A stretch of DNA of 46,381 bases, taken from contig CACZWL010000018.1 in assembly GCA_902784865.1 (NCBI GenBank), positions 1-46,381 of the forward strand. Direction: 5' to 3'. The position numbers and the translations under genes are program-made. This document shows, piece by piece, positions 1-46,381 of the stretch; position 1 is the stretch's first letter; each line of letters starts with the position of its first letter. The notes under the pieces are model-generated. The model was not told where the DNA came from, searched no databases, and worked only from the letters and a program-made list of their open reading frames with translations. This stretch comes from an uncultured Bacteroidota bacterium. GTDB lineage: Bacteria > Bacteroidota > Bacteroidia > Bacteroidales > P3.

Positions 1-1
1 G

Positions 2-181
2 GAGGGCGGCGAGGCCTGCTCGGTGGAGCTGGTCGACATGCACGGCCGCACCGTCATGCAGCGCCGCGCCGAGGGCGGCTCCGTGGTGCTCGACCTGGCA
101 GGCCTGCCCCCGGCAGTCTACACGCTGCGCGCACTGACGGCGCGCGGCGCAGCCACGCGCCGCCTCGTGGTAGCCCGATAA
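2..181 (+). CDS. 3' end of a secreted protein: T9SS type A-like C-terminal sorting domain (partial)
   Basis: The reading frame is open from the left edge and ends with TAA at 179-181, so only about 59 C-terminal residues are visible. They have the layout of a type IX secretion C-terminal sorting domain: a strand with VDMHGRTVMQ, a hydrophobic strand ending in LDLAGLPPAVYTL, and a last strand RRLVVAR. In that family the domain directs outer-membrane export and is cleaved on the cell surface. It is almost identical to the end of the gene finishing at 2980, with about ten base differences, so the two are paralogues or recent duplicates. The upstream part lies outside the window, so the passenger domain is unknown. 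Confidence 0.7.
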   Translation, partial: EGGEACSVELVDMHGRTVMQRRAEGGSVVLDLAGLPPAVYTLRALTARGAATRRLVVAR

Positions 182-212
182 CCCCCTTCCCCCCCGAAAA
201 ACAGCAAAAAAC

Positions 213-290
213 GACACCACTGCAGGGCGCTGACTATCAGCGCCCTGCAGTGCCTTGCTTCTGCCCCTCTTCTGCCCTGGCTGGTGGTTG
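213..290 (+). repeat. Interspersed TTCTGCC element, copy A
   Basis: This is one of seven copies of an intergenic element: a CTGACTATCAG half-palindrome, a spacer, then CTTCTGCCCCTCTTCTGCCC at 258-277. In this copy the palindrome has grown into the 16-bp hairpin. It lies between the stop at 181 and the promoter at about 363. Confidence 0.8.
218..252 (+). terminator. Perfect 16-bp hairpin downstream of the sorting-domain gene
   Basis: Arms 218-233 and 237-252 are exact reverse complements around the loop CTA. A pyrimidine-rich tract follows instead of a clean T run, so intrinsic termination is plausible but unproven. The same hairpin at 3018-3052 carries a compensatory pair change. Confidence 0.5.
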
Positions 291-362
291 GCAAAAATCC
301 CATGGTGCACTGCCATATTGGCTTTTTTTTCTCCAATCCGTCTTTATGTCAATTTTTTTTCA

Positions 363-370
363 TATCTTTG
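363..370 (+). promoter_or_regulatory. Bacteroidetes -7 element TATCTTTG
   Basis: TATCTTTG matches TAnnTTTG and lies 33 bp before the ATG at 403. The -33 box is poor, with TTTA at about 343-346. Confidence 0.55.
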
Positions 371-402
371 CACTTGAATTATTAACTTAAAACCACTACT
401 CA

Positions 403-1788
403 ATGGAAAAGAAAAGACTCGTTTTGACGGCCTTACTGGCTCTGGCATCCATCGTGCCCTCTGCTGCACAGTATAATTACACCTCTGCAGAGGTGGATGG
501 AAGCTCCCATCTCAACAGCAATGGACCTGCTTTTGTTCGCAAATGGAACTCGCGGTATTCTGTTAGCGTATCAGGTAACAGGATTTGCATACTTTCACAC
601 TCGCAGTTCCTTCAAACTCCAACATCTACAGGCCCCTCATTCCCCATCGCCTACTACGACCTGCCTTCTGCAATCACCCCTTATGACGTGCAAATTCTCG
701 ACGATTCTCTTTTCTTCTGCGGACAATACTCTAATGCTGGACAGAAAAACGCCGTGATTGGGTGCATTCCACTGACCACAAGACCAAACACCACTACTAC
801 CGGGCTTTTCTACCGGCAAGTTCCCGCTTTGCTTAGCTTTAACAAAATGGTTCTTAAGCGCATATCTGGCAGACTATATGTTGCTGGTTTCGGTACAGAA
901 ATAATCAACAATGTTAATAGGGATCTTATATTTCAAATCGAGAACCTCCACTCCCCAAACATACTCCTAAAGCGAATGGTTATTGACATCGAAGACCTTG
1001 CCGATGGTATCGTTTTATATGGAAATGGACAAGCGTACTTTATGGGACGAACCCAAACCCCAAATGGCTCTACTATATGGATGCGCAACAGCCATGTAGC
1101 AGGAATCACCGTCCCGAACTCGTCCATCTACACAAAATACACCTTTTCCCCTGGCGGTTATGACGTCAACTCTCCCTTGGTCCCTGTTGCTGTTGACGAA
1201 CAGACGCTTGCCCTTGCCTATGTAGGGCAGAGTTCTAATGGACAATCGTGCGCAAGAATACGCGTATTCAATGTGGGCAGCAGGACAAATACCTCTTCTT
1301 ACGAATTTGCTCTTTTGGACAAATACTACCCTTTGCAAGCTACCGTACAGCATGGGCCAACGAACACCGTAACGCTGTTGCAGAGTTACACCAACCCTAT
1401 GGGAATCCCTTGCACTGACATGTATTCAATCGTCCTCAATATCACAACGCCATCAATACCAATAGTCAAGACAACATTTAGCAACAAGACATTCAATGCT
1501 ATCGACGAAACGTTCTGCCTTACCGGCAGTCATTCCTCTGCAACACTCTTCTCAGGGGACTCATGGTACCTTATCAACAATATCGCCACCCAGTCTCTCC
1601 CACATACTCCAGGACACATACCCTCATATTGCCACCAAAGAGCCACTCATTCTGCACAGAATATCAGCAACTTGACAACCTCTTCAGCATATAATCCATT
1701 TCCAACGTTTTCCCTTCCTATGGGAATAACTAATACTTCGGCAAACACCTATCAAGCAACCCTTACCAATACTTGTTTTGCCCTTTAA
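403..1788 (+). CDS. Secreted hypothetical protein, AT-rich
   Basis: A 461-residue protein with a clear signal peptide: MEKKR, then a hydrophobic stretch ending ASIVPSAAQ at about residue 23. I do not recognise the family. The mature part is rich in Ser, Thr, Asn and aromatic residues and looks like a beta-rich surface or periplasmic protein; no catalytic motif is evident. The C-terminus (TLTNTCFAL) lacks the sorting-domain pattern seen in the neighbours. Base composition is much more AT-rich than the flanking cassettes, and codon use differs from the rest of the window. It ends 11 bp before the next start at 1800, so the two are probably co-transcribed. Its position between two copies of a GC-rich direct repeat suggests that it came with a duplication or insertion. 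Confidence 0.8.
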   Translation: MEKKRLVLTALLALASIVPSAAQYNYTSAEVDGSSHLNSNGPAFVRKWNSRYSVSVSGNRICILSHSQFLQTPTSTGPSFPIAYYDLPSAITPYDVQILDDSLFFCGQYSNAGQKNAVIGCIPLTTRPNTTTTGLFYRQVPALLSFNKMVLKRISGRLYVAGFGTEIINNVNRDLIFQIENLHSPNILLKRMVIDIEDLADGIVLYGNGQAYFMGRTQTPNGSTIWMRNSHVAGITVPNSSIYTKYTFSPGGYDVNSPLVPVAVDEQTLALAYVGQSSNGQSCARIRVFNVGSRTNTSSYEFALLDKYYPLQATVQHGPTNTVTLLQSYTNPMGIPCTDMYSIVLNITTPSIPIVKTTFSNKTFNAIDETFCLTGSHSSATLFSGDSWYLINNIATQSLPHTPGHIPSYCHQRATHSAQNISNLTTSSAYNPFPTFSLPMGITNTSANTYQATLTNTCFAL

Positions 1789-1799
1789 CAGACACACAT

Positions 1800-2980
1800 A
1801 TGAAGAAGACACTATCCGCTATCGCATTGCTAATCTTCGCCGTGCAGGCCTTCGGTCAGGACACCGTAAAATACAGGGACCCGTGGTACATGTTCACAGG
1901 AAACTATCCAGACGAATTCTATCCTGAAAGTATTGGCGGTGCAAGCCACTTCTATTGCAACAGGGTGGTTCAAGAGTATGTTGCGCCTCCAGGCGAGGGC
2001 TCATTAATCTATGGCGTCGCCGTGACCCTGTATGACAGCATTCCCCTGGCGGACACTATGCCCTACACCGTAGGAATATTCCGCAAGGTCAGGTACTTGA
2101 CTTTCTACCATGGACCTGACTATACAATAAGAAACGCTCAATTTGCGCAACTTGACTCGGCTGGACTTGACGCGACAATCAAATCGTGCCGTTTCCGCTA
2201 TGTTCGCAACAGCAACGACGAAGGGATTGCGTTCTGCTACGAATTCTACTTCAACCGCCCTGTGCGGGTTTCAGACACTTTCTATGTGGGGATTAATACC
2301 ATAAGAGATCTCCCCGTCTATCCTAACCCCGGCTGGGGCGGAATGTCTTATGGACGCGACGCGACATGTGCACAGACCTGGTGGATGGGGGACCACTGCG
2401 ATTCTTTGACTAACATCGGAGACGGCATTCGAGACGGGGGATTCGCGTGGGGTGGAGTGTTCCCCATCGTGAAGTACCGCTGCCCGGCGCCCAAGGAGGG
2501 CATGCCCGGAGCGGCTGGCGACGACTGGGTTGAGCTGCTCTTCGACGACGACGGCAGGACATGGTGGACACCAACGCAGGCATACGCACCACGCAGCCCG
2601 GCAACAGCCTCGTGGCCACAGGCCTGGAACCCGGCAGGCAATACTGGTACCGCGTGCGCCGCAGCTGCACGCTGGTGACCGACAGCACGACCATCGTCTC
2701 GTGGAGCCCCTGGAGCCGGGGCTTCCTGCTGCCGCCACACACGCTGGGCGTGAGCCAGGCCGAGGCGGCACCGGCCAGCACGGTGGCCGAGGTGACGGTG
2801 GAGGGCGGCGAGGCCTGCTCGCTGGAGCTAGTCGACGTGCACGGCCGCACCGTCATGCAGCGCCGCGCCGAGGGCGGCTCCGTGGTGCTCGACCTGGCAG
2901 GCCTGCCCCCGGCCGTCTACACGCTGCGCGCACTGACGGCGCATGGCTGCGCCACGCGCCGCCTGGTGGTAGCCCGATAA
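1800..2980 (+). pseudogene. Secreted protein with FnIII-like region and T9SS sorting domain, broken by a frameshift
   Basis: ATG at 1800 starts a signal peptide (MKKTLSAIALLIFAVQAFGQ) and an AT-rich N-terminal region of about 230 residues. The frame then continues into an unlikely Pro/Ala/Trp-rich tail ending at 2678. The plausible continuation is in another frame, open from about 2558 (ATG at 2561) to TAA at 2980: a fibronectin-III-like stretch (VATGLEPGRQYWYRVRR, WSPWSRGF) followed by the sorting domain. The switch falls near 2541-2561 within GACGACGACGGCAGGACATG and corresponds to loss of one base or gain of two. The first half is AT-rich and the second very GC-rich, with a boundary near 2480. 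It may be a true pseudogene, an assembly error or, less likely, a recoded gene. Confidence 0.75.
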
Positions 2981-3012
2981 TCCTCCTTCCCCCCCGAAAA
3001 ACAGCAAAAAAC

Positions 3013-3090
3013 GACACCACAGCAGGGCGCTGACTATCAGCGCCCTGCTGTGCCTTGCTTCTGCCCCTCTTCTGCCCTGGCTGGTGGTGG
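3013..3090 (+). repeat. Interspersed TTCTGCC element, copy B
   Basis: CTTCTGCCCCTCTTCTGCCC lies at 3058-3077, preceded by CTGACTATCAG. It sits in the 123-bp gap between convergent genes ending at 2980 and 3104, and overlaps direct repeat copy 2. Confidence 0.8.
3018..3052 (+). terminator. Perfect 16-bp hairpin, second copy, with a compensatory change
   Basis: Arms 3018-3033 and 3037-3052 pair exactly around CTA. Compared with 218-252, the fourth base of the left arm is A instead of T, and its partner in the right arm is T instead of A, so pairing is kept. It lies between convergent genes and may stop transcription from 2980. Confidence 0.5.
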
Positions 3091-3103
3091 GGAGGACAGC
3101 GGG

Positions 3104-4348
3104 TCAGGGTGCGAGGACGGTGGAGACGGCGAGGAGCCGGTCGGCGCGGTCGGAGGGGGTACGCTGGTAGAGGCGCAGGGTGTAGCGGTTGGGGGCCTGC
3201 CGGTGGTCGCCTTCGAGGCGTGTGGTCTGCCCCTGGGCGGCGCCTGCGGGGAGGAAGAGGAGCTGGTAGGAGTAGTAGCCCTGCTTGAGGAGCAGGCGCT
3301 TGGTGTAGGCGCGGTAGGCGGGGTTGTATTCCATACGCGAGAGGGAGTCGAGGCGCCAGTCGGTGAGGTCGCCGACGATGTGGACGGAGCCGTCGAGGAA
3401 GGGCTGCTGCATGGGGAGGGAGAAGTTGACCCAGAGGTATTCGGCTTCGAGGGTGGGGTTGGCGCGGTCGAAGGCGTTGACTTTCATGCCGCCGTTGAGG
3501 GCCGTCTCGTGGATGAAGACGCTGCGTGAGCGGTCTTCTTCGGGGCGCAGGATGGCGAAGATGTCGCCGCCGAGGTGCTCGATGCGGGCGATGTTGTAGA
3601 TGGGAGTGCGTATGTTGGCGGCGTCGAAGAAGCGGAAGATGTTTCCAGCCGGGAAGATGTTGCAAGGGCGGTGCCTGAAGGCCAGTCGTCCGCGGTCGTA
3701 GCCCGAGAACTGCAGGGTGGCGAGGTTGTCGGTGCGGCGGTTCTGCTGAGCGGTGAGGGTGAGGTAGATGGGGTTGAGCTGGAGGCCGCGGGGGTCGACG
3801 AGTGCGTCGACTTCCTGCCGTGCGTCGATGTCGGCGCCGTCGAATGGGCGGTCGATCAGGGCGCCGAGGCCGACGGCCTGCTCGGCGACACAGAAGCGGC
3901 GCGTGAAGAGGATGCTATCGGGGTTGCCGTCGAGGAAGACGGTGAGGAGGTAGTTGCCGGAGTGGGTGAACTCGGCGTAGGGTTCGGGTATGCGCTGGGA
4001 GTAGTGGACGTAGGGGCGCAGCGTGGTGAAAGAGAATTCATAGGCGTCGAGGTCTGCCTCGGGGAAGCCGGACATGAAGTCGAAGGCCTCGAGGCTGTCG
4101 GGGCGCCAGTCGGCGGAGCAGTGGCGGATGGAGTAGCGCAGGGGCAGCGGCTGGTCGGCCAGGAGGTCGAAGGTGAGGAGGAGCCGGTCGGCCGACCCCA
4201 TGGCGATGAGAGGCTGGTCGAGGGGGCTGCCGACGGTGTGGAAGGCGACGGTGCGGACGTCGGGGTGGATGACGACATCGGCGGCCTGCTGCGCCCCGGC
4301 GGTGCAGAGGGCGGTGAATGTCAGCAAGATGGAGAGTATACGTCGCAT
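3104..4348 (-). CDS. Type IX secretion system plug protein (DUF5103 family)
   Basis: A 414-residue protein with a signal peptide (MRRILSILLTFTALCTAGAQ). The sequence follows the DUF5103 family: an N-terminal beta domain with RYSIRHCSADWRPDSL and DFMSGFPEADLDAYEFS, then HYSQRIPEPYAEFTHSGNY, and a C-terminal domain with VHIVGDLTDWRLDSLSRMEY and an LEGDHRQAPN segment. In Flavobacterium this family is the Plug that closes the periplasmic side of the SprA/Sov translocon. It fits the T9SS substrate just upstream in the window. It is the last gene of the minus-strand group hutI - ABC ATPase - plug, 13 bp after the ATPase stop. Family assignment is firm; the exact role in this organism is inferred. 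Confidence 0.85.
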   Translation of the reverse strand: MRRILSILLTFTALCTAGAQQAADVVIHPDVRTVAFHTVGSPLDQPLIAMGSADRLLLTFDLLADQPLPLRYSIRHCSADWRPDSLEAFDFMSGFPEADLDAYEFSFTTLRPYVHYSQRIPEPYAEFTHSGNYLLTVFLDGNPDSILFTRRFCVAEQAVGLGALIDRPFDGADIDARQEVDALVDPRGLQLNPIYLTLTAQQNRRTDNLATLQFSGYDRGRLAFRHRPCNIFPAGNIFRFFDAANIRTPIYNIARIEHLGGDIFAILRPEEDRSRSVFIHETALNGGMKVNAFDRANPTLEAEYLWVNFSLPMQQPFLDGSVHIVGDLTDWRLDSLSRMEYNPAYRAYTKRLLLKQGYYSYQLLFLPAGAAQGQTTRLEGDHRQAPNRYTLRLYQRTPSDRADRLLAVSTVLAP

Positions 4349-4361
4349 AGGGTTGCTGGTG

Positions 4362-5018
4362 TTACTGCTCGGAGCTGCGGCCGTCGCGTATGGTGATGCG
4401 TCGGTCGGCCATGTCGGCGAGTTCGGGGTTGTGGGTGACGATGACGAAGGTCTGGCGGAGCTGGTCGCGGAGGGAGAAGAAGAGCTGGTGGAGTTCGCGT
4501 GCGTGTGCGGTGTCGAGGTTGCCGCTGGGCTCGTCGGCGAGGACGGCCATGGGGCGGTTGACGAGGGCTCGTGCTACGGCTACGCGCTGCTGCTCGCCGC
4601 CGCTGAGGGCCGCGGGCTTGTGGGCGGCGCGGTTGTCGACGCGCAGGAGGGCTAGCAGTTCCATGGCGCGCTCCTTGGCCTCGGCCATGGGGGTGCCGCC
4701 GATGAGGGCCGGGATGCATACGTTCTCGAGGGCCGAGAACTCGGGCAGCAGGTGGTGGGCCTGGAAGACGAAGCCGATGCGCTCGTTGCGGAAGCGGGCG
4801 AGGTCTTTCTCGCGGAGGGCCGACACCTCGGTGTCGGCGTAGCGGAGCGAGCCGCTGTCGGGGCGGTCGAGGGTGCCGAGGATTTGCAGCAGGGTGGTCT
4901 TGCCGGCCCCCGAGGGGCCGACGATGGAGACGACCTCGCCCTGGCCGATGGTCAGCGAGATGTCGCGCAACACGTGTAGCGAGCCGTAGCTCTTATTGAG
5001 GTTTTCGGCGGTGATCAT
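4362..5018 (-). CDS. LolD-like ABC transporter ATP-binding protein
   Basis: A 218-residue ABC ATPase of the MacB/LolD/FtsE class. It shows Walker [10 protein letters not shown] (about residues 34-42), a Q-loop in [19 protein letters not shown], signature [10 protein letters not shown], Walker [13 protein letters not shown] and the H-loop in VIVTHNPEL. LolD homologues energise lipoprotein release from the inner membrane, but no LolC/E-like permease is present here, so the substrate cannot be fixed. It lies between hutI and the plug gene on the same strand; the spacer to hutI is filled by the 9-bp CTAG array. Confidence 0.85.
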
Positions 5019-5036
5019 GGGTTCTTCTTTTTTTTG

Positions 5037-5094
5037 CTAGAGATTCTAGATTTTCTAGAAATTCTAGAGATTCTAGAAATTCTAGCTATTCTAG
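5037..5094. repeat. Phased CTAG array, 7 copies at exactly 9 bp
   Basis: CTAG occurs at 5037, 5046, 5055, 5064, 5073, 5082 and 5091 with no deviation from a 9-bp period. The unit is about CTAGAAATT, mostly reading TTCTAGAA around each palindrome. It fills nearly the whole gap between hutI and the ABC ATPase gene, and its last CTAG contains the hutI stop codon. Confidence 0.95.
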
Positions 5095-6341
5095 ATTTCC
5101 TGGCCGTTGATAAACGCGCGTTCGACCTTGTTCTCGCCGTAGGCGTAGGGCATGTAGGCGTAGGAGGGCATAGGCTTGGAGATGAAGAAGTTGGCGCGTT
5201 TTCCGACGGCAATGGTGCCCAGTTCGTGGCTGACGCCCATGGCGTAGGCGGTGTTGAGGGTGGTGGCGTTGAGGGCTTCCTCGGGCGTGAGGCGGTAGCG
5301 GATGCAGGCCATGGAGAGGATGAGCTGCATGTTGAAGGAGGGCGAGGTGCCGGGGTTGTAGTCGGAAGCCATGGCCACGGGGAGTCCGGCCTCGATCATC
5401 TGGCGTGCCGGCGAGAGGGGCAGTCCCAGGAAGAAGGCGCATCCGGGGAGGATGGTGGGCATGGTGTCGGAGCCTTTCAGGCACTCGATTTCGGCATCGC
5501 CCATCTGCTCGAGGTGGTCGACCGAGATGGCGCCGTATTTCACGCCCACCTGCACGCCGCCGGAGACGGCCATCTCGTTGGCGTGGATCTTGGGGCGGAG
5601 GCCGCGCTTGATGCCGGCCTCGAGGATGCGCTCGGTGTCGGCGACGGTGAAGAAGCCCTGGTCGCAGAAGACGTCAATGAAGTCGGCCAGCCCTTCGTCG
5701 GCCACGCATGGCAGCATGTCGTTGATAACCAGGTCGACATAGTCCTCCTGGCGGCCGCGGTACTCCATCGGGATGCCGTGGGCGCCGAGGAAGTTGGACT
5801 TGATGGTCATGGGCGAGTTCTCCTTCAGGCGGCGGATGACGCGGAGGAGCTTCAGCTCGCTCTCGGTGGTGAGGCCGTAGCCGCTCTTGATTTCGATGGC
5901 GCCGGTGCCGAGGCGCATGGCCTCGTCGAGGCGCTGCCGGGCCATGTCGTAGAGCTCGTCCTCGGAGGCCGCGGCCGTGGCCTTGGCGGAGTTGAGGATG
6001 CCGCCGCCGCGCTTGGCAATTTCCTCGTAGGAGAGGCCGCGGATTTTGTCGACGAACTCGGTCTCGCGCGAGTTGGCGTAGACCAGGTGGGTGTGCGAGT
6101 CGCAGAACGAGGGGAAGACCATGCGGCCGGTGGCGTCGACTTCCTTGTCCACTTTCCACTTCCCGCTTTCTGCTTTCCACCCGCTCATCGGGCCGAAAGC
6201 CTTGATCGTGCCGTCCTCGACGAGGAGGTAGGCGTCCTTGACGGTCTCCACCTGCGCCATTTCCTTGCCCTGGGTGCGCAGCTTCGGCTGGCCGGTCTCT
6301 ACCTGCACCAGTTCCTTGATATTCTTGATAAGTGTCTGCAT
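5091..6341 (-). CDS. hutI: Imidazolonepropionase
   Basis: Hydrolyses 4-imidazolone-5-propanoate to N-formimino-L-glutamate, the third step of histidine degradation, in the cytoplasm. The 416-residue protein has the amidohydrolase metal motif SHTH (H83, H85), the substrate region NSRETEF, EIKSGYGL, FLGAHGIP, the later metal His in KIHANEM and the metal Asp in MASDYNPGTSP. I chose the ATG at 6341 because the longer frame runs through the promoter. An odd insertion, residues about 54-69 (WKAESGKWKVDKE), is encoded by a 7-bp tandem array just before the conserved VDATGRMVFPSFCDSHTH region. No other hut gene is in the window. It is the first gene of the minus-strand group. Confidence 0.95.
   Translation of the reverse strand: MQTLIKNIKELVQVETGQPKLRTQGKEMAQVETVKDAYLLVEDGTIKAFGPMSGWKAESGKWKVDKEVDATGRMVFPSFCDSHTHLVYANSRETEFVDKIRGLSYEEIAKRGGGILNSAKATAAASEDELYDMARQRLDEAMRLGTGAIEIKSGYGLTTESELKLLRVIRRLKENSPMTIKSNFLGAHGIPMEYRGRQEDYVDLVINDMLPCVADEGLADFIDVFCDQGFFTVADTERILEAGIKRGLRPKIHANEMAVSGGVQVGVKYGAISVDHLEQMGDAEIECLKGSDTMPTILPGCAFFLGLPLSPARQMIEAGLPVAMASDYNPGTSPSFNMQLILSMACIRYRLTPEEALNATTLNTAYAMGVSHELGTIAVGKRANFFISKPMPSYAYMPYAYGENKVERAFINGQEI
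6143..6177 (-). repeat. In-frame 7-bp tandem array inside hutI
   Basis: Read on the minus strand: GAAAGCA, GAAAGCG, GGAAGTG, GAAAGTG, GACAAGG, five consecutive 7-bp units. It encodes a Trp/Lys/Glu-rich loop that interrupts the N-terminal domain of HutI before the metal-binding HxH. Confidence 0.75.
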
Positions 6342-6362
6342 TTCTTTACTACAATTTTGCTG

Positions 6363-6393
6363 CAAAGATACGACAATTATTTCACATGGCAAA
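6363..6393 (-). promoter_or_regulatory. Promoter of hutI
   Basis: On the minus strand TTTG (6393-6390) precedes TATCTTTG (6370-6363) by 19 bp, the Bacteroidetes -33/-7 pattern. It lies 21 bp before the ATG at 6341. Confidence 0.8.
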
Positions 6394-6499
6394 ATTTATC
6401 TTGCGGGGCCGGCCGGAGGCGGGGACGGGAGGGGTGGCCGAGGGGCGGTGAAAGGGGACGAAAAAAGGGACCAAAACCCGGAAAAAGGGGCTAAAATGG

Positions 6500-6580
6500 C
6501 ACGGACGCAGCAGGCTGGTTACCAGGGCATTGCAATGGGTTGGTTCTGCCTTGGTTCTGCCCTGGTAGGCGAGTGGCAGG
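6500..6580 (+). repeat. Interspersed TTCTGCC element, copy C
   Basis: GCTGGTTACCAG near 6515 is followed by GGTTCTGCCTTGGTTCTGCC at 6542-6561, the most diverged copy. It lies in the 365-bp gap between divergent genes (hutI start 6341, nucleotidyltransferase start 6707). The rest of the gap holds the hutI promoter, a G-rich stretch and a -7 element at 6647-6654. Confidence 0.7.
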
Positions 6581-6646
6581 AGGGGGCCTGGGGGGCGGCA
6601 CGCGCTTTTTGTGCGGGCAGGGTGCCGATATGTCGAGATAATTGCG

Positions 6647-6654
6647 TAACTTTG
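6647..6654 (+). promoter_or_regulatory. -7 element TAACTTTG before the nucleotidyltransferase gene
   Basis: TAACTTTG matches TAnnTTTG, 52 bp before ATG 6707. No convincing -33 box is visible. Confidence 0.45.
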
Positions 6655-6706
6655 CAGGTGCGATTACGTCAGCAACAAACATTGTAACAAACAGAAAAAC
6701 AGAAAG

Positions 6707-7438
6707 ATGAAAGCTATCATACTTGCCGCCGGGACGGCATCGCGGCTGCGCCCGCTGACCGAGAAGACACCGAAGTGCCTGCTGAAGATAGGCGAACGGA
6801 CGCTGCTGGAGCGTTCGATGGACGCGCTGATAGCCGGCGGCATCGGCGAGTTCTGCATCGTGACAGGCTACCTGCACGAGCAGATCGAGCGCTTCGTGGG
6901 CGAACGCTACCCGCAGGTGCGTGTGCGGTTCATACACAACGCCGACTACGCGACGACGAACAACATCTACTCGCTGTGGCTGGCGCGCCCCGAGGCCGAG
7001 GGCGAGGATATCCTGCTGCTGGACAGCGACTTGCTGTACGACCCGCGAATCATAGTCCGCGTGGCGGAGCACCCGAGCGCGAACATCCTGACGCTGATAC
7101 GCCACGAACTTGGCGACGAGGAGATGAAGGTGATGGTCGACAGCGAAGGCAACCTGCTGAGCGTCAACAAGACCAATCCGCCCGCGGCGTCGGTCGGCGA
7201 GAGTCTGGGAATAGAGAAGATGGGGCGCGAGTACACGCGCGCGTTATATAAGGAATTGGAGCCGATGATGCTGCGCGAGGGGCTGGAGAACAAGTACTAC
7301 GAGCTGGCCTTCGAGCGGCTGATACCGCAGGGGCACACGTACAAGGTGCTGGATGTGAGCGACCTCTTCTCGTGCGAGCTCGACACAGTTGAGGATTTCG
7401 AGAACGCCAAGCAGCTGATTCCCGCGGAGTTGTACTAG
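6707..7438 (+). CDS. Nucleotidyltransferase of the LicC/PntC cytidylyltransferase type
   Basis: A 243-residue single-domain sugar-phosphate-type nucleotidyltransferase. The N-terminal pyrophosphorylase signature LAAGTASRLRPLTEKTPK is at residues 6-23, followed by NADYATTNNIYSLWLAR and the metal site LLLDSDLLYD. The short length and the TTNNIYSLW segment resemble CTP:phosphocholine and aminoethylphosphonate cytidylyltransferases rather than hexose enzymes. It probably activates a phospho- or phosphono-alcohol as its CDP derivative. It converges on the operon of flippase, CDP-alcohol transferase and aminotransferase, which would use such a product. Its TAG stop shares the palindrome CTAG with the stop of the convergent gene. 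The substrate is not determinable here. Confidence 0.8.
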   Translation: MKAIILAAGTASRLRPLTEKTPKCLLKIGERTLLERSMDALIAGGIGEFCIVTGYLHEQIERFVGERYPQVRVRFIHNADYATTNNIYSLWLARPEAEGEDILLLDSDLLYDPRIIVRVAEHPSANILTLIRHELGDEEMKVMVDSEGNLLSVNKTNPPAASVGESLGIEKMGREYTRALYKELEPMMLREGLENKYYELAFERLIPQGHTYKVLDVSDLFSCELDTVEDFENAKQLIPAELY

Positions 7439-8478
7439 ACGCGCTCGTCGATTTTCATCAGCGCCAGTCCGAGGGCTATCCAGAAAATCTCGCGGACGCG
7501 GCAGATGATGCAGACGAAGATGCCGAGCGCGGGTTCGAACCCGAGCAGGGCGATGGAGACGACGAAGCCGCCTTCCTGGACGCCGAGCTGCATGGGCAGG
7601 AAGCCTATGAGGTTGGCCAGGAGGGTGGTGATGGCGAGGATGAGGACCGAGATGATGAAGGTGAGGCCGAGGCCCGAGAAGCCGCCGCCGAAGTCGATGC
7701 CGAACAGAAGCAGCATGAACATGATTTCAAGACTCTGGACCACGCGCGAGAAGTACTCGAGCAGGAGGCTGGTGTAGAAGGCGCGCTTGTCCTGCTGGTG
7801 CAGGGCGGCAATCTCGCGGTCGATGTTGTGGAGGGTGTGGCCGTGGCGGCGCAGGAAGCGCAGGCTCCACTTGGTGAGGAAGGGTATGTGGGCGAGCCAG
7901 CGCATGGCCTTGAACACCATGCCGTTGCGGTAGCCGCGGGAGAAGAAGTAGAAGGCCAGGAGGCAGACGGCGGCGGTGACGGCCAGGAGGATGCGCAGCA
8001 CCGGGCTGAGGGGCACGCGGTCGTAGTGGGCCAGCACGAGGTAGATGAAGATGGAGATGAACCAGAACCAGAAGTGGGCGAAGAAGTGCATCATCACATA
8101 GAGGATGACCGACGACGAGGCGCGCTGGTTGCCAACGTCTTTCGATAGCTCCATGATGCGGTAGGGTTCGCCGCCGAGGCCGCCGACGGGCGTGGCGTAG
8201 TTGAGGGCGTAGCCGGTGACGGTGAGCTTGAAGATGCGCCAGAAGCCGACCTTGCCACTGCCGACGGCGGGGCTTTTGATGATGGAGCGCCAGGAGAGGG
8301 CGTTCATGCCGTAGATGACAACCCAGATGCCGAGGATGGGGATGAGCCAGTAGCCGGCACGGCAGAGGTGCTGCCACAGCTCGACGAAGCTGACCTCGAA
8401 GGTGAAGAGCATCACCACGACGGCCACGATGCCGATGATGAGGAATAGGTTGTTGAGCCGTTTCTTACTCCACTTCAT
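7435..8478 (-). CDS. Flippase-like integral membrane protein (UPF0104 / LPG_synthase_TM)
   Basis: A 347-residue polytopic membrane protein with about eight hydrophobic segments. It has the UPF0104 motifs TGYALNYATPVGGLGGEPYRI and LPMQLGVQEGGFV; members include the MprF flippase domain and AglD-like proteins. I chose ATG 8478 (MKWSKK), which overlaps the upstream stop as ATGA (8475-8478), showing translational coupling with the CDP-alcohol phosphotransferase. A transport or flipping role for the lipid or headgroup made by the neighbours is an inference. Confidence 0.8.
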   Translation of the reverse strand: MKWSKKRLNNLFLIIGIVAVVVMLFTFEVSFVELWQHLCRAGYWLIPILGIWVVIYGMNALSWRSIIKSPAVGSGKVGFWRIFKLTVTGYALNYATPVGGLGGEPYRIMELSKDVGNQRASSSVILYVMMHFFAHFWFWFISIFIYLVLAHYDRVPLSPVLRILLAVTAAVCLLAFYFFSRGYRNGMVFKAMRWLAHIPFLTKWSLRFLRRHGHTLHNIDREIAALHQQDKRAFYTSLLLEYFSRVVQSLEIMFMLLLFGIDFGGGFSGLGLTFIISVLILAITTLLANLIGFLPMQLGVQEGGFVVSIALLGFEPALGIFVCIICRVREIFWIALGLALMKIDERV

Positions 8479-9467
8479 TTTTCTAAAGCAATGGTATTGG
8501 CCAAGTTGCGGCACATGCGCTCGTGACGGCGGTTGACATAGAGGGCGAGGAGCGACATGCAGACAATCTCGAAGAGGAAGGTGAGTACGGGCACGTCGAG
8601 GAGGCAGAAGACGAGGAAGTAGGAGGTGCGGAAGTTGAAGGTGAGCATGCCGTTGTAGGTGAGTATGGGCTTGGAGCGGCTGACGAATTCCTGGCGGTGG
8701 CGCGCGAGGTCGGCGTCAGGCTTGGCGGCGGCGGCGCGCATGACCGCGAGGAGGCGCTGGAACTGCGGGGTGCGCTTCTCCTGCAGGCGGGTGTAGTCGA
8801 TATAGCTGCGCTGGAAGAGGCGCTCGTACCAAGGGGTCTCGGGGCCCATGGCCTCGTACTTGGCACGCTGCTGGACGGAGTTGTCGAGCTCGCTGCCGGC
8901 TTCGCCTTTGAGGAAGAAGAGGTGGGCCTGGATGTAGTAGTCGGCCAGACGCTGCTGCGGGGCGATGCCGCAGACGCCGGAGAGGAGGGCGAGGACGAAG
9001 ACCACGGCGGTGGCTATCAGGACGTTGGACTGGGTGTCGGCGATGCCGAGCCAAGCGAACTCTATGTCGTGGTGGAGGTAGAAGCGGTAGACGAGGGCGG
9101 CGTAGATGGGTACGTACCAGGTGAAGCCTGCCAGGCCGTCGAGGATGCGGCCGAGGGGGCTTTTCTTGCCGGTCATGCGTGCGAGCTGGCCGTCGGCGCA
9201 GTCGAAGATGTCGGCCAAGAAGAGCAGCAGCAGACCCACGATGTTCAGAATCAGGCCGCTGAGGGCTTCGTAGTGGTAGGAGCCGTGGACGAAGAAGAGG
9301 CTACTGGCGGCGCCGATGACCATCGACATGACGGTGACGCTGTTGGGGCTGACGCCGAGCTTGGCGAAGAACTTGGCCCAGTAGTAGCTGAAGGGCCGGA
9401 CGACGTGGTAGTCGAGCCAGTCCTCGGTGTCGGCCGACTTGAGGGTTTTAGCGATTTCCTCTTTCAT
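8475..9467 (-). CDS. CDP-alcohol phosphatidyltransferase family membrane protein
   Basis: A 330-residue membrane enzyme. The CDP-alcohol signature starts at D89: DCADGQLAR (D89, D92, G93, A96, R97), then G106 and D110. The usual pattern ends with a fourth Asp four residues after the third; here residue 114 is Gly (DGLAG), so the presumed catalytic base is missing or displaced. Family enzymes transfer a phospho-alcohol from its CDP ester or form phosphatidyl headgroups. It follows the aminotransferase gene by 6 bp and overlaps the flippase gene, forming a tight operon. A soluble insertion of about 90 residues lies between the middle and the last membrane segments. Confidence 0.85.
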   Translation of the reverse strand: MKEEIAKTLKSADTEDWLDYHVVRPFSYYWAKFFAKLGVSPNSVTVMSMVIGAASSLFFVHGSYHYEALSGLILNIVGLLLLFLADIFDCADGQLARMTGKKSPLGRILDGLAGFTWYVPIYAALVYRFYLHHDIEFAWLGIADTQSNVLIATAVVFVLALLSGVCGIAPQQRLADYYIQAHLFFLKGEAGSELDNSVQQRAKYEAMGPETPWYERLFQRSYIDYTRLQEKRTPQFQRLLAVMRAAAAKPDADLARHRQEFVSRSKPILTYNGMLTFNFRTSYFLVFCLLDVPVLTFLFEIVCMSLLALYVNRRHERMCRNLANTIALEK

Positions 9468-9473
9468 GACGGT

Positions 9474-10514
9474 TTAAGCCTGTGCGTTGAAGACGCGCTT
9501 GATGGTGTCGCAGACGGCCTGCGTCTGTTCCTTGCGGCCGAGGGTGATGCGGAGGCAGTCCTCGAGGCCTTTGTCGCCCATGAACTTGATCTTGTAGTCG
9601 AGGTCGGCGAGGGCCTTTTGAAGGGGTTCCTTGATGGCGAGGGGGTACTTGATGAGGATGAAGTTGGCGACGGACTTGTAGACCTTGAAGCCGGGGAGCG
9701 GGCCGAGCTCGCGCTTGTAGAGCTGGCGCCCCCAGTCCATCTCGTCGGCCACGCGGCGGTAGTGCGCGTCGCTGTCGAGGGCGGCGAGGGCCACAGCCTC
9801 GGAGAAGCGGTTGTAGCCGAGGTATTTGTTGACGTAGCTGATGAACTGGTCGTGGCCTTTGCCGATGAAGCCGAAGCCCACGCGGAGGCCGGGGAGGCCG
9901 TAGAACTTGCTGAGGGTGCGCGAGATGATGAGGTTGGCGTAGCGGTTGACGAGGGGGGCTATGTAGTCGGTGTCGGTGGTGATGAAGTTGGCGTAGGCCT
10001 CGTCGACGAGGACCATGGTGTCGGCGGGTATGTTCTCCATGATGCGGCCTATCTCGGTGGCGGAGAGGGCGTTGCCGGTGGGGTTGTTGGGCGAGGCGAG
10101 GAGGAGCATGCGGGGGTGCTTGGCGTTGGTGAGGGCGATGACCTCGTCGACGTCGTAGGCGAAGGTGTCGCCGACCTCGTGGAGGGGGTACATCTCGAAG
10201 GTGCCGCCGCACTCGCTGGCCACGCGGTTGTAGTACCACCATGAGTATTCGGGGATGAGGATATTCTTGCGGTCGCCGCACATGAGGAAGTAGTGGATGG
10301 CGTTCTTGAGCATGTCCTCGCCGCCGTAGGTGAGGAGGACCTGCTCCTCGGGGACGCCGAAGAGCTCGCTGACGCGGACGGAGATGACGCTTTTCTTGCC
10401 TTGGTCGTAGATGCGGGTGTAGAAACAGAGGTCCTGCGGGTCGAAACTCTTTACTGCCTCGACAACTTTGGGGCTTGGTTCGAAGTTGAATTCGTTTCTA
10501 TCAAGATAATTCAT
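9474..10514 (-). CDS. HisC-like PLP-dependent aminotransferase
   Basis: A 346-residue fold-type I aminotransferase. It shows YGGEDMLKNAI (HisC has GSDEI here), SPNNPTGNAL, LVDEAYANF and the PLP lysine in SRTLSKFYGLPGLRVGFGF. Motif order matches the HisC/CobD subfamily: histidinol-phosphate aminotransferase or threonine-phosphate decarboxylase. No other his gene is near; the operon continues with a CDP-alcohol transferase and a flippase, so a role in making an aminoalcohol-phosphate headgroup is more likely than histidine synthesis. It is the first gene of the operon, with its own promoter at 10598-10628. Confidence 0.85.
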   Translation of the reverse strand: MNYLDRNEFNFEPSPKVVEAVKSFDPQDLCFYTRIYDQGKKSVISVRVSELFGVPEEQVLLTYGGEDMLKNAIHYFLMCGDRKNILIPEYSWWYYNRVASECGGTFEMYPLHEVGDTFAYDVDEVIALTNAKHPRMLLLASPNNPTGNALSATEIGRIMENIPADTMVLVDEAYANFITTDTDYIAPLVNRYANLIISRTLSKFYGLPGLRVGFGFIGKGHDQFISYVNKYLGYNRFSEAVALAALDSDAHYRRVADEMDWGRQLYKRELGPLPGFKVYKSVANFILIKYPLAIKEPLQKALADLDYKIKFMGDKGLEDCLRITLGRKEQTQAVCDTIKRVFNAQA

Positions 10515-10597
10515 AGTCCAAATATTAGATATACCATTCTGGTTTTCAATACGCTACAACGCCATGCCCCAGTACGGGGAGCGTTATAAACAATTTG

Positions 10598-10628
10598 CAA
10601 ATATACAATATTTTTGTGGATTGGCAAA
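10598..10628 (-). promoter_or_regulatory. Promoter of the aminotransferase operon
   Basis: On the minus strand TTTG (10628-10625) and TATATTTG (10605-10598) are separated by 19 bp. It lies about 84 bp upstream of ATG 10514. Confidence 0.75.
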
Positions 10629-10663
10629 CAATTATCACAAAAATAATGATATTCCGCCGGCAA

Positions 10664-11683
10664 TCAGAAGAGTTCTTGCTGTGTTCCCTGCTTGATTTTG
10701 CCGAGGTGCTGGTAGGCGAGCATGGTGGCTTCGCGGCCGCGTGGGGTGCGCATGAGGTAGCCTTCCTGTATGAGGTAGGGCTCGTAAACCTCCTCGACCG
10801 TGCCGGCGTCCTCGCCGACGGCGGTGGCCACGGTGTTGAGGCCCACGGGGCCGCCGCGGAACTTGTCGATTATCGTGGTGAGGATGCGTATGTCCATGTC
10901 GTCCAATCCGTTGCGGTCGACGTTGAGGGCCTGGAGGGCGTAGCGGGCGATGTCGAGGGTGATGGTGCCGTCGCCCTTCACCTGGGCGAAGTCGCGCACA
11001 CGGCGCAGCAGGCGGTTGGCGATGCGGGGGGTGCCGCGCGAGCGGCGCGCTATCTCGATGGCGCTCTCGCTCGTGATCTTCACCTGCAGCAGGCCGGCCG
11101 AGCGGTTGACGATCTGGGTCAGCGTGTCGGCGTCGTAGTACTCGAGGCGACAGTTGATGCCGAAGCGGGCGCGCAGCGGGGCGGTGAGCATGCCGCTGCG
11201 GGTGGTGGCGCCGATGAGGGTGAAGGGTTTCAGATTCAGCTGCACGCTGCGGGCGGCGGGGCCGGACTCGATCATGATGTCGATGCGGAAGTCCTCCATG
11301 GCGCTGTAGAGGTACTCCTCGATGACGGGCGAGAGGCGGTGGATCTCATCGATGAAAAGCACGTCGTTGGCCTCGAGGGAGGTGAGGAGGCCTGCCAGGT
11401 CGCCCGGCTTGTCGAGCACGGGGCCGCTGGTGGTCTTGATGCCCACGCCCAGCTCGTTGGCTATGATGTTGGAGAGGGTGGTCTTGCCGAGGCCCGGGGG
11501 GCCGTAGAGGAGCACGTGGTCCAGCGGCTCGCCGCGCTCCTTGGCGGCGCGGACGAAGACCTTGAGGTTCTCCACCACCTGGTGCTGCCCGGCAAAGCTG
11601 TCGAACCCCGAAGGGCGCAACGCACGCTCCAACTCCTTCTCCTTCGCGGAGATATTCTGACTGTTCAGATTGTCATTTCTCAC
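10664..11683 (-). CDS. ruvB: Holliday junction branch migration ATPase RuvB
   Basis: Motor of RuvABC that drives branch migration during recombinational repair. The 339 residues are full length: Walker [10 protein letters not shown] (about residue 61), Walker [13 protein letters not shown], sensor region [22 protein letters not shown] with the arginine finger, and the C-terminal winged helix ([23 protein letters not shown]). It is a single-gene unit: ruvA and ruvC are not adjacent. The promoter is at 11729-11760. Confidence 0.97.
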
Positions 11684-11728
11684 TGGTTCAACTGTTTATA
11701 AGGTGTCCGAGACCTTCGGTTCACGGTG

Positions 11729-11760
11729 CAAAGGTAAGGTTTTTTGCCGACATGACCAAA
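11729..11760 (-). promoter_or_regulatory. Promoter of ruvB
   Basis: Minus-strand TTTG (11760-11757) and TACCTTTG (11736-11729), 20 bp apart, 46 bp before ATG 11683. Confidence 0.75.
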
Positions 11761-11852
11761 CAAACCTTCCGCACACGTCGCAACTTGCAGTCCCACAGCA
11801 AGATAAACCCCCTGGGCAAAAATTGCCCAAAAATGCGCTTCCGACGGGATTT

Positions 11853-11930
11853 TCGCCAAAACACAACAGGGTGATTTACAGCACGCTATACACACCTGCT
11901 TCTGCCCCTCTTCTGCCCTTCCTGGGGGTT
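11853..11930 (+). repeat. Interspersed TTCTGCC element, copy D
   Basis: AAAACACAACAGGGTGATTTACAG is represented at 11856-11880, then CTTCTGCCCCTCTTCTGCCC at 11899-11918. It shares the AAAACACAACAG lead-in with copy F. It lies in the 611-bp gap between divergent ruvB and the stress protein gene. Confidence 0.8.
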
Positions 11931-11992
11931 GCTTGGGGGTGGGGAGAATCTGGCAACTCACCCCGGTGGAAACGCCACCCCCCGACCGCGCC

Positions 11993-12175
11993 GCCCCGCA
12001 GGGGCACAAGAACATAGGCGGGGGCAGCGCCCCCGTAAGAGACCTCCCACGACCACGCCGCCCCGTAGGGGCTTAAGTACCAACCGCTTATGCCCCTGCG
12101 GGGCGCATCGCCGTTTCAACCGACGGCATCGGGGGCGTTGCCCCCGCCTAAATTCTTACGCCCCCTTCGGGGGCG
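11993..12175. repeat. Cluster of six G/C hairpins with 3-nt loops
   Basis: Six perfect small hairpins follow one another: 11993-12005 (GCCCC/GGGGC), 12019-12035 (CGGGGGC/GCCCCCG), 12060-12072, 12092-12104, 12130-12146 and 12159-12175 (CGCCCCC/GGGGGCG). Each has a 3-nt loop, and the two types GCCCC-nnn-GGGGC and GGGGGC-nnn-GCCCCC are mixed. No gene is supported here; the short reading frames are Pro/Arg artefacts. It resembles a REP-type cluster next to copy D. Confidence 0.75.
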
Positions 12176-12294
12176 CCCTCTCTCTCAACGCCACGCCGCC
12201 ACACGTACCCCGAAAAAAAGAAAAAAATTCAACACCTCGCAATAAAACAACCTTTTGCGCGTTATAACTGAAATTAACAAAAAACATAGCAAGC

Positions 12295-13134
12295 ATGAAA
12301 CCTATCATAGTCGGTACCGACTTCTCCGAAGGCTCCTACGTGGCACTCGAACTGGCCATCGACGTGGCCAACCGCTTCCAGAGCGACATCATCCTCATCT
12401 GGGCCCGCCGCGAAAAACTGCTGTTCGACAACGACCAGCTCAACACCATGAAAAACCTGGCCGAAGACAAGCTTCAGATGCTCTGCGAGAAATACCAGCC
12501 CGCCCTGAAGCACGGCACCATGCGCTGGCAGATCACCAGCGGCAAGGTGGCGCCGGCCCTGGCCACGACGGCCACGCGCGAACTGGCCTCGATGATCATC
12601 ATCGGCACCAACGGCGCCTCGGGCTTTGAGAAATACTGGATGGGCAGCCAGGCCGTGCGCATCGTGCAGGACTCGCCCTGCCCCGTGCTCACCGTGCGCC
12701 AGGGCTACGACTTCCACAAGCAGCTGGAGCGCATCGTGGTGCCCATACGCGTCAACGCCAACTCGCGCCAGAAGGTGCCGCCGGCAGCCTCGATGGCCAA
12801 AATCTTCGGCTCCGAGGTGCACATCCTCGGCCTGCTCGACCTCAAGGAGGAGGAGAGCGCCCTGCGCACCTACGTGCAGCAGTCGATGGACTACCTCGAG
12901 AAAGAAGGCGTCAAGTACCACTTCGACATCCGCCCCTACTCCAGCTACTGCGACACGGTGCTCAACTACGCCGACGAGCTGAAGGCCGACCTGGTGGTCA
13001 TCAACACCGAGCAAGACCGCATCATCAGCCAGATATTCCTGGGAACCAACGCACAACAGATTGTCCACCGCTCGCAGATCCCCGTGCTCTGCATCCACCC
13101 GGCCGACTTCATCAACGTGTCGGCTAAGATTTAA
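12295..13134 (+). CDS. Universal stress protein, tandem Usp domains
   Basis: A 279-residue cytoplasmic protein of two UspA domains. Domain 1 (about 1-145) starts KPIIVGTDFSEGSYVALELA and keeps the ATP-binding loop GTNGASGFEKYWMGS before PCPVLTV. Domain 2 (about 150-279) starts ERIVVPIRV but has a degenerate loop (INTEQDRIISQIFLGTNAQ), so only one domain may bind nucleotide. The function is general stress tolerance; the target is unknown. It stands alone, with a 50-bp gap holding a hairpin before the flavoprotein gene. Confidence 0.9.
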   Translation: MKPIIVGTDFSEGSYVALELAIDVANRFQSDIILIWARREKLLFDNDQLNTMKNLAEDKLQMLCEKYQPALKHGTMRWQITSGKVAPALATTATRELASMIIIGTNGASGFEKYWMGSQAVRIVQDSPCPVLTVRQGYDFHKQLERIVVPIRVNANSRQKVPPAASMAKIFGSEVHILGLLDLKEEESALRTYVQQSMDYLEKEGVKYHFDIRPYSSYCDTVLNYADELKADLVVINTEQDRIISQIFLGTNAQQIVHRSQIPVLCIHPADFINVSAKI

Positions 13135-13149
13135 AAGCCTCACCCCCAA

Positions 13150-13171
13150 CCCCTCTCCCGTGGGAGAGGGG
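13150..13171. repeat. REP-like hairpin CCCCTCTCCC / GGGAGAGGGG
   Basis: A perfect 10-bp inverted repeat with a GT loop, preceded by CACCCCCAAC. It lies between the stop at 13134 and the ATG at 13186. This kind of palindrome recurs in many bacterial intergenic regions; it could also slow transcription into the next gene. Confidence 0.65.
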
Positions 13172-13185
13172 AGTAGATAGAAATT

Positions 13186-14481
13186 ATGGAATATGACGTG
13201 ATAGTGGTTGGTGGCGGCGCGGCGGGCCTGATGGCCGCCGTGGTGGCGGCCGAGCGCGGCAAGCGGGTGCTGCTACTGGAGAAGATGGACCAGTGCGGCC
13301 GCAAGCTGCGCATCACCGGCAAAGGCCGCTGCAACCTCACCAACACCGCCCCCTTGCGCGAGACGCTGCCCCACATAGGCTCCTCCACCGCCGGCACGAC
13401 AAAGAAGCCCGGCCAGGACGGCGGCGTGTGGCTGCGCAACGCCTACGGACGCTTCTTCAACCGCGAGCTGATGGACTTCTTCGAGCGCCGCGGCGTACCC
13501 CTCGTCGAGGAACGCGGCGGACGCGTGTTCCCCGCCAGCGGCAAGGCCCTCGACATATTCCTAGCCCTTATTGGCGAACTGGAGCAGAGCCCGTTGGTCA
13601 CCATCCGCAAGAACTGTACGGCAAAAAAAATCGAGACCCTCGACGGACAAACCACCGGTGTGGTGTTGCAGAATGGCGACCGCATCAGCTGCCGACACAT
13701 AATACTGGCCACCGGAGGCCTCTCCTACCCCACCACCGGCTCGACCGGCGCAGGCCACTTGATGGCCAAAACGCTGGGCCACACGGTGGTGGACACCGTG
13801 CCGTCGCTGGTGGCGCTGAAGTGCGAGGAGAAGATACCGGAGGAACTTGTCAGCTTCCAACTGAAGAACGTGCAACTATCCGTACTCGACGGAGACACAA
13901 CGATTTACAAGTCACCCATCGGCGAGCTGACCTTCAACCCCGACGGGCTGGCCGGTCCGCTGACCCTCTCCGCCAGCCGTCACGCCACACGTCCCCTCCA
14001 CTCACGCAATCACGCACTTACACAATCACACAATCTGAAGGCCCTGCTCGACCTCAAGCCCGCCCTCACGGCCGAGCAGCTGGACCGCCGCCTACAGACC
14101 GACCTAGACCAGAACGGCACCCGCATCTTCAACGACGCCCTGCGCCTCTGGCTGCCTGCCGAACTCATACCGCTGGCGCTGAAGCAATTGCATATAGAAT
14201 ACTACAAGCGCCTGCACCAAATCAACGGCGAGGAACGAAGCCGCCTGGGCCGCTGGCTGAAGGGCGTACCCTTCACCCTCACCGGCACCCGCGACTGGAC
14301 CGAGGCCATCGTCACCCAAGGCGGCGTGTCGCTGGCCGAAGTGAACCCCAAGACAATGGAATCGCGCCTGGTGAAAGGCCTCTACATCGTCGGCGAACTG
14401 CTCGACCTCGACGCCGACACCGGCGGCTACAACCTCCAAATCGCCTTCTCCACCGGCCACGCCGCCAGCGAATCGCTATAG
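13186..14481 (+). CDS. NAD(P)/FAD-dependent oxidoreductase, HI0933/BaiN family
   Basis: A 431-residue flavoprotein. The dinucleotide-binding motif GGGAAGLMAA is at residues 9-18, followed by the family motifs GRKLRITGKGRCNLTN and ATGGLSYPTTGSTGAGH, and the C-terminal FAD site GLYIVGELLDLDADTGGYNLQIAFSTG. The reaction of most members is unknown; BaiN-type members reduce bile-acid intermediates, which cannot be inferred here. An unusual segment, HSRNHALTQSHN, after LTLSASRHATRP is encoded by an 8-bp tandem array. The stop overlaps the convergent gene's stop within CTATAG (14476-14481). Confidence 0.88.
   Translation: MEYDVIVVGGGAAGLMAAVVAAERGKRVLLLEKMDQCGRKLRITGKGRCNLTNTAPLRETLPHIGSSTAGTTKKPGQDGGVWLRNAYGRFFNRELMDFFERRGVPLVEERGGRVFPASGKALDIFLALIGELEQSPLVTIRKNCTAKKIETLDGQTTGVVLQNGDRISCRHIILATGGLSYPTTGSTGAGHLMAKTLGHTVVDTVPSLVALKCEEKIPEELVSFQLKNVQLSVLDGDTTIYKSPIGELTFNPDGLAGPLTLSASRHATRPLHSRNHALTQSHNLKALLDLKPALTAEQLDRRLQTDLDQNGTRIFNDALRLWLPAELIPLALKQLHIEYYKRLHQINGEERSRLGRWLKGVPFTLTGTRDWTEAIVTQGGVSLAEVNPKTMESRLVKGLYIVGELLDLDADTGGYNLQIAFSTGHAASESL
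14003..14034 (+). repeat. In-gene 8-bp tandem array in the flavoprotein gene
   Basis: CACGCAAT, CACGCACT, TACACAAT, CACACAAT: four 8-bp units in register. It encodes a polar loop in the flavoprotein. The sequence is unlike the GC-rich codons on both sides. Confidence 0.75.
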
Positions 14482-15339
14482 TCCAAAATCAGCTTTCACC
14501 CGCCTCGCAAACAGCGTGGCTCCCCTGTTGTTGAGATGGTTCCAATCCAAATACAGCGAATCATCCCTGAACTCGGAATCAGTCATATAGTTCTTATACT
14601 CTATGGGATAGCTCTCTGCTACGGCATCAATCACCGAATCAAGCACCTCTACACCCTCCTTTGTGACCTTCGAAAGATATAGGTTTGAAAACGGAGGCGT
14701 AACCACTATGAAGCGAACCCCTCGCTCCGAGCACACCTTGGCTATCCCCCTCAACGCCTCAAAGTATGGCTTCGATGGATACTGCTTGTAGCTGAGGCCA
14801 TCTGCGTTCCGGCCATTCCATATCTGCCTCTGTTTGAGGTAGCCATTGCCTAATTCCACATCCTGTTTTATGCACATACGGTGCGAGAAATTACCCGAAA
14901 AGAAAGCTGTTCGATAAAGATAGCCCTCCGGAAAATGCGGATAAGGTTGGCGCATATACATGTAATGTACAAAGATATCATTTTTCTGCGTACGTGTCAA
15001 AGGCCATCTGTACCAGCTTAAGTTATAGTGCATCGGAAACAACACCACATCCACACTGTCCATTGTGGGCAGAAAACGTTCCGCCAGCAACCGATCCATC
15101 TCCACAGAACGCCCCGACACTGCCATGCAGAATCCCCCATCTATTTCTCCAACATCAAACGACATGGCAAACAACGAATTACCAAGCAGCAGCACCTTGA
15201 AGTCATTGGGATGCGACGTAATATAGTCATACTTCAACCTAGTATCGTTGAGTCCCAGACGAGTCGACATATCGAACGGAACCACCAACAGCAGCCCCAA
15301 TGCCAACGTCACCAAAGTATCTAAAAGAAACCTCTTCAT
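14476..15339 (-). CDS. SGNH-hydrolase-like protein with one N-terminal membrane anchor
   Basis: A 287-residue protein starting at ATG 15339. Residues about 8-22 form a membrane anchor or signal anchor (TLVTLALGLLLVV). SGNH blocks are visible: the nucleophile motif VLLLGNSLF (S55), a central GVRFIVVTPPF strand and the C-terminal DWNHLNNRGA with the catalytic Asp-x-x-His. It is likely an extracytoplasmic acyl hydrolase or acyltransferase acting on cell-surface glycans. Base composition is distinctly AT-richer than both neighbours, suggesting transfer. It starts 5 bp downstream of the ABC-F stop, so co-transcription is likely. Confidence 0.75.
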   Translation of the reverse strand: MKRFLLDTLVTLALGLLLVVPFDMSTRLGLNDTRLKYDYITSHPNDFKVLLLGNSLFAMSFDVGEIDGGFCMAVSGRSVEMDRLLAERFLPTMDSVDVVLFPMHYNLSWYRWPLTRTQKNDIFVHYMYMRQPYPHFPEGYLYRTAFFSGNFSHRMCIKQDVELGNGYLKQRQIWNGRNADGLSYKQYPSKPYFEALRGIAKVCSERGVRFIVVTPPFSNLYLSKVTKEGVEVLDSVIDAVAESYPIEYKNYMTDSEFRDDSLYLDWNHLNNRGATLFARRVKADFGL

Positions 15340-15344
15340 TTCCT

Positions 15345-17267
15345 TCACCCCTCCGCGGCAATAACGGCGTCCTCCCACTCGGCCATCTTCTGTTCGAGTT
15401 GGGACTTAAGTTGCTGATATTCTTTGTAGAAGTCGGACGACTGGGCATTGCCCGTGGCGAGGACGGCATCGCGCGAGGCAATCTCGGCCTCGAGGGCTTC
15501 GATTTCCTTTTCCTTCTGCGCGACGGCATTTTGCAGCTTGCGGCGCTCGCGCTCGCGCTCCTTGCTCTGCTCATAGGCGGCCTTGGAGGCGGAGGCGGGC
15601 TTTTCCTTGCCGGTATTACTAGTGGAGCTAGTATTACTAGTAGGACTAGTCAAACTAGCTTGGCTAGAAGCCTCCAAGAACTCCATGATGTCGCCCTTGA
15701 ACTCGTGGACGGCGCCGTCGCGGAACTCGTATAGCTCGTCGGTGAGGCCGGAGAGGAAGTCGCGGTCGTGGCTGACCACGATGAGGGTGCCGGTGTACTG
15801 CAGGAGGGCATTCTTGAGGATGTCCTTCGAGTTCATATCCAGGTGGTTGGTAGGCTCGTCGAGAATGAGGAGGTTGCAGGGGGTGAGCAGCAACTTGGCC
15901 AGGGCCAGGCGCGCCTTCTCACCGCCGGAGAGGACCTTGACCTTCTTGTCGATGTCGTCGTCGGAGAAGAGGAAGCTGCCGAGGATGTTGCGTATCTTGG
16001 GCCGTATGTCGCCCTGGGCGATGTCGTCGATGGTCTCGAAGACGGTCTTGTCGAGGTTGAGCATAGCGGCCTGGTTCTGCGCGTAGTAGCCAAGGGCCAC
16101 ACCGGCTCCGAGGCGGAAGGTGCCGGTATAATCGTTGATGTCGCCGACGATGATTTTGGCCATGGTGGACTTGCCTTCGCCGTTGCGTCCGACGAAGGCC
16201 ACCTTGCGGCCGGCGGTGAGCAGGAGGTCGACGCCGTCGAAGACCTGGTGGTCGCCGTAGGCCTTGCCGAGGCGCTGGGCCTCGACGACTATCTTGCCGC
16301 TATGCGGGGCCGGGGGGAACTGGAAGTGTATGCTCTCGCTGCTGACCTCGTCGACGGTGATTTTCTCCATGCGCTCGAGCATCTTGATGCGGCTCTGCAC
16401 CTGCTTGGACTTGGTGGCTTTGTAGCGGAAGCGCTCGATAAAGGCCTCGATCTGGGCCACCTGCCGCTGCTGGTTGGTGAGCTGTGCCATCTGGCTGGCG
16501 CGGCGTTCCTGCATCTGGACGACGTACTCGGAGTAGGGGCAGCGGTAGTCGTAGATGCGGCCGGCGGTGATTTCGATGGTGCGGTTGGTGATGTTGTCGA
16601 GGAAGGTGCGGTCGTGGCTGACGAGGATGACGGCGCCGGGGTAGGCGGCGAGGTAGTTCTCGAGCCACTGGATGGACTGTATGTCGAGGTGGTTGGTAGG
16701 CTCGTCGAGGAGGAGGAAGTCGGGCCTGCGGAGGAGGAGTTTGGCCAGTTCGACGCGCATCTGCCAGCCGCCACTGAAGACGGCGACGGGGCGGTCGAAG
16801 TCGCTGTGGCGGAAGCCGAGGCCGAGGAGCACCTTCTCGGCCTGCTCGCGGCGGCGGCTGCCGCCGAGGATGGCGATGTGCTCGGTGACCTCGTGGTGGC
16901 GTTCCAGCAGGCGCGTGTAGTCGGCGCTCTCGTAGTCGGTGCGCTCGGCAATCTGGAGGGCGAGGCTTTCCTGCTCGCGCTCGAGGTCGTCGAGCTGGCT
17001 GAAGGCGGTGAGGGCCTCCTCGATCACGGTGCCGACGGAGTCGGGGACCATCTCCTGCGGCAGGTAGCCGACGGACTGCCCGGCGGCCATGACGATGGTG
17101 CCGCTGGCGGGTTCCTGCCAACCGCAGAGGATTTTGAGGAGGGTGGACTTGCCGGCGCCATTCATGCCGACGAGGCCCACGCGGTCGTGGTCGGCGATGT
17201 TGAAGGTGACGCTCTTGAAGAGGTCGGTGCCGGTGAAGTGGACTGAGAGATTGTTGACGCTTATCAT
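15345..17267 (-). CDS. ABC-F family ATPase with C-terminal coiled coil
   Basis: A 640-residue soluble ATPase with two ABC domains and no membrane part, as in ribosome-associated ABC-F proteins. Domain 1: Walker A GMNGAGKST, VFSGGWQMR signature, LLLDEPTNHLD. A helical linker with IERFRYKATKSKQVQSR follows. Domain 2: GRNGEGKST, LSGGEKARLALAK, LILDEPTNHLD. The C-terminus is a charged coiled coil (KERERERRKLQNAVAQKEKEIEALEAE). The link to the coiled coil contains a Ser/Thr/Asn tract (about ASSQASLTSPTSNTSSTSN) encoded by the 9-bp CTAG array. I chose ATG 17267, since the longer frame starts inside the tonB terminator region. Confidence 0.9.
   Translation of the reverse strand: MISVNNLSVHFTGTDLFKSVTFNIADHDRVGLVGMNGAGKSTLLKILCGWQEPASGTIVMAAGQSVGYLPQEMVPDSVGTVIEEALTAFSQLDDLEREQESLALQIAERTDYESADYTRLLERHHEVTEHIAILGGSRRREQAEKVLLGLGFRHSDFDRPVAVFSGGWQMRVELAKLLLRRPDFLLLDEPTNHLDIQSIQWLENYLAAYPGAVILVSHDRTFLDNITNRTIEITAGRIYDYRCPYSEYVVQMQERRASQMAQLTNQQRQVAQIEAFIERFRYKATKSKQVQSRIKMLERMEKITVDEVSSESIHFQFPPAPHSGKIVVEAQRLGKAYGDHQVFDGVDLLLTAGRKVAFVGRNGEGKSTMAKIIVGDINDYTGTFRLGAGVALGYYAQNQAAMLNLDKTVFETIDDIAQGDIRPKIRNILGSFLFSDDDIDKKVKVLSGGEKARLALAKLLLTPCNLLILDEPTNHLDMNSKDILKNALLQYTGTLIVVSHDRDFLSGLTDELYEFRDGAVHEFKGDIMEFLEASSQASLTSPTSNTSSTSNTGKEKPASASKAAYEQSKERERERRKLQNAVAQKEKEIEALEAEIASRDAVLATGNAQSSDFYKEYQQLKSQLEQKMAEWEDAVIAAEG
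15619..15667. repeat. In-frame phased CTAG array, 6 copies at exactly 9 bp
   Basis: CTAG at 15619, 15628, 15637, 15646, 15655 and 15664, strictly 9 bp apart, here mostly as ACTAGT. Because 9 is a multiple of 3, the array keeps the ABC-F frame and gives a repeating three-residue Ser/Thr pattern in the linker. Confidence 0.95.
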
Positions 17268-17278
17268 AGCAAAAACAA

Positions 17279-17312
17279 GGAGCAACAGGGATGGGCTGTT
17301 GCTCCTTTATTT
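17279..17312 (-). terminator. Rho-independent terminator after tonB
   Basis: GGAGCAACAG (17279-17288) pairs with CTGTTGCTCC (17296-17305). On the minus strand it is followed by TTGTTTTTG, downstream of the tonB stop at 17328. T-rich sequence also follows on the plus strand, so it may work in both directions. Confidence 0.75.
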
Positions 17313-17327
17313 TCAGCAGTTTGTATA

Positions 17328-18014
17328 CTACTTGAGGTTGAAGTTGACGGGCAGGTTGAACTGCACGCGGACAGCCTTGCCGCGCTGCTTGCCGGGGGTC
17401 CACTTGGGCATGGACTTGACGACGCGGATAGCCTCCTGGCCGCAGCCGCCGCCGATGTCCTTGAGGACCTTGGGGTTGGCGATGCTGCCGTCGCGCTCGA
17501 CGACGAAAGTGACGTAGACGCGGCCGGTGATGCCGTTATCGCGGGCGAGGGCGGGGTACTTGATGTTCTGGGCCAAGTACTTGTAGAGGGCCTCCATGCC
17601 GCCGGGGAACTCGGGGTCGTTCTCCACAACGGTGAAGATGGTGACCTCGTCCTCATCTACCTCTTCCTCGATTTTGACGGGGGTAATCTCGATGTTGGCG
17701 GTCTTGTCGTCGACTTCGGCGTTGAAGGTGACCTCGTTCTCAATCTCCTTGTCGTCGGAGACCACTTCGATGACGGTGGTCACTTCAGGCACTTCGGGGG
17801 GAGGGGGAGGCGGGGGCGTGTCTTCAGCGGTTTGGAGGACTTGCTCCTCGACTTCCTCGACGACGTCGCGCTGGACGACATCTCTGACCTCTTTGTCGTA
17901 GGATTTGACGTTGAAGGCGACGAGGGAAGCTACGAGAATCACCACCAAGCCTATCTCCAGGTAGAGGCCTCGGCGTTTTTCGAGGTCGGCGTTGGGATTT
18001 TTCTTGAGTTCCAT
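17328..18014 (-). CDS. tonB: Energy transducer TonB
   Basis: A 228-residue inner-membrane protein that couples the proton motive force to TonB-dependent outer-membrane receptors. A short cytoplasmic segment precedes one membrane helix (about 17-35, YLEIGLVVILVASLVAF), then an acidic and proline-rich periplasmic spacer (TPPPPPPPEVPE, about 66-77). The C-terminal TonB domain starts near FPGGMEALYKYLAQNIKYP and includes GRVYVTFVVERDGSI and MPKWTPGKQRGKAVRV. No exbB or exbD is adjacent. A terminator follows it. Bacteroidetes have several tonB paralogues, so its receptor partner is open. Confidence 0.93.
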   Translation of the reverse strand: MELKKNPNADLEKRRGLYLEIGLVVILVASLVAFNVKSYDKEVRDVVQRDVVEEVEEQVLQTAEDTPPPPPPPEVPEVTTVIEVVSDDKEIENEVTFNAEVDDKTANIEITPVKIEEEVDEDEVTIFTVVENDPEFPGGMEALYKYLAQNIKYPALARDNGITGRVYVTFVVERDGSIANPKVLKDIGGGCGQEAIRVVKSMPKWTPGKQRGKAVRVQFNLPVNFNLK

Positions 18015-18214
18015 GTTATTGTTTTTTAATTATTTATTTCAGTTTCAGGGGGTGTTTTGCCACCCTTTTTCACACCGCTAAAGTACGAAAAAAATCTGAA
18101 TTACCAACATTTTTTTGTGAAAAAGTTTCCTTTTTTTCATTTTTCCATCCAAGTACGCGTAAATCAGCGAGTTGCAAAAAATGCATTTTTTTTGGCATCA
18201 GCCCGCTTTTTGCC

Positions 18215-18295
18215 CCAGACACAAGTGGCTGGTTATCAGCAGCTGAAAGGTGCCTGCTTCTGCCTTTGTTCTGCCCTTGCAGGGGGGTGGCAGGG
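18215..18295 (+). repeat. Interspersed TTCTGCC element, copy E
   Basis: GGCTGGTTATCAGCAGCTG at 18230-18245, then CTTCTGCCTTTGTTCTGCCC at 18257-18276. It ends only a few bases from the stop codon of the helicase-nuclease gene (18297). The 282-bp gap otherwise holds AT-rich sequence upstream of tonB. Confidence 0.8.
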
Positions 18296-18296
18296 G

Positions 18297-21200
18297 CTAT
18301 GCGAGGGGCACCGGGCGGAGGGTGAGCGAGGGCTGGAGGTAGAGGAGCCATCCCGAGACCTGCGGGAAGCCCATGTCGGCAAGCGTGCGGCAGTAGAAGC
18401 CGACTTGTTTGTCGTGCTCGAAGCCGAGGTCGCGGCCGGTCTTGAAGTCGACGACCCAGGTTTGGTCGGGTGCGCAGACGATGCGGTCGGGGCGGCCGAT
18501 GGCTGAGCCGTCGGTGAGGTCGCACTCGTTCTTGACGTCGAAGGCGGGGTCGAAGAAGTGCGCGGTGAGGGGATTGGCGACGACGTCGCGTGCAAGGGCC
18601 TCGAGCTGAGCCAGTTCGCCTTCATCGACGGCTCCTGCGGACTGGCGGCTGACGAAGCGTGCGAGGGCGTCGTCGACGTCGGCGGAGTGGCGTATGTCGG
18701 CCAGCAGTTCGTGGGCGTAGATGCCGAAGCGCACCTTCGGGTCGAGGAGCGGGGTGACAGCGCCGGCCGACGGCGAGGCCACGAAGACCTTGTCGGTCCA
18801 GCCGCCGAAGTCGATGCGCGAGACCCAGGCGGCGCCCGGGCCGTCGGCCGCGTCGGCGACGGGGCGCGGCGAGTTGGTGTCGCCCTGCGAGGTGGGGAGC
18901 TTCCGGTCGGCGAAGTAGTCGGCCAGGAGGCGTGCGTAGTCCTGCGACTCGCCCGAGGGTTCGGGGCATACGACGTAGAGTCGCTCGCGCGGGCGAGTGA
19001 GCGCGACATATAATATATTAAGGTCGTCGACGCGCGAGGACTCCCGCTCCTTGCCGAAGTCGGGGTCGAAGCGTGTGGCGAGGTCTTTCTTGGCGGTGAT
19101 GTATGCTGCCGGGAGGGCCTGTCCGACCTCTGGCCACCGCTGTCCGACGTTGACCCAGAGGCTTACCGGATGGGGCGAGGGCTTGAAGAAGGGGCAGATG
19201 ACGACCGGTGCCTCGAGGCCTTTCGCCGCGTGGATGGTCATGAGGCGTATGGCATCGCCCTCTTCCGAGACGGCGGCGGAGAGCTTTGGGTGGTCGTCGA
19301 ACCAGCCGAGGAAGTCCGGCAGGCTCTGCCGATGGCGCGCGGAGAAGGCGGCGACGCGGTTGAGGAAGGAGGCGACGTAGGGCACGTCGATGCCGTCGAG
19401 GCGGAGCACGCGGACGAGGTCCTCGCAGCAGTTGTAGAGGTCGAGGCCGAGGAGGCTGTCGGCGCTGAAAGCGACACCCTGCGCCGCCAGCACGTCAACG
19501 AGGTCGAAACTCTTGGCATCGAGGAAGATATCCGGTTCGGGAGGGGCTATGATGCCAAGGGCGGCGAGGTGGGCGAGGAGGGCCGTGGCGGCAATGCGGT
19601 CGGCCGGGTCGACGAGGCAGCGCAGGGCTGCCACCAGCGCCTTGACGGCCAGGCTGCCGGTGAGGTAGAACGACTCGGCGGAGCTTTGTTCTATCGTGCT
19701 GTCGTTGAGCAGGTAAGAGCCAATTTTTGCGAGGTCGGACTTGCTGCGTCCGAGGACCAGTATGTCGCGGTAGCGGTAGCCCTGCTCGTCGACCAGCTGG
19801 CGGATAATCTCGTGGACGCGGGCGGGGATGGCGTCGTCGGCGTCGCCGTCGAGGAACGACACGTCGACATAGCCCTCGGGGTAGCCGGGCTTGTCCTTGA
19901 CGGCAATCTGGCGCAGCTCCTCTTTCTTCTCGGGGTTCTCGGGGTTGCCGCCGATGTAGATTTTGCGGGCCAAGTCGCAGTCGGCGAAGCGGTTGCGGAC
20001 AACCCAGGAGAAAAATTCGTTGTTGAAGTCGACGACGGCCTTGGCGGTGCGGTGGTTGTGGTCGAGGTTGAGCACCTGGGCGTTGGCGAGGGCCTGGCCG
20101 TGGAAACCCATGCCCTCGACGCGCGGCAGGGCGACGAACTGGCGCACATCGCCCTGCCGGAAGCGGTAGATGGCCTGCTTGCCGTCGCCGACGACGAGGG
20201 AGTCGTGGCCTTGGGCCACGCCGTTGTCGAGCAGCGGCACGAGGTTCTGCCACTGCAGGACGGAGGTGTCCTGGAACTCGTCGATGAGGAAGTGGCGGTA
20301 GCGGTTGCCGAGGCGCTCGTAGATAAAGGGGGCGTACTCTTCGCGTACGATATTGTTGATGAGGCGGTTGAAGTCAGAGAGGTGCACCACCTCGTTGGCG
20401 CGGGTGTATTCGTGGAGGCAGCGGTCGAGCTCGCCGAGGAGGGCGTTGGCGTAGAGGTTGGCGAGGAGCACCTGGCGCGTGTTGTAGTCGGTGAGCATGG
20501 GGGCGATGGCGAGGTAGATTTCGCGCAGCCGCGGGGCGACATTCTCGGCGGCCGGGGTGTAGGCCTTGGCCTTGCAGAGGGTGGCGGCGCCGTAGTCGGG
20601 GCTGTCGAACACCTTGACGGTGTTCTTGCCGGGCATGGTCATGGTGCCTGCGGCGAGCTTGGCGAAGTAGCCGAGGTAGCCGGTGCTGCCGCCGCTGCAG
20701 ACCGACTCGTCCATGCCCGCCTCGCCGAGGAGGCGCAAGGCCTCGCTGCCGAGGGCGCGGAGCTGCTGCTCAAGGGCGCGGTTCTCGTCGGCATAGCGGC
20801 GGTAGGCATCCATGAACTCGCTGAGGGTGTGCTGCTTGAGGAGCTCGATTGAGCGGTCGGCACCCTCGGAGAAGAGCTGGTCCGAGAGCTCGGTCAGGGG
20901 GCGCCGGAGGTCGAAGCCCTGCTCGTTCTCCATGCGGCTGATGGCAAAGTCGGCGACAGCCCGGGTGAGGTCGTCGTGGCCCTCGGTGCCGACGAGCGAG
21001 ATAAGGTTGCTCACGGCCTGCTCGATGAGGTCCTTCTTCTCGATCATCACCTCGAAGCCGACGGGCTGGTCGAGGTCGTGGGCGAAGGTGCGGACAATGC
21101 GGTGCATGAAGCTGTCGATGGTGGAGACGGAGAGGTCGGAGTAGTGGTGGAGGATGGCCGAGCGGAGGAGGGCGGCGTCGCGGCGGAGGGCGGCCTCGTC

Positions 21201-21521
21201 GTAGGGGCGCGCGGCGAAGCGCGGCATGGCGTTGAGGGCGTCGAGGAGCGACCGGCCCATGGGCGAGCCGGCGGGGTCGAGGCCGTGGTCGGCAATCTGG
21301 CCGAGGGTCTTCATGATGCGCGACTTCATCTCGTTGGCGGCCTTGTTGGTGAAGGTGATGGCCAGGATGGAGCGGAAGCCGCGGGGCAAGCCGTCGGCAT
21401 ACTGCTCGCCGCGGTCGCCGATAGAGGCGATGGCGAGGCGGAGGTACTCGCGGACGAGGGTGAACGTCTTGCCGCTTCCGGCGGCGGCCTTGCAGATTAT
21501 GAAGGGTTTCGGTTGGCTCAT
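18297..21521 (-). CDS. AddA/RecB-like UvrD helicase with C-terminal PD-(D/E)XK nuclease
   Basis: A 1074-residue SF1 helicase-nuclease for double-strand break processing. It has Walker A AAAGSGKTFTL (about 11-21), AITFTNKAANEMKSR (motif Ia), LIDEFQDTSVLQW (motif II, near 400), the motif III region VGDGKQAIYRFRQGD, MTIHAAKGLEAPVVICPF (motif V), ILYVALTRPRERLYVV (motif VI), and a nuclease site near the end, GRPDRIVCAPDQTWVVDFKTG. I chose ATG 21521 (MSQPKPF), preceded by a good promoter; the longer frame crosses repeat copy F. The AddB-like partner usually encoded next to it is absent. It stands alone between repeat copies E and F. Confidence 0.92.
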   Translation of the reverse strand: MSQPKPFIICKAAAGSGKTFTLVREYLRLAIASIGDRGEQYADGLPRGFRSILAITFTNKAANEMKSRIMKTLGQIADHGLDPAGSPMGRSLLDALNAMPRFAARPYDEAALRRDAALLRSAILHHYSDLSVSTIDSFMHRIVRTFAHDLDQPVGFEVMIEKKDLIEQAVSNLISLVGTEGHDDLTRAVADFAISRMENEQGFDLRRPLTELSDQLFSEGADRSIELLKQHTLSEFMDAYRRYADENRALEQQLRALGSEALRLLGEAGMDESVCSGGSTGYLGYFAKLAAGTMTMPGKNTVKVFDSPDYGAATLCKAKAYTPAAENVAPRLREIYLAIAPMLTDYNTRQVLLANLYANALLGELDRCLHEYTRANEVVHLSDFNRLINNIVREEYAPFIYERLGNRYRHFLIDEFQDTSVLQWQNLVPLLDNGVAQGHDSLVVGDGKQAIYRFRQGDVRQFVALPRVEGMGFHGQALANAQVLNLDHNHRTAKAVVDFNNEFFSWVVRNRFADCDLARKIYIGGNPENPEKKEELRQIAVKDKPGYPEGYVDVSFLDGDADDAIPARVHEIIRQLVDEQGYRYRDILVLGRSKSDLAKIGSYLLNDSTIEQSSAESFYLTGSLAVKALVAALRCLVDPADRIAATALLAHLAALGIIAPPEPDIFLDAKSFDLVDVLAAQGVAFSADSLLGLDLYNCCEDLVRVLRLDGIDVPYVASFLNRVAAFSARHRQSLPDFLGWFDDHPKLSAAVSEEGDAIRLMTIHAAKGLEAPVVICPFFKPSPHPVSLWVNVGQRWPEVGQALPAAYITAKKDLATRFDPDFGKERESSRVDDLNILYVALTRPRERLYVVCPEPSGESQDYARLLADYFADRKLPTSQGDTNSPRPVADAADGPGAAWVSRIDFGGWTDKVFVASPSAGAVTPLLDPKVRFGIYAHELLADIRHSADVDDALARFVSRQSAGAVDEGELAQLEALARDVVANPLTAHFFDPAFDVKNECDLTDGSAIGRPDRIVCAPDQTWVVDFKTGRDLGFEHDKQVGFYCRTLADMGFPQVSGWLLYLQPSLTLRPVPLA

Positions 21522-21540
21522 GGCAGGTCGATTTGAGGTG

Positions 21541-21572
21541 CAAAGATACGAAAATTCCGCCACTTGGCCAAA
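21541..21572 (-). promoter_or_regulatory. Promoter of the helicase-nuclease gene
   Basis: Minus-strand TTTG (21572-21569) and TATCTTTG (21548-21541), 20 bp apart and 20 bp before ATG 21521. Confidence 0.75.
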
Positions 21573-21667
21573 GAAAGAACACAAATCACTGACTGCCAGC
21601 ATGATACACCATCCGCAGAAAAACGGCGATTTTTTCGCAAAAAATCCGAAAAACAGCCACTTTTGAC

Positions 21668-21740
21668 AAAAACACAACAGCCTGATTTTCAACCCATAGT
21701 AAGCACCTGCTTCTGCCCCTCTTCTGCCCTTCCTGCACCT
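21668..21740 (+). repeat. Interspersed TTCTGCC element, copy F
   Basis: AAAACACAACAGCCTGATTT at about 21669-21688, then CTTCTGCCCCTCTTCTGCCC at 21710-21729. It lies in the 374-bp divergent gap between the helicase-nuclease and mutase genes; the remainder of that gap holds only the two promoters and AT- or GC-biased spacer. Confidence 0.85.
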
Positions 21741-21850
21741 TGGTCCGACCACCCTGGGGGACGGGGCGGGCGATGGGGCGGCCGCACGAGTGGCGGAGAA
21801 AAAAAATGAGGCATTTTTATAATTTATATGCGCGAATCAAAAAAAAGTCG

Positions 21851-21858
21851 TATTTTTG
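21851..21858 (+). promoter_or_regulatory. -7 element TATTTTTG before the mutase gene
   Basis: TATTTTTG, 37 bp before ATG 21896. No clear TTTG at -33. Confidence 0.5.
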
Positions 21859-21895
21859 CCCTTTGCAACAAGAAAACAATAAACGATACAACATA

Positions 21896-23746
21896 ATGGA
21901 AGACAACAGATTGTTTAGCGAATTCCCGCCCGTCTCGACCGAGAAATGGGAGGAGGTTATCAACAAAGACCTCAAAGGTGCCGACTACGAGAAGAAGCTC
22001 GTATGGCGCACGCTGGAAGGCTTCAAGGTGAAGCCCTACTACCGTGCCGAAGACCTGGAAGGCCTTGAATATCTGGACAGTAACCCCGGCGAGAAGCCCT
22101 ACACGCGCGGCAAGCAGGCCGGCGGCAACGTGTGGGAGGTGCGTCAGGACATCCGCATCGCCGACCTGAAGGAGGCCAACCGCGTGGCCCTCGACGCCGT
22201 GGAGCGCGGATGCACCGCCATCGGCCTCTGCACCAAGAACGTGAAGAGCGTGGACGACATGGCCACCCTGCTCAACGGCATCTATATCAACGCCGTACAG
22301 GTGAACTTCCTCTGCTCGGAGGACTACCTGGGCCTGCTGAAGATATATGTCGACTACGCCCGCCGCGAGGGCTACAAGACCGACGAGCTGAGCGGCTCGT
22401 GCGGCTGGGACATGTTCCGCTATGCGCTGAAACACGGCAAGTTCCACCGCGGCGAAGAGGGCGACCTGGCCATGGCCAAGGAACTTGTGGAGTATGCCGC
22501 CAAAGAGCTGCCCAAGTTCCGCGTGCTGACCGTCGACGGCAGCGTCCTCAACAGCGCCGGCAGCAACAGCGTGCAGGAGCTGGGCTTCAGCCTGGCCGCC
22601 GCCAACGAGCTGGTGAGCCGCCTGACCGACATGGGCGTCAAGATGGAGCATGCCGCACGCAGCATCCAGGTGAACTTCGGCGTGGGCAGCACCTACTTCA
22701 TGGAGATGGCCAAAATACGCGCCGCCCGCCTGCTGTGGAGCAAGATAGCCGAGCAGTACCAGCCCGAGTGCGACTGCGCCTACAAACTGTATATCAACGC
22801 CACGACGAGCAGCTGGAACCAGTCGGTGTACGACCCGTACGTCAACATGCTGCGCTCGACGACGGAGGCCATGTCGGCCGCCGTGGCCGGTGCCGACAGC
22901 ATCTCGGTGCTGCCGTTCGACAACGCCTACAAGGAGGCCGACGACTTCGGCTACCGCATAGCCCGCAACCAGCAGCTGCTGCTCAAAGAGGAGAGCTACC
23001 TGGACAAAATCGCCGACCCCGCCGCCGGCAGCTACTACATCGAGAACCTCACCGACCAGATTGCCCGCGGCGCCTGGGACCACTTCATGAAAGTGGAAGA
23101 GGCCGGCGGCTACTGCAAGGCCCTGCGCGCCGGCATGGTGCAGGACGAGGTGGAGAAGACCGCCCGCGAGCGCGACAACAACATAGCCACCCGCAAGACC
23201 ACCATCCTCGGCACCAACCAGTATCCCAACCTGTTGGAGAAGATGGGCGACAAGATTGAAGGCACCCACTGCTGCAACTGCGAGAAAGGCACCGAGGTGA
23301 AGACCCTCAAGGTCTACCGCGGCGCCGAACCGTTCGAGGCCCTGCGCATGCAGACCGAGAAAGCGGCCCGCCGCCCCAAGGTGTTCCTGCTCACCTACGG
23401 CAACCTGGCCATGCGCAAGGCCCGCTCGGGCTTTGCCACCAACTTCTTCGGCGTGGCCGGATATGAAATCATCGACAACCCCGGCTTCGCCACCCCCGAA
23501 GAGGGCGCCAAGGCCGCACTCGAGAGCAAGGCCGACGTGGTGGTGCTCTGCTCGAGCGACGACGAATACGCCGAGCTGACCGAGCCCGTGTGCAAAGCGC
23601 TGAAGGGCAAGGTGAAAAGCCTCGTCCTCGCCGGATTCCCCAAAGAGATGGTGGAGACCTACAAAGGCTATGGCATCGACGAGTTCATCCACGTGAAAAC
23701 CAACGTCCTGGAAAGCCTCACCGCCTTCCAGAAACAACTGCTGTAA
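21896..23746 (+). CDS. mutA: Methylmalonyl-CoA mutase small subunit
   Basis: The 616-residue non-catalytic subunit of adenosylcobalamin-dependent methylmalonyl-CoA mutase, which interconverts succinyl-CoA and methylmalonyl-CoA in the propionate pathway. It opens with the mutase barrel (LFSEFPPVSTEKWEEVINKDLKGADYEKKLVWRT region) and continues with the TIM barrel (SWNQSVYDPYVNMLRSTTEAMSAAVAGAD region, DPAAGSYYIENLTDQIA). The C-terminal flavodoxin-like domain (about 500-616) lacks the DxHxxG cobalamin motif (NFFGVAGYEIIDNPGF), as expected of the small subunit. The large subunit mutB, usually directly downstream, is not here. Confidence 0.93.
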   Translation: MEDNRLFSEFPPVSTEKWEEVINKDLKGADYEKKLVWRTLEGFKVKPYYRAEDLEGLEYLDSNPGEKPYTRGKQAGGNVWEVRQDIRIADLKEANRVALDAVERGCTAIGLCTKNVKSVDDMATLLNGIYINAVQVNFLCSEDYLGLLKIYVDYARREGYKTDELSGSCGWDMFRYALKHGKFHRGEEGDLAMAKELVEYAAKELPKFRVLTVDGSVLNSAGSNSVQELGFSLAAANELVSRLTDMGVKMEHAARSIQVNFGVGSTYFMEMAKIRAARLLWSKIAEQYQPECDCAYKLYINATTSSWNQSVYDPYVNMLRSTTEAMSAAVAGADSISVLPFDNAYKEADDFGYRIARNQQLLLKEESYLDKIADPAAGSYYIENLTDQIARGAWDHFMKVEEAGGYCKALRAGMVQDEVEKTARERDNNIATRKTTILGTNQYPNLLEKMGDKIEGTHCCNCEKGTEVKTLKVYRGAEPFEALRMQTEKAARRPKVFLLTYGNLAMRKARSGFATNFFGVAGYEIIDNPGFATPEEGAKAALESKADVVVLCSSDDEYAELTEPVCKALKGKVKSLVLAGFPKEMVETYKGYGIDEFIHVKTNVLESLTAFQKQLL

Positions 23747-23749
23747 ACA

Positions 23750-23841
23750 CAGTGTTCAGTGTTTAGATTAAAGGAGGCAAACGAAAGTTTGTATTGGATA
23801 AAACCGCACCGCGCAACTGAACACTGAACACTGAACACTGC
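23750..23841 (+). repeat. Inverted repeat ending in a 7-bp ACTGAAC array
   Basis: ACTGAAC is repeated 3.6 times at 23816-23841. CAGTGTTCAGTGTT at 23750-23763 is its exact reverse complement (AACACTGAACACTG at 23827-23840 and 23820-23833), so the whole gap between mutA and the permease gene can fold into a 14-bp stem. A strong Shine-Dalgarno-like AAAGGAGG (23770-23777) lies in the loop, 65 nt before the ATG. Confidence 0.75.
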
Positions 23842-23842
23842 A

Positions 23843-24925
23843 ATGCTCCGACTAGACCGATACATACTCGGCAAGTACCTGACGACGTTCCTGGTGGCGC
23901 TGGCACTCATCATCATCATCGTCATCACGTTCGACGTGTCGGAGAAACTCGACAAGTTCCTCTCGCACCACGCGACGCTGTGGCAGATTGTATCCATCTA
24001 CTACCTGAACTTCATCCCGGGCTTCGTCAACCTCTACAGCCCGCTGTTCATCTTCATCTCGGTGATATTCTTCACCTCGAAGATGGCGGGCAACAGCGAG
24101 ATAGTGGCCATCCTGAGTTCGGGCATACGCTACCGGCGCATGCTGCGTCCCTACATGTACGGGGCCACGCTGGTGGCCCTGGCGGTGTTTGTTCTGGGCA
24201 ACTTCGTCATACCCCTCTCGAACCGCAAACTGATTGATTTCGAGGAACAATACGTCAAATCGAAGGCCACCAACTACTACTCCAACCTGCACTTCCAGTC
24301 CGAGAAAGGCGTCCAGGTCTACGTGGAGAGCTACGACGTGAAACGCCAGCGCGCCTACATGCTGCGCCGCGAGGTAATAGCCCCCGACGGGCAGCTGCTG
24401 CAGCGCGAGACTGCCGACAACATAGTCTACGACAGCACGTTAGCCCTGTGGAAATGCACCAACTACTCGATACGCACCATCGACAGCAACCGCCACGAGA
24501 CCCTCGCCACGCGCGCCACCGCCGACGTCGACCTGCGCCTGCAGCCCGAAGACCTCAACGTGCGCTCCACCCGCGTGGAGACCATGAACACGCCGCAGCT
24601 CGTCCGCTACATACACCGCGAAGAGATGCGCGGCACCGGCACGGTGAAAGCCTCGCGCATCGAACTCTACCAGCGCCTGCTCAATCCTCTGGCAATCATC
24701 GTGATGACCCTCATCGGTGTGGCCATCGCCGCCCGCAAGAGCCGCGGCGGCATCGGCGTACACCTGGCCATTGGCATCGCCATCGCCTTCTCGTTCATCG
24801 TCTTCATGAAGGTCACCACCGTCTTCGCCACCAACGGCGACCTCTCGCCCTTCCTGGCCGTGCTGCTGCCGCAGATAGTATTCGGCCTCGCCGCAGCCTA
24901 CCTCATCTACAAAGCACCGAAATGA
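23843..24925 (+). CDS. LptG/LptF-type permease (YjgP/YjgQ family)
   Basis: A 360-residue inner-membrane protein of the LPS export ABC transporter LptBFG type. Hydrophobic segments lie at about 12-32, 55-80 and 100-125 before a periplasmic beta-jellyroll-like middle region (YVESYDVKRQRAYMLRREVI), and three more follow from about 280 (NPLAIIVMTLIGVAIAARKSRGGIG). The N-terminus (MLRLDRYILGKYLTTF) is typical. Its stop TGA overlaps the sufE start as ATGA. Which of the two Lpt permeases it is cannot be told. Confidence 0.88.
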   Translation: MLRLDRYILGKYLTTFLVALALIIIIVITFDVSEKLDKFLSHHATLWQIVSIYYLNFIPGFVNLYSPLFIFISVIFFTSKMAGNSEIVAILSSGIRYRRMLRPYMYGATLVALAVFVLGNFVIPLSNRKLIDFEEQYVKSKATNYYSNLHFQSEKGVQVYVESYDVKRQRAYMLRREVIAPDGQLLQRETADNIVYDSTLALWKCTNYSIRTIDSNRHETLATRATADVDLRLQPEDLNVRSTRVETMNTPQLVRYIHREEMRGTGTVKASRIELYQRLLNPLAIIVMTLIGVAIAARKSRGGIGVHLAIGIAIAFSFIVFMKVTTVFATNGDLSPFLAVLLPQIVFGLAAAYLIYKAPK

Positions 24926-25350
24926 TTATGAGCATCAAAGAAATAGAACAACAGATCATCGACGAGTTCGCCAATTTCGACGAATGGCTCGACAAGTATG
25001 CCTACCTCATCGAGCTCGGCAAGGACTGCCCCGCCATCGATGAGAACGACAAGACCGAGCAGAACCTCATCCGCGGCTGCCAGAGCCGGGTGTGGCTCAG
25101 CTGCGAGCACCGCGACGGACGCCTCTACTTCCGCGCCGACAGCGACGCCGTCATCACCCGCGGCATCATCTCGCTGCTCATCCGCGCCCTCGACGGACAG
25201 ACGCCGCAGGACATCCTCGACGCCGACCTCGCCTTCATCGACCAGATAGGCCTCAAGGAGCACCTCTCCCCCACCCGCTCCAACGGCCTCACCTCCATGG
25301 TGAAACAGATGAAGGTGTACGCGCTCGCATACAAGATGAAACAACAGTAA
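24922..25350 (+). CDS. sufE: Cysteine desulfurase sulfur acceptor SufE
   Basis: A 142-residue protein that accepts persulfide sulfur from SufS for Fe-S cluster assembly. The motif IRGCQSRVWL carries the acceptor Cys53; PAIDENDKTEQNLI precedes it, and FIDQIGLKEHLSPTRSNGL is the family C-terminal motif. The start at 24922 overlaps the previous stop; a second ATG at 24928 is equally possible. It is followed after 6 bp by the MIP18-like gene, giving a small Fe-S pair. Confidence 0.93.
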   Translation: MIMSIKEIEQQIIDEFANFDEWLDKYAYLIELGKDCPAIDENDKTEQNLIRGCQSRVWLSCEHRDGRLYFRADSDAVITRGIISLLIRALDGQTPQDILDADLAFIDQIGLKEHLSPTRSNGLTSMVKQMKVYALAYKMKQQ

Positions 25351-25356
25351 AGACCT

Positions 25357-25674
25357 ATGCAAGCCAACAAAGAAACCATCAAGGACGCCGTCGTCAATTG
25401 CCTGCGCAGCATCTACGACCCCGAGATACCCGTCAACATCTACGACCTCGGGCTCATCTACAACATCGACGTCGACGACGAGCTCAACGTCAAGGTCCTC
25501 ATGACCATGACCGCCCCCGACTGCCCCGAGGCAGAGTACATGTTCCAGGAAGTCAAGCAGATGATAAGCTGGATCAAGGAAGTGAAGAGCGTCGACGTCG
25601 AGCTCACCTTCGACCCGCCTTGGACCATGGACCGCATACCCGACGAGGTGAAACTGGAGCTGGGGCTACTCTGA
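25357..25674 (+). CDS. MIP18/DUF59 family Fe-S assembly protein (SufT-like)
   Basis: A 105-residue single DUF59 domain. The motifs IYDPEIPVNIYDLGLIY (about 19-35), MTAPDCPEAE with the reactive Cys56, and LTFDPPWTMDRIPDE match the SufT/PaaD-like family, which helps Fe-S cluster assembly or transfer. Adjacency to sufE supports that role. The end reads TGA TAA, then ACTAG, where the CTAG array begins. Confidence 0.9.
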   Translation: MQANKETIKDAVVNCLRSIYDPEIPVNIYDLGLIYNIDVDDELNVKVLMTMTAPDCPEAEYMFQEVKQMISWIKEVKSVDVELTFDPPWTMDRIPDEVKLELGLL

Positions 25675-25678
25675 TAAA

Positions 25679-25709
25679 CTAGAAAAGCTGGAAACTCTAG
25701 AAATTCTAG
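25679..25709. repeat. Phased CTAG array, 4 units of 9 bp
   Basis: CTAG at 25679, 25697 and 25706, with a degenerate CTGG at 25688, keeps a 9-bp period: CTAGAAAAG, CTGGAAACT, CTAGAAATT, CTAGAAAGA. It lies 4 bp after the DUF59 gene and ends 20 bp before the permease start. The unit is the same as in the 5037 array. Confidence 0.85.
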
Positions 25710-25729
25710 AAAGAAAACTGCGAAAAGGA

Positions 25730-26809
25730 ATGAGGACCCCCTTCAAGAAGAAGTCAGCCGCCGACCTGGTGGGCAGCTCGCTGGGCCGCATGGCGTGGCG
25801 GCGCTTCCGCCGCAACCCGTTGTCGCTCGGCAGCCTCATCGTCATCTGCCTCCTCGCCCTCGTGGCCCTGCTGGGCTACCTCATCACCCCCGACCACACC
25901 CCCTACTGCAACCAGCAATACCTCGAGCTGGCCACCCTCAAGCCCTTCAGCAAGGCCCAGTTCCTCTGCGTGGCAACCGACGGCGAGCGCCACAGCCCCA
26001 ACATGCTCAAAGGCTGGCCGCTGGACTACACCGCCACCCCTATAATAAAATATGAACGCGCGCGCGACAGCATCTTCGCCACCCCCTACAACGGCGACCC
26101 CCTGGCCTACGCCGCCAGCGAGGCCACCGTCGAGCAGCGCACCTTCGTCCTCGGCACCGATGCCTACGGGCGCGACGTGCTGAGCCTCCTCATGCTGGGC
26201 TCGCGCGTCAGCCTCTCCATCGGATTCATCGCCATAGTCATCGCCCTGCTCCTGGGCATCACCCTCGGCGCCCTGGCGGCCTACTGCGGCGGGTGGGTCG
26301 ACAACCTGATCATGTGGATCATCAACGTCGTGTGGTCCATCCCCACCGTCCTGCTCGTCATCGCCATCACCTTCGTCCTCGGCAAAGGCTTCTGGCAGAT
26401 ATTCATCGCCGTAGGCCTGACGATGTGGGTCGACATAGCGCGCGTGGTGCGCGGCGAGGTGCTGGGCATCAAGGAGAAAGAGTATGTCGAAGCCACCCGC
26501 GCCCTCGGCTACGGCACCTTCCGCACCGTCTTCCGCCACATCCTGCCCAACATTGCCGGCGCCGTGGTCGTTGTGGCGGCCTCCAACTTCGCCAGCGCCA
26601 TCCTCCTCGAAGCCGGCCTCTCCTTCCTCGGCATCGGCGTCCAGCCCCCCATGCCCTCGTGGGGCATGATGGTCAAGGAAAACTACGGCTACCTGCTGCT
26701 CGACAGCGCCTACCTGGCCCTGCTCCCCGGCGCCGCCATCATGGTCACCGTGCTGGCCTTTATGCTCCTCGCCAACGGTCTCCGCGACGCCCTCGACGTG
26801 AAGCGCTGA
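25730..26809 (+). CDS. DppC/OppC-like ABC transporter permease
   Basis: A 359-residue peptide-type ABC permease. The N-terminal OppC helix (RFRRNPLSLGSLIVICLLALVALLGY) is followed by a periplasmic insert of about 90 residues, then LGTDAYGRDVLSLLMLGSRVSL, the permease core and the coupling (EAA) motif EYVEATRALGYGTFRTVFRHILPN, and the final LSFLGIGVQPPMPSWGMMV. The large insert is common in Bacteroidetes homologues. No partner permease, ATPase or binding protein is adjacent, so the transporter is assembled from dispersed genes. Confidence 0.9.
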   Translation: MRTPFKKKSAADLVGSSLGRMAWRRFRRNPLSLGSLIVICLLALVALLGYLITPDHTPYCNQQYLELATLKPFSKAQFLCVATDGERHSPNMLKGWPLDYTATPIIKYERARDSIFATPYNGDPLAYAASEATVEQRTFVLGTDAYGRDVLSLLMLGSRVSLSIGFIAIVIALLLGITLGALAAYCGGWVDNLIMWIINVVWSIPTVLLVIAITFVLGKGFWQIFIAVGLTMWVDIARVVRGEVLGIKEKEYVEATRALGYGTFRTVFRHILPNIAGAVVVVAASNFASAILLEAGLSFLGIGVQPPMPSWGMMVKENYGYLLLDSAYLALLPGAAIMVTVLAFMLLANGLRDALDVKR

Positions 26810-26842
26810 ATTGTTAAAAAAAACTAAAATTTCACCAGAAGC

Positions 26843-26872
26843 CTTGTATGTCAAAAAAAGTTCGTACCTTTG
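26843..26872 (+). promoter_or_regulatory. Promoter of the lipoprotein gene at 26918
   Basis: CTTG at 26843-26846 and TACCTTTG at 26865-26872, 18 bp apart. The -33 box differs from TTTG by one base. Confidence 0.6.
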
Positions 26873-26917
26873 CAAAAATTTTTAAACACAATTATTAATC
26901 AAAAAAAGAAAAAAAAC

Positions 26918-27367
26918 ATGAAAAACATTTTCAAACTGATGGGCCTCGCCCTGATCGCCGGTTCTCTCGCTTTTGTCTCCTGCAGCAAGGATGACGACGA
27001 AACCGTCATGAGCGTCACCTATGGTGAGACCTCCTGGGAGGCTGTTGATTTCAGCGTTGTCAATGCTGGCGCCACCATGACCGCCACCCTTTATGGTGAC
27101 AAGAGCGAAGACTTCCCCGCTGTCACCTTTGTCTGCGGCACCACCGCCCAGCGCTACGACCTGGCTGCGGCCACCAACTTCGTCAGTTACGACGCTGATG
27201 GCAATGGCGATGACGTTTGCCTTCAGGACGGCCACATCACCATCAACTCCTTCGATGCTACCAACCACACCATGGATGCCAACATCGAGGCCAAGATGCA
27301 GTCCGGCAACAACCTGACCGTCACCATCGAGAACGCTACCTGGAAGGTTGCTACCCTCGGCGAATAA
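26918..27367 (+). CDS. Small lipoprotein of unknown function
   Basis: 149 residues. The signal peptide ends in a lipobox (GSLAFVSC), followed by SKDDDE, a typical Bacteroidetes surface-export-like acidic stretch after the Cys. The mature part looks beta-rich (SVTYGETSWEAVDFS, NLTVTIENATWKVATL). It has no family I recognise. The start is ATG 26918, because the in-frame upstream start lies in the promoter. Codon use is unusual for the window, favouring GCT/ACC as in highly expressed genes. The next lipoprotein gene follows after 33 bp. Confidence 0.8.
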   Translation: MKNIFKLMGLALIAGSLAFVSCSKDDDETVMSVTYGETSWEAVDFSVVNAGATMTATLYGDKSEDFPAVTFVCGTTAQRYDLAAATNFVSYDADGNGDDVCLQDGHITINSFDATNHTMDANIEAKMQSGNNLTVTIENATWKVATLGE

Positions 27368-27400
27368 CACTTAAGAACAACTAAACAAAAGAAGATATCA

Positions 27401-27781
27401 ATGAAAGCAAAAGTTTTTTTCCTTGCTGCTGCCGCTATGGCTCTGACCGTGGCTTGCAACAATAACAAGACTGCTGAAGTTGCTGACAGCATCACCGACG
27501 AGGCTATGACCGCCGTCGAGGACATGGTCAACGAGGACGTCCCTGAACTCATGGACACCGTCGCCGCCGTCGCCGAGAAGACTGTTGCCAACACCGCCAA
27601 GAAGGCTGCCACCGCCGTCAAGGAAGAGGTGAAGCAGGAAGTCAACCAGGCTATCAACAATGCCGATGGCACCAAGACCGTTGAGGTGAAGAAAGCCAGC
27701 CGTAACGAGGCTACCGCTAACGTCGCCACCAACAACGAAGATGGCACCAAGACCGTCAACGTCAAGAAAGCCAAACGCTAA
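27401..27781 (+). CDS. Small Ala/Lys/Glu-rich lipoprotein with a C-terminal duplication
   Basis: 126 residues; lipobox AMALTVAC, then NNNKTAEVADS. The middle is predicted helical and rich in Ala, Val, Lys and Glu (EKTVANTAKKAATAVKEEV). The C-terminus contains a 14-residue direct duplication, NNADGTKTVEVKKA and NNEDGTKTVNVKKA. Its mature N-terminus resembles that of the lipoprotein at 28723 (CGNNKTEAVDS), suggesting paralogues with different C-terminal parts. A good terminator follows. Function unknown. Confidence 0.8.
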   Translation: MKAKVFFLAAAAMALTVACNNNKTAEVADSITDEAMTAVEDMVNEDVPELMDTVAAVAEKTVANTAKKAATAVKEEVKQEVNQAINNADGTKTVEVKKASRNEATANVATNNEDGTKTVNVKKAKR

Positions 27782-27803
27782 GCGAAATCTCTACAACGAA
27801 AAG

Positions 27804-27833
27804 GAGAGGCTACCTGCGTAGTCTCTCTTTTTT
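27804..27833 (+). terminator. Rho-independent terminator
   Basis: GAGAGGCTAC (27804-27813) pairs with GTAGTCTCTC (27818-27827) with one G-T pair and a CTGC loop, followed by TTTTTT. It ends the two-lipoprotein unit. Confidence 0.85.
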
Positions 27834-27859
27834 ATCTGTTATAAAAAAACGCACAATCC

Positions 27860-28240
27860 ATGAAACGGACCATTTTAGTGCCTATTGTCGCCCTCCTGAT
27901 TACAGCCTGCAACAGCAGCAGCCCCGAGAAAGAAAGCATCGAGCAAGCCGCCTACAACTACTGCGTGGCCACCTCGAACTACGACCTCGACGCCGCCGAG
28001 GCTTTCTGCACCGAGGAGACCGCCAAGCACACACTTGCCGTCGGCAGGCACCTGCTCACTCTGGTCGACTCCAGCTACATAGCCTCCGACACCCCGGCTA
28101 CCATCGAAATAAAATCTGTGAAACAACTGTCAGACACCTCGGCCTACGCCGTCTACCACAAGCAGACGCCGCGCAAGGACTACGTCGACACCATGCAGAT
28201 GCGCAAACGCGACGGCCAGTGGCTGGCCCACTCTATTTGA
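27860..28240 (+). CDS. Small lipoprotein, DUF4878-like
   Basis: 126 residues with lipobox ALLITAC then NSSSPEKES. The sequence IEQAAYNYCVATSNYDLDAAEAFCTEETAKHT and the C-terminal KRDGQWLAHSI resemble the DUF4878/SnoaL-like fold, a cone-shaped domain in many Bacteroidetes lipoproteins. The assignment is tentative. It converges with the DUF4296 gene and overlaps it by 8 bp at the 3' end. Confidence 0.75.
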   Translation: MKRTILVPIVALLITACNSSSPEKESIEQAAYNYCVATSNYDLDAAEAFCTEETAKHTLAVGRHLLTLVDSSYIASDTPATIEIKSVKQLSDTSAYAVYHKQTPRKDYVDTMQMRKRDGQWLAHSI

Positions 28241-28619
28241 CCTCTATCTCGTGAAGCAGGCTGTCCATGGGCATCGGCGCATCAGGCATCGCCACGGTGT
28301 CGCCATACGCCCGGTCGAGCCGCGCTATGACGCTGTCCTGTATCGGCAGGTACTGCTCCGGATGGCGCGCATAGTAGTCGAAGCTGCGTTCCACGTCGGC
28401 CTTGTCGACCCCGTGCTTGGCCAGCAGCGCGTTGTAGGCCTCCAGCACCTCGGGCAGCATGGCGTCGCAGCTGTTTTGCGTCTCGACGGCATAGAAGCCT
28501 TCCAGGAGGTAAGCCTCCTCGAGGAATGCCGCCATCGCCTCGGGCGCCATCACGTCGTCAGGCCGCCGGTTCGGGTTGCAGGCCACCAGCAACAGCAGCA
28601 GGGGCCACATCTTCTTCAT
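28233..28619 (-). CDS. DUF4296 lipoprotein
   Basis: 128 residues; ATG 28619 gives MKKMWPLLLLLVAC with a lipobox. The mature part PDDVMAPEAMAAFLEEAYLLEGFYA followed by HGVDKADVERSFDYYARHPEQY matches DUF4296, a helical Bacteroidetes family of unknown role. A start at 28628 is also possible. The 3' end overlaps the convergent gene. Confidence 0.8.
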   Translation of the reverse strand: MKKMWPLLLLLVACNPNRRPDDVMAPEAMAAFLEEAYLLEGFYAVETQNSCDAMLPEVLEAYNALLAKHGVDKADVERSFDYYARHPEQYLPIQDSVIARLDRAYGDTVAMPDAPMPMDSLLHEIEVK

Positions 28620-28667
28620 CGCTAGCATCTATTTCGGTCTTTGTTGTTGACTATTGGGGACAAAAAA

Positions 28668-28705
28668 ACAGGCCCGTGACAGAACGATGCTGCGCGCGGA
28701 CCTGT
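28668..28705 (-). terminator. Terminator of the 28723 lipoprotein gene
   Basis: On the minus strand ACAGGTCC (28705-28698) pairs with GGGCCTGT (28675-28668) with one G-T pair, followed by seven T. Confidence 0.6.
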
Positions 28706-28722
28706 CGGTGTTTCGGTCGGGC

Positions 28723-29142
28723 TTATTTGCCGAGTTTGTTGGCAAGATTCTTGATGCCCTCGTTGGCGGCTTCCTTAGCGGCGTCGGCGACTTTCTCCTT
28801 CACGCAGCTGTTGAACTCGGCCTCCATGGCAGCCTTGAACTCCTCGTTGCCTTCGTAGGCGGCGTAGCTCTGGCTGAGGATGCTCTTGATGCAAGCCTCG
28901 ACGCTGGCGGCGTCCTTCTTGTAGCAGTTGCATTTGGCGCGGCCGGCCTCGGCAGCGGCATCGAGCATGGCCTGACGGTCCATGTCGACGGTGGCCTCGA
29001 CGGCGGCGGGAGCGGCCTGCTCGACGTTCTCGATGGTCTCTTCAACCATGCTGTCGACGGCCTCGGTCTTGTTGTTTCCGCAGGAAACGGTCATGGCGGC
29101 CACGAAAAGGGCAGCGCCAAAGAATGATAAAACTTTCTTCAT
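28723..29142 (-). CDS. Small lipoprotein, paralogous N-terminus to the 27401 gene
   Basis: 139 residues; the signal peptide ends VAAMTVSC, then GNNKTEAVDSMVEETIENVEQ. The mature part is almost fully helical, with a CNCYKKD pair and two more cysteines (VEACIKS, FNSCVKEK), so disulfides are possible. The C-terminus is an amphipathic Ala/Lys helix. A -7-like TATTTTTG lies at 29199-29192 on the minus strand. Function unknown. Confidence 0.8.
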   Translation of the reverse strand: MKKVLSFFGAALFVAAMTVSCGNNKTEAVDSMVEETIENVEQAAPAAVEATVDMDRQAMLDAAAEAGRAKCNCYKKDAASVEACIKSILSQSYAAYEGNEEFKAAMEAEFNSCVKEKVADAAKEAANEGIKNLANKLGK

Positions 29143-29288
29143 CTTGTTGATTTTTAAAATTTTACATTAATATTCTCTATTATTCAATTTGCAAAAATAC
29201 AACTTTTCCGTCATACTGCAATAAAATGAATTCTTAAATAATGTTATTTTTTCGTTCGGAACTGCGTCAGCACCAGTATGCTAGGCTC

Positions 29289-29327
29289 CAAAAAAGGAAA
29301 CCGGCAGACTGCTGTCCACCGGATTCC
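29289..29327 (-). terminator. Terminator of tRNA-Val
   Basis: On the minus strand GGAATCCGG (29327-29319) pairs with CCGGTTTCC (29304-29296), with one T-T mismatch, followed by seven T (29295-29289), just downstream of the tRNA. Confidence 0.7.
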
Positions 29328-29337
29328 ACCTGCGTCG

Positions 29338-29412
29338 TGGGAGTAACAGGGATCGAACCAGTGACCTCCTGCTTGTAAGGCAGGCGCTCTGAACCAGCTG
29401 AGCTATACTCCC
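29338..29412 (-). tRNA. tRNA-Val (anticodon TAC)
   Basis: 75 nt. The acceptor arms GGGAGTA / TACTCCC pair fully; the D arm is GCTC...GAGC; the anticodon arm CCTGC-CTTACAA-GCAGG gives anticodon TAC (valine, GUA codons); the T loop is TTCGATC. The T stem ACTGG/CCTGT has one central T-T mismatch. The discriminator is A and CCA is not encoded (CGA follows). It has its own promoter and terminator. Confidence 0.95.
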
Positions 29413-29443
29413 TTAGCCTTCGGCAGCGCCGAATTTCGATTTG

Positions 29444-29474
29444 CAAAGATACGAACTTTTTCCGACATGGCAAA
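29444..29474 (-). promoter_or_regulatory. Promoter of tRNA-Val
   Basis: Minus-strand TTTG (29474-29471) and TATCTTTG (29451-29444) with 19-bp spacing, 31 bp before the tRNA 5' end. Confidence 0.8.
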
Positions 29475-29529
29475 AAAATATTTCACCGACGCAAAATTAC
29501 CGTTCCCAGCCGGCCGCCCCGACCACTCA

Positions 29530-29595
29530 CTTTGCATGGCAGAAGAAGGGCAGAAGCAGGTGCCTCCTAAACGCTGATTACCAGCCGATTGCAGA
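29530..29595 (-). repeat. Interspersed TTCTGCC element, copy G (opposite orientation)
   Basis: On the minus strand GGCTGGTAATCAGCG is followed by GGCACCTGCTTCTGCCCTTC and a second TTCTGCC. The core spans 29556-29536. It is the only copy on the minus strand and the last in the window, between the maf 3' end and the tRNA promoter. Confidence 0.8.
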
Positions 29596-29635
29596 TATGC
29601 AAAATTCGGCCGTTTTTCGGTTTTCCGACCACTTT

Positions 29636-30199
29636 TCAAAGCATTTCTTTCAGCTCCTGGAACAGGCGCGGCAGGGGCAGCCCCACCACGTTGTAGTAGC
29701 ACCCCTCGATGCGGCTCACGCCCACCATGCCGATCCAGTCCTGGATGCCGTAGGCGCCGGCCTTGTCGTACGGGCGGCAGGTGTCGACGTAGTGCTCGAG
29801 CTCGGCGTCGGTCAGCGGGGCGAAGACCACGTCGGTGCGTTCGGTGAACGACCGCTCGGCGTCGCGTGCGCGGAGGCAGACGCCGGTGTAGACCGCGTGG
29901 CGGTCGGCAGCCAGGGCGTGGAGCATTGCCAGGGCCTCGGTGCGGTCGGCAGGTTTGCCGAGCACACGTCCGCCGTGCACCACGACGGTGTCGGCCGTCA
30001 CCAGCACCTCGCCGTCGCCGAGGCGGTCGGCATCGCATGCCGAAGCCTTCAGCCGTGCCAGGTGCTCGGCCACCTGGTCGGCGGGCATGCCTTCGGGCAC
30101 GACCTCGTCGACCGCTATATTCACAAACTCGACAGGATAGCCCAACTCGCCGAGCAGCTGCCGGCGGCGGGGCGATTGCGACGCCAGGAGGAGTTTCAT
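29636..30199 (-). CDS. maf: Maf family nucleotide pyrophosphatase
   Basis: A 187-residue cytoplasmic house-cleaning pyrophosphatase that hydrolyses non-canonical NTPs. It has LLASQSPRRRQLLGELG at the N-terminus (family SxRR), VLVTADTVVVHGGRVLGKP and YDKAGAYGIQDWIGMVGVSRIEGCYYNVVGLPL. Start ATG 30199 overlaps the stop of the MORN-repeat gene (ATGA); the frame is open far upstream but that part is a shadow. It is the last gene of the operon starting at 33434. Confidence 0.93.
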   Translation of the reverse strand: MKLLLASQSPRRRQLLGELGYPVEFVNIAVDEVVPEGMPADQVAEHLARLKASACDADRLGDGEVLVTADTVVVHGGRVLGKPADRTEALAMLHALAADRHAVYTGVCLRARDAERSFTERTDVVFAPLTDAELEHYVDTCRPYDKAGAYGIQDWIGMVGVSRIEGCYYNVVGLPLPRLFQELKEML

Positions 30200-31338
30200 T
30201 TCACCTCCTCGCCGGCCTTGAACTTGGCTTTGTACACTTCGCGGCCGTTGTCGTACCACGTCCAGCGGCCCTCTTTGTCGCCGGCCACGAACTCGCCCTT
30301 CTCTACCGGGGCGCCCGATTCGGCGTAGCGTTCGTACTTGCCGTCGAGCACACCCTGCACGAAGTGCTGGCGTATCTCGACCTTGCCGTTGGGGTAGTAG
30401 CGCACTTCCTCGCCGTCCTTCTCGTCGTTGGCATAGTGCATGATGTAGCGCACCGAGCCGTCGTCGTAGAGGCCTTTCCACTCGCCGGTCTTGAGGCCCT
30501 CGTGGAAGCTGCCGTAATAGTCGACATTGCCGTCCTCGTACCAAGAGGTCCACTTGCCCTCCTCGAGGCCGTTGCGGTAGTTGCCCTCGTGCAGCTTGCG
30601 TCCGCTCTCGTACCAGGTGGTCCAGAGTCCTTCGCGCTTGCCGTTGACGTAGCTGCCAGTGCGCCACTGTTCGCCGGTCTCGTAGTAGTAGACCCACTGG
30701 CCGGTTTCCTTGCCTTTGGAGTAGTTGCCTTTGATGCCGAGCTGGCCGTTGGAGTGCCAGTAGAAGAGCCACTCGCCCTCCTGCTCGCCGCCCACCAGCT
30801 TGCCCTTCATGTCGACGCGTCCGTTGGCGAGGTACCAGATGGCTTCGCCCTGCAGCACGTCGTCCGTGTAGTGGCCTTTGAAGCGCGGCGTGCCGTTGCG
30901 GTGCCACTGGAAGGTCTCGCCCTCGCGGCTGCCGTCGACATAGGTCACCTCCTCTTCCTTCTGGCCGTTGTCGTGCCACGAGCGGTAGACGCCCGTGCGT
31001 TTGCCGTTCTTCACCTCCACCTCGCTCTTGAGGTCGCCGTTGCGGTGCCACGAGCGCGAGGTGCCGTTGACGTAGCACTCCTCGGCCATGCGGCTGCCGT
31101 CGGTGTAGTAGGTGGTCCACACCCCGACGCGTTCGCCGTTGACGTAGCTGCCCTGCTGCGACACCCGCCCGTCGGGATACCACCACGTCCAGTTGCCCGT
31201 GCGTAGGCCCTGGTCGTTGAGCGTCCCTTCGACCGAGGACTGGTCCGAGTTGTTGTACTTCTTCTGGTAAGGCTTCTGGGCCGCAGCCCCGAGGGGCAAC
31301 ATCATGGCGGCCAGCACGACGAGGATGTCTCTTCTCAT
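30196..31338 (-). CDS. Secreted MORN/YwqK-type repeat protein
   Basis: 380 residues with a signal peptide (MRRDILVVLAAMMLPLGAAAQ). The mature protein is a run of about 13 repeats of roughly 23 residues with the pattern G-x-W-x2-Y-x2-G-x4-G-x-Y-x-N-G (examples GNWTWWYPDGRVSQQGSYV, GLWTTWYESGRKLHEGNYR), the toxin-antitoxin YwqK/MORN fold, which builds an elongated beta sheet. No enzymatic site is visible. It is co-transcribed with DUF4270 upstream (13-bp gap) and maf (overlap). Confidence 0.88.
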   Translation of the reverse strand: MRRDILVVLAAMMLPLGAAAQKPYQKKYNNSDQSSVEGTLNDQGLRTGNWTWWYPDGRVSQQGSYVNGERVGVWTTYYTDGSRMAEECYVNGTSRSWHRNGDLKSEVEVKNGKRTGVYRSWHDNGQKEEEVTYVDGSREGETFQWHRNGTPRFKGHYTDDVLQGEAIWYLANGRVDMKGKLVGGEQEGEWLFYWHSNGQLGIKGNYSKGKETGQWVYYYETGEQWRTGSYVNGKREGLWTTWYESGRKLHEGNYRNGLEEGKWTSWYEDGNVDYYGSFHEGLKTGEWKGLYDDGSVRYIMHYANDEKDGEEVRYYPNGKVEIRQHFVQGVLDGKYERYAESGAPVEKGEFVAGDKEGRWTWYDNGREVYKAKFKAGEEVK

Positions 31339-31351
31339 GATTGGCTGATTG

Positions 31352-32602
31352 CTATTCGGAATATATGATTCTGATTTTGGGTGACGTGGCGGTGTCGGCG
31401 ATGCCGTAGAAGACGGTGCTGAGTGCCACGTGGCGGCGTGCCTCGAGCAGCAGCAGCATGCCGGCATCGGCATTGTTGCGCAACCCTTGCTGCACATGGC
31501 GCGGAATCCGCAGGCGGTACCTGTTGTTGTCGCTGTCGTAGGTGCCGTCGTAGCCGGCGATGGTGTACGCCTCGGTGAGGTCGGCCACACCCGCCCAGCC
31601 GACCAAGGCGTTAGGCGTCATGGCCAAAATCAGGTCGGGCGTCATGCTGTTGGCTTCGGGGGCCAGGGGCAGCAGCAGTTCGGCATACTGCACCACCGCC
31701 GTGGGGTGGGCGGCATGGAAGGCCTTGATGTCGCGGTCGAAGCCGATATGCACCGCAAAGCCGCCCAGCGCTTCCAGGTAGAGGCGGTTGGCTCCGCCCA
31801 CGCTGTCGGCCCCGGCCACAGCGGTGCCGCTATAGTTGTGGACAAACTGGGTGAAATGGCTTGCGCCGGCACCCATGAGGAAGGTGTAGCTGCCGCTGGA
31901 GCCCGCGGTCCCATAGTGGTAGTAGGCCGTCAGGCAGGTCTTGGCCGAAGCGAAGTTCACGCCCATCATGCCCACGCCGTCGGTCACCTTGATGCGCAGG
32001 CCCTTGGTGTGCTCGATGAAGCCCTCGGCCGAGGCCGTGGTCGACAGCACCTGACGGATGCTGCCGTCGAGCTTCATGCGCACCAGCGTGTCGTATGGGC
32101 CGACCGACAGCACGCTGTCGAAAAACAGGGTGCTCTCGTCAACGGGCAGCTCGCTCGTGCTGTAGTAGACCGAGTCGGAACTCAGCACCTCGGCCAGCTG
32201 GCGCACCTCGAAGCGCAGATTGTAGGTCGCGGCGGTGTCTGGATAGAGCTGGCTCTTCTCCAGCGTCAGCACCACCGAGTCGATCACCACCTCGTCGAAG
32301 TTGATTGACGAGGCATTGGACGGCAGCGCTATCTGGGTGTAAATCACCGACGAGACGCGCCCGAAGACGGGGTCGTCGAGGGTGCCCACCACACCGGCGG
32401 AATAGTTGCTCGTGCGCAGCGTGTCTTCTATCTTGCTCCACGCCGCATCGGGATACAGGGTGAAATGCTCACCCTCAAAGAAAGTAGAGGGATCCACCAG
32501 GCCGATGCCGAGGTCCGACTCCTCGTCGGTGCAGGCACCGACGCCGACAGCCAGCAGTACAGCCGCGGCCAGGGTGGTGATGAATGATTTGCGCTTTGTC
32601 AT
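31352..32602 (-). CDS. DUF4270 lipoprotein
   Basis: 416 residues; lipobox AVGVGAC followed by TDEESDLGIGLVDP. The order of features (TSNYSAGVVGTLDDPVFGRVSSVIYTQIALP, DSVVLTLEKSQLYPDT, VRQLAEVL, IRIIYSE at the end) matches DUF4270, a Bacteroidetes outer-membrane-associated family of unknown role. It starts 4 bp after the GT5-like synthase gene, the arrangement commonly seen in the phylum. Confidence 0.9.
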   Translation of the reverse strand: MTKRKSFITTLAAAVLLAVGVGACTDEESDLGIGLVDPSTFFEGEHFTLYPDAAWSKIEDTLRTSNYSAGVVGTLDDPVFGRVSSVIYTQIALPSNASSINFDEVVIDSVVLTLEKSQLYPDTAATYNLRFEVRQLAEVLSSDSVYYSTSELPVDESTLFFDSVLSVGPYDTLVRMKLDGSIRQVLSTTASAEGFIEHTKGLRIKVTDGVGMMGVNFASAKTCLTAYYHYGTAGSSGSYTFLMGAGASHFTQFVHNYSGTAVAGADSVGGANRLYLEALGGFAVHIGFDRDIKAFHAAHPTAVVQYAELLLPLAPEANSMTPDLILAMTPNALVGWAGVADLTEAYTIAGYDGTYDSDNNRYRLRIPRHVQQGLRNNADAGMLLLLEARRHVALSTVFYGIADTATSPKIRIIYSE

Positions 32603-32606
32603 CGCT

Positions 32607-33434
32607 TTAATTTTCCAGTTTACTTGTGCCTACTATGGTGTCGTACAGCTTGTTGATGCGGGCATAGAACTCGTCCTTGTCCTCGATATAGTCGAGCACA
32701 TGGCGTTTGTTCTCCTTGGCGAAGGCCACCAGTTCGGGGTGCACGTTGGGCGACCCGATGACCACGCCTTGCGAGTAGGTGATGGCGGCTTTCATGAGCC
32801 CCAGGTAGTCGGCCCCGCCATACAGGCGCAGGTCTTTGGCCGTGGCGTTGTCGGTCTTCATCTTGCGCTCCAGGTCGCCGCCCACCGGCCCTTTGAAGCC
32901 GTCGTCGGTGAGGGTGATGACCATCTTGGTGCCGCTGAAGAAGGCATTCTCTTTGTTGATACGCCGCAAGTAGAACGGTATCATGGCCGCCAGCCAGCCC
33001 GAGAAGTGGATCAGGTGCGGCTGCCAGGCCAGCTTGCGCACAGCCTCCAGCGTGCCACGGCCGAAGAAGAGCAGGCGCTCGTCGGTGTCGGCCAAGGGCA
33101 TTCCCTTGCTATCCAGCAGACTGTCTCCGTGCACAAAGTACTCCTCGTTGTCGATGAAATAGACCTGCATGCGTGCCGACGGTATCGACCCCACCTTGAT
33201 AATCAGCTGGTGGTCGCAGTTGTTCACGATGAGGTTCATGCCCGACAGGCGTATCACCTCGTGCAGCTGGTGTTTTCTGTCGTTGATGTCGCAGAATTTC
33301 GGCATAAACACCCTGATTTCCCTGCCCATTTCTTGCGTTTTGGCAGGCAAATAGCGCCCTAGAAAACTCTGGGAGGTGTCGGGGGAAAACGGCGCAATTT
33401 CCTGGTTTACAAATAGTATTCTACCTTTTGCCAT
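32607..33434 (-). CDS. Glycogen/starch synthase N-terminal domain protein (GT5-like, short)
   Basis: 275 residues resembling only the N-terminal Rossmann half of GT5 glycogen synthases: ILFVNQEIAPF, IRVFMPKFCDIN, YFIDNEEYF, RLLFFGRGTLEAVRKLAWQPHLIHFSGWLAA. The KxGGL ADP-glucose motif expected near residue 15 is replaced by SFLGRYLP, and the C-terminal GT-B half is missing, so glycosyl transfer is doubtful. Such short homologues are usual in Bacteroidetes next to DUF4270. ATG 33434 is preferred over 33452, which would leave almost no leader after the promoter. Confidence 0.85.
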   Translation of the reverse strand: MAKGRILFVNQEIAPFSPDTSQSFLGRYLPAKTQEMGREIRVFMPKFCDINDRKHQLHEVIRLSGMNLIVNNCDHQLIIKVGSIPSARMQVYFIDNEEYFVHGDSLLDSKGMPLADTDERLLFFGRGTLEAVRKLAWQPHLIHFSGWLAAMIPFYLRRINKENAFFSGTKMVITLTDDGFKGPVGGDLERKMKTDNATAKDLRLYGGADYLGLMKAAITYSQGVVIGSPNVHPELVAFAKENKRHVLDYIEDKDEFYARINKLYDTIVGTSKLEN

Positions 33435-33461
33435 ATCTTTTATGGTATACATTATAAAATG

Positions 33462-33492
33462 CAAAATTACAAAAAAAAATCCACATGGCAAA
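33462..33492 (-). promoter_or_regulatory. Promoter of the GT5-like/DUF4270/MORN/maf operon
   Basis: Minus-strand TTTG (33492-33489) and TAATTTTG (33469-33462), 19 bp apart. Its position decides in favour of the start at 33434. Confidence 0.75.
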
Positions 33493-33652
33493 ATAAATCG
33501 TCAGTGCCCCTCCCTTTTGCGCCGCCGAGACCCCTCCATTCTCCCCTTCCAGGCATCGCCAACCACCCTGCCCCAGCCCAGAAAAACAAATTTCAATAGA
33601 CTGTGAAACAGTGTTTTATATATAAATATCATTCCGTTTCAAAAAAAAGTTG

Positions 33653-33660
33653 TACTTTTG
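33653..33660 (+). promoter_or_regulatory. -7 element TACTTTTG before recX
   Basis: TACTTTTG, 30 bp before ATG 33691. A -33 TTTG is not seen at the normal distance. Confidence 0.5.
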
Positions 33661-33690
33661 CAGCCCGTTTAACGGAAACACCTGACGCAC

Positions 33691-34188
33691 ATGTCAGCCA
33701 AACAACATACCGACGACAAACTGACACGCCTGCTCGACAAGGCCCGCCATTACTGCTCGACCGCCGAGCAGTGCGTGGCCACCGTGAAGCAGAAACTGGC
33801 CACCTGGGGCGCCTCCCCGGCCGACGCCGACACCATCGTCGGCACCCTGTGCCGCGACGGCTACCTCGACGACGTACGCTATGCCCGCGCCTACTGCGAA
33901 AGCAAAATTCTCTCGCAGCAGTGGGGGCGGCAGAAGGTGCTCTACCAGCTACGCATGAAGCACCTGCCCCGCGAAGCGGTCGAGGCCGGACTCGCCGCCA
34001 TCGCCGCCGACGACTACCGCGCTGTCCTGCACGAGCTTGCCGAGAAAAAACGCCTCGAGATAGAGCGCTCCGAGACCGACCCCCTGCGGCAACGCCAGAA
34101 ACTCATGGCCTTCCTCGCCTCGCGCGGGTTCCTGGCCTCCGAAATCACTCAGGAAATTAACCAATTATCAAATACAAACGACCTATGA
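33691..34188 (+). CDS. recX: Regulatory protein RecX
   Basis: A 165-residue helical protein that modulates RecA filaments. It shows LLDKARHYCSTAEQCVATVKQKLATWG, then DGYLDDVRYARAYCESKILSQQWGRQKVLYQLRMKHLP, the diagnostic RecX core, and a third three-helix repeat. Its stop overlaps the DUF3078 start as ATGA (34185-34188), so the two are translated together. recA is not in the window. Confidence 0.9.
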   Translation: MSAKQHTDDKLTRLLDKARHYCSTAEQCVATVKQKLATWGASPADADTIVGTLCRDGYLDDVRYARAYCESKILSQQWGRQKVLYQLRMKHLPREAVEAGLAAIAADDYRAVLHELAEKKRLEIERSETDPLRQRQKLMAFLASRGFLASEITQEINQLSNTNDL

Positions 34189-35273
34189 AACGCAGTATAG
34201 TCACGCTCCTCGCGGCCGCCGCACTGGCCGCCGCATGCCCCGCCACCGCCCAGGAGAACACCTCCGAGGGCCAGTGGTCCACCCTCTCCACCCCGGCACT
34301 CAAAATCAGCGAGTTCATGTTCAACAACTGGTCCTCTACCGGCAACTCGCAAATCGACGTAACGGCCACGTTCTTCGGCAACTACAAGTACACCCACCCC
34401 AAGTACATCTGGGACAACATCGCCGACCTTGCCTACGGCTACGCCTGGCAGAACCTCGACCCCAAGGACGACACCTATTTCGAGACCCGCCGCAAGAGCA
34501 ACGACAAGATAGACCTCACCAGCGCCATCTCCTGGAAGCCCTTCTCCTCGCTGCCCGACTGGGGTGCCTCGTTCACCGCCAACCTGAAGACCCAGTTCGG
34601 CAATGGCTATGAGTACAGCGGCACCGGCACCTCGCAGGAGCAGAAGCTCGTCTCCAGCTTCTTCGCCCCGGCCTACCTCACCACCGCCCTCTCGTTCGAG
34701 TACAAGAAGCCCGACTGGAGCGTCTCCTTGTCCTTCCTCACCGGCAAGACGACCTTCGTCGTCAACGACGACCTCATCGCCGACGGCCTCAACTATGGTG
34801 TCATCCAGCCCGACAACTTCGACAAGAACGATCCCTCCACCTTCTCCCACGCCTACTTCGGACTCGGTTCCTACATCAAGGCGCAGTACCTGAAGAAGGA
34901 CATCCTCCCCAGCCTCGACCTCTACGCACGCCTCGAGCTCTTCTACGACTACAAGAAGCCCGGCAACATGAACTGGGACAACCTCGACGAGGGCAAGTAT
35001 CCCTACTCCTCCATCGTCGACGAGGACGGCAACATCTACCAGACCAAGTCAGAACTCGAGGACTTCAGCTGGATCAAGCGCCGCGCCTTCGAGACCGACC
35101 TCGACTTCGAAGTCAAGCTCGACTACCGCTTCTCCAAGTATATCGCCGCCAACTTCGCCCTCAACCTCAAGTGGGACACCGACTTCAGCGGCATCGGCAA
35201 CTGGGGCCACTGGCAGCTCTACCAGATGGCCGGCATCCAGGTCTTCTTCTCCTGGAAGACACCTAAAGCCTGA
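34185..35273 (+). CDS. DUF3078 outer-membrane beta-barrel-like protein
   Basis: 362 residues with a signal peptide (MKRSIVTLLAAAALAAACPATAQ). The mature protein alternates polar and aromatic residues as in a beta barrel (WSVSLSFLTGKTTFVVND, IAANFALNLKWDTDFSGIG) and ends in a strand with a hydrophobic/aromatic pattern (MAGIQVFFSWKTPKA). It contains the DUF3078 features NWSSTGNSQIDVTATFFGNYKY and YGYAWQNLDPKDDTYFETRRKSNDKID. Role unknown, probably outer membrane. Co-transcribed with recX. Confidence 0.88.
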   Translation: MKRSIVTLLAAAALAAACPATAQENTSEGQWSTLSTPALKISEFMFNNWSSTGNSQIDVTATFFGNYKYTHPKYIWDNIADLAYGYAWQNLDPKDDTYFETRRKSNDKIDLTSAISWKPFSSLPDWGASFTANLKTQFGNGYEYSGTGTSQEQKLVSSFFAPAYLTTALSFEYKKPDWSVSLSFLTGKTTFVVNDDLIADGLNYGVIQPDNFDKNDPSTFSHAYFGLGSYIKAQYLKKDILPSLDLYARLELFYDYKKPGNMNWDNLDEGKYPYSSIVDEDGNIYQTKSELEDFSWIKRRAFETDLDFEVKLDYRFSKYIAANFALNLKWDTDFSGIGNWGHWQLYQMAGIQVFFSWKTPKA

Positions 35274-35287
35274 CTTATTGGACGCGC

Positions 35288-36103
35288 CTACTGCTCGTCC
35301 CTGAATTCCAGCAACACCGAGTCATCTATGCGCAAGCCCATCAGCTGCGCGAACGACCCATCGCGATAGGCCAGCTCCAGCTGGCCTGTCGCACTTACTG
35401 TCAGCCGCAACTTGCGGCGCTGCTCCTCCTGCGACGACAGCCGCTGCGTCTGCTGCTGGTAGTACGACGTGCTCACCTCCACTATCACCTGCTCCCTCAC
35501 ACGCATCAGGAACCCGCGCCCGCCACGCAGCTCCATGAACTCTTTGTAGCTCATGCCCAGATAGGCATTGCCATAGCTGTCGATGTATTGTATCATGATG
35601 CGGTACATGTCGCCCTGCTGCGACCACCCCGTCAGCTTGCGCTGCAGCAGCTGTCCGTGCGGCACACCGACTTGCTCCATCGGCACGCCCGACAGCAGGT
35701 CGCGCGCCACACGCGTGAACAGCGTGTACGCCGCGAAGTTGTAGGTCACATGCTCCTTCAGCGGCAGCGCCACCACGGCCTCGATGGCGTCGCCGAACAC
35801 CATCGACGGCAAGCCGTCGTCGCAGCAGATGTAGTACTGCCCGCGGGCTTTCACCACCACGAAGGGGTGCTCCGCCGTGGGATTGGCCGAGACGTCGATG
35901 ATATGCACCGTCCCCGGCGGGAAACCCATGCAGGCATGGCGCACCACAAAAGTGGCGGCAATAAGGTTGAACGGCTCCACGTGGTGCGATATATCCACCA
36001 CCTGGACACCCTCCACCATGCTCATCAGCGCTCCTTTTACCATGCCGACAAAGAAGCCCTGACTGCCCCAAGTGGTTGTCAGTGTTACTATTGGCGTTTT
36101 CAT
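35288..36103 (-). CDS. SAM hydroxide adenosyltransferase-like protein (DUF62), divergent
   Basis: 271 residues. Recognisable family landmarks: TLTTTWGSQGFFVGMVKGAL at the N-terminus (canonical TDFG-x-D is altered to TTWGSQG), VVDISHHVEPFNLIAATFVV, FPPGTVHIIDVSANPT (canonical VDPGVG is replaced) and YYICCDDGLPSMVF (canonical DNG). Canonical members hydrolyse S-adenosylmethionine to adenosine and methionine; several catalytic positions differ here, as in other Bacteroidetes homologues, so activity is uncertain. ATG 36103 follows a good promoter. A single-gene unit, convergent with DUF3078. Confidence 0.8.
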   Translation of the reverse strand: MKTPIVTLTTTWGSQGFFVGMVKGALMSMVEGVQVVDISHHVEPFNLIAATFVVRHACMGFPPGTVHIIDVSANPTAEHPFVVVKARGQYYICCDDGLPSMVFGDAIEAVVALPLKEHVTYNFAAYTLFTRVARDLLSGVPMEQVGVPHGQLLQRKLTGWSQQGDMYRIMIQYIDSYGNAYLGMSYKEFMELRGGRGFLMRVREQVIVEVSTSYYQQQTQRLSSQEEQRRKLRLTVSATGQLELAYRDGSFAQLMGLRIDDSVLLEFRDEQ

Positions 36104-36112
36104 TCGACGGTG

Positions 36113-36144
36113 CAAAGATACATCTTTTTTTTAAACCCCACAAA
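36113..36144 (-). promoter_or_regulatory. Promoter of the SAM-hydrolase-like gene
   Basis: Minus-strand TTTG (36144-36141) and TATCTTTG (36120-36113), 20 bp apart and 10 bp before ATG 36103. Confidence 0.75.
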
Positions 36145-36267
36145 AAAAGTTATTCCCCGATTTTCCCATCGGTGGGAAATGATGGGAAAGAGTCGAACTA
36201 TTCACCTACCAGATACCTACCATTCACCTGGCAGAATGCCCTCGGCCGCCCCCCGTCCCGTGCCGAG

Positions 36268-36298
36268 GGGCCGCCGGGGGCACCGCCCCCGGCGGCCC
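36268..36298. repeat. Perfect 14-bp G/C hairpin in the gap before atpE
   Basis: GGGCCGCCGGGGGC (36268-36281) and its reverse complement (36285-36298) flank the loop ACC. No T tract follows. It resembles the GGGGGC hairpins near 12020 and lies in the 356-bp divergent gap between the SAM-hydrolase-like gene and atpE, which holds no gene. Confidence 0.7.
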
Positions 36299-36383
36299 TC
36301 CCCTCGTGCGCAAAAGACACTGTGCCACAGCCGTTTCTGCCGCCTCTCTTTCTTTTTTAGAAAAAAAGTTTCAGTTTTTAACA

Positions 36384-36411
36384 TTTGTTTCTGAAAAAAT
36401 GCATATCTTTG
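36384..36411 (+). promoter_or_regulatory. Promoter of the atp operon
   Basis: TATCTTTG at 36404-36411 is a consensus -7 box; the nearest TTTG (36384-36387) is 16 bp upstream, slightly short. The ATG follows 49 bp later. Confidence 0.65.
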
Positions 36412-36426
36412 CACCCGATTTTTTGA

Positions 36427-36720
<294 letters not shown>

Positions 36721-36742
36721 GGGCGCCCTGCCACACAACCAC

Positions 36743-36769
36743 GGGGCCGGCGCTTGGCCGGTCCCTTTC
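36743..36769 (+). terminator. Intercistronic hairpin between atpE and atpF
   Basis: GGGGCCGGC (36743-36751) pairs with GCCGGTCCC (36757-36765) with one G-T pair, followed by TTTC. It sits in the 98-bp gap, the only sizeable one in the operon. It could act as a partial terminator or protect atpE mRNA, raising the output of subunit c. Confidence 0.5.
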
Positions 36770-36818
36770 AAACCAGACACCAAAAGAGCCACCCCCAACT
36801 CTTAACGCATAACGGACA

Positions 36819-37319
36819 ATGAACAACCCCCTTATCAACCCAGGCATCGGCACCTTCTTCTGGATGCTCGTCTCCTTCGGCATCCTTGCCTTCATCCTCA
36901 TCAAATGGGGCTGGCCCGCCATCCTCAAGTCGCTCCACAGCCGCGAGGAAGCCATCGCCGCCTCGCTCGGCGAAGCCGCCAAGGCCCGCGAGGAGATGAA
37001 ACACCTCGTAGCCCACAACGAGGAGCTCCTGCGGCAGGCCAAGATCGAGCGCGACGAGATCCTCCGCACCGCACGCCTCACCAGCGAGCAGATTGTCGAG
37101 GACGCCCGCGCCGCCGCCACCCTCGAGGCAAACCGCATCGTCGACAACGCCCGCGAGAGCATCAACTACGAGAAACTCAAGGCCATGCACGACCTCAAGA
37201 ACCAGGTCGCCAACCTCAGCATCGAAATCGCCGAGAAACTCATCCGCGCCGAACTCTCCGACAAGCCCAAAGCCGACCTCCTCATACAGAAGGAACTCGA
37301 AATGATGGAACTCAAATAA
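36819..37319 (+). CDS. atpF: ATP synthase F0 subunit b
   Basis: 166 residues: one N-terminal membrane helix (GTFFWMLVSFGILAFILIKWGW) and a long charged coiled coil (REEAIAASLGEAAKAREEMKHLVAHNEELLRQAKIERDEI region) that forms the peripheral stalk. Length is normal. It follows atpE after 98 bp and precedes atpH by 3 bp. Confidence 0.95.
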   Translation: MNNPLINPGIGTFFWMLVSFGILAFILIKWGWPAILKSLHSREEAIAASLGEAAKAREEMKHLVAHNEELLRQAKIERDEILRTARLTSEQIVEDARAAATLEANRIVDNARESINYEKLKAMHDLKNQVANLSIEIAEKLIRAELSDKPKADLLIQKELEMMELK

Positions 37320-37322
37320 GCC

Positions 37323-37880
37323 ATGAGCACCTACCACATCAACACCCACTACGCCAAGGCCCTGATGCTCCTGGCACAGGACCTCGACGCCGTCGACAGC
37401 ATAGCCGACGACATGCGCCTCGTCAGCACCGTCTGCGCCGAGAACCGCGAGCTGGGCGTCGTCTTCGCCAACCCCGTCATACCGTCAGACAAGAAGGTCG
37501 CCATCATCAACGACCTCTTCTCCGGCCGCGTCTCCGCACCCACCCTCGCCTTCCTCGTCTTCGCAGCACGCAAGAACCGCTCGGTGCACATGCGCGGCAT
37601 CGCCGACGCCTACGTGGAGATGTTCCGCGAGTACCGCGGCATCGTCCTCTCCGACCTCGTCACCCACCAGCCCATCGACGACGTGGCACGCAAGCTCGTC
37701 ACCGAGATGGTCGAAGCCTATACCGGCAAAAAAGTCGAACTCCACGACCGCACCGACCCCAAAATGCTCGGATGCTTCAAGCTCGAGTTCGACAACAAGA
37801 TGTACGACGCCCGTATCCGCACCAAGATACGCCGCATGCGCATCGAGTTCGCCAGAAATGATTATGAAAGTAAATTGTAA
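37323..37880 (+). CDS. atpH: ATP synthase F1 subunit delta
   Basis: 185 residues of the OSCP/delta family linking the b stalk to the alpha-beta head. It has the N-terminal helical bundle (YHINTHYAKALMLLAQDLDAVDSIADDM) and the C-terminal signature VEAYTGKKVELHDRTDPKMLGCFKLEFDNKMYDARIRTKIRRM. It ends 6 bp before atpA. Confidence 0.93.
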   Translation: MSTYHINTHYAKALMLLAQDLDAVDSIADDMRLVSTVCAENRELGVVFANPVIPSDKKVAIINDLFSGRVSAPTLAFLVFAARKNRSVHMRGIADAYVEMFREYRGIVLSDLVTHQPIDDVARKLVTEMVEAYTGKKVELHDRTDPKMLGCFKLEFDNKMYDARIRTKIRRMRIEFARNDYESKL

Positions 37881-37886
37881 CGATAT

Positions 37887-39467
<1,581 letters not shown>

Positions 39468-39497
39468 AAACCGAATTCACAACCCAGAATTCAAGCA

Positions 39498-40385
39498 ATG
39501 GCCAACCTCAAAGAAGTCCGCACACGCATAGCCTCCGTCAGCTCCACGCAGCAGATTACCTCTGCCATGAAAATGGTCTCTGCCGCCAAGTTCCGCCGTG
39601 CGCAGAACGCCATCACCGGCATGCGCCCCTACACCGCTCAGCTGCAGGAGATTATCAACGATATCGACACCGGCGACGGCATCAGCACCCCCTACCACGC
39701 ACAGCGCCCGCTGCACAACGTGCTCCTCGTCGTCGTCACCTCGAACAAAGGCCTCTGCGGCGCCTTCAACAGCAACGTCATCAAGCAGGCTCAGCAACGC
39801 ATCGACCACTACCGCAGCTCCCTGCCCCAGGACGCCGCGCTGCACGTCATGTCCATCGGCAAGAAAAGCTCCGAACTCCTTGTGCGACAGAAAGACCTCG
39901 ACCTCACCACCCACGACGAACTCCTCGACAACCCCTCCTTCGACGCCATCGCAGCCCTCGCCGACAGCATCATGACACGCTTCACCGACAAGCAGCTCGA
40001 CCACGTCGAAGTGGTATACAACCAGTTCAAAAACTCCCTCTCACAAATCCTCTCCACCGAGCAGTTCCTCCCCATCGCCCCCACAGCTGCGCATACGCAA
40101 CAGACTGAGGCCGAAAGCCATAAGTCAGACTACATCTTCGAGCCCTCGAAAGAGGACATCCTCCGCGAGATGGTGCCCCTCACCCTGCGCTCCACCTTCT
40201 ACCGCATTGTCCTCGACTCCCTCGCCGCCGAGCACGGAGCCCGCATGACAGCCATGCAGAAGGCCACCGACAACGCCACCGAGCTCCTCAAAGAGCTCCG
40301 CCTCAGCTACAACAAAGCCCGCCAAGCCGCCATCACCAACGAGATTATCGAAATCGTCTCCGGCAGCGAAGCACTGAAATCCTAG
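39498..40385 (+). CDS. atpG: ATP synthase F1 subunit gamma
   Basis: 295 residues: the N-terminal coiled coil MANLKEVRTRIASVSSTQQITSAMKMVSAAKFRRAQ, the central SNKGLCGAFNSNV and the C-terminal MQKATDNATELLKELRLSYNKARQAAITNEIIEIVSG. It is the rotor shaft. It ends the local operon; atpD and atpC are elsewhere. Its TAG stop lies inside the first CTAG of a phased array. Confidence 0.96.
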   Translation: MANLKEVRTRIASVSSTQQITSAMKMVSAAKFRRAQNAITGMRPYTAQLQEIINDIDTGDGISTPYHAQRPLHNVLLVVVTSNKGLCGAFNSNVIKQAQQRIDHYRSSLPQDAALHVMSIGKKSSELLVRQKDLDLTTHDELLDNPSFDAIAALADSIMTRFTDKQLDHVEVVYNQFKNSLSQILSTEQFLPIAPTAAHTQQTEAESHKSDYIFEPSKEDILREMVPLTLRSTFYRIVLDSLAAEHGARMTAMQKATDNATELLKELRLSYNKARQAAITNEIIEIVSGSEALKS

Positions 40386-40415
40386 GACGTCCTAGGGCCT
40401 CCTAGGGCTTCCTAG
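40382..40415. repeat. Phased CCTAGG array, 4 copies at exactly 10 bp
   Basis: CTAG at 40382, 40392, 40402 and 40412, each as CCTAGG or TCCTAGG, with units close to TCCTAGGGCC. The first CTAG contains the atpG stop codon. The spacing is 10 bp, against 9 bp in the other three CTAG arrays. Confidence 0.95.
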
Positions 40416-40460
40416 GATTCCCTCCCTACCCCCTCTCCGAAAAAAAAATCAACCCCCATC

Positions 40461-40490
40461 AGGGCCGGCCGGAACCCCTCCGCCGGCCCT
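40461..40490. terminator. Hairpin AGGGCCGGC / GCCGGCCCT after the atp operon
   Basis: A perfect 9-bp stem (40461-40469 with 40482-40490) and a 12-nt loop, but no T tract on the plus strand. It may end the atp transcript with help. The rest of the 351-bp gap up to recJ has no gene; a weak -7-like TAATTTTA lies at 40716-40723. Confidence 0.4.
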
Positions 40491-40736
40491 TGCCCTGCCA
40501 TCCCCCTAGGCAAGACGAAGAGAGGAAGAAGAGGATACCTTCAAAACATTGGAAAACAAGCTGGTACAAAAGTGCCAAAAACGCCATTTTCCGAAAAAAA
40601 AATCAAAAAAAAATCAGCCTTTTTCGCCCCTCGTCGGCAGGGTGTCGGCCGCCGGTCGGGACCCGTTTTCTGGCCATAGTTGAAAAGTTTTTTTCCCCAT
40701 TTCGAAAAAATGTCGTAATTTTACGGCCAGAAAAAT

Positions 40737-42575
40737 ATGAAAGATAAACATTGGATAATTAGAGAAGACTATGATTTAGAGACCGTTGAGAAACTTGCTG
40801 CTTCGCTGGGCGTTGACAAAATCATCGCCACTCTGCTCGTAGAGCGGGGGGTCACGACCTTCGATGAGGCTCGACGCTTCTTCCGACCGGCCCTCGACCA
40901 AATCCACGACCCCTTCCTCATGAAAGGCATGAAAGAGGCCATTGCCCGCATCAATGCAGCAATCGAACGACAGGAACGCATCATGGTCTATGGCGACTAC
41001 GACGTCGATGGCACATCCGCCGTAGCCCTTGTCTATTCCTACTTCAAGGAATTGGACCCCAACATCGACTTCTACGTGCCCGACCGCGAGCGCGAAGGCT
41101 ACGGCATCTCCTACCAAGGCATCGACTACGCCGCGCAGACGGGCGTCAGGCTCATCATCGCCCTCGACTGCGGCATCAAGGCCATGGAGCAGATCGACTA
41201 TGCCAAGGAGCGCGGCATCGACTTCATCATCGGCGACCACCACCTCCCGGGCGACGAGGTGCCGCAGGCCGTCGCCGTCCTCGACCCCAAGCAGGCCGAC
41301 TGCCCCTACCCCTACAAGGAGCTCAGCGGCTGCGGCATAGGCTTCAAAATCGTCGAGGCTCACCTCGAACAGCGCATGGGCGTGCGCCTCTGCGACCTCC
41401 CAGAGCAACTCGACGACACCCGCCTACAGCGCCAGGAAGACCTCAAACTCAGGCTCTTGAAGTACCTCGACCTCGTGGCCGTCAGCATCGCCTCCGACAT
41501 CGTCCCCATCATGGGCGAGAACCGCGTCCTGGCCTACTTCGGCCTCCGCGTCCTCAACACCAAGCCCCGCGCCGGCATCGAGGCCATACTCAAGTACGGC
41601 CATGTCGACCGCCGCAAGGCCGAACCGTCGGAGCAGACCGAGCAGACCGACAAGTCGAAAGCCGGATACTTCGAAAAAGAACTCACCGTCACCGACCTCG
41701 TCTTCCTCGTCGGCCCACGCATCAACGCCGCCGGCCGCATCCGCTCGGCCTTCGACTCCGTGCGCCTCATGCTCACCGAGGACACCAACATCGCCCGACG
41801 CCTGGCCGAGGACATCAACAGCTACAACCTCGAGCGCAAAGAACTCGACACCAGCGCCACCGAAGAGGCCAAACGCCGCATCGAGAAAGACCCCTTCTAC
41901 CAGGGGCGCCAGTCGCTCGTCCTCTACGACCCGGGATGGCACCGCGGCGTCGTCGGCATCGTCGCCAGCCGCATCGTCGAGGCCTACTACAAGCCCACCA
42001 TCGTCTTCACCCGCGGCAGCGACGACCTCATCACAGGCTCCGCACGCTCCATCGGCGAGTTCGACGTACACCTCGCCCTCGAGAAATGCGCCGACCTCCT
42101 CGAGCACTTCGGCGGCCACAAGTGCGCCGCCGGCGTCTCCCTGCGCCAGGAAAACATGCGCGCCTTCGTCGAACGCTTCGAGAACCTCGTCCGCGAAGGC
42201 ATGGGCCCCGAAGAGGCCGTCCCGGAGATCGAGGTCGACGCCGAACTGGGCTTCTCGCAGATCACGCCCAAATTCCTCCGCATCCTCAAGCAGTTCGCCC
42301 CCTTCGGCCCCGAAAACAACGTGCCCGTCTTCGTCACACGCGAGCTCGTCGACACCGGCAACGCACGCATCGTAGGCACCAACCACCTCAAACTCAACGC
42401 CATCCCCATCGCCGAACGCTCGGCACCCTACCCCGCCATCGCCTTCCAGATGGGCGAATGCATCAGCCGCGTGCGCCGCGAACGCTTCGACCTCTGCTAC
42501 AACCTCGAGGAGAACTACTGGCGCGGCCGCACCGAAATACAGCTCAACGTCAAGGATATCAAGTTCAACTATTAA
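40737..42575 (+). CDS. recJ: Single-stranded-DNA-specific exonuclease RecJ
   Basis: 612 residues; 5'-3' ssDNA exonuclease in recombination and mismatch repair. DHH-family motifs: MVYGDYDVDGTSA, LIIALDCGI, IIGDHHLPGD, then PRINAAGRIRSA and the DHHA1 part with GWHRGVVGIVASRIVE and FGGHKCAAGVSL. Length is typical. Between LKYGHVDRRKA and LTVTDLVFLVGPRINAAGR it carries the polar insert EPSEQTEQTDKSKAGYF, encoded by a 9-bp array. ettA follows after 13 bp, probably in the same operon. Confidence 0.96.
   Translation: MKDKHWIIREDYDLETVEKLAASLGVDKIIATLLVERGVTTFDEARRFFRPALDQIHDPFLMKGMKEAIARINAAIERQERIMVYGDYDVDGTSAVALVYSYFKELDPNIDFYVPDREREGYGISYQGIDYAAQTGVRLIIALDCGIKAMEQIDYAKERGIDFIIGDHHLPGDEVPQAVAVLDPKQADCPYPYKELSGCGIGFKIVEAHLEQRMGVRLCDLPEQLDDTRLQRQEDLKLRLLKYLDLVAVSIASDIVPIMGENRVLAYFGLRVLNTKPRAGIEAILKYGHVDRRKAEPSEQTEQTDKSKAGYFEKELTVTDLVFLVGPRINAAGRIRSAFDSVRLMLTEDTNIARRLAEDINSYNLERKELDTSATEEAKRRIEKDPFYQGRQSLVLYDPGWHRGVVGIVASRIVEAYYKPTIVFTRGSDDLITGSARSIGEFDVHLALEKCADLLEHFGGHKCAAGVSLRQENMRAFVERFENLVREGMGPEEAVPEIEVDAELGFSQITPKFLRILKQFAPFGPENNVPVFVTRELVDTGNARIVGTNHLKLNAIPIAERSAPYPAIAFQMGECISRVRRERFDLCYNLEENYWRGRTEIQLNVKDIKFNY
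41620..41655 (+). repeat. In-frame 9-bp tandem array inside recJ
   Basis: CCGAACCGT, CGGAGCAGA, CCGAGCAGA, CCGACAAGT: four units of 9 bp giving a Ser/Glu-Gln-Thr pattern (SEQTEQTDKS) in a linker of RecJ before the conserved PRINAAGR region. Confidence 0.75.
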
Positions 42576-42588
42576 CCGCTTAATAAAT

Positions 42589-44259
42589 ATGGCAGACGAC
42601 AAAAAGATCATCTTCTCCATGGTCGGCGTGGGCAAACTCATCCCGCCTAGCCGCCAGATACTGAAAGACATATACCTCAGCTTCTTCTATGGCGCCAAGA
42701 TCGGCATCATAGGCCTCAACGGCTCGGGCAAATCGAGCCTGATGAAAATCATCGCCGGAGTAGACAAGGACTATCAGGGCGAAGTCGTCTTCTCGCCAGG
42801 CTACTCGGTCGGCTACCTCGAGCAGGAGCCTAAGCTCGACGACAGCAAGACCGTCCGCGAAGTGGTCCAGGAGGCCGTCCAGGAAGTCGTCGACATGCTC
42901 AAGGAATACGAGGAGGTCAACAACGCCTTCGCCGAACCCGATGCCGACTTCGACAAGCTCATCGCCCGCCAAGGCGAGCTCACCGAACTGCTGGAACAGC
43001 ACGACGCCTGGAACCTCGACCAGAAGCTCGAGCGCGCCATGGACGCCCTGCGCTGCCCCGACGAGGATCAGCTGGTGAAGAACCTCTCCGGCGGAGAACG
43101 CCGCCGCGTGGCCCTCTGCCGCCTCCTCCTCCAGGAGCCCGACATACTGCTCCTCGACGAGCCTACCAACCACCTCGATGCCGAAAGCATCGACTGGCTC
43201 GAGCAGCACCTGCAACAATACAAAGGCACCGTCATCGCCGTCACCCACGACCGCTACTTCCTCGACCACGTGGCCGGCTGGATTCTCGAACTTGACCGCG
43301 GCGAGGGCATCCCCTGGAAGGGCAACTACTCCTCGTGGCTCGAACAGAAAACCGCCCGCCTGGCCATGGAAGAGAAGCAGGAAAGCAAGCGCCGCAAGAC
43401 CCTGCAGCGCGAGCTGGAATGGGTGCGCATGGCCCCCAAGGCGCGCCACGCCAAGGGCAAAGCCCGTCTGGCAGCCTACGACCGCCTCCTCAACGAGGAC
43501 GTCAAGGAGAAGGAGCAGAACCTCGAGATATTCATTCCCAACGGCCCCCGCCTCGGCAACAAGGTGCTCGAGGTCAACGGCGTCAGCAAAGCCTACGGCG
43601 ACAAGCTGCTCTACGAGAACCTCACCTTCAGCCTGCCGCCGGCCGGCATCGTCGGCATCATAGGCCCCAACGGCTGCGGCAAGACCACCCTCTTCCGCCT
43701 CATCATGGGGCTGGAGAAGCCCGACACCGGAACCTTCGAGGTCGGCGAGACCGTCAAAATCGGCTACATCGACCAGCAACACGCCGACATCGACCCCGAG
43801 AAGAGCGTCTACGACATGATCTCCGGCGGCAACGAGAACCTCCAGGTCGGCGGCCGCCTCATCAACAGCCGCGCCTACATCAGCCGCTTCAACTTCACCG
43901 GCACCGACCAGCAGAAGAAGGTCGGCGTCCTCAGCGGCGGCGAGCGCAACCGCCTCCACCTCGCACTCACCCTCAAGAGCGAGGCCAACGTACTCCTCCT
44001 CGACGAGCCTACCAACGACATCGACGTAAACACCATGCGCGCCCTTGAGGAAGGCCTCGAGAACTTCGCCGGATGCGCCGTCGTCATCAGCCACGACCGC
44101 TGGTTCCTCGACCGCATCTGCACCCATATCCTCGCCTTCGAGGGCGACTCGCAGGTCTACTTCTTCGAAGGCTCCTACACCGAGTACGAGGAGAACCGCC
44201 GCAAACGCCTCGGCGACGACACACCCCACCGCATACGCTACAAGAAACTCAAGGCCTGA
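42589..44259 (+). CDS. ettA: Energy-dependent translational throttle protein EttA
   Basis: 556-residue ABC-F ATPase that binds the ribosomal E site and gates the first elongation cycle by ADP/ATP ratio. N-terminus DDKKIIFSMVGVGKLIPPSRQILKDI is typical. Domain 1: GLNGSGKSS, LSGGERRRVALCR, LLLDEPTNHLD; P-site-tRNA interaction linker with WVRMAPKARHAKGKARLAAYD; domain 2: GPNGCGKTT, LSGGERNRLHLA, LLLDEPTNDID. Full length. A small lipoprotein gene follows after 5 bp. Confidence 0.95.
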   Translation: MADDKKIIFSMVGVGKLIPPSRQILKDIYLSFFYGAKIGIIGLNGSGKSSLMKIIAGVDKDYQGEVVFSPGYSVGYLEQEPKLDDSKTVREVVQEAVQEVVDMLKEYEEVNNAFAEPDADFDKLIARQGELTELLEQHDAWNLDQKLERAMDALRCPDEDQLVKNLSGGERRRVALCRLLLQEPDILLLDEPTNHLDAESIDWLEQHLQQYKGTVIAVTHDRYFLDHVAGWILELDRGEGIPWKGNYSSWLEQKTARLAMEEKQESKRRKTLQRELEWVRMAPKARHAKGKARLAAYDRLLNEDVKEKEQNLEIFIPNGPRLGNKVLEVNGVSKAYGDKLLYENLTFSLPPAGIVGIIGPNGCGKTTLFRLIMGLEKPDTGTFEVGETVKIGYIDQQHADIDPEKSVYDMISGGNENLQVGGRLINSRAYISRFNFTGTDQQKKVGVLSGGERNRLHLALTLKSEANVLLLDEPTNDIDVNTMRALEEGLENFAGCAVVISHDRWFLDRICTHILAFEGDSQVYFFEGSYTEYEENRRKRLGDDTPHRIRYKKLKA

Positions 44260-44264
44260 CCGAT

Positions 44265-44630
44265 ATGAAACCCAGGATAGCTGCCCTCCTGCTGACGGCC
44301 TTGGCCCTCCTTGCCGCATGCGGCAAGGAGGCTCCGCCCGAACTCGCAGGCACCGTCTGGACGCTCGACAACGAGCATGATGCCAACTACTACGGCGCCC
44401 ACGTCGTCTACACCATGGCCTTCGGCCAGCAGGACGACGTCAGCTTCGACCGCAGCATCGACGGCTCCGCCATAGCCATGCACGGCACCTACTCCTACGC
44501 CGACGGCAAAGGGCAGTGCACCCTGCGCAGCGACGGCGACGCCACCGACTACCCCATGACCTTCTCCGTCAGCGGCTCGGCTCTTGACCTGCGCTACGCA
44601 TCCCACTCCATCACCCTCGCGCGGCAGTGA
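44265..44630 (+). CDS. Small lipoprotein, lipocalin/META-like
   Basis: 121 residues; lipobox ALALLAAC then GKEAPPELAGTVWTLDNE. The mature part is beta-rich (HGTYSYADGKGQCTLRSDGDA, MTFSVSGSALDLRY) with a G-x-W start reminiscent of lipocalin- or META-type domains, but this is only a resemblance. The start is 44265, 5 bp after ettA, so it is probably co-transcribed. Confidence 0.75.
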   Translation: MKPRIAALLLTALALLAACGKEAPPELAGTVWTLDNEHDANYYGAHVVYTMAFGQQDDVSFDRSIDGSAIAMHGTYSYADGKGQCTLRSDGDATDYPMTFSVSGSALDLRYASHSITLARQ

Positions 44631-44722
44631 ACCGCCGACCGTCACGTCCGCCGCTTCGCATTCTTCTTCTCGCGCACATTTCCACTGATTTTCAGCACCT
44701 GTTGTGGAAAATCACATCAACG

Positions 44723-44746
44723 GAGATGCCGAACACTTGGCATCTC
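44723..44746. terminator. Hairpin between convergent genes
   Basis: GAGATGCC (44723-44730) and GGCATCTC (44739-44746) with an 8-nt loop. T content after it is low on both strands. It lies between the lipoprotein stops at 44630 and 44784. Confidence 0.4.
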
Positions 44747-44783
44747 TATTGCGTTGTTTCATTAAATTTACTGAGGCTTGGTT

Positions 44784-45572
44784 TTACTCGGCGGGGAGGC
44801 ATGTCACGATGCATCTTTGATGATTATCGCCCATGTGCCTTGCATAGGGTATTTTACCCAATTTCAAACATGCTTCAATACCGGTCTGCATGGTCTTGTT
44901 GCATTCTGCAGCTGCATTTTCTGCCTTTTTGTCATCATCCGAGCAGCTATTAACCAAGACGGATCCGGCAACCGAAGTGGCCAGCGGAAGGACCACATAT
45001 TTCAGAGCTGCCACTACGATTGGTCCCCATGCTATTTTCGCATCGCTTCCGATGGAGCCGACAACATCCACACCCTTGAAATGGGCACTCTCCACCTGGA
45101 AATTACCTACCGTGCCGTCGTTCACCCTCATGCGAAACGAGAGCAGTTCCCCTTCCTGCCAAAGCTCGTCCATTATCAGATGCACTCCTTTATAGGCGAA
45201 ACCGCCATACATAACCTCAATCTGATGGTCCGATCTACGCACTAATTTCATTCGCGTGTCGTCTTGATACGACATCTTATAGTCGTCGGTGTCGCCTGCG
45301 CCTGTGACATTGTAGAAAAGAATAGGGCTTTCCAGGTGTCCACGCACCTGATAAGACAATCCATCCATCTCATACCGAACGACATAGTCGGGATCCACAT
45401 CCTCATACTGCTCGATAAAATAGCGCGTCTCCTCTGCTATCTTTTCATAATCATCCATAACTTTGGCACTTGGACCTCGATGGCAATCATCTTGTGCACA
45501 AGCCGCAAAAAGAGTTGCCGTCAAGATAACCCGGCTTACCCCAAAACCTATATTCATATTAGTCTTTTTCAT
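44784..45572 (-). CDS. AT-rich lipoprotein of unknown function
   Basis: 262 residues; the signal peptide ends in lipobox TLFAAC, then AQDDCHRGPS. A globular part of about 150 residues (YVVRYEMDGLSYQVRGHLESPILFYNV) is followed by a hydrophobic stretch, WGPIVVAALKYVVLPLATSVAGSVLV (about 181-206), and a Cys-rich tail (NSCSDDDKK, AECNKTMQTGIEACLKLG, QRCIVTC). It has no family I recognise. Composition is clearly AT-richer than the preceding operon, suggesting transfer. The nearest good promoter is about 400 nt upstream (45975-46005), giving a long leader with a short reading frame at 45723-45773. Confidence 0.75.
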   Translation of the reverse strand: MKKTNMNIGFGVSRVILTATLFAACAQDDCHRGPSAKVMDDYEKIAEETRYFIEQYEDVDPDYVVRYEMDGLSYQVRGHLESPILFYNVTGAGDTDDYKMSYQDDTRMKLVRRSDHQIEVMYGGFAYKGVHLIMDELWQEGELLSFRMRVNDGTVGNFQVESAHFKGVDVVGSIGSDAKIAWGPIVVAALKYVVLPLATSVAGSVLVNSCSDDDKKAENAAAECNKTMQTGIEACLKLGKIPYARHMGDNHQRCIVTCLPAE

Positions 45573-45705
45573 TTTATTTTCTGTTTTAGATTAATACTAA
45601 TTAAGCTATCACTACTCTCGTCCCTGCTGTGCGGACAAAGGCGGGGCCGCTTTTTGATTTTTTTTCTATCTGTCCGCGCAATAAATCGGCTCCCTCTGCG
45701 TTATC

Positions 45706-45719
45706 ACCTATGCATAGGT
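45706..45719. repeat. 14-bp perfect palindrome in the lipoprotein leader
   Basis: ACCTATGCATAGGT, followed at once by a near copy of its half (GCCTATGCC). It lies in the long leader of the 45572 gene; it could be a dimeric protein site or an RNA hairpin. Confidence 0.6.
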
Positions 45720-45722
45720 CGC

Positions 45723-45773
45723 CTATGCCTCGGGTGCCCGCCGGCAGGGAGGAGTGGTTTTCTCTATTTTCAT
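45723..45773 (-). CDS. Possible short leader reading frame upstream of the lipoprotein
   Basis: ATG at 45773 follows a strong Shine-Dalgarno-like AAGGAGGGTGGGAG and reads 16 codons (MKIEKTTPPCRRAPEA) to TAG. It may be a leader peptide or a coincidence; no downstream attenuator is proven. Confidence 0.3.
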   Translation of the reverse strand: MKIEKTTPPCRRAPEA

Positions 45774-45974
45774 AACTCCCACCCTCCTTGCTTTTGGCAC
45801 CTTCCTTTTTCCTCGTCCCTGACCGCACGGCACTACTTGCGGCGGGACTCTTTCAGATGTTGCTCTTCATAGGGCTCTGTCGTCAGGTCTCCTTGGGTTT
45901 CTATTCCGGACGCCGCAGGTGGTGACCTTCTGACCTGTCGGCTTTGGAGTTCTTATTTCATCGGTTCTCGGGTG

Positions 45975-46005
45975 CAAAGATACTGATATTTTCCGAACTG
46001 GCAAA
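45975..46005 (-). promoter_or_regulatory. Promoter upstream of the 45572 lipoprotein
   Basis: Minus-strand TTTG (46005-46002) and TATCTTTG (45982-45975), 19 bp apart, close to consensus. No minus-strand gene starts before 45572, so the leader is about 400 nt. Confidence 0.75.
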
Positions 46006-46039
46006 ATATTTTATGAATACCCGCAATTGGCGCATGTTT

Positions 46040-46146
46040 GAAATCGCGTCTCTTCGAGACGCATGGGATGGATTGATTTTCAGCCCCCAGACTGCACTCC
46101 GTTTGTCTGGGGTTATTGAAATCAAGCCTCTCCGAGGCTTCTTTGT
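46040..46146. repeat. Hairpin-rich AT element at the right end
   Basis: Three inverted repeats lie in a row: GCGTCTC-TTC-GAGACGC (46045-46061); a compound stem with TTGATTT...CCCCAGAC pairing GTCTGGGG...AAATCAA (about 46074-46124); and AAGCCTC-TCC-GAGGCTT (46124-46140). The layout looks like a small non-coding mobile or structured element rather than a gene. Short frames across it are shadows. Confidence 0.65.
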
Positions 46147-46381
46147 GGCGAATGCGGACAACCATTATATTCTTCCTCCTCTATATAGTTAGTTGCAAAA
46201 ACAGGGAAAAAGTAACACGGGAATGCAACTTTTTTTTCGTTTTTTTCGTAACACCGCTGATAATCAGTACAATATTTTTTCATTTTTTTCTGCTCCGCAA
46301 CCGGCACATAGCACGACTGCGAGGCGCGGCCCTCGGCATCGACCGCGAAGCACCACAGCCTGGTATTACGCCCGTCCCACC
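46122..46381 (-). CDS. Possible 3' end of a truncated gene at the right edge
   Basis: A frame open from the window edge reads WDGRNTRLWCFAVDAEGRASQSCYVPVAEQKK in GC-rich codons and then runs into AT-rich sequence (MKKYCTDYQRCYEKN...) until TGA at 46122-46124, inside the hairpin element. The first 30 residues look like a real protein C-terminus with a beta-strand pattern; the remainder looks non-coding. It may be a gene whose natural stop was replaced by the element, or a chance frame. Confidence 0.35.
   Translation of the reverse strand, partial: WDGRNTRLWCFAVDAEGRASQSCYVPVAEQKKMKKYCTDYQRCYEKNEKKVAFPCYFFPVFATNYIEEEEYNGCPHSPQRSLGEA

Follow-up and report, generated by a model that had tools for sequence, protein, structure and literature searches.

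Unusually many tandem arrays with units of 7–11 bases are present in this gut bacterium and in many of its relatives, and one class of them, built on CTAG, points to a DNA process behind it. The window analysed here is a stretch of 46,381 bp (contig CACZWL010000018.1) from an uncultured member of the Bacteroidales, whose genome is referred to as G000. Our preferred reading, to which we give a probability of about 0.5, is that slipped-template synthesis with a step of 7–11 nt produces the arrays, that a reading-frame filter sorts them, and that a CTAG-recognising factor acts on one class; we infer both the synthesis and the factor from the patterns described below.

Array density was 15.0 per 100 kb in nine stretches of the genome picked regardless of arrays and 18.3 per 100 kb over all 438 kb sampled from it, while shuffled sequences gave 0.1–0.8. 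Stretches from congeners yielded 16.4 arrays per 100 kb as against 1.5 in 11 stretches from other genera. Large samples beyond G000 come from three genomes only (about 420 kb each), and since one genome per species was compared, differences in copy number are differences between species. A sequence-only reading of the window had called the density unusual for a bacterial chromosome. This holds for the genome and the genus, judged against shuffles and other genera, but not for the window itself, which at 10.8 per 100 kb lies below the genome mean. Its expectation that density would exceed that of shuffled controls, and that relatives would carry such arrays, was borne out; the relatives' arrays differ in copy number.

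Within the window each array's match was scored at its own lag against 100 block-wise dinucleotide shuffles, and genes were called with a custom gene caller and Pfam (Table 1). Six of the eight arrays originally named had a match that no shuffle reached; for array 6148 an equally good match at any lag of 6–12 arose 0.2 times per shuffle. The overall similarity of array 15619 is ordinary, yet it holds six exact CTAGs at 9-bp steps, and CTAG-CTAG neighbours 9 or 10 bp apart number 15 in the window as against 0.54 per shuffle. Seven of the eight are real (six by similarity, 15619 by its CTAG spacing), and 41620 is given up as chance. Of the eight, 5037, 23816, 25679 and 40382 lie at gene junctions and 6148, 14003, 15619 and 41620 in coding sequence. 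The CTAG at 5091 supplies the TAG that is the predicted stop of the amidohydrolase gene 5091–6341, which we take to be HutI-like, and the first CTAG of array 40380..40417 does the same for the ATP synthase gene. The 11-bp repeat at 36200..36229 is within chance as a repeat match alone and was recognised by its shared flank. By eye, array 23814..23843 has an inverted partner, ACAGTGTTCAGTGTTT, upstream in the same spacer. An Rfam scan of the window matched a tRNA only.

Table 1. Short tandem arrays and a related repeat in the window, with the number of shuffles (of 100) that equalled the observed match.
Array	Position	Strand	Unit and copies	Context	Shuffles
5037	5037..5096	.	CTAG-N5, 7 copies, 9-bp steps	Between HutI-like amidohydrolase gene 5091-6341 and downstream ABC-transporter ATPase gene 4362-5018	0
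6148	6141..6180	-	7-bp, TTTCCAC on + strand	N-terminal part of HutI-like coding sequence	0
14003	13999..14035	+	8-bp, CACRCAAT	Inside HI0933-like flavoprotein gene 13186-14481	0
15619	15619..15667	-	CTAG-N5, 6 copies, 9-bp steps	In frame in ABC-F-type ATPase gene 15345-17267, segment past second ABC domain	8
23816	23814..23843	.	7-bp, ACTGAAC	Precedes LptF/LptG-family gene 23843-24925	0
25679	25679..25712	.	CTAG, CTGG, CTAG, CTAG in 9-bp register	55-bp spacer between genes 25357-25674 and 25730-26809	0
	36200..36229	+	11-bp CCTACCA repeat	Copy of dispersed intergenic hairpin element (GAGTCGAA..TTCA, 11-bp units)	97
40382	40380..40417	+	CCTAGG, 4 copies, 10-bp steps	3' end of ATP synthase gene 39498-40385 (Pfam ATP-synt, gamma)	0
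41620	41625..41651	+	Claimed 9-bp array, about 2.2 copies	RecJ-like gene 40920-42575; indistinguishable from chance	26

The leading periods are 7, 8, 9 and 11, and the mix differs by genome. Heptamers are most abundant in G000 and G002; 109 arrays of 7 bp were counted in 420 kb of G002 as against none in 419 kb of its array-poor congener G015, and G013 has 69 8-bp arrays to 43 7-bp ones. The excess is concentrated at periods 7–11 in non-coding and 7–9 in coding DNA, with a smaller excess at lag 6 (12 vs 4.0 in non-coding DNA). A unit length near one helical turn, as first suggested, does not describe this spectrum, for in the window's genome the periods peak at 7, 9 and 11 with fewer at 8 and 10. 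Nor are the units unrelated, as had been claimed, since families recur at many loci. Twelve of the 18 11-bp arrays in the sample belong to one family, located in dispersed hairpin elements with shared flanks. TTAA at 10-bp steps was considered as a further array class and rejected: there is no three-copy array, and the pairs are in many cases the stem of the dispersed hairpin element. Some neighbouring arrays carry the same unit inverted, namely 4/5 close pairs of 7-bp arrays in G000, 13/45 in G002 and 2/4 in G013, and for 8-bp arrays 2/2, 3/38 and 0/6, respectively.

The corresponding sites in congeners are empty or are occupied by arrays of different unit and period. Array 5037 is absent in all ten congeners with usable anchors, and the anchors stand 114 bp apart in the window vs 38–40 bp in seven of the ten. 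The site of the 7-bp array 6141..6180 is also filled in G001 and G006, the latter with the same base altered in several units, and no 7-bp array was called there in nine other congeners with usable anchors. At 13999..14035 the array of G002 has a 7-bp unit; G008 and G023 lack an array and are 21 bp shorter (anchors were weak in the other 11). Orthologues of site 15619 contain 9-bp arrays of CTAG, of TCTGA type or of AAGGACCTT, or no array. The anchor distance at site 23814 is 114 bp here vs 20, 20, 33 and 24 bp in G008, G356, G366 and G011, and 629 bp, with another 7-bp array, in G022 (anchors weak in the other nine congeners); at 25679 it is 77 bp here vs 21 bp in G356 and 29 bp in G022, and G011 carries a different 9-bp array (anchors were likewise weak in the other 11). 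Because density exceeds that of controls and the same places in congeners are empty or hold other units and periods, an array-forming process, as originally proposed, is supported.

How the arrays change is also informative. Of 169 comparisons at coding sites, 165 give a length difference divisible by three, and 52 of 79 at non-coding sites are net insertions (in neither set are the comparisons independent). The further apart two units lie in a 7- or 8-bp array, the less alike they are (in the 7-bp arrays of G002, identity is 0.82 for units one step apart and 0.66 for units five steps apart), which we read as the mark of local copying; in the 9-bp arrays of G002 identity drops and then climbs again. 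Units are also rewritten in place. Between G000 and G001 the same base has changed in all four 7-bp units of one array, another variant being unmoved, and over 24 array pairs, which share sites and species and may include some non-orthologous arrays, 47 same-column same-change pairs were found vs 5.6 expected. In a gene that we take to be macroglobulin-like, the G023 orthologue is of equal length and has no first CTAG array.

Slipped-template synthesis would operate as follows. In this Bacteroidales lineage a short sequence would be copied onto the adjoining DNA, with a preference for steps of 7 to 11 nucleotides. This would happen in replication or repair, when the growing strand shifts back by one step, pairs again and copies a few bases. 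A slip that is kept would add a unit; if it is reversed and the strand returns, the neighbour would be overwritten in register. Arrays would form and be replaced at gene junctions and in protein segments that tolerate them, selection would purge those that break a reading frame, and the dominant step (7, 8 or 9) would vary between genomes. For CTAG-N5 arrays there would be a second layer, in which a CTAG-recognising factor holds the core in a 9-bp register and the spacers are free to drift. Against this reading, ordinary slippage predicts neither the 7–11 preference nor the recurrence of unit families at many loci nor the kept CTAG core. A bolder form of the idea, which we consider doubtful, is that gut and rumen Bacteroidales possess a dedicated or altered DNA-synthesis activity with a fixed step of 7–11 nt that rewrites neighbours in register, in place and by insertion, in genic and intergenic DNA alike; CTAG would be its privileged landing or cutting site and the CTAG-N5 arrays its footprint.

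The CTAG-N5 class is set apart from the other arrays by a kept core and free spacers. CTAG repeated every 9 bp exactly, with AT-rich spacers that vary, makes up 51 arrays of three copies or more across the genome, and the pattern has 162 matches vs 0 for the reversed control pattern. Counts per genome range from 0 to 162 within the genus, and 7 of 24 congeners lack the three-copy pattern. Among the matches listed, orthologous CTAG arrays differ at 4/124 core vs 35/130 spacer positions, a contrast biased by the fact that the arrays were found by their CTAG; its three ABC-F pairs share sequences. When variable-spacer arrays are classed by tetramer and period, CTAG at period 9 comes first (12/16 in G000 and 7/7 in 16 other congener stretches); in G002 and G013 these classes are led by non-CTAG cores (7-bp CACT, 8-bp AATG). 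A stem formed by self-complementary spacers was considered and rejected, with positions 1 and 5 above and 2 and 4 below expectation.

Pattern scans returned at least 116 stretches from named genomes and at least 119 from viral contigs, so that the taxonomic picture is a sample; 17 of the 116 listed were set aside as non-Bacteroidales by title. Among the matches listed, many Bacteroidales records contain CTAG-N5 arrays, named Prevotella isolates among them, as do some Verrucomicrobiota-type MAGs. Prevotellamassilia timonensis, of which there is an isolate, has 31 matches to the pattern. Among the matches listed, the spacers are variable in 93 of 118 arrays from Bacteroidales records vs 29 of 144 from viral contigs. 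Spacer identity in these 118 arrays does not drop over the first four steps (0.55 to 0.62) and is 0.85–0.97 in viral arrays, most of which are plain satellites, again among the matches listed. Three records titled only 'bacterium' (L053, L060, L074) are included in the spacer-identity and core-difference counts; excluding them from a density recount made little difference, non-CTAG arrays falling from 27.0 to 26.0 per 100 kb among the matches listed. Our literature search found no paper on CTAG repeats in Bacteroidales or Prevotella; CTAG profiling is a published topic in Salmonella, going by the available part of that literature.

MetJ and TrpR bind tandem boxes cooperatively. By analogy, the CTAG-N5 arrays could be selected operators, with a protein binding CTAG cooperatively once per 9-bp unit, and the other arrays ordinary satellites. 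The kept core with free spacers, the exact 9-bp register (10 bp for the CCTAGG variant) and the several arrays adjoining gene starts or ends all suit such operators, and this is the strongest competitor of slipped-template synthesis. We nevertheless think it unlikely, as 10 of the 23 sampled CTAG arrays with three or more copies fall within predicted coding sequence, array 5037 is missing from every anchored congener, other sites have been refilled with other units, and the counts per genome vary so widely within the genus. MetJ, TrpR and the omega repressor likewise use a short core at a fixed short step, the likeness here resting on core conservation only; they act at single regulatory sites, unlike the about 51 arrays per genome found here, many in genes and gained or lost between species.

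Transposition or gene conversion might instead move ready-made arrays from locus to locus, as the recurring unit families and the shared flanks of the main 11-bp hairpin family would allow. This is improbable: CTAG spacers in G000 are less alike between arrays (identity 0.415) than within one (0.55–0.58 over the first three steps), so the loci do not look like copies of one another, no shared sequence was seen by eye in the 15-bp flanks of the CTAG arrays listed, and conversion in place with equal length in the macroglobulin-like gene counts against it. Since the CTAG arrays are unlike the rest, more than one process is probably involved. The sequence-only reading is supported as to an array-forming process (shuffle excess, recurrence in congeners, turnover of copy number and units, occurrence in coding and non-coding DNA, 7- and 8-bp arrays in genes) but probably not as to a single general mechanism.

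Selection on proteins for flexible or helical linkers would explain the multiples of three at coding sites and peptides such as LExLEx or SSx, but it is very improbable as the source of the arrays, which per base are denser outside predicted genes, have 7- and 8-bp periods that are not codon multiples inside predicted genes, and in the case of CTAG are read in two frames. An assembly artefact or chance, for which one might cite the 43 contigs of the assembly and the failure of array 41620, is extremely improbable given the near-empty shuffles, the reversed control and the recurrence of CTAG arrays in other assemblies, named isolates included.

No polymerase, repair enzyme or recombinase was tied to the arrays among those examined. 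A reverse transcriptase (DGR- or telomerase-like) was rejected as their maker, as RVT_1 occurs in 9 of 18 genomes and in none of G000, G001 and G002. MutS_V matches were present in 18/18 genomes, and with MutS-family matches in all of them loss of mismatch repair does not readily account for the arrays; G020 is without the top-scoring MutS match, which is presumably MutS1-like. Nor did the type of Y-family polymerase fit the array load cleanly: IMS was found in 18/18 genomes, with forms of about 500 aa in G001, G002 and G013, two other matches in G000 and, in G015, a match that we assume to be UmuC-like.

Long simple sequence repeats (Mrazek et al. 2007), as described in the available parts of PMC4679880 and PMC4692102, have units of 5–11 nt, favour heptamers, are patchy between species and prefer multiples of three in genes; slippage at a polymerase-sized step has been proposed for them. 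Our arrays are alike in unit range, with tandem 5–11 nt units beyond chance for the genome, in patchiness and in the genic preference for multiples of three. They differ in that 7- and 8-bp arrays also occur in genes, the dominant step varies among congeners, units change in register, and the CTAG class combines a palindromic core with free spacers. The TAACTGA heptamers of Beggiatoaceae, Cyanobacteria and five Bacteroidetes, as far as PMC4679880 was available, form many short, mostly intergenic arrays with a similarly patchy distribution; they represent one heptamer whose near variants are rarely repeated, in contrast to the other units, many variants and several periods in our unit lists (one restricted to top families), where the best-kept unit is a tetramer with free spacers. 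The G-rich GGGANTN heptamers of Xanthomonas and Nostoc, quadruplex candidates in the accessible text of PMC4692102, likewise combine a conserved core with variable positions and show some inverted neighbours as well as length and sequence variation between close relatives, but the CTAG arrays are palindromic in the core and AT-rich in the spacers. Borg tandem repeats are, in the part of PMC9879509 available, mostly perfect, with all units in ORFs divisible by three. They too are pervasive, young, genic and intergenic, and keep the frame in genes; here units are imperfect, 7- and 8-bp arrays lie in predicted genes, and the setting is a bacterial chromosome.

These genomes provide a natural experiment, in which related species have few or many arrays and the same sites are empty, filled or refilled, and this contrast makes the question of step length in bacterial repeats testable. 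The occurrence of CTAG-N5 arrays in named isolates suggests a sequence-specific factor. Arrays also lengthen conserved proteins or alter their sequence (an ABC-F-type ATPase, a HutI-like amidohydrolase and a macroglobulin-like protein), so the process supplies new sequence to genes.

The window is a complete contig (contig 18, 46,381 bp). The genome it comes from measures 2.40 Mb, is split into 43 contigs and belongs to a genus which includes the MAG Candidatus Colimorpha merdihippi; Candidatus Colimorpha is filed by NCBI under Bacteroidales incertae sedis. Tandem Repeats Finder recovered repeats at the places of all eight short arrays claimed in the sequence-only reading, and seven of the eight are beyond chance. 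In six the match at the array's own lag was never reached in 100 shuffles of the window. The overall similarity of array 15619 was reached in 8 of 100 shuffles, yet it carries six CTAG at exact 9-bp steps. The exception is array 41620, whose match was reached in 26 of 100 shuffles. CTAG occurs 32 times in the window, below the 95 expected from trinucleotide composition or the 167 from base composition, while 15 CTAG-CTAG neighbour pairs have a spacing of 9 or 10 bp (0.54 per shuffle).

Array density was measured with Tandem Repeats Finder (a minimum of 2.5 copies and a score of 44 or more) in 438 kb of the window's genome (G000), comprising the window and 20 further stretches. Nine of these were picked regardless of arrays and eleven lay near known CTAG matches or contained some, so the sample is skewed towards CTAG. 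It holds 80 arrays, or 18.3 per 100 kb; the nine stretches picked regardless of arrays have 15.0, the other eleven 22.7 and the window 10.8. A set of 20 congener stretches, each from a different genome and one of them reading as N, gave 58 arrays (16.4 per 100 kb), and eleven stretches from outside the genus, most with lower GC, gave three (1.5 per 100 kb). Shuffled controls of the three sets gave 0.1, 0.2 and 0.8, and the density exceeds that of shuffled sequence in both G000 and its congeners. Larger samples of three congeners had 43.8 (G002), 27.2 (G013) and 6.3 (G015) arrays per 100 kb.

The array-forming mechanism had been proposed to act on unrelated sequences; instead, unit families recur at periods 7 to 11, and the mix of periods is given by genome in the table. 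Non-coding runs in G000 exceed local shuffles most strongly at lags 7 (20 vs 1.3), 9 (10 vs 0.3), 10 (7 vs 0) and 11 (19 vs 0), with a smaller excess at lag 6 (12 vs 4.0); coding runs do so at lags 7 (19 vs 0.7), 8 (7 vs 0.3) and 9 (18 vs 6.0). The ACCTACCAGA family is located in dispersed intergenic elements with a common hairpin flank. Two dispersed intergenic elements were seen, one with TTTCCCATCGGTGGGAAATGATGGGAAAGAGTCGAAGTATTCA and one with TTAATAGATGTTAAAC..GTTTAACATCTATTAA; in both, CCTACCAGA units come next, spaced 11 bp. Arrays of period 7 or 8 that have a unit in common sometimes form facing inverted pairs less than 250 bp apart, also in predicted genes.

Array counts, recurrent unit families and positions of repeat features (counts from 419-438 kb per genome; L numbers are fetched stretches)
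Feature	Period (bp)	Count, unit or position
Arrays, G000	7/8/9/10/11	34/10/24/5/18
Arrays, G002	7/8/9/10/11	109/43/33/8/29
Arrays, G013	7/8/9/10/11	43/69/11/1/17
Arrays, G015	7/8/9/10/11	0/4/8/0/13
Unit family	7	TTTTCAA-like
Unit family	8	AACGCAAT-like
Unit families	9	CTAG and TCCGGA
Unit family	10	CCTAGG
Unit family	11	ACCTACCAGA; 12/18 of 11-bp arrays
Dispersed element copies	11	window 36205; L032:578, L033:16202, L036:7309, L044:15359, L045:16901, others
Inverted array pairs		L042:8920-9004, L046:14340-14420, L036:738-808, window about 23735-23843

The CTAG class (a CTAG core at 9-bp steps with variable spacers) stands apart. Among 295 CTAG in the 438 kb, neighbours are 9 bp apart 85 times and 10 bp apart 20 times, and any other distance of 4-59 bp occurs 0-2 times. 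Genome-wide, G000 has 162 matches to three CTAG at 9-bp steps and 111 to four, which makes 51 arrays with three copies or more; for the reversed control (GATC at 9-bp steps) there is no match. The pattern was found in 17 of 24 congeners (1 to 92 matches each), but in none of 16 genomes that represent other genera within the order; its four-copy form turned up once among 295 further genomes of the phylum. In a scan of all tetramer cores except homopolymers (periods 7-11, at least four exact cores, variable spacers) CTAG at 9 came first in G000, with 12 of 16 arrays (runner-up 4 of 8), and also in a further 16 congener stretches, with 7 of 7 (runner-up 4 of 4); other cores led in G002 and G013. 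The reversed control is itself present in several genomes (for example, 7 three-copy matches in G031 and 26 four-copy in G189).

Among the matches listed from other records, three-copy CTAG matches in named isolates numbered 195 in Prevotella conceptionensis 9403948 and 31 each in Prevotella sp. tc2-28 and Prevotellamassilia timonensis (control 0 in all three), and a Kiritimatiellae MAG had 152 pattern matches (control 3). Single hits outside Bacteroidales mean little, since the control equals or exceeds the pattern in Achromobacter sp. HZ34 (6 and 6) and Planctomycetes Pla163 (42 against 3). Variable-spacer arrays beyond Bacteroidota were seen, among these matches, in Verrucomicrobia UBA3783 (L087) and Kiritimatiellae RGIG3447 (L159). 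In the 96 CTAG-bearing stretches labelled Bacteroidales, again among the matches listed, arrays of 7-11 bp other than CTAG also reach a density of 26 per 100 kb.

The spacers are AT-rich though the sample is 59 percent GC. Their identity in G000 is 0.55, 0.57 and 0.58 for units one, two and three steps apart, and 0.415 when different arrays are compared; among the matches listed, 118 Bacteroidales-record arrays show 0.55-0.62 for up to four steps and viral ones 0.85-0.97. Between orthologous arrays 4 of 124 core and 35 of 130 spacer positions differ (Fisher p 5e-8, overstated by sequences shared between pairs and by finding the arrays through CTAG). Of 23 sampled arrays (at least three copies, 8-10 bp spacing), ten lie in predicted genes, four at a gene edge and nine between genes. 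Nine coding arrays in eight genes were translated; they use two of the possible frames, giving L-E-x or S/T-S/R-x, and the remaining frame contains TAG.

Arrays come and go at single sites. At 5037, 38-40 bp separate the anchors in seven of ten congeners with usable anchors (114 bp in G000), and the other three have 54-87 bp and no array; the first gene's stop in G001 overlaps the start of the gene that follows. The linker of the ABC-F-type ATPase gene has five or more CTAG in six of 30 orthologous loci (G000, G023, G356, G366, G021, G346); by eye, others have a 9-bp TCTGA-type array (e.g. G001, G014), AAGGACCTT (G002) or none. For the three sites that follow, 9 to 11 of the 14 congeners had anchors too weak to use. 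Site 14003 has a 7-bp array in G002, and G008 and G023 lack an array and are 21 bp shorter; the anchors of 23816 are 20-33 bp apart in four congeners (114 in G000), and those of 25679 are 21 and 29 bp apart in two (77 in G000), with a different 9-bp array in G011. Many of the length comparisons share a site with others. The difference to an array-free partner at coding sites was a multiple of three in 165 of 169. Of these 169, 50 differ from zero by no more than 3 bp, 32 amount to 70 percent of the array or more, 78 fall in between and nine have a partner that is longer; at non-coding sites the 70 percent mark was reached in 52 of 79.

Units of 7- and 8-bp arrays are less alike the farther apart they lie, which is what local copying predicts; in the 9-bp arrays of G002 identity drops, then climbs again. 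In long 7-bp arrays of G002 (L380:5371, 8401, 8670) the unit sequence changes stepwise at a constant 7-bp phase. In an orthologous, putative macroglobulin-like gene (the name is our reading of the sequence) G000 and G001 are set apart by one identical base change in four of four units of a 7-bp array, while they share the unit-two variant. In the second CTAG array T stands against A in the same spacer column of five of five units. Across 24 aligned, non-independent array pairs (26 found, two with fewer than two differences dropped) same-change pairs numbered 47, vs 5.6 expected if differences are dealt out randomly. Where the first CTAG array sits, G023 has an array-free stretch of equal length. 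From this, in-register rewriting without length change seems to take place alongside insertion.

Mrazek (2007) described long simple sequence repeats with units of 5-11 nt, among which heptamers are favoured, and the idea of a polymerase footprint (as relayed in PMC4679880 and PMC4692102). With the TAACTGA (PMC4679880), GGGANTN (PMC4692102) and Borg repeats (PMC9879509) and the high STR density of Bacteroidota reported in a tree-of-life survey (PMC12699852), the general phenomenon is already known. In the openly licensed papers that our searches reached, we found neither the CTAG-N5 class nor a genome-specific step mix nor in-register change described. Reverse transcriptase, loss of MutS and the type of Y-family polymerase were checked in 18 genomes and yielded no candidate enzyme. 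A Y-family polymerase of about 500 amino acids with extra sequence in its catalytic domain was seen in G001:C14, G002:C22 and G013:C14 (L439-L441), and an equally long IMS match in nine further congeners.

We infer that slipped-template synthesis with a 7-11 nt step lies behind the arrays. It would explain local similarity, gain at junctions and filtering by frame; a transient slip would also explain same-column changes and conversion in place. The kept CTAG core lies outside what slipped-template synthesis explains, and a putative CTAG-recognising factor would keep it.
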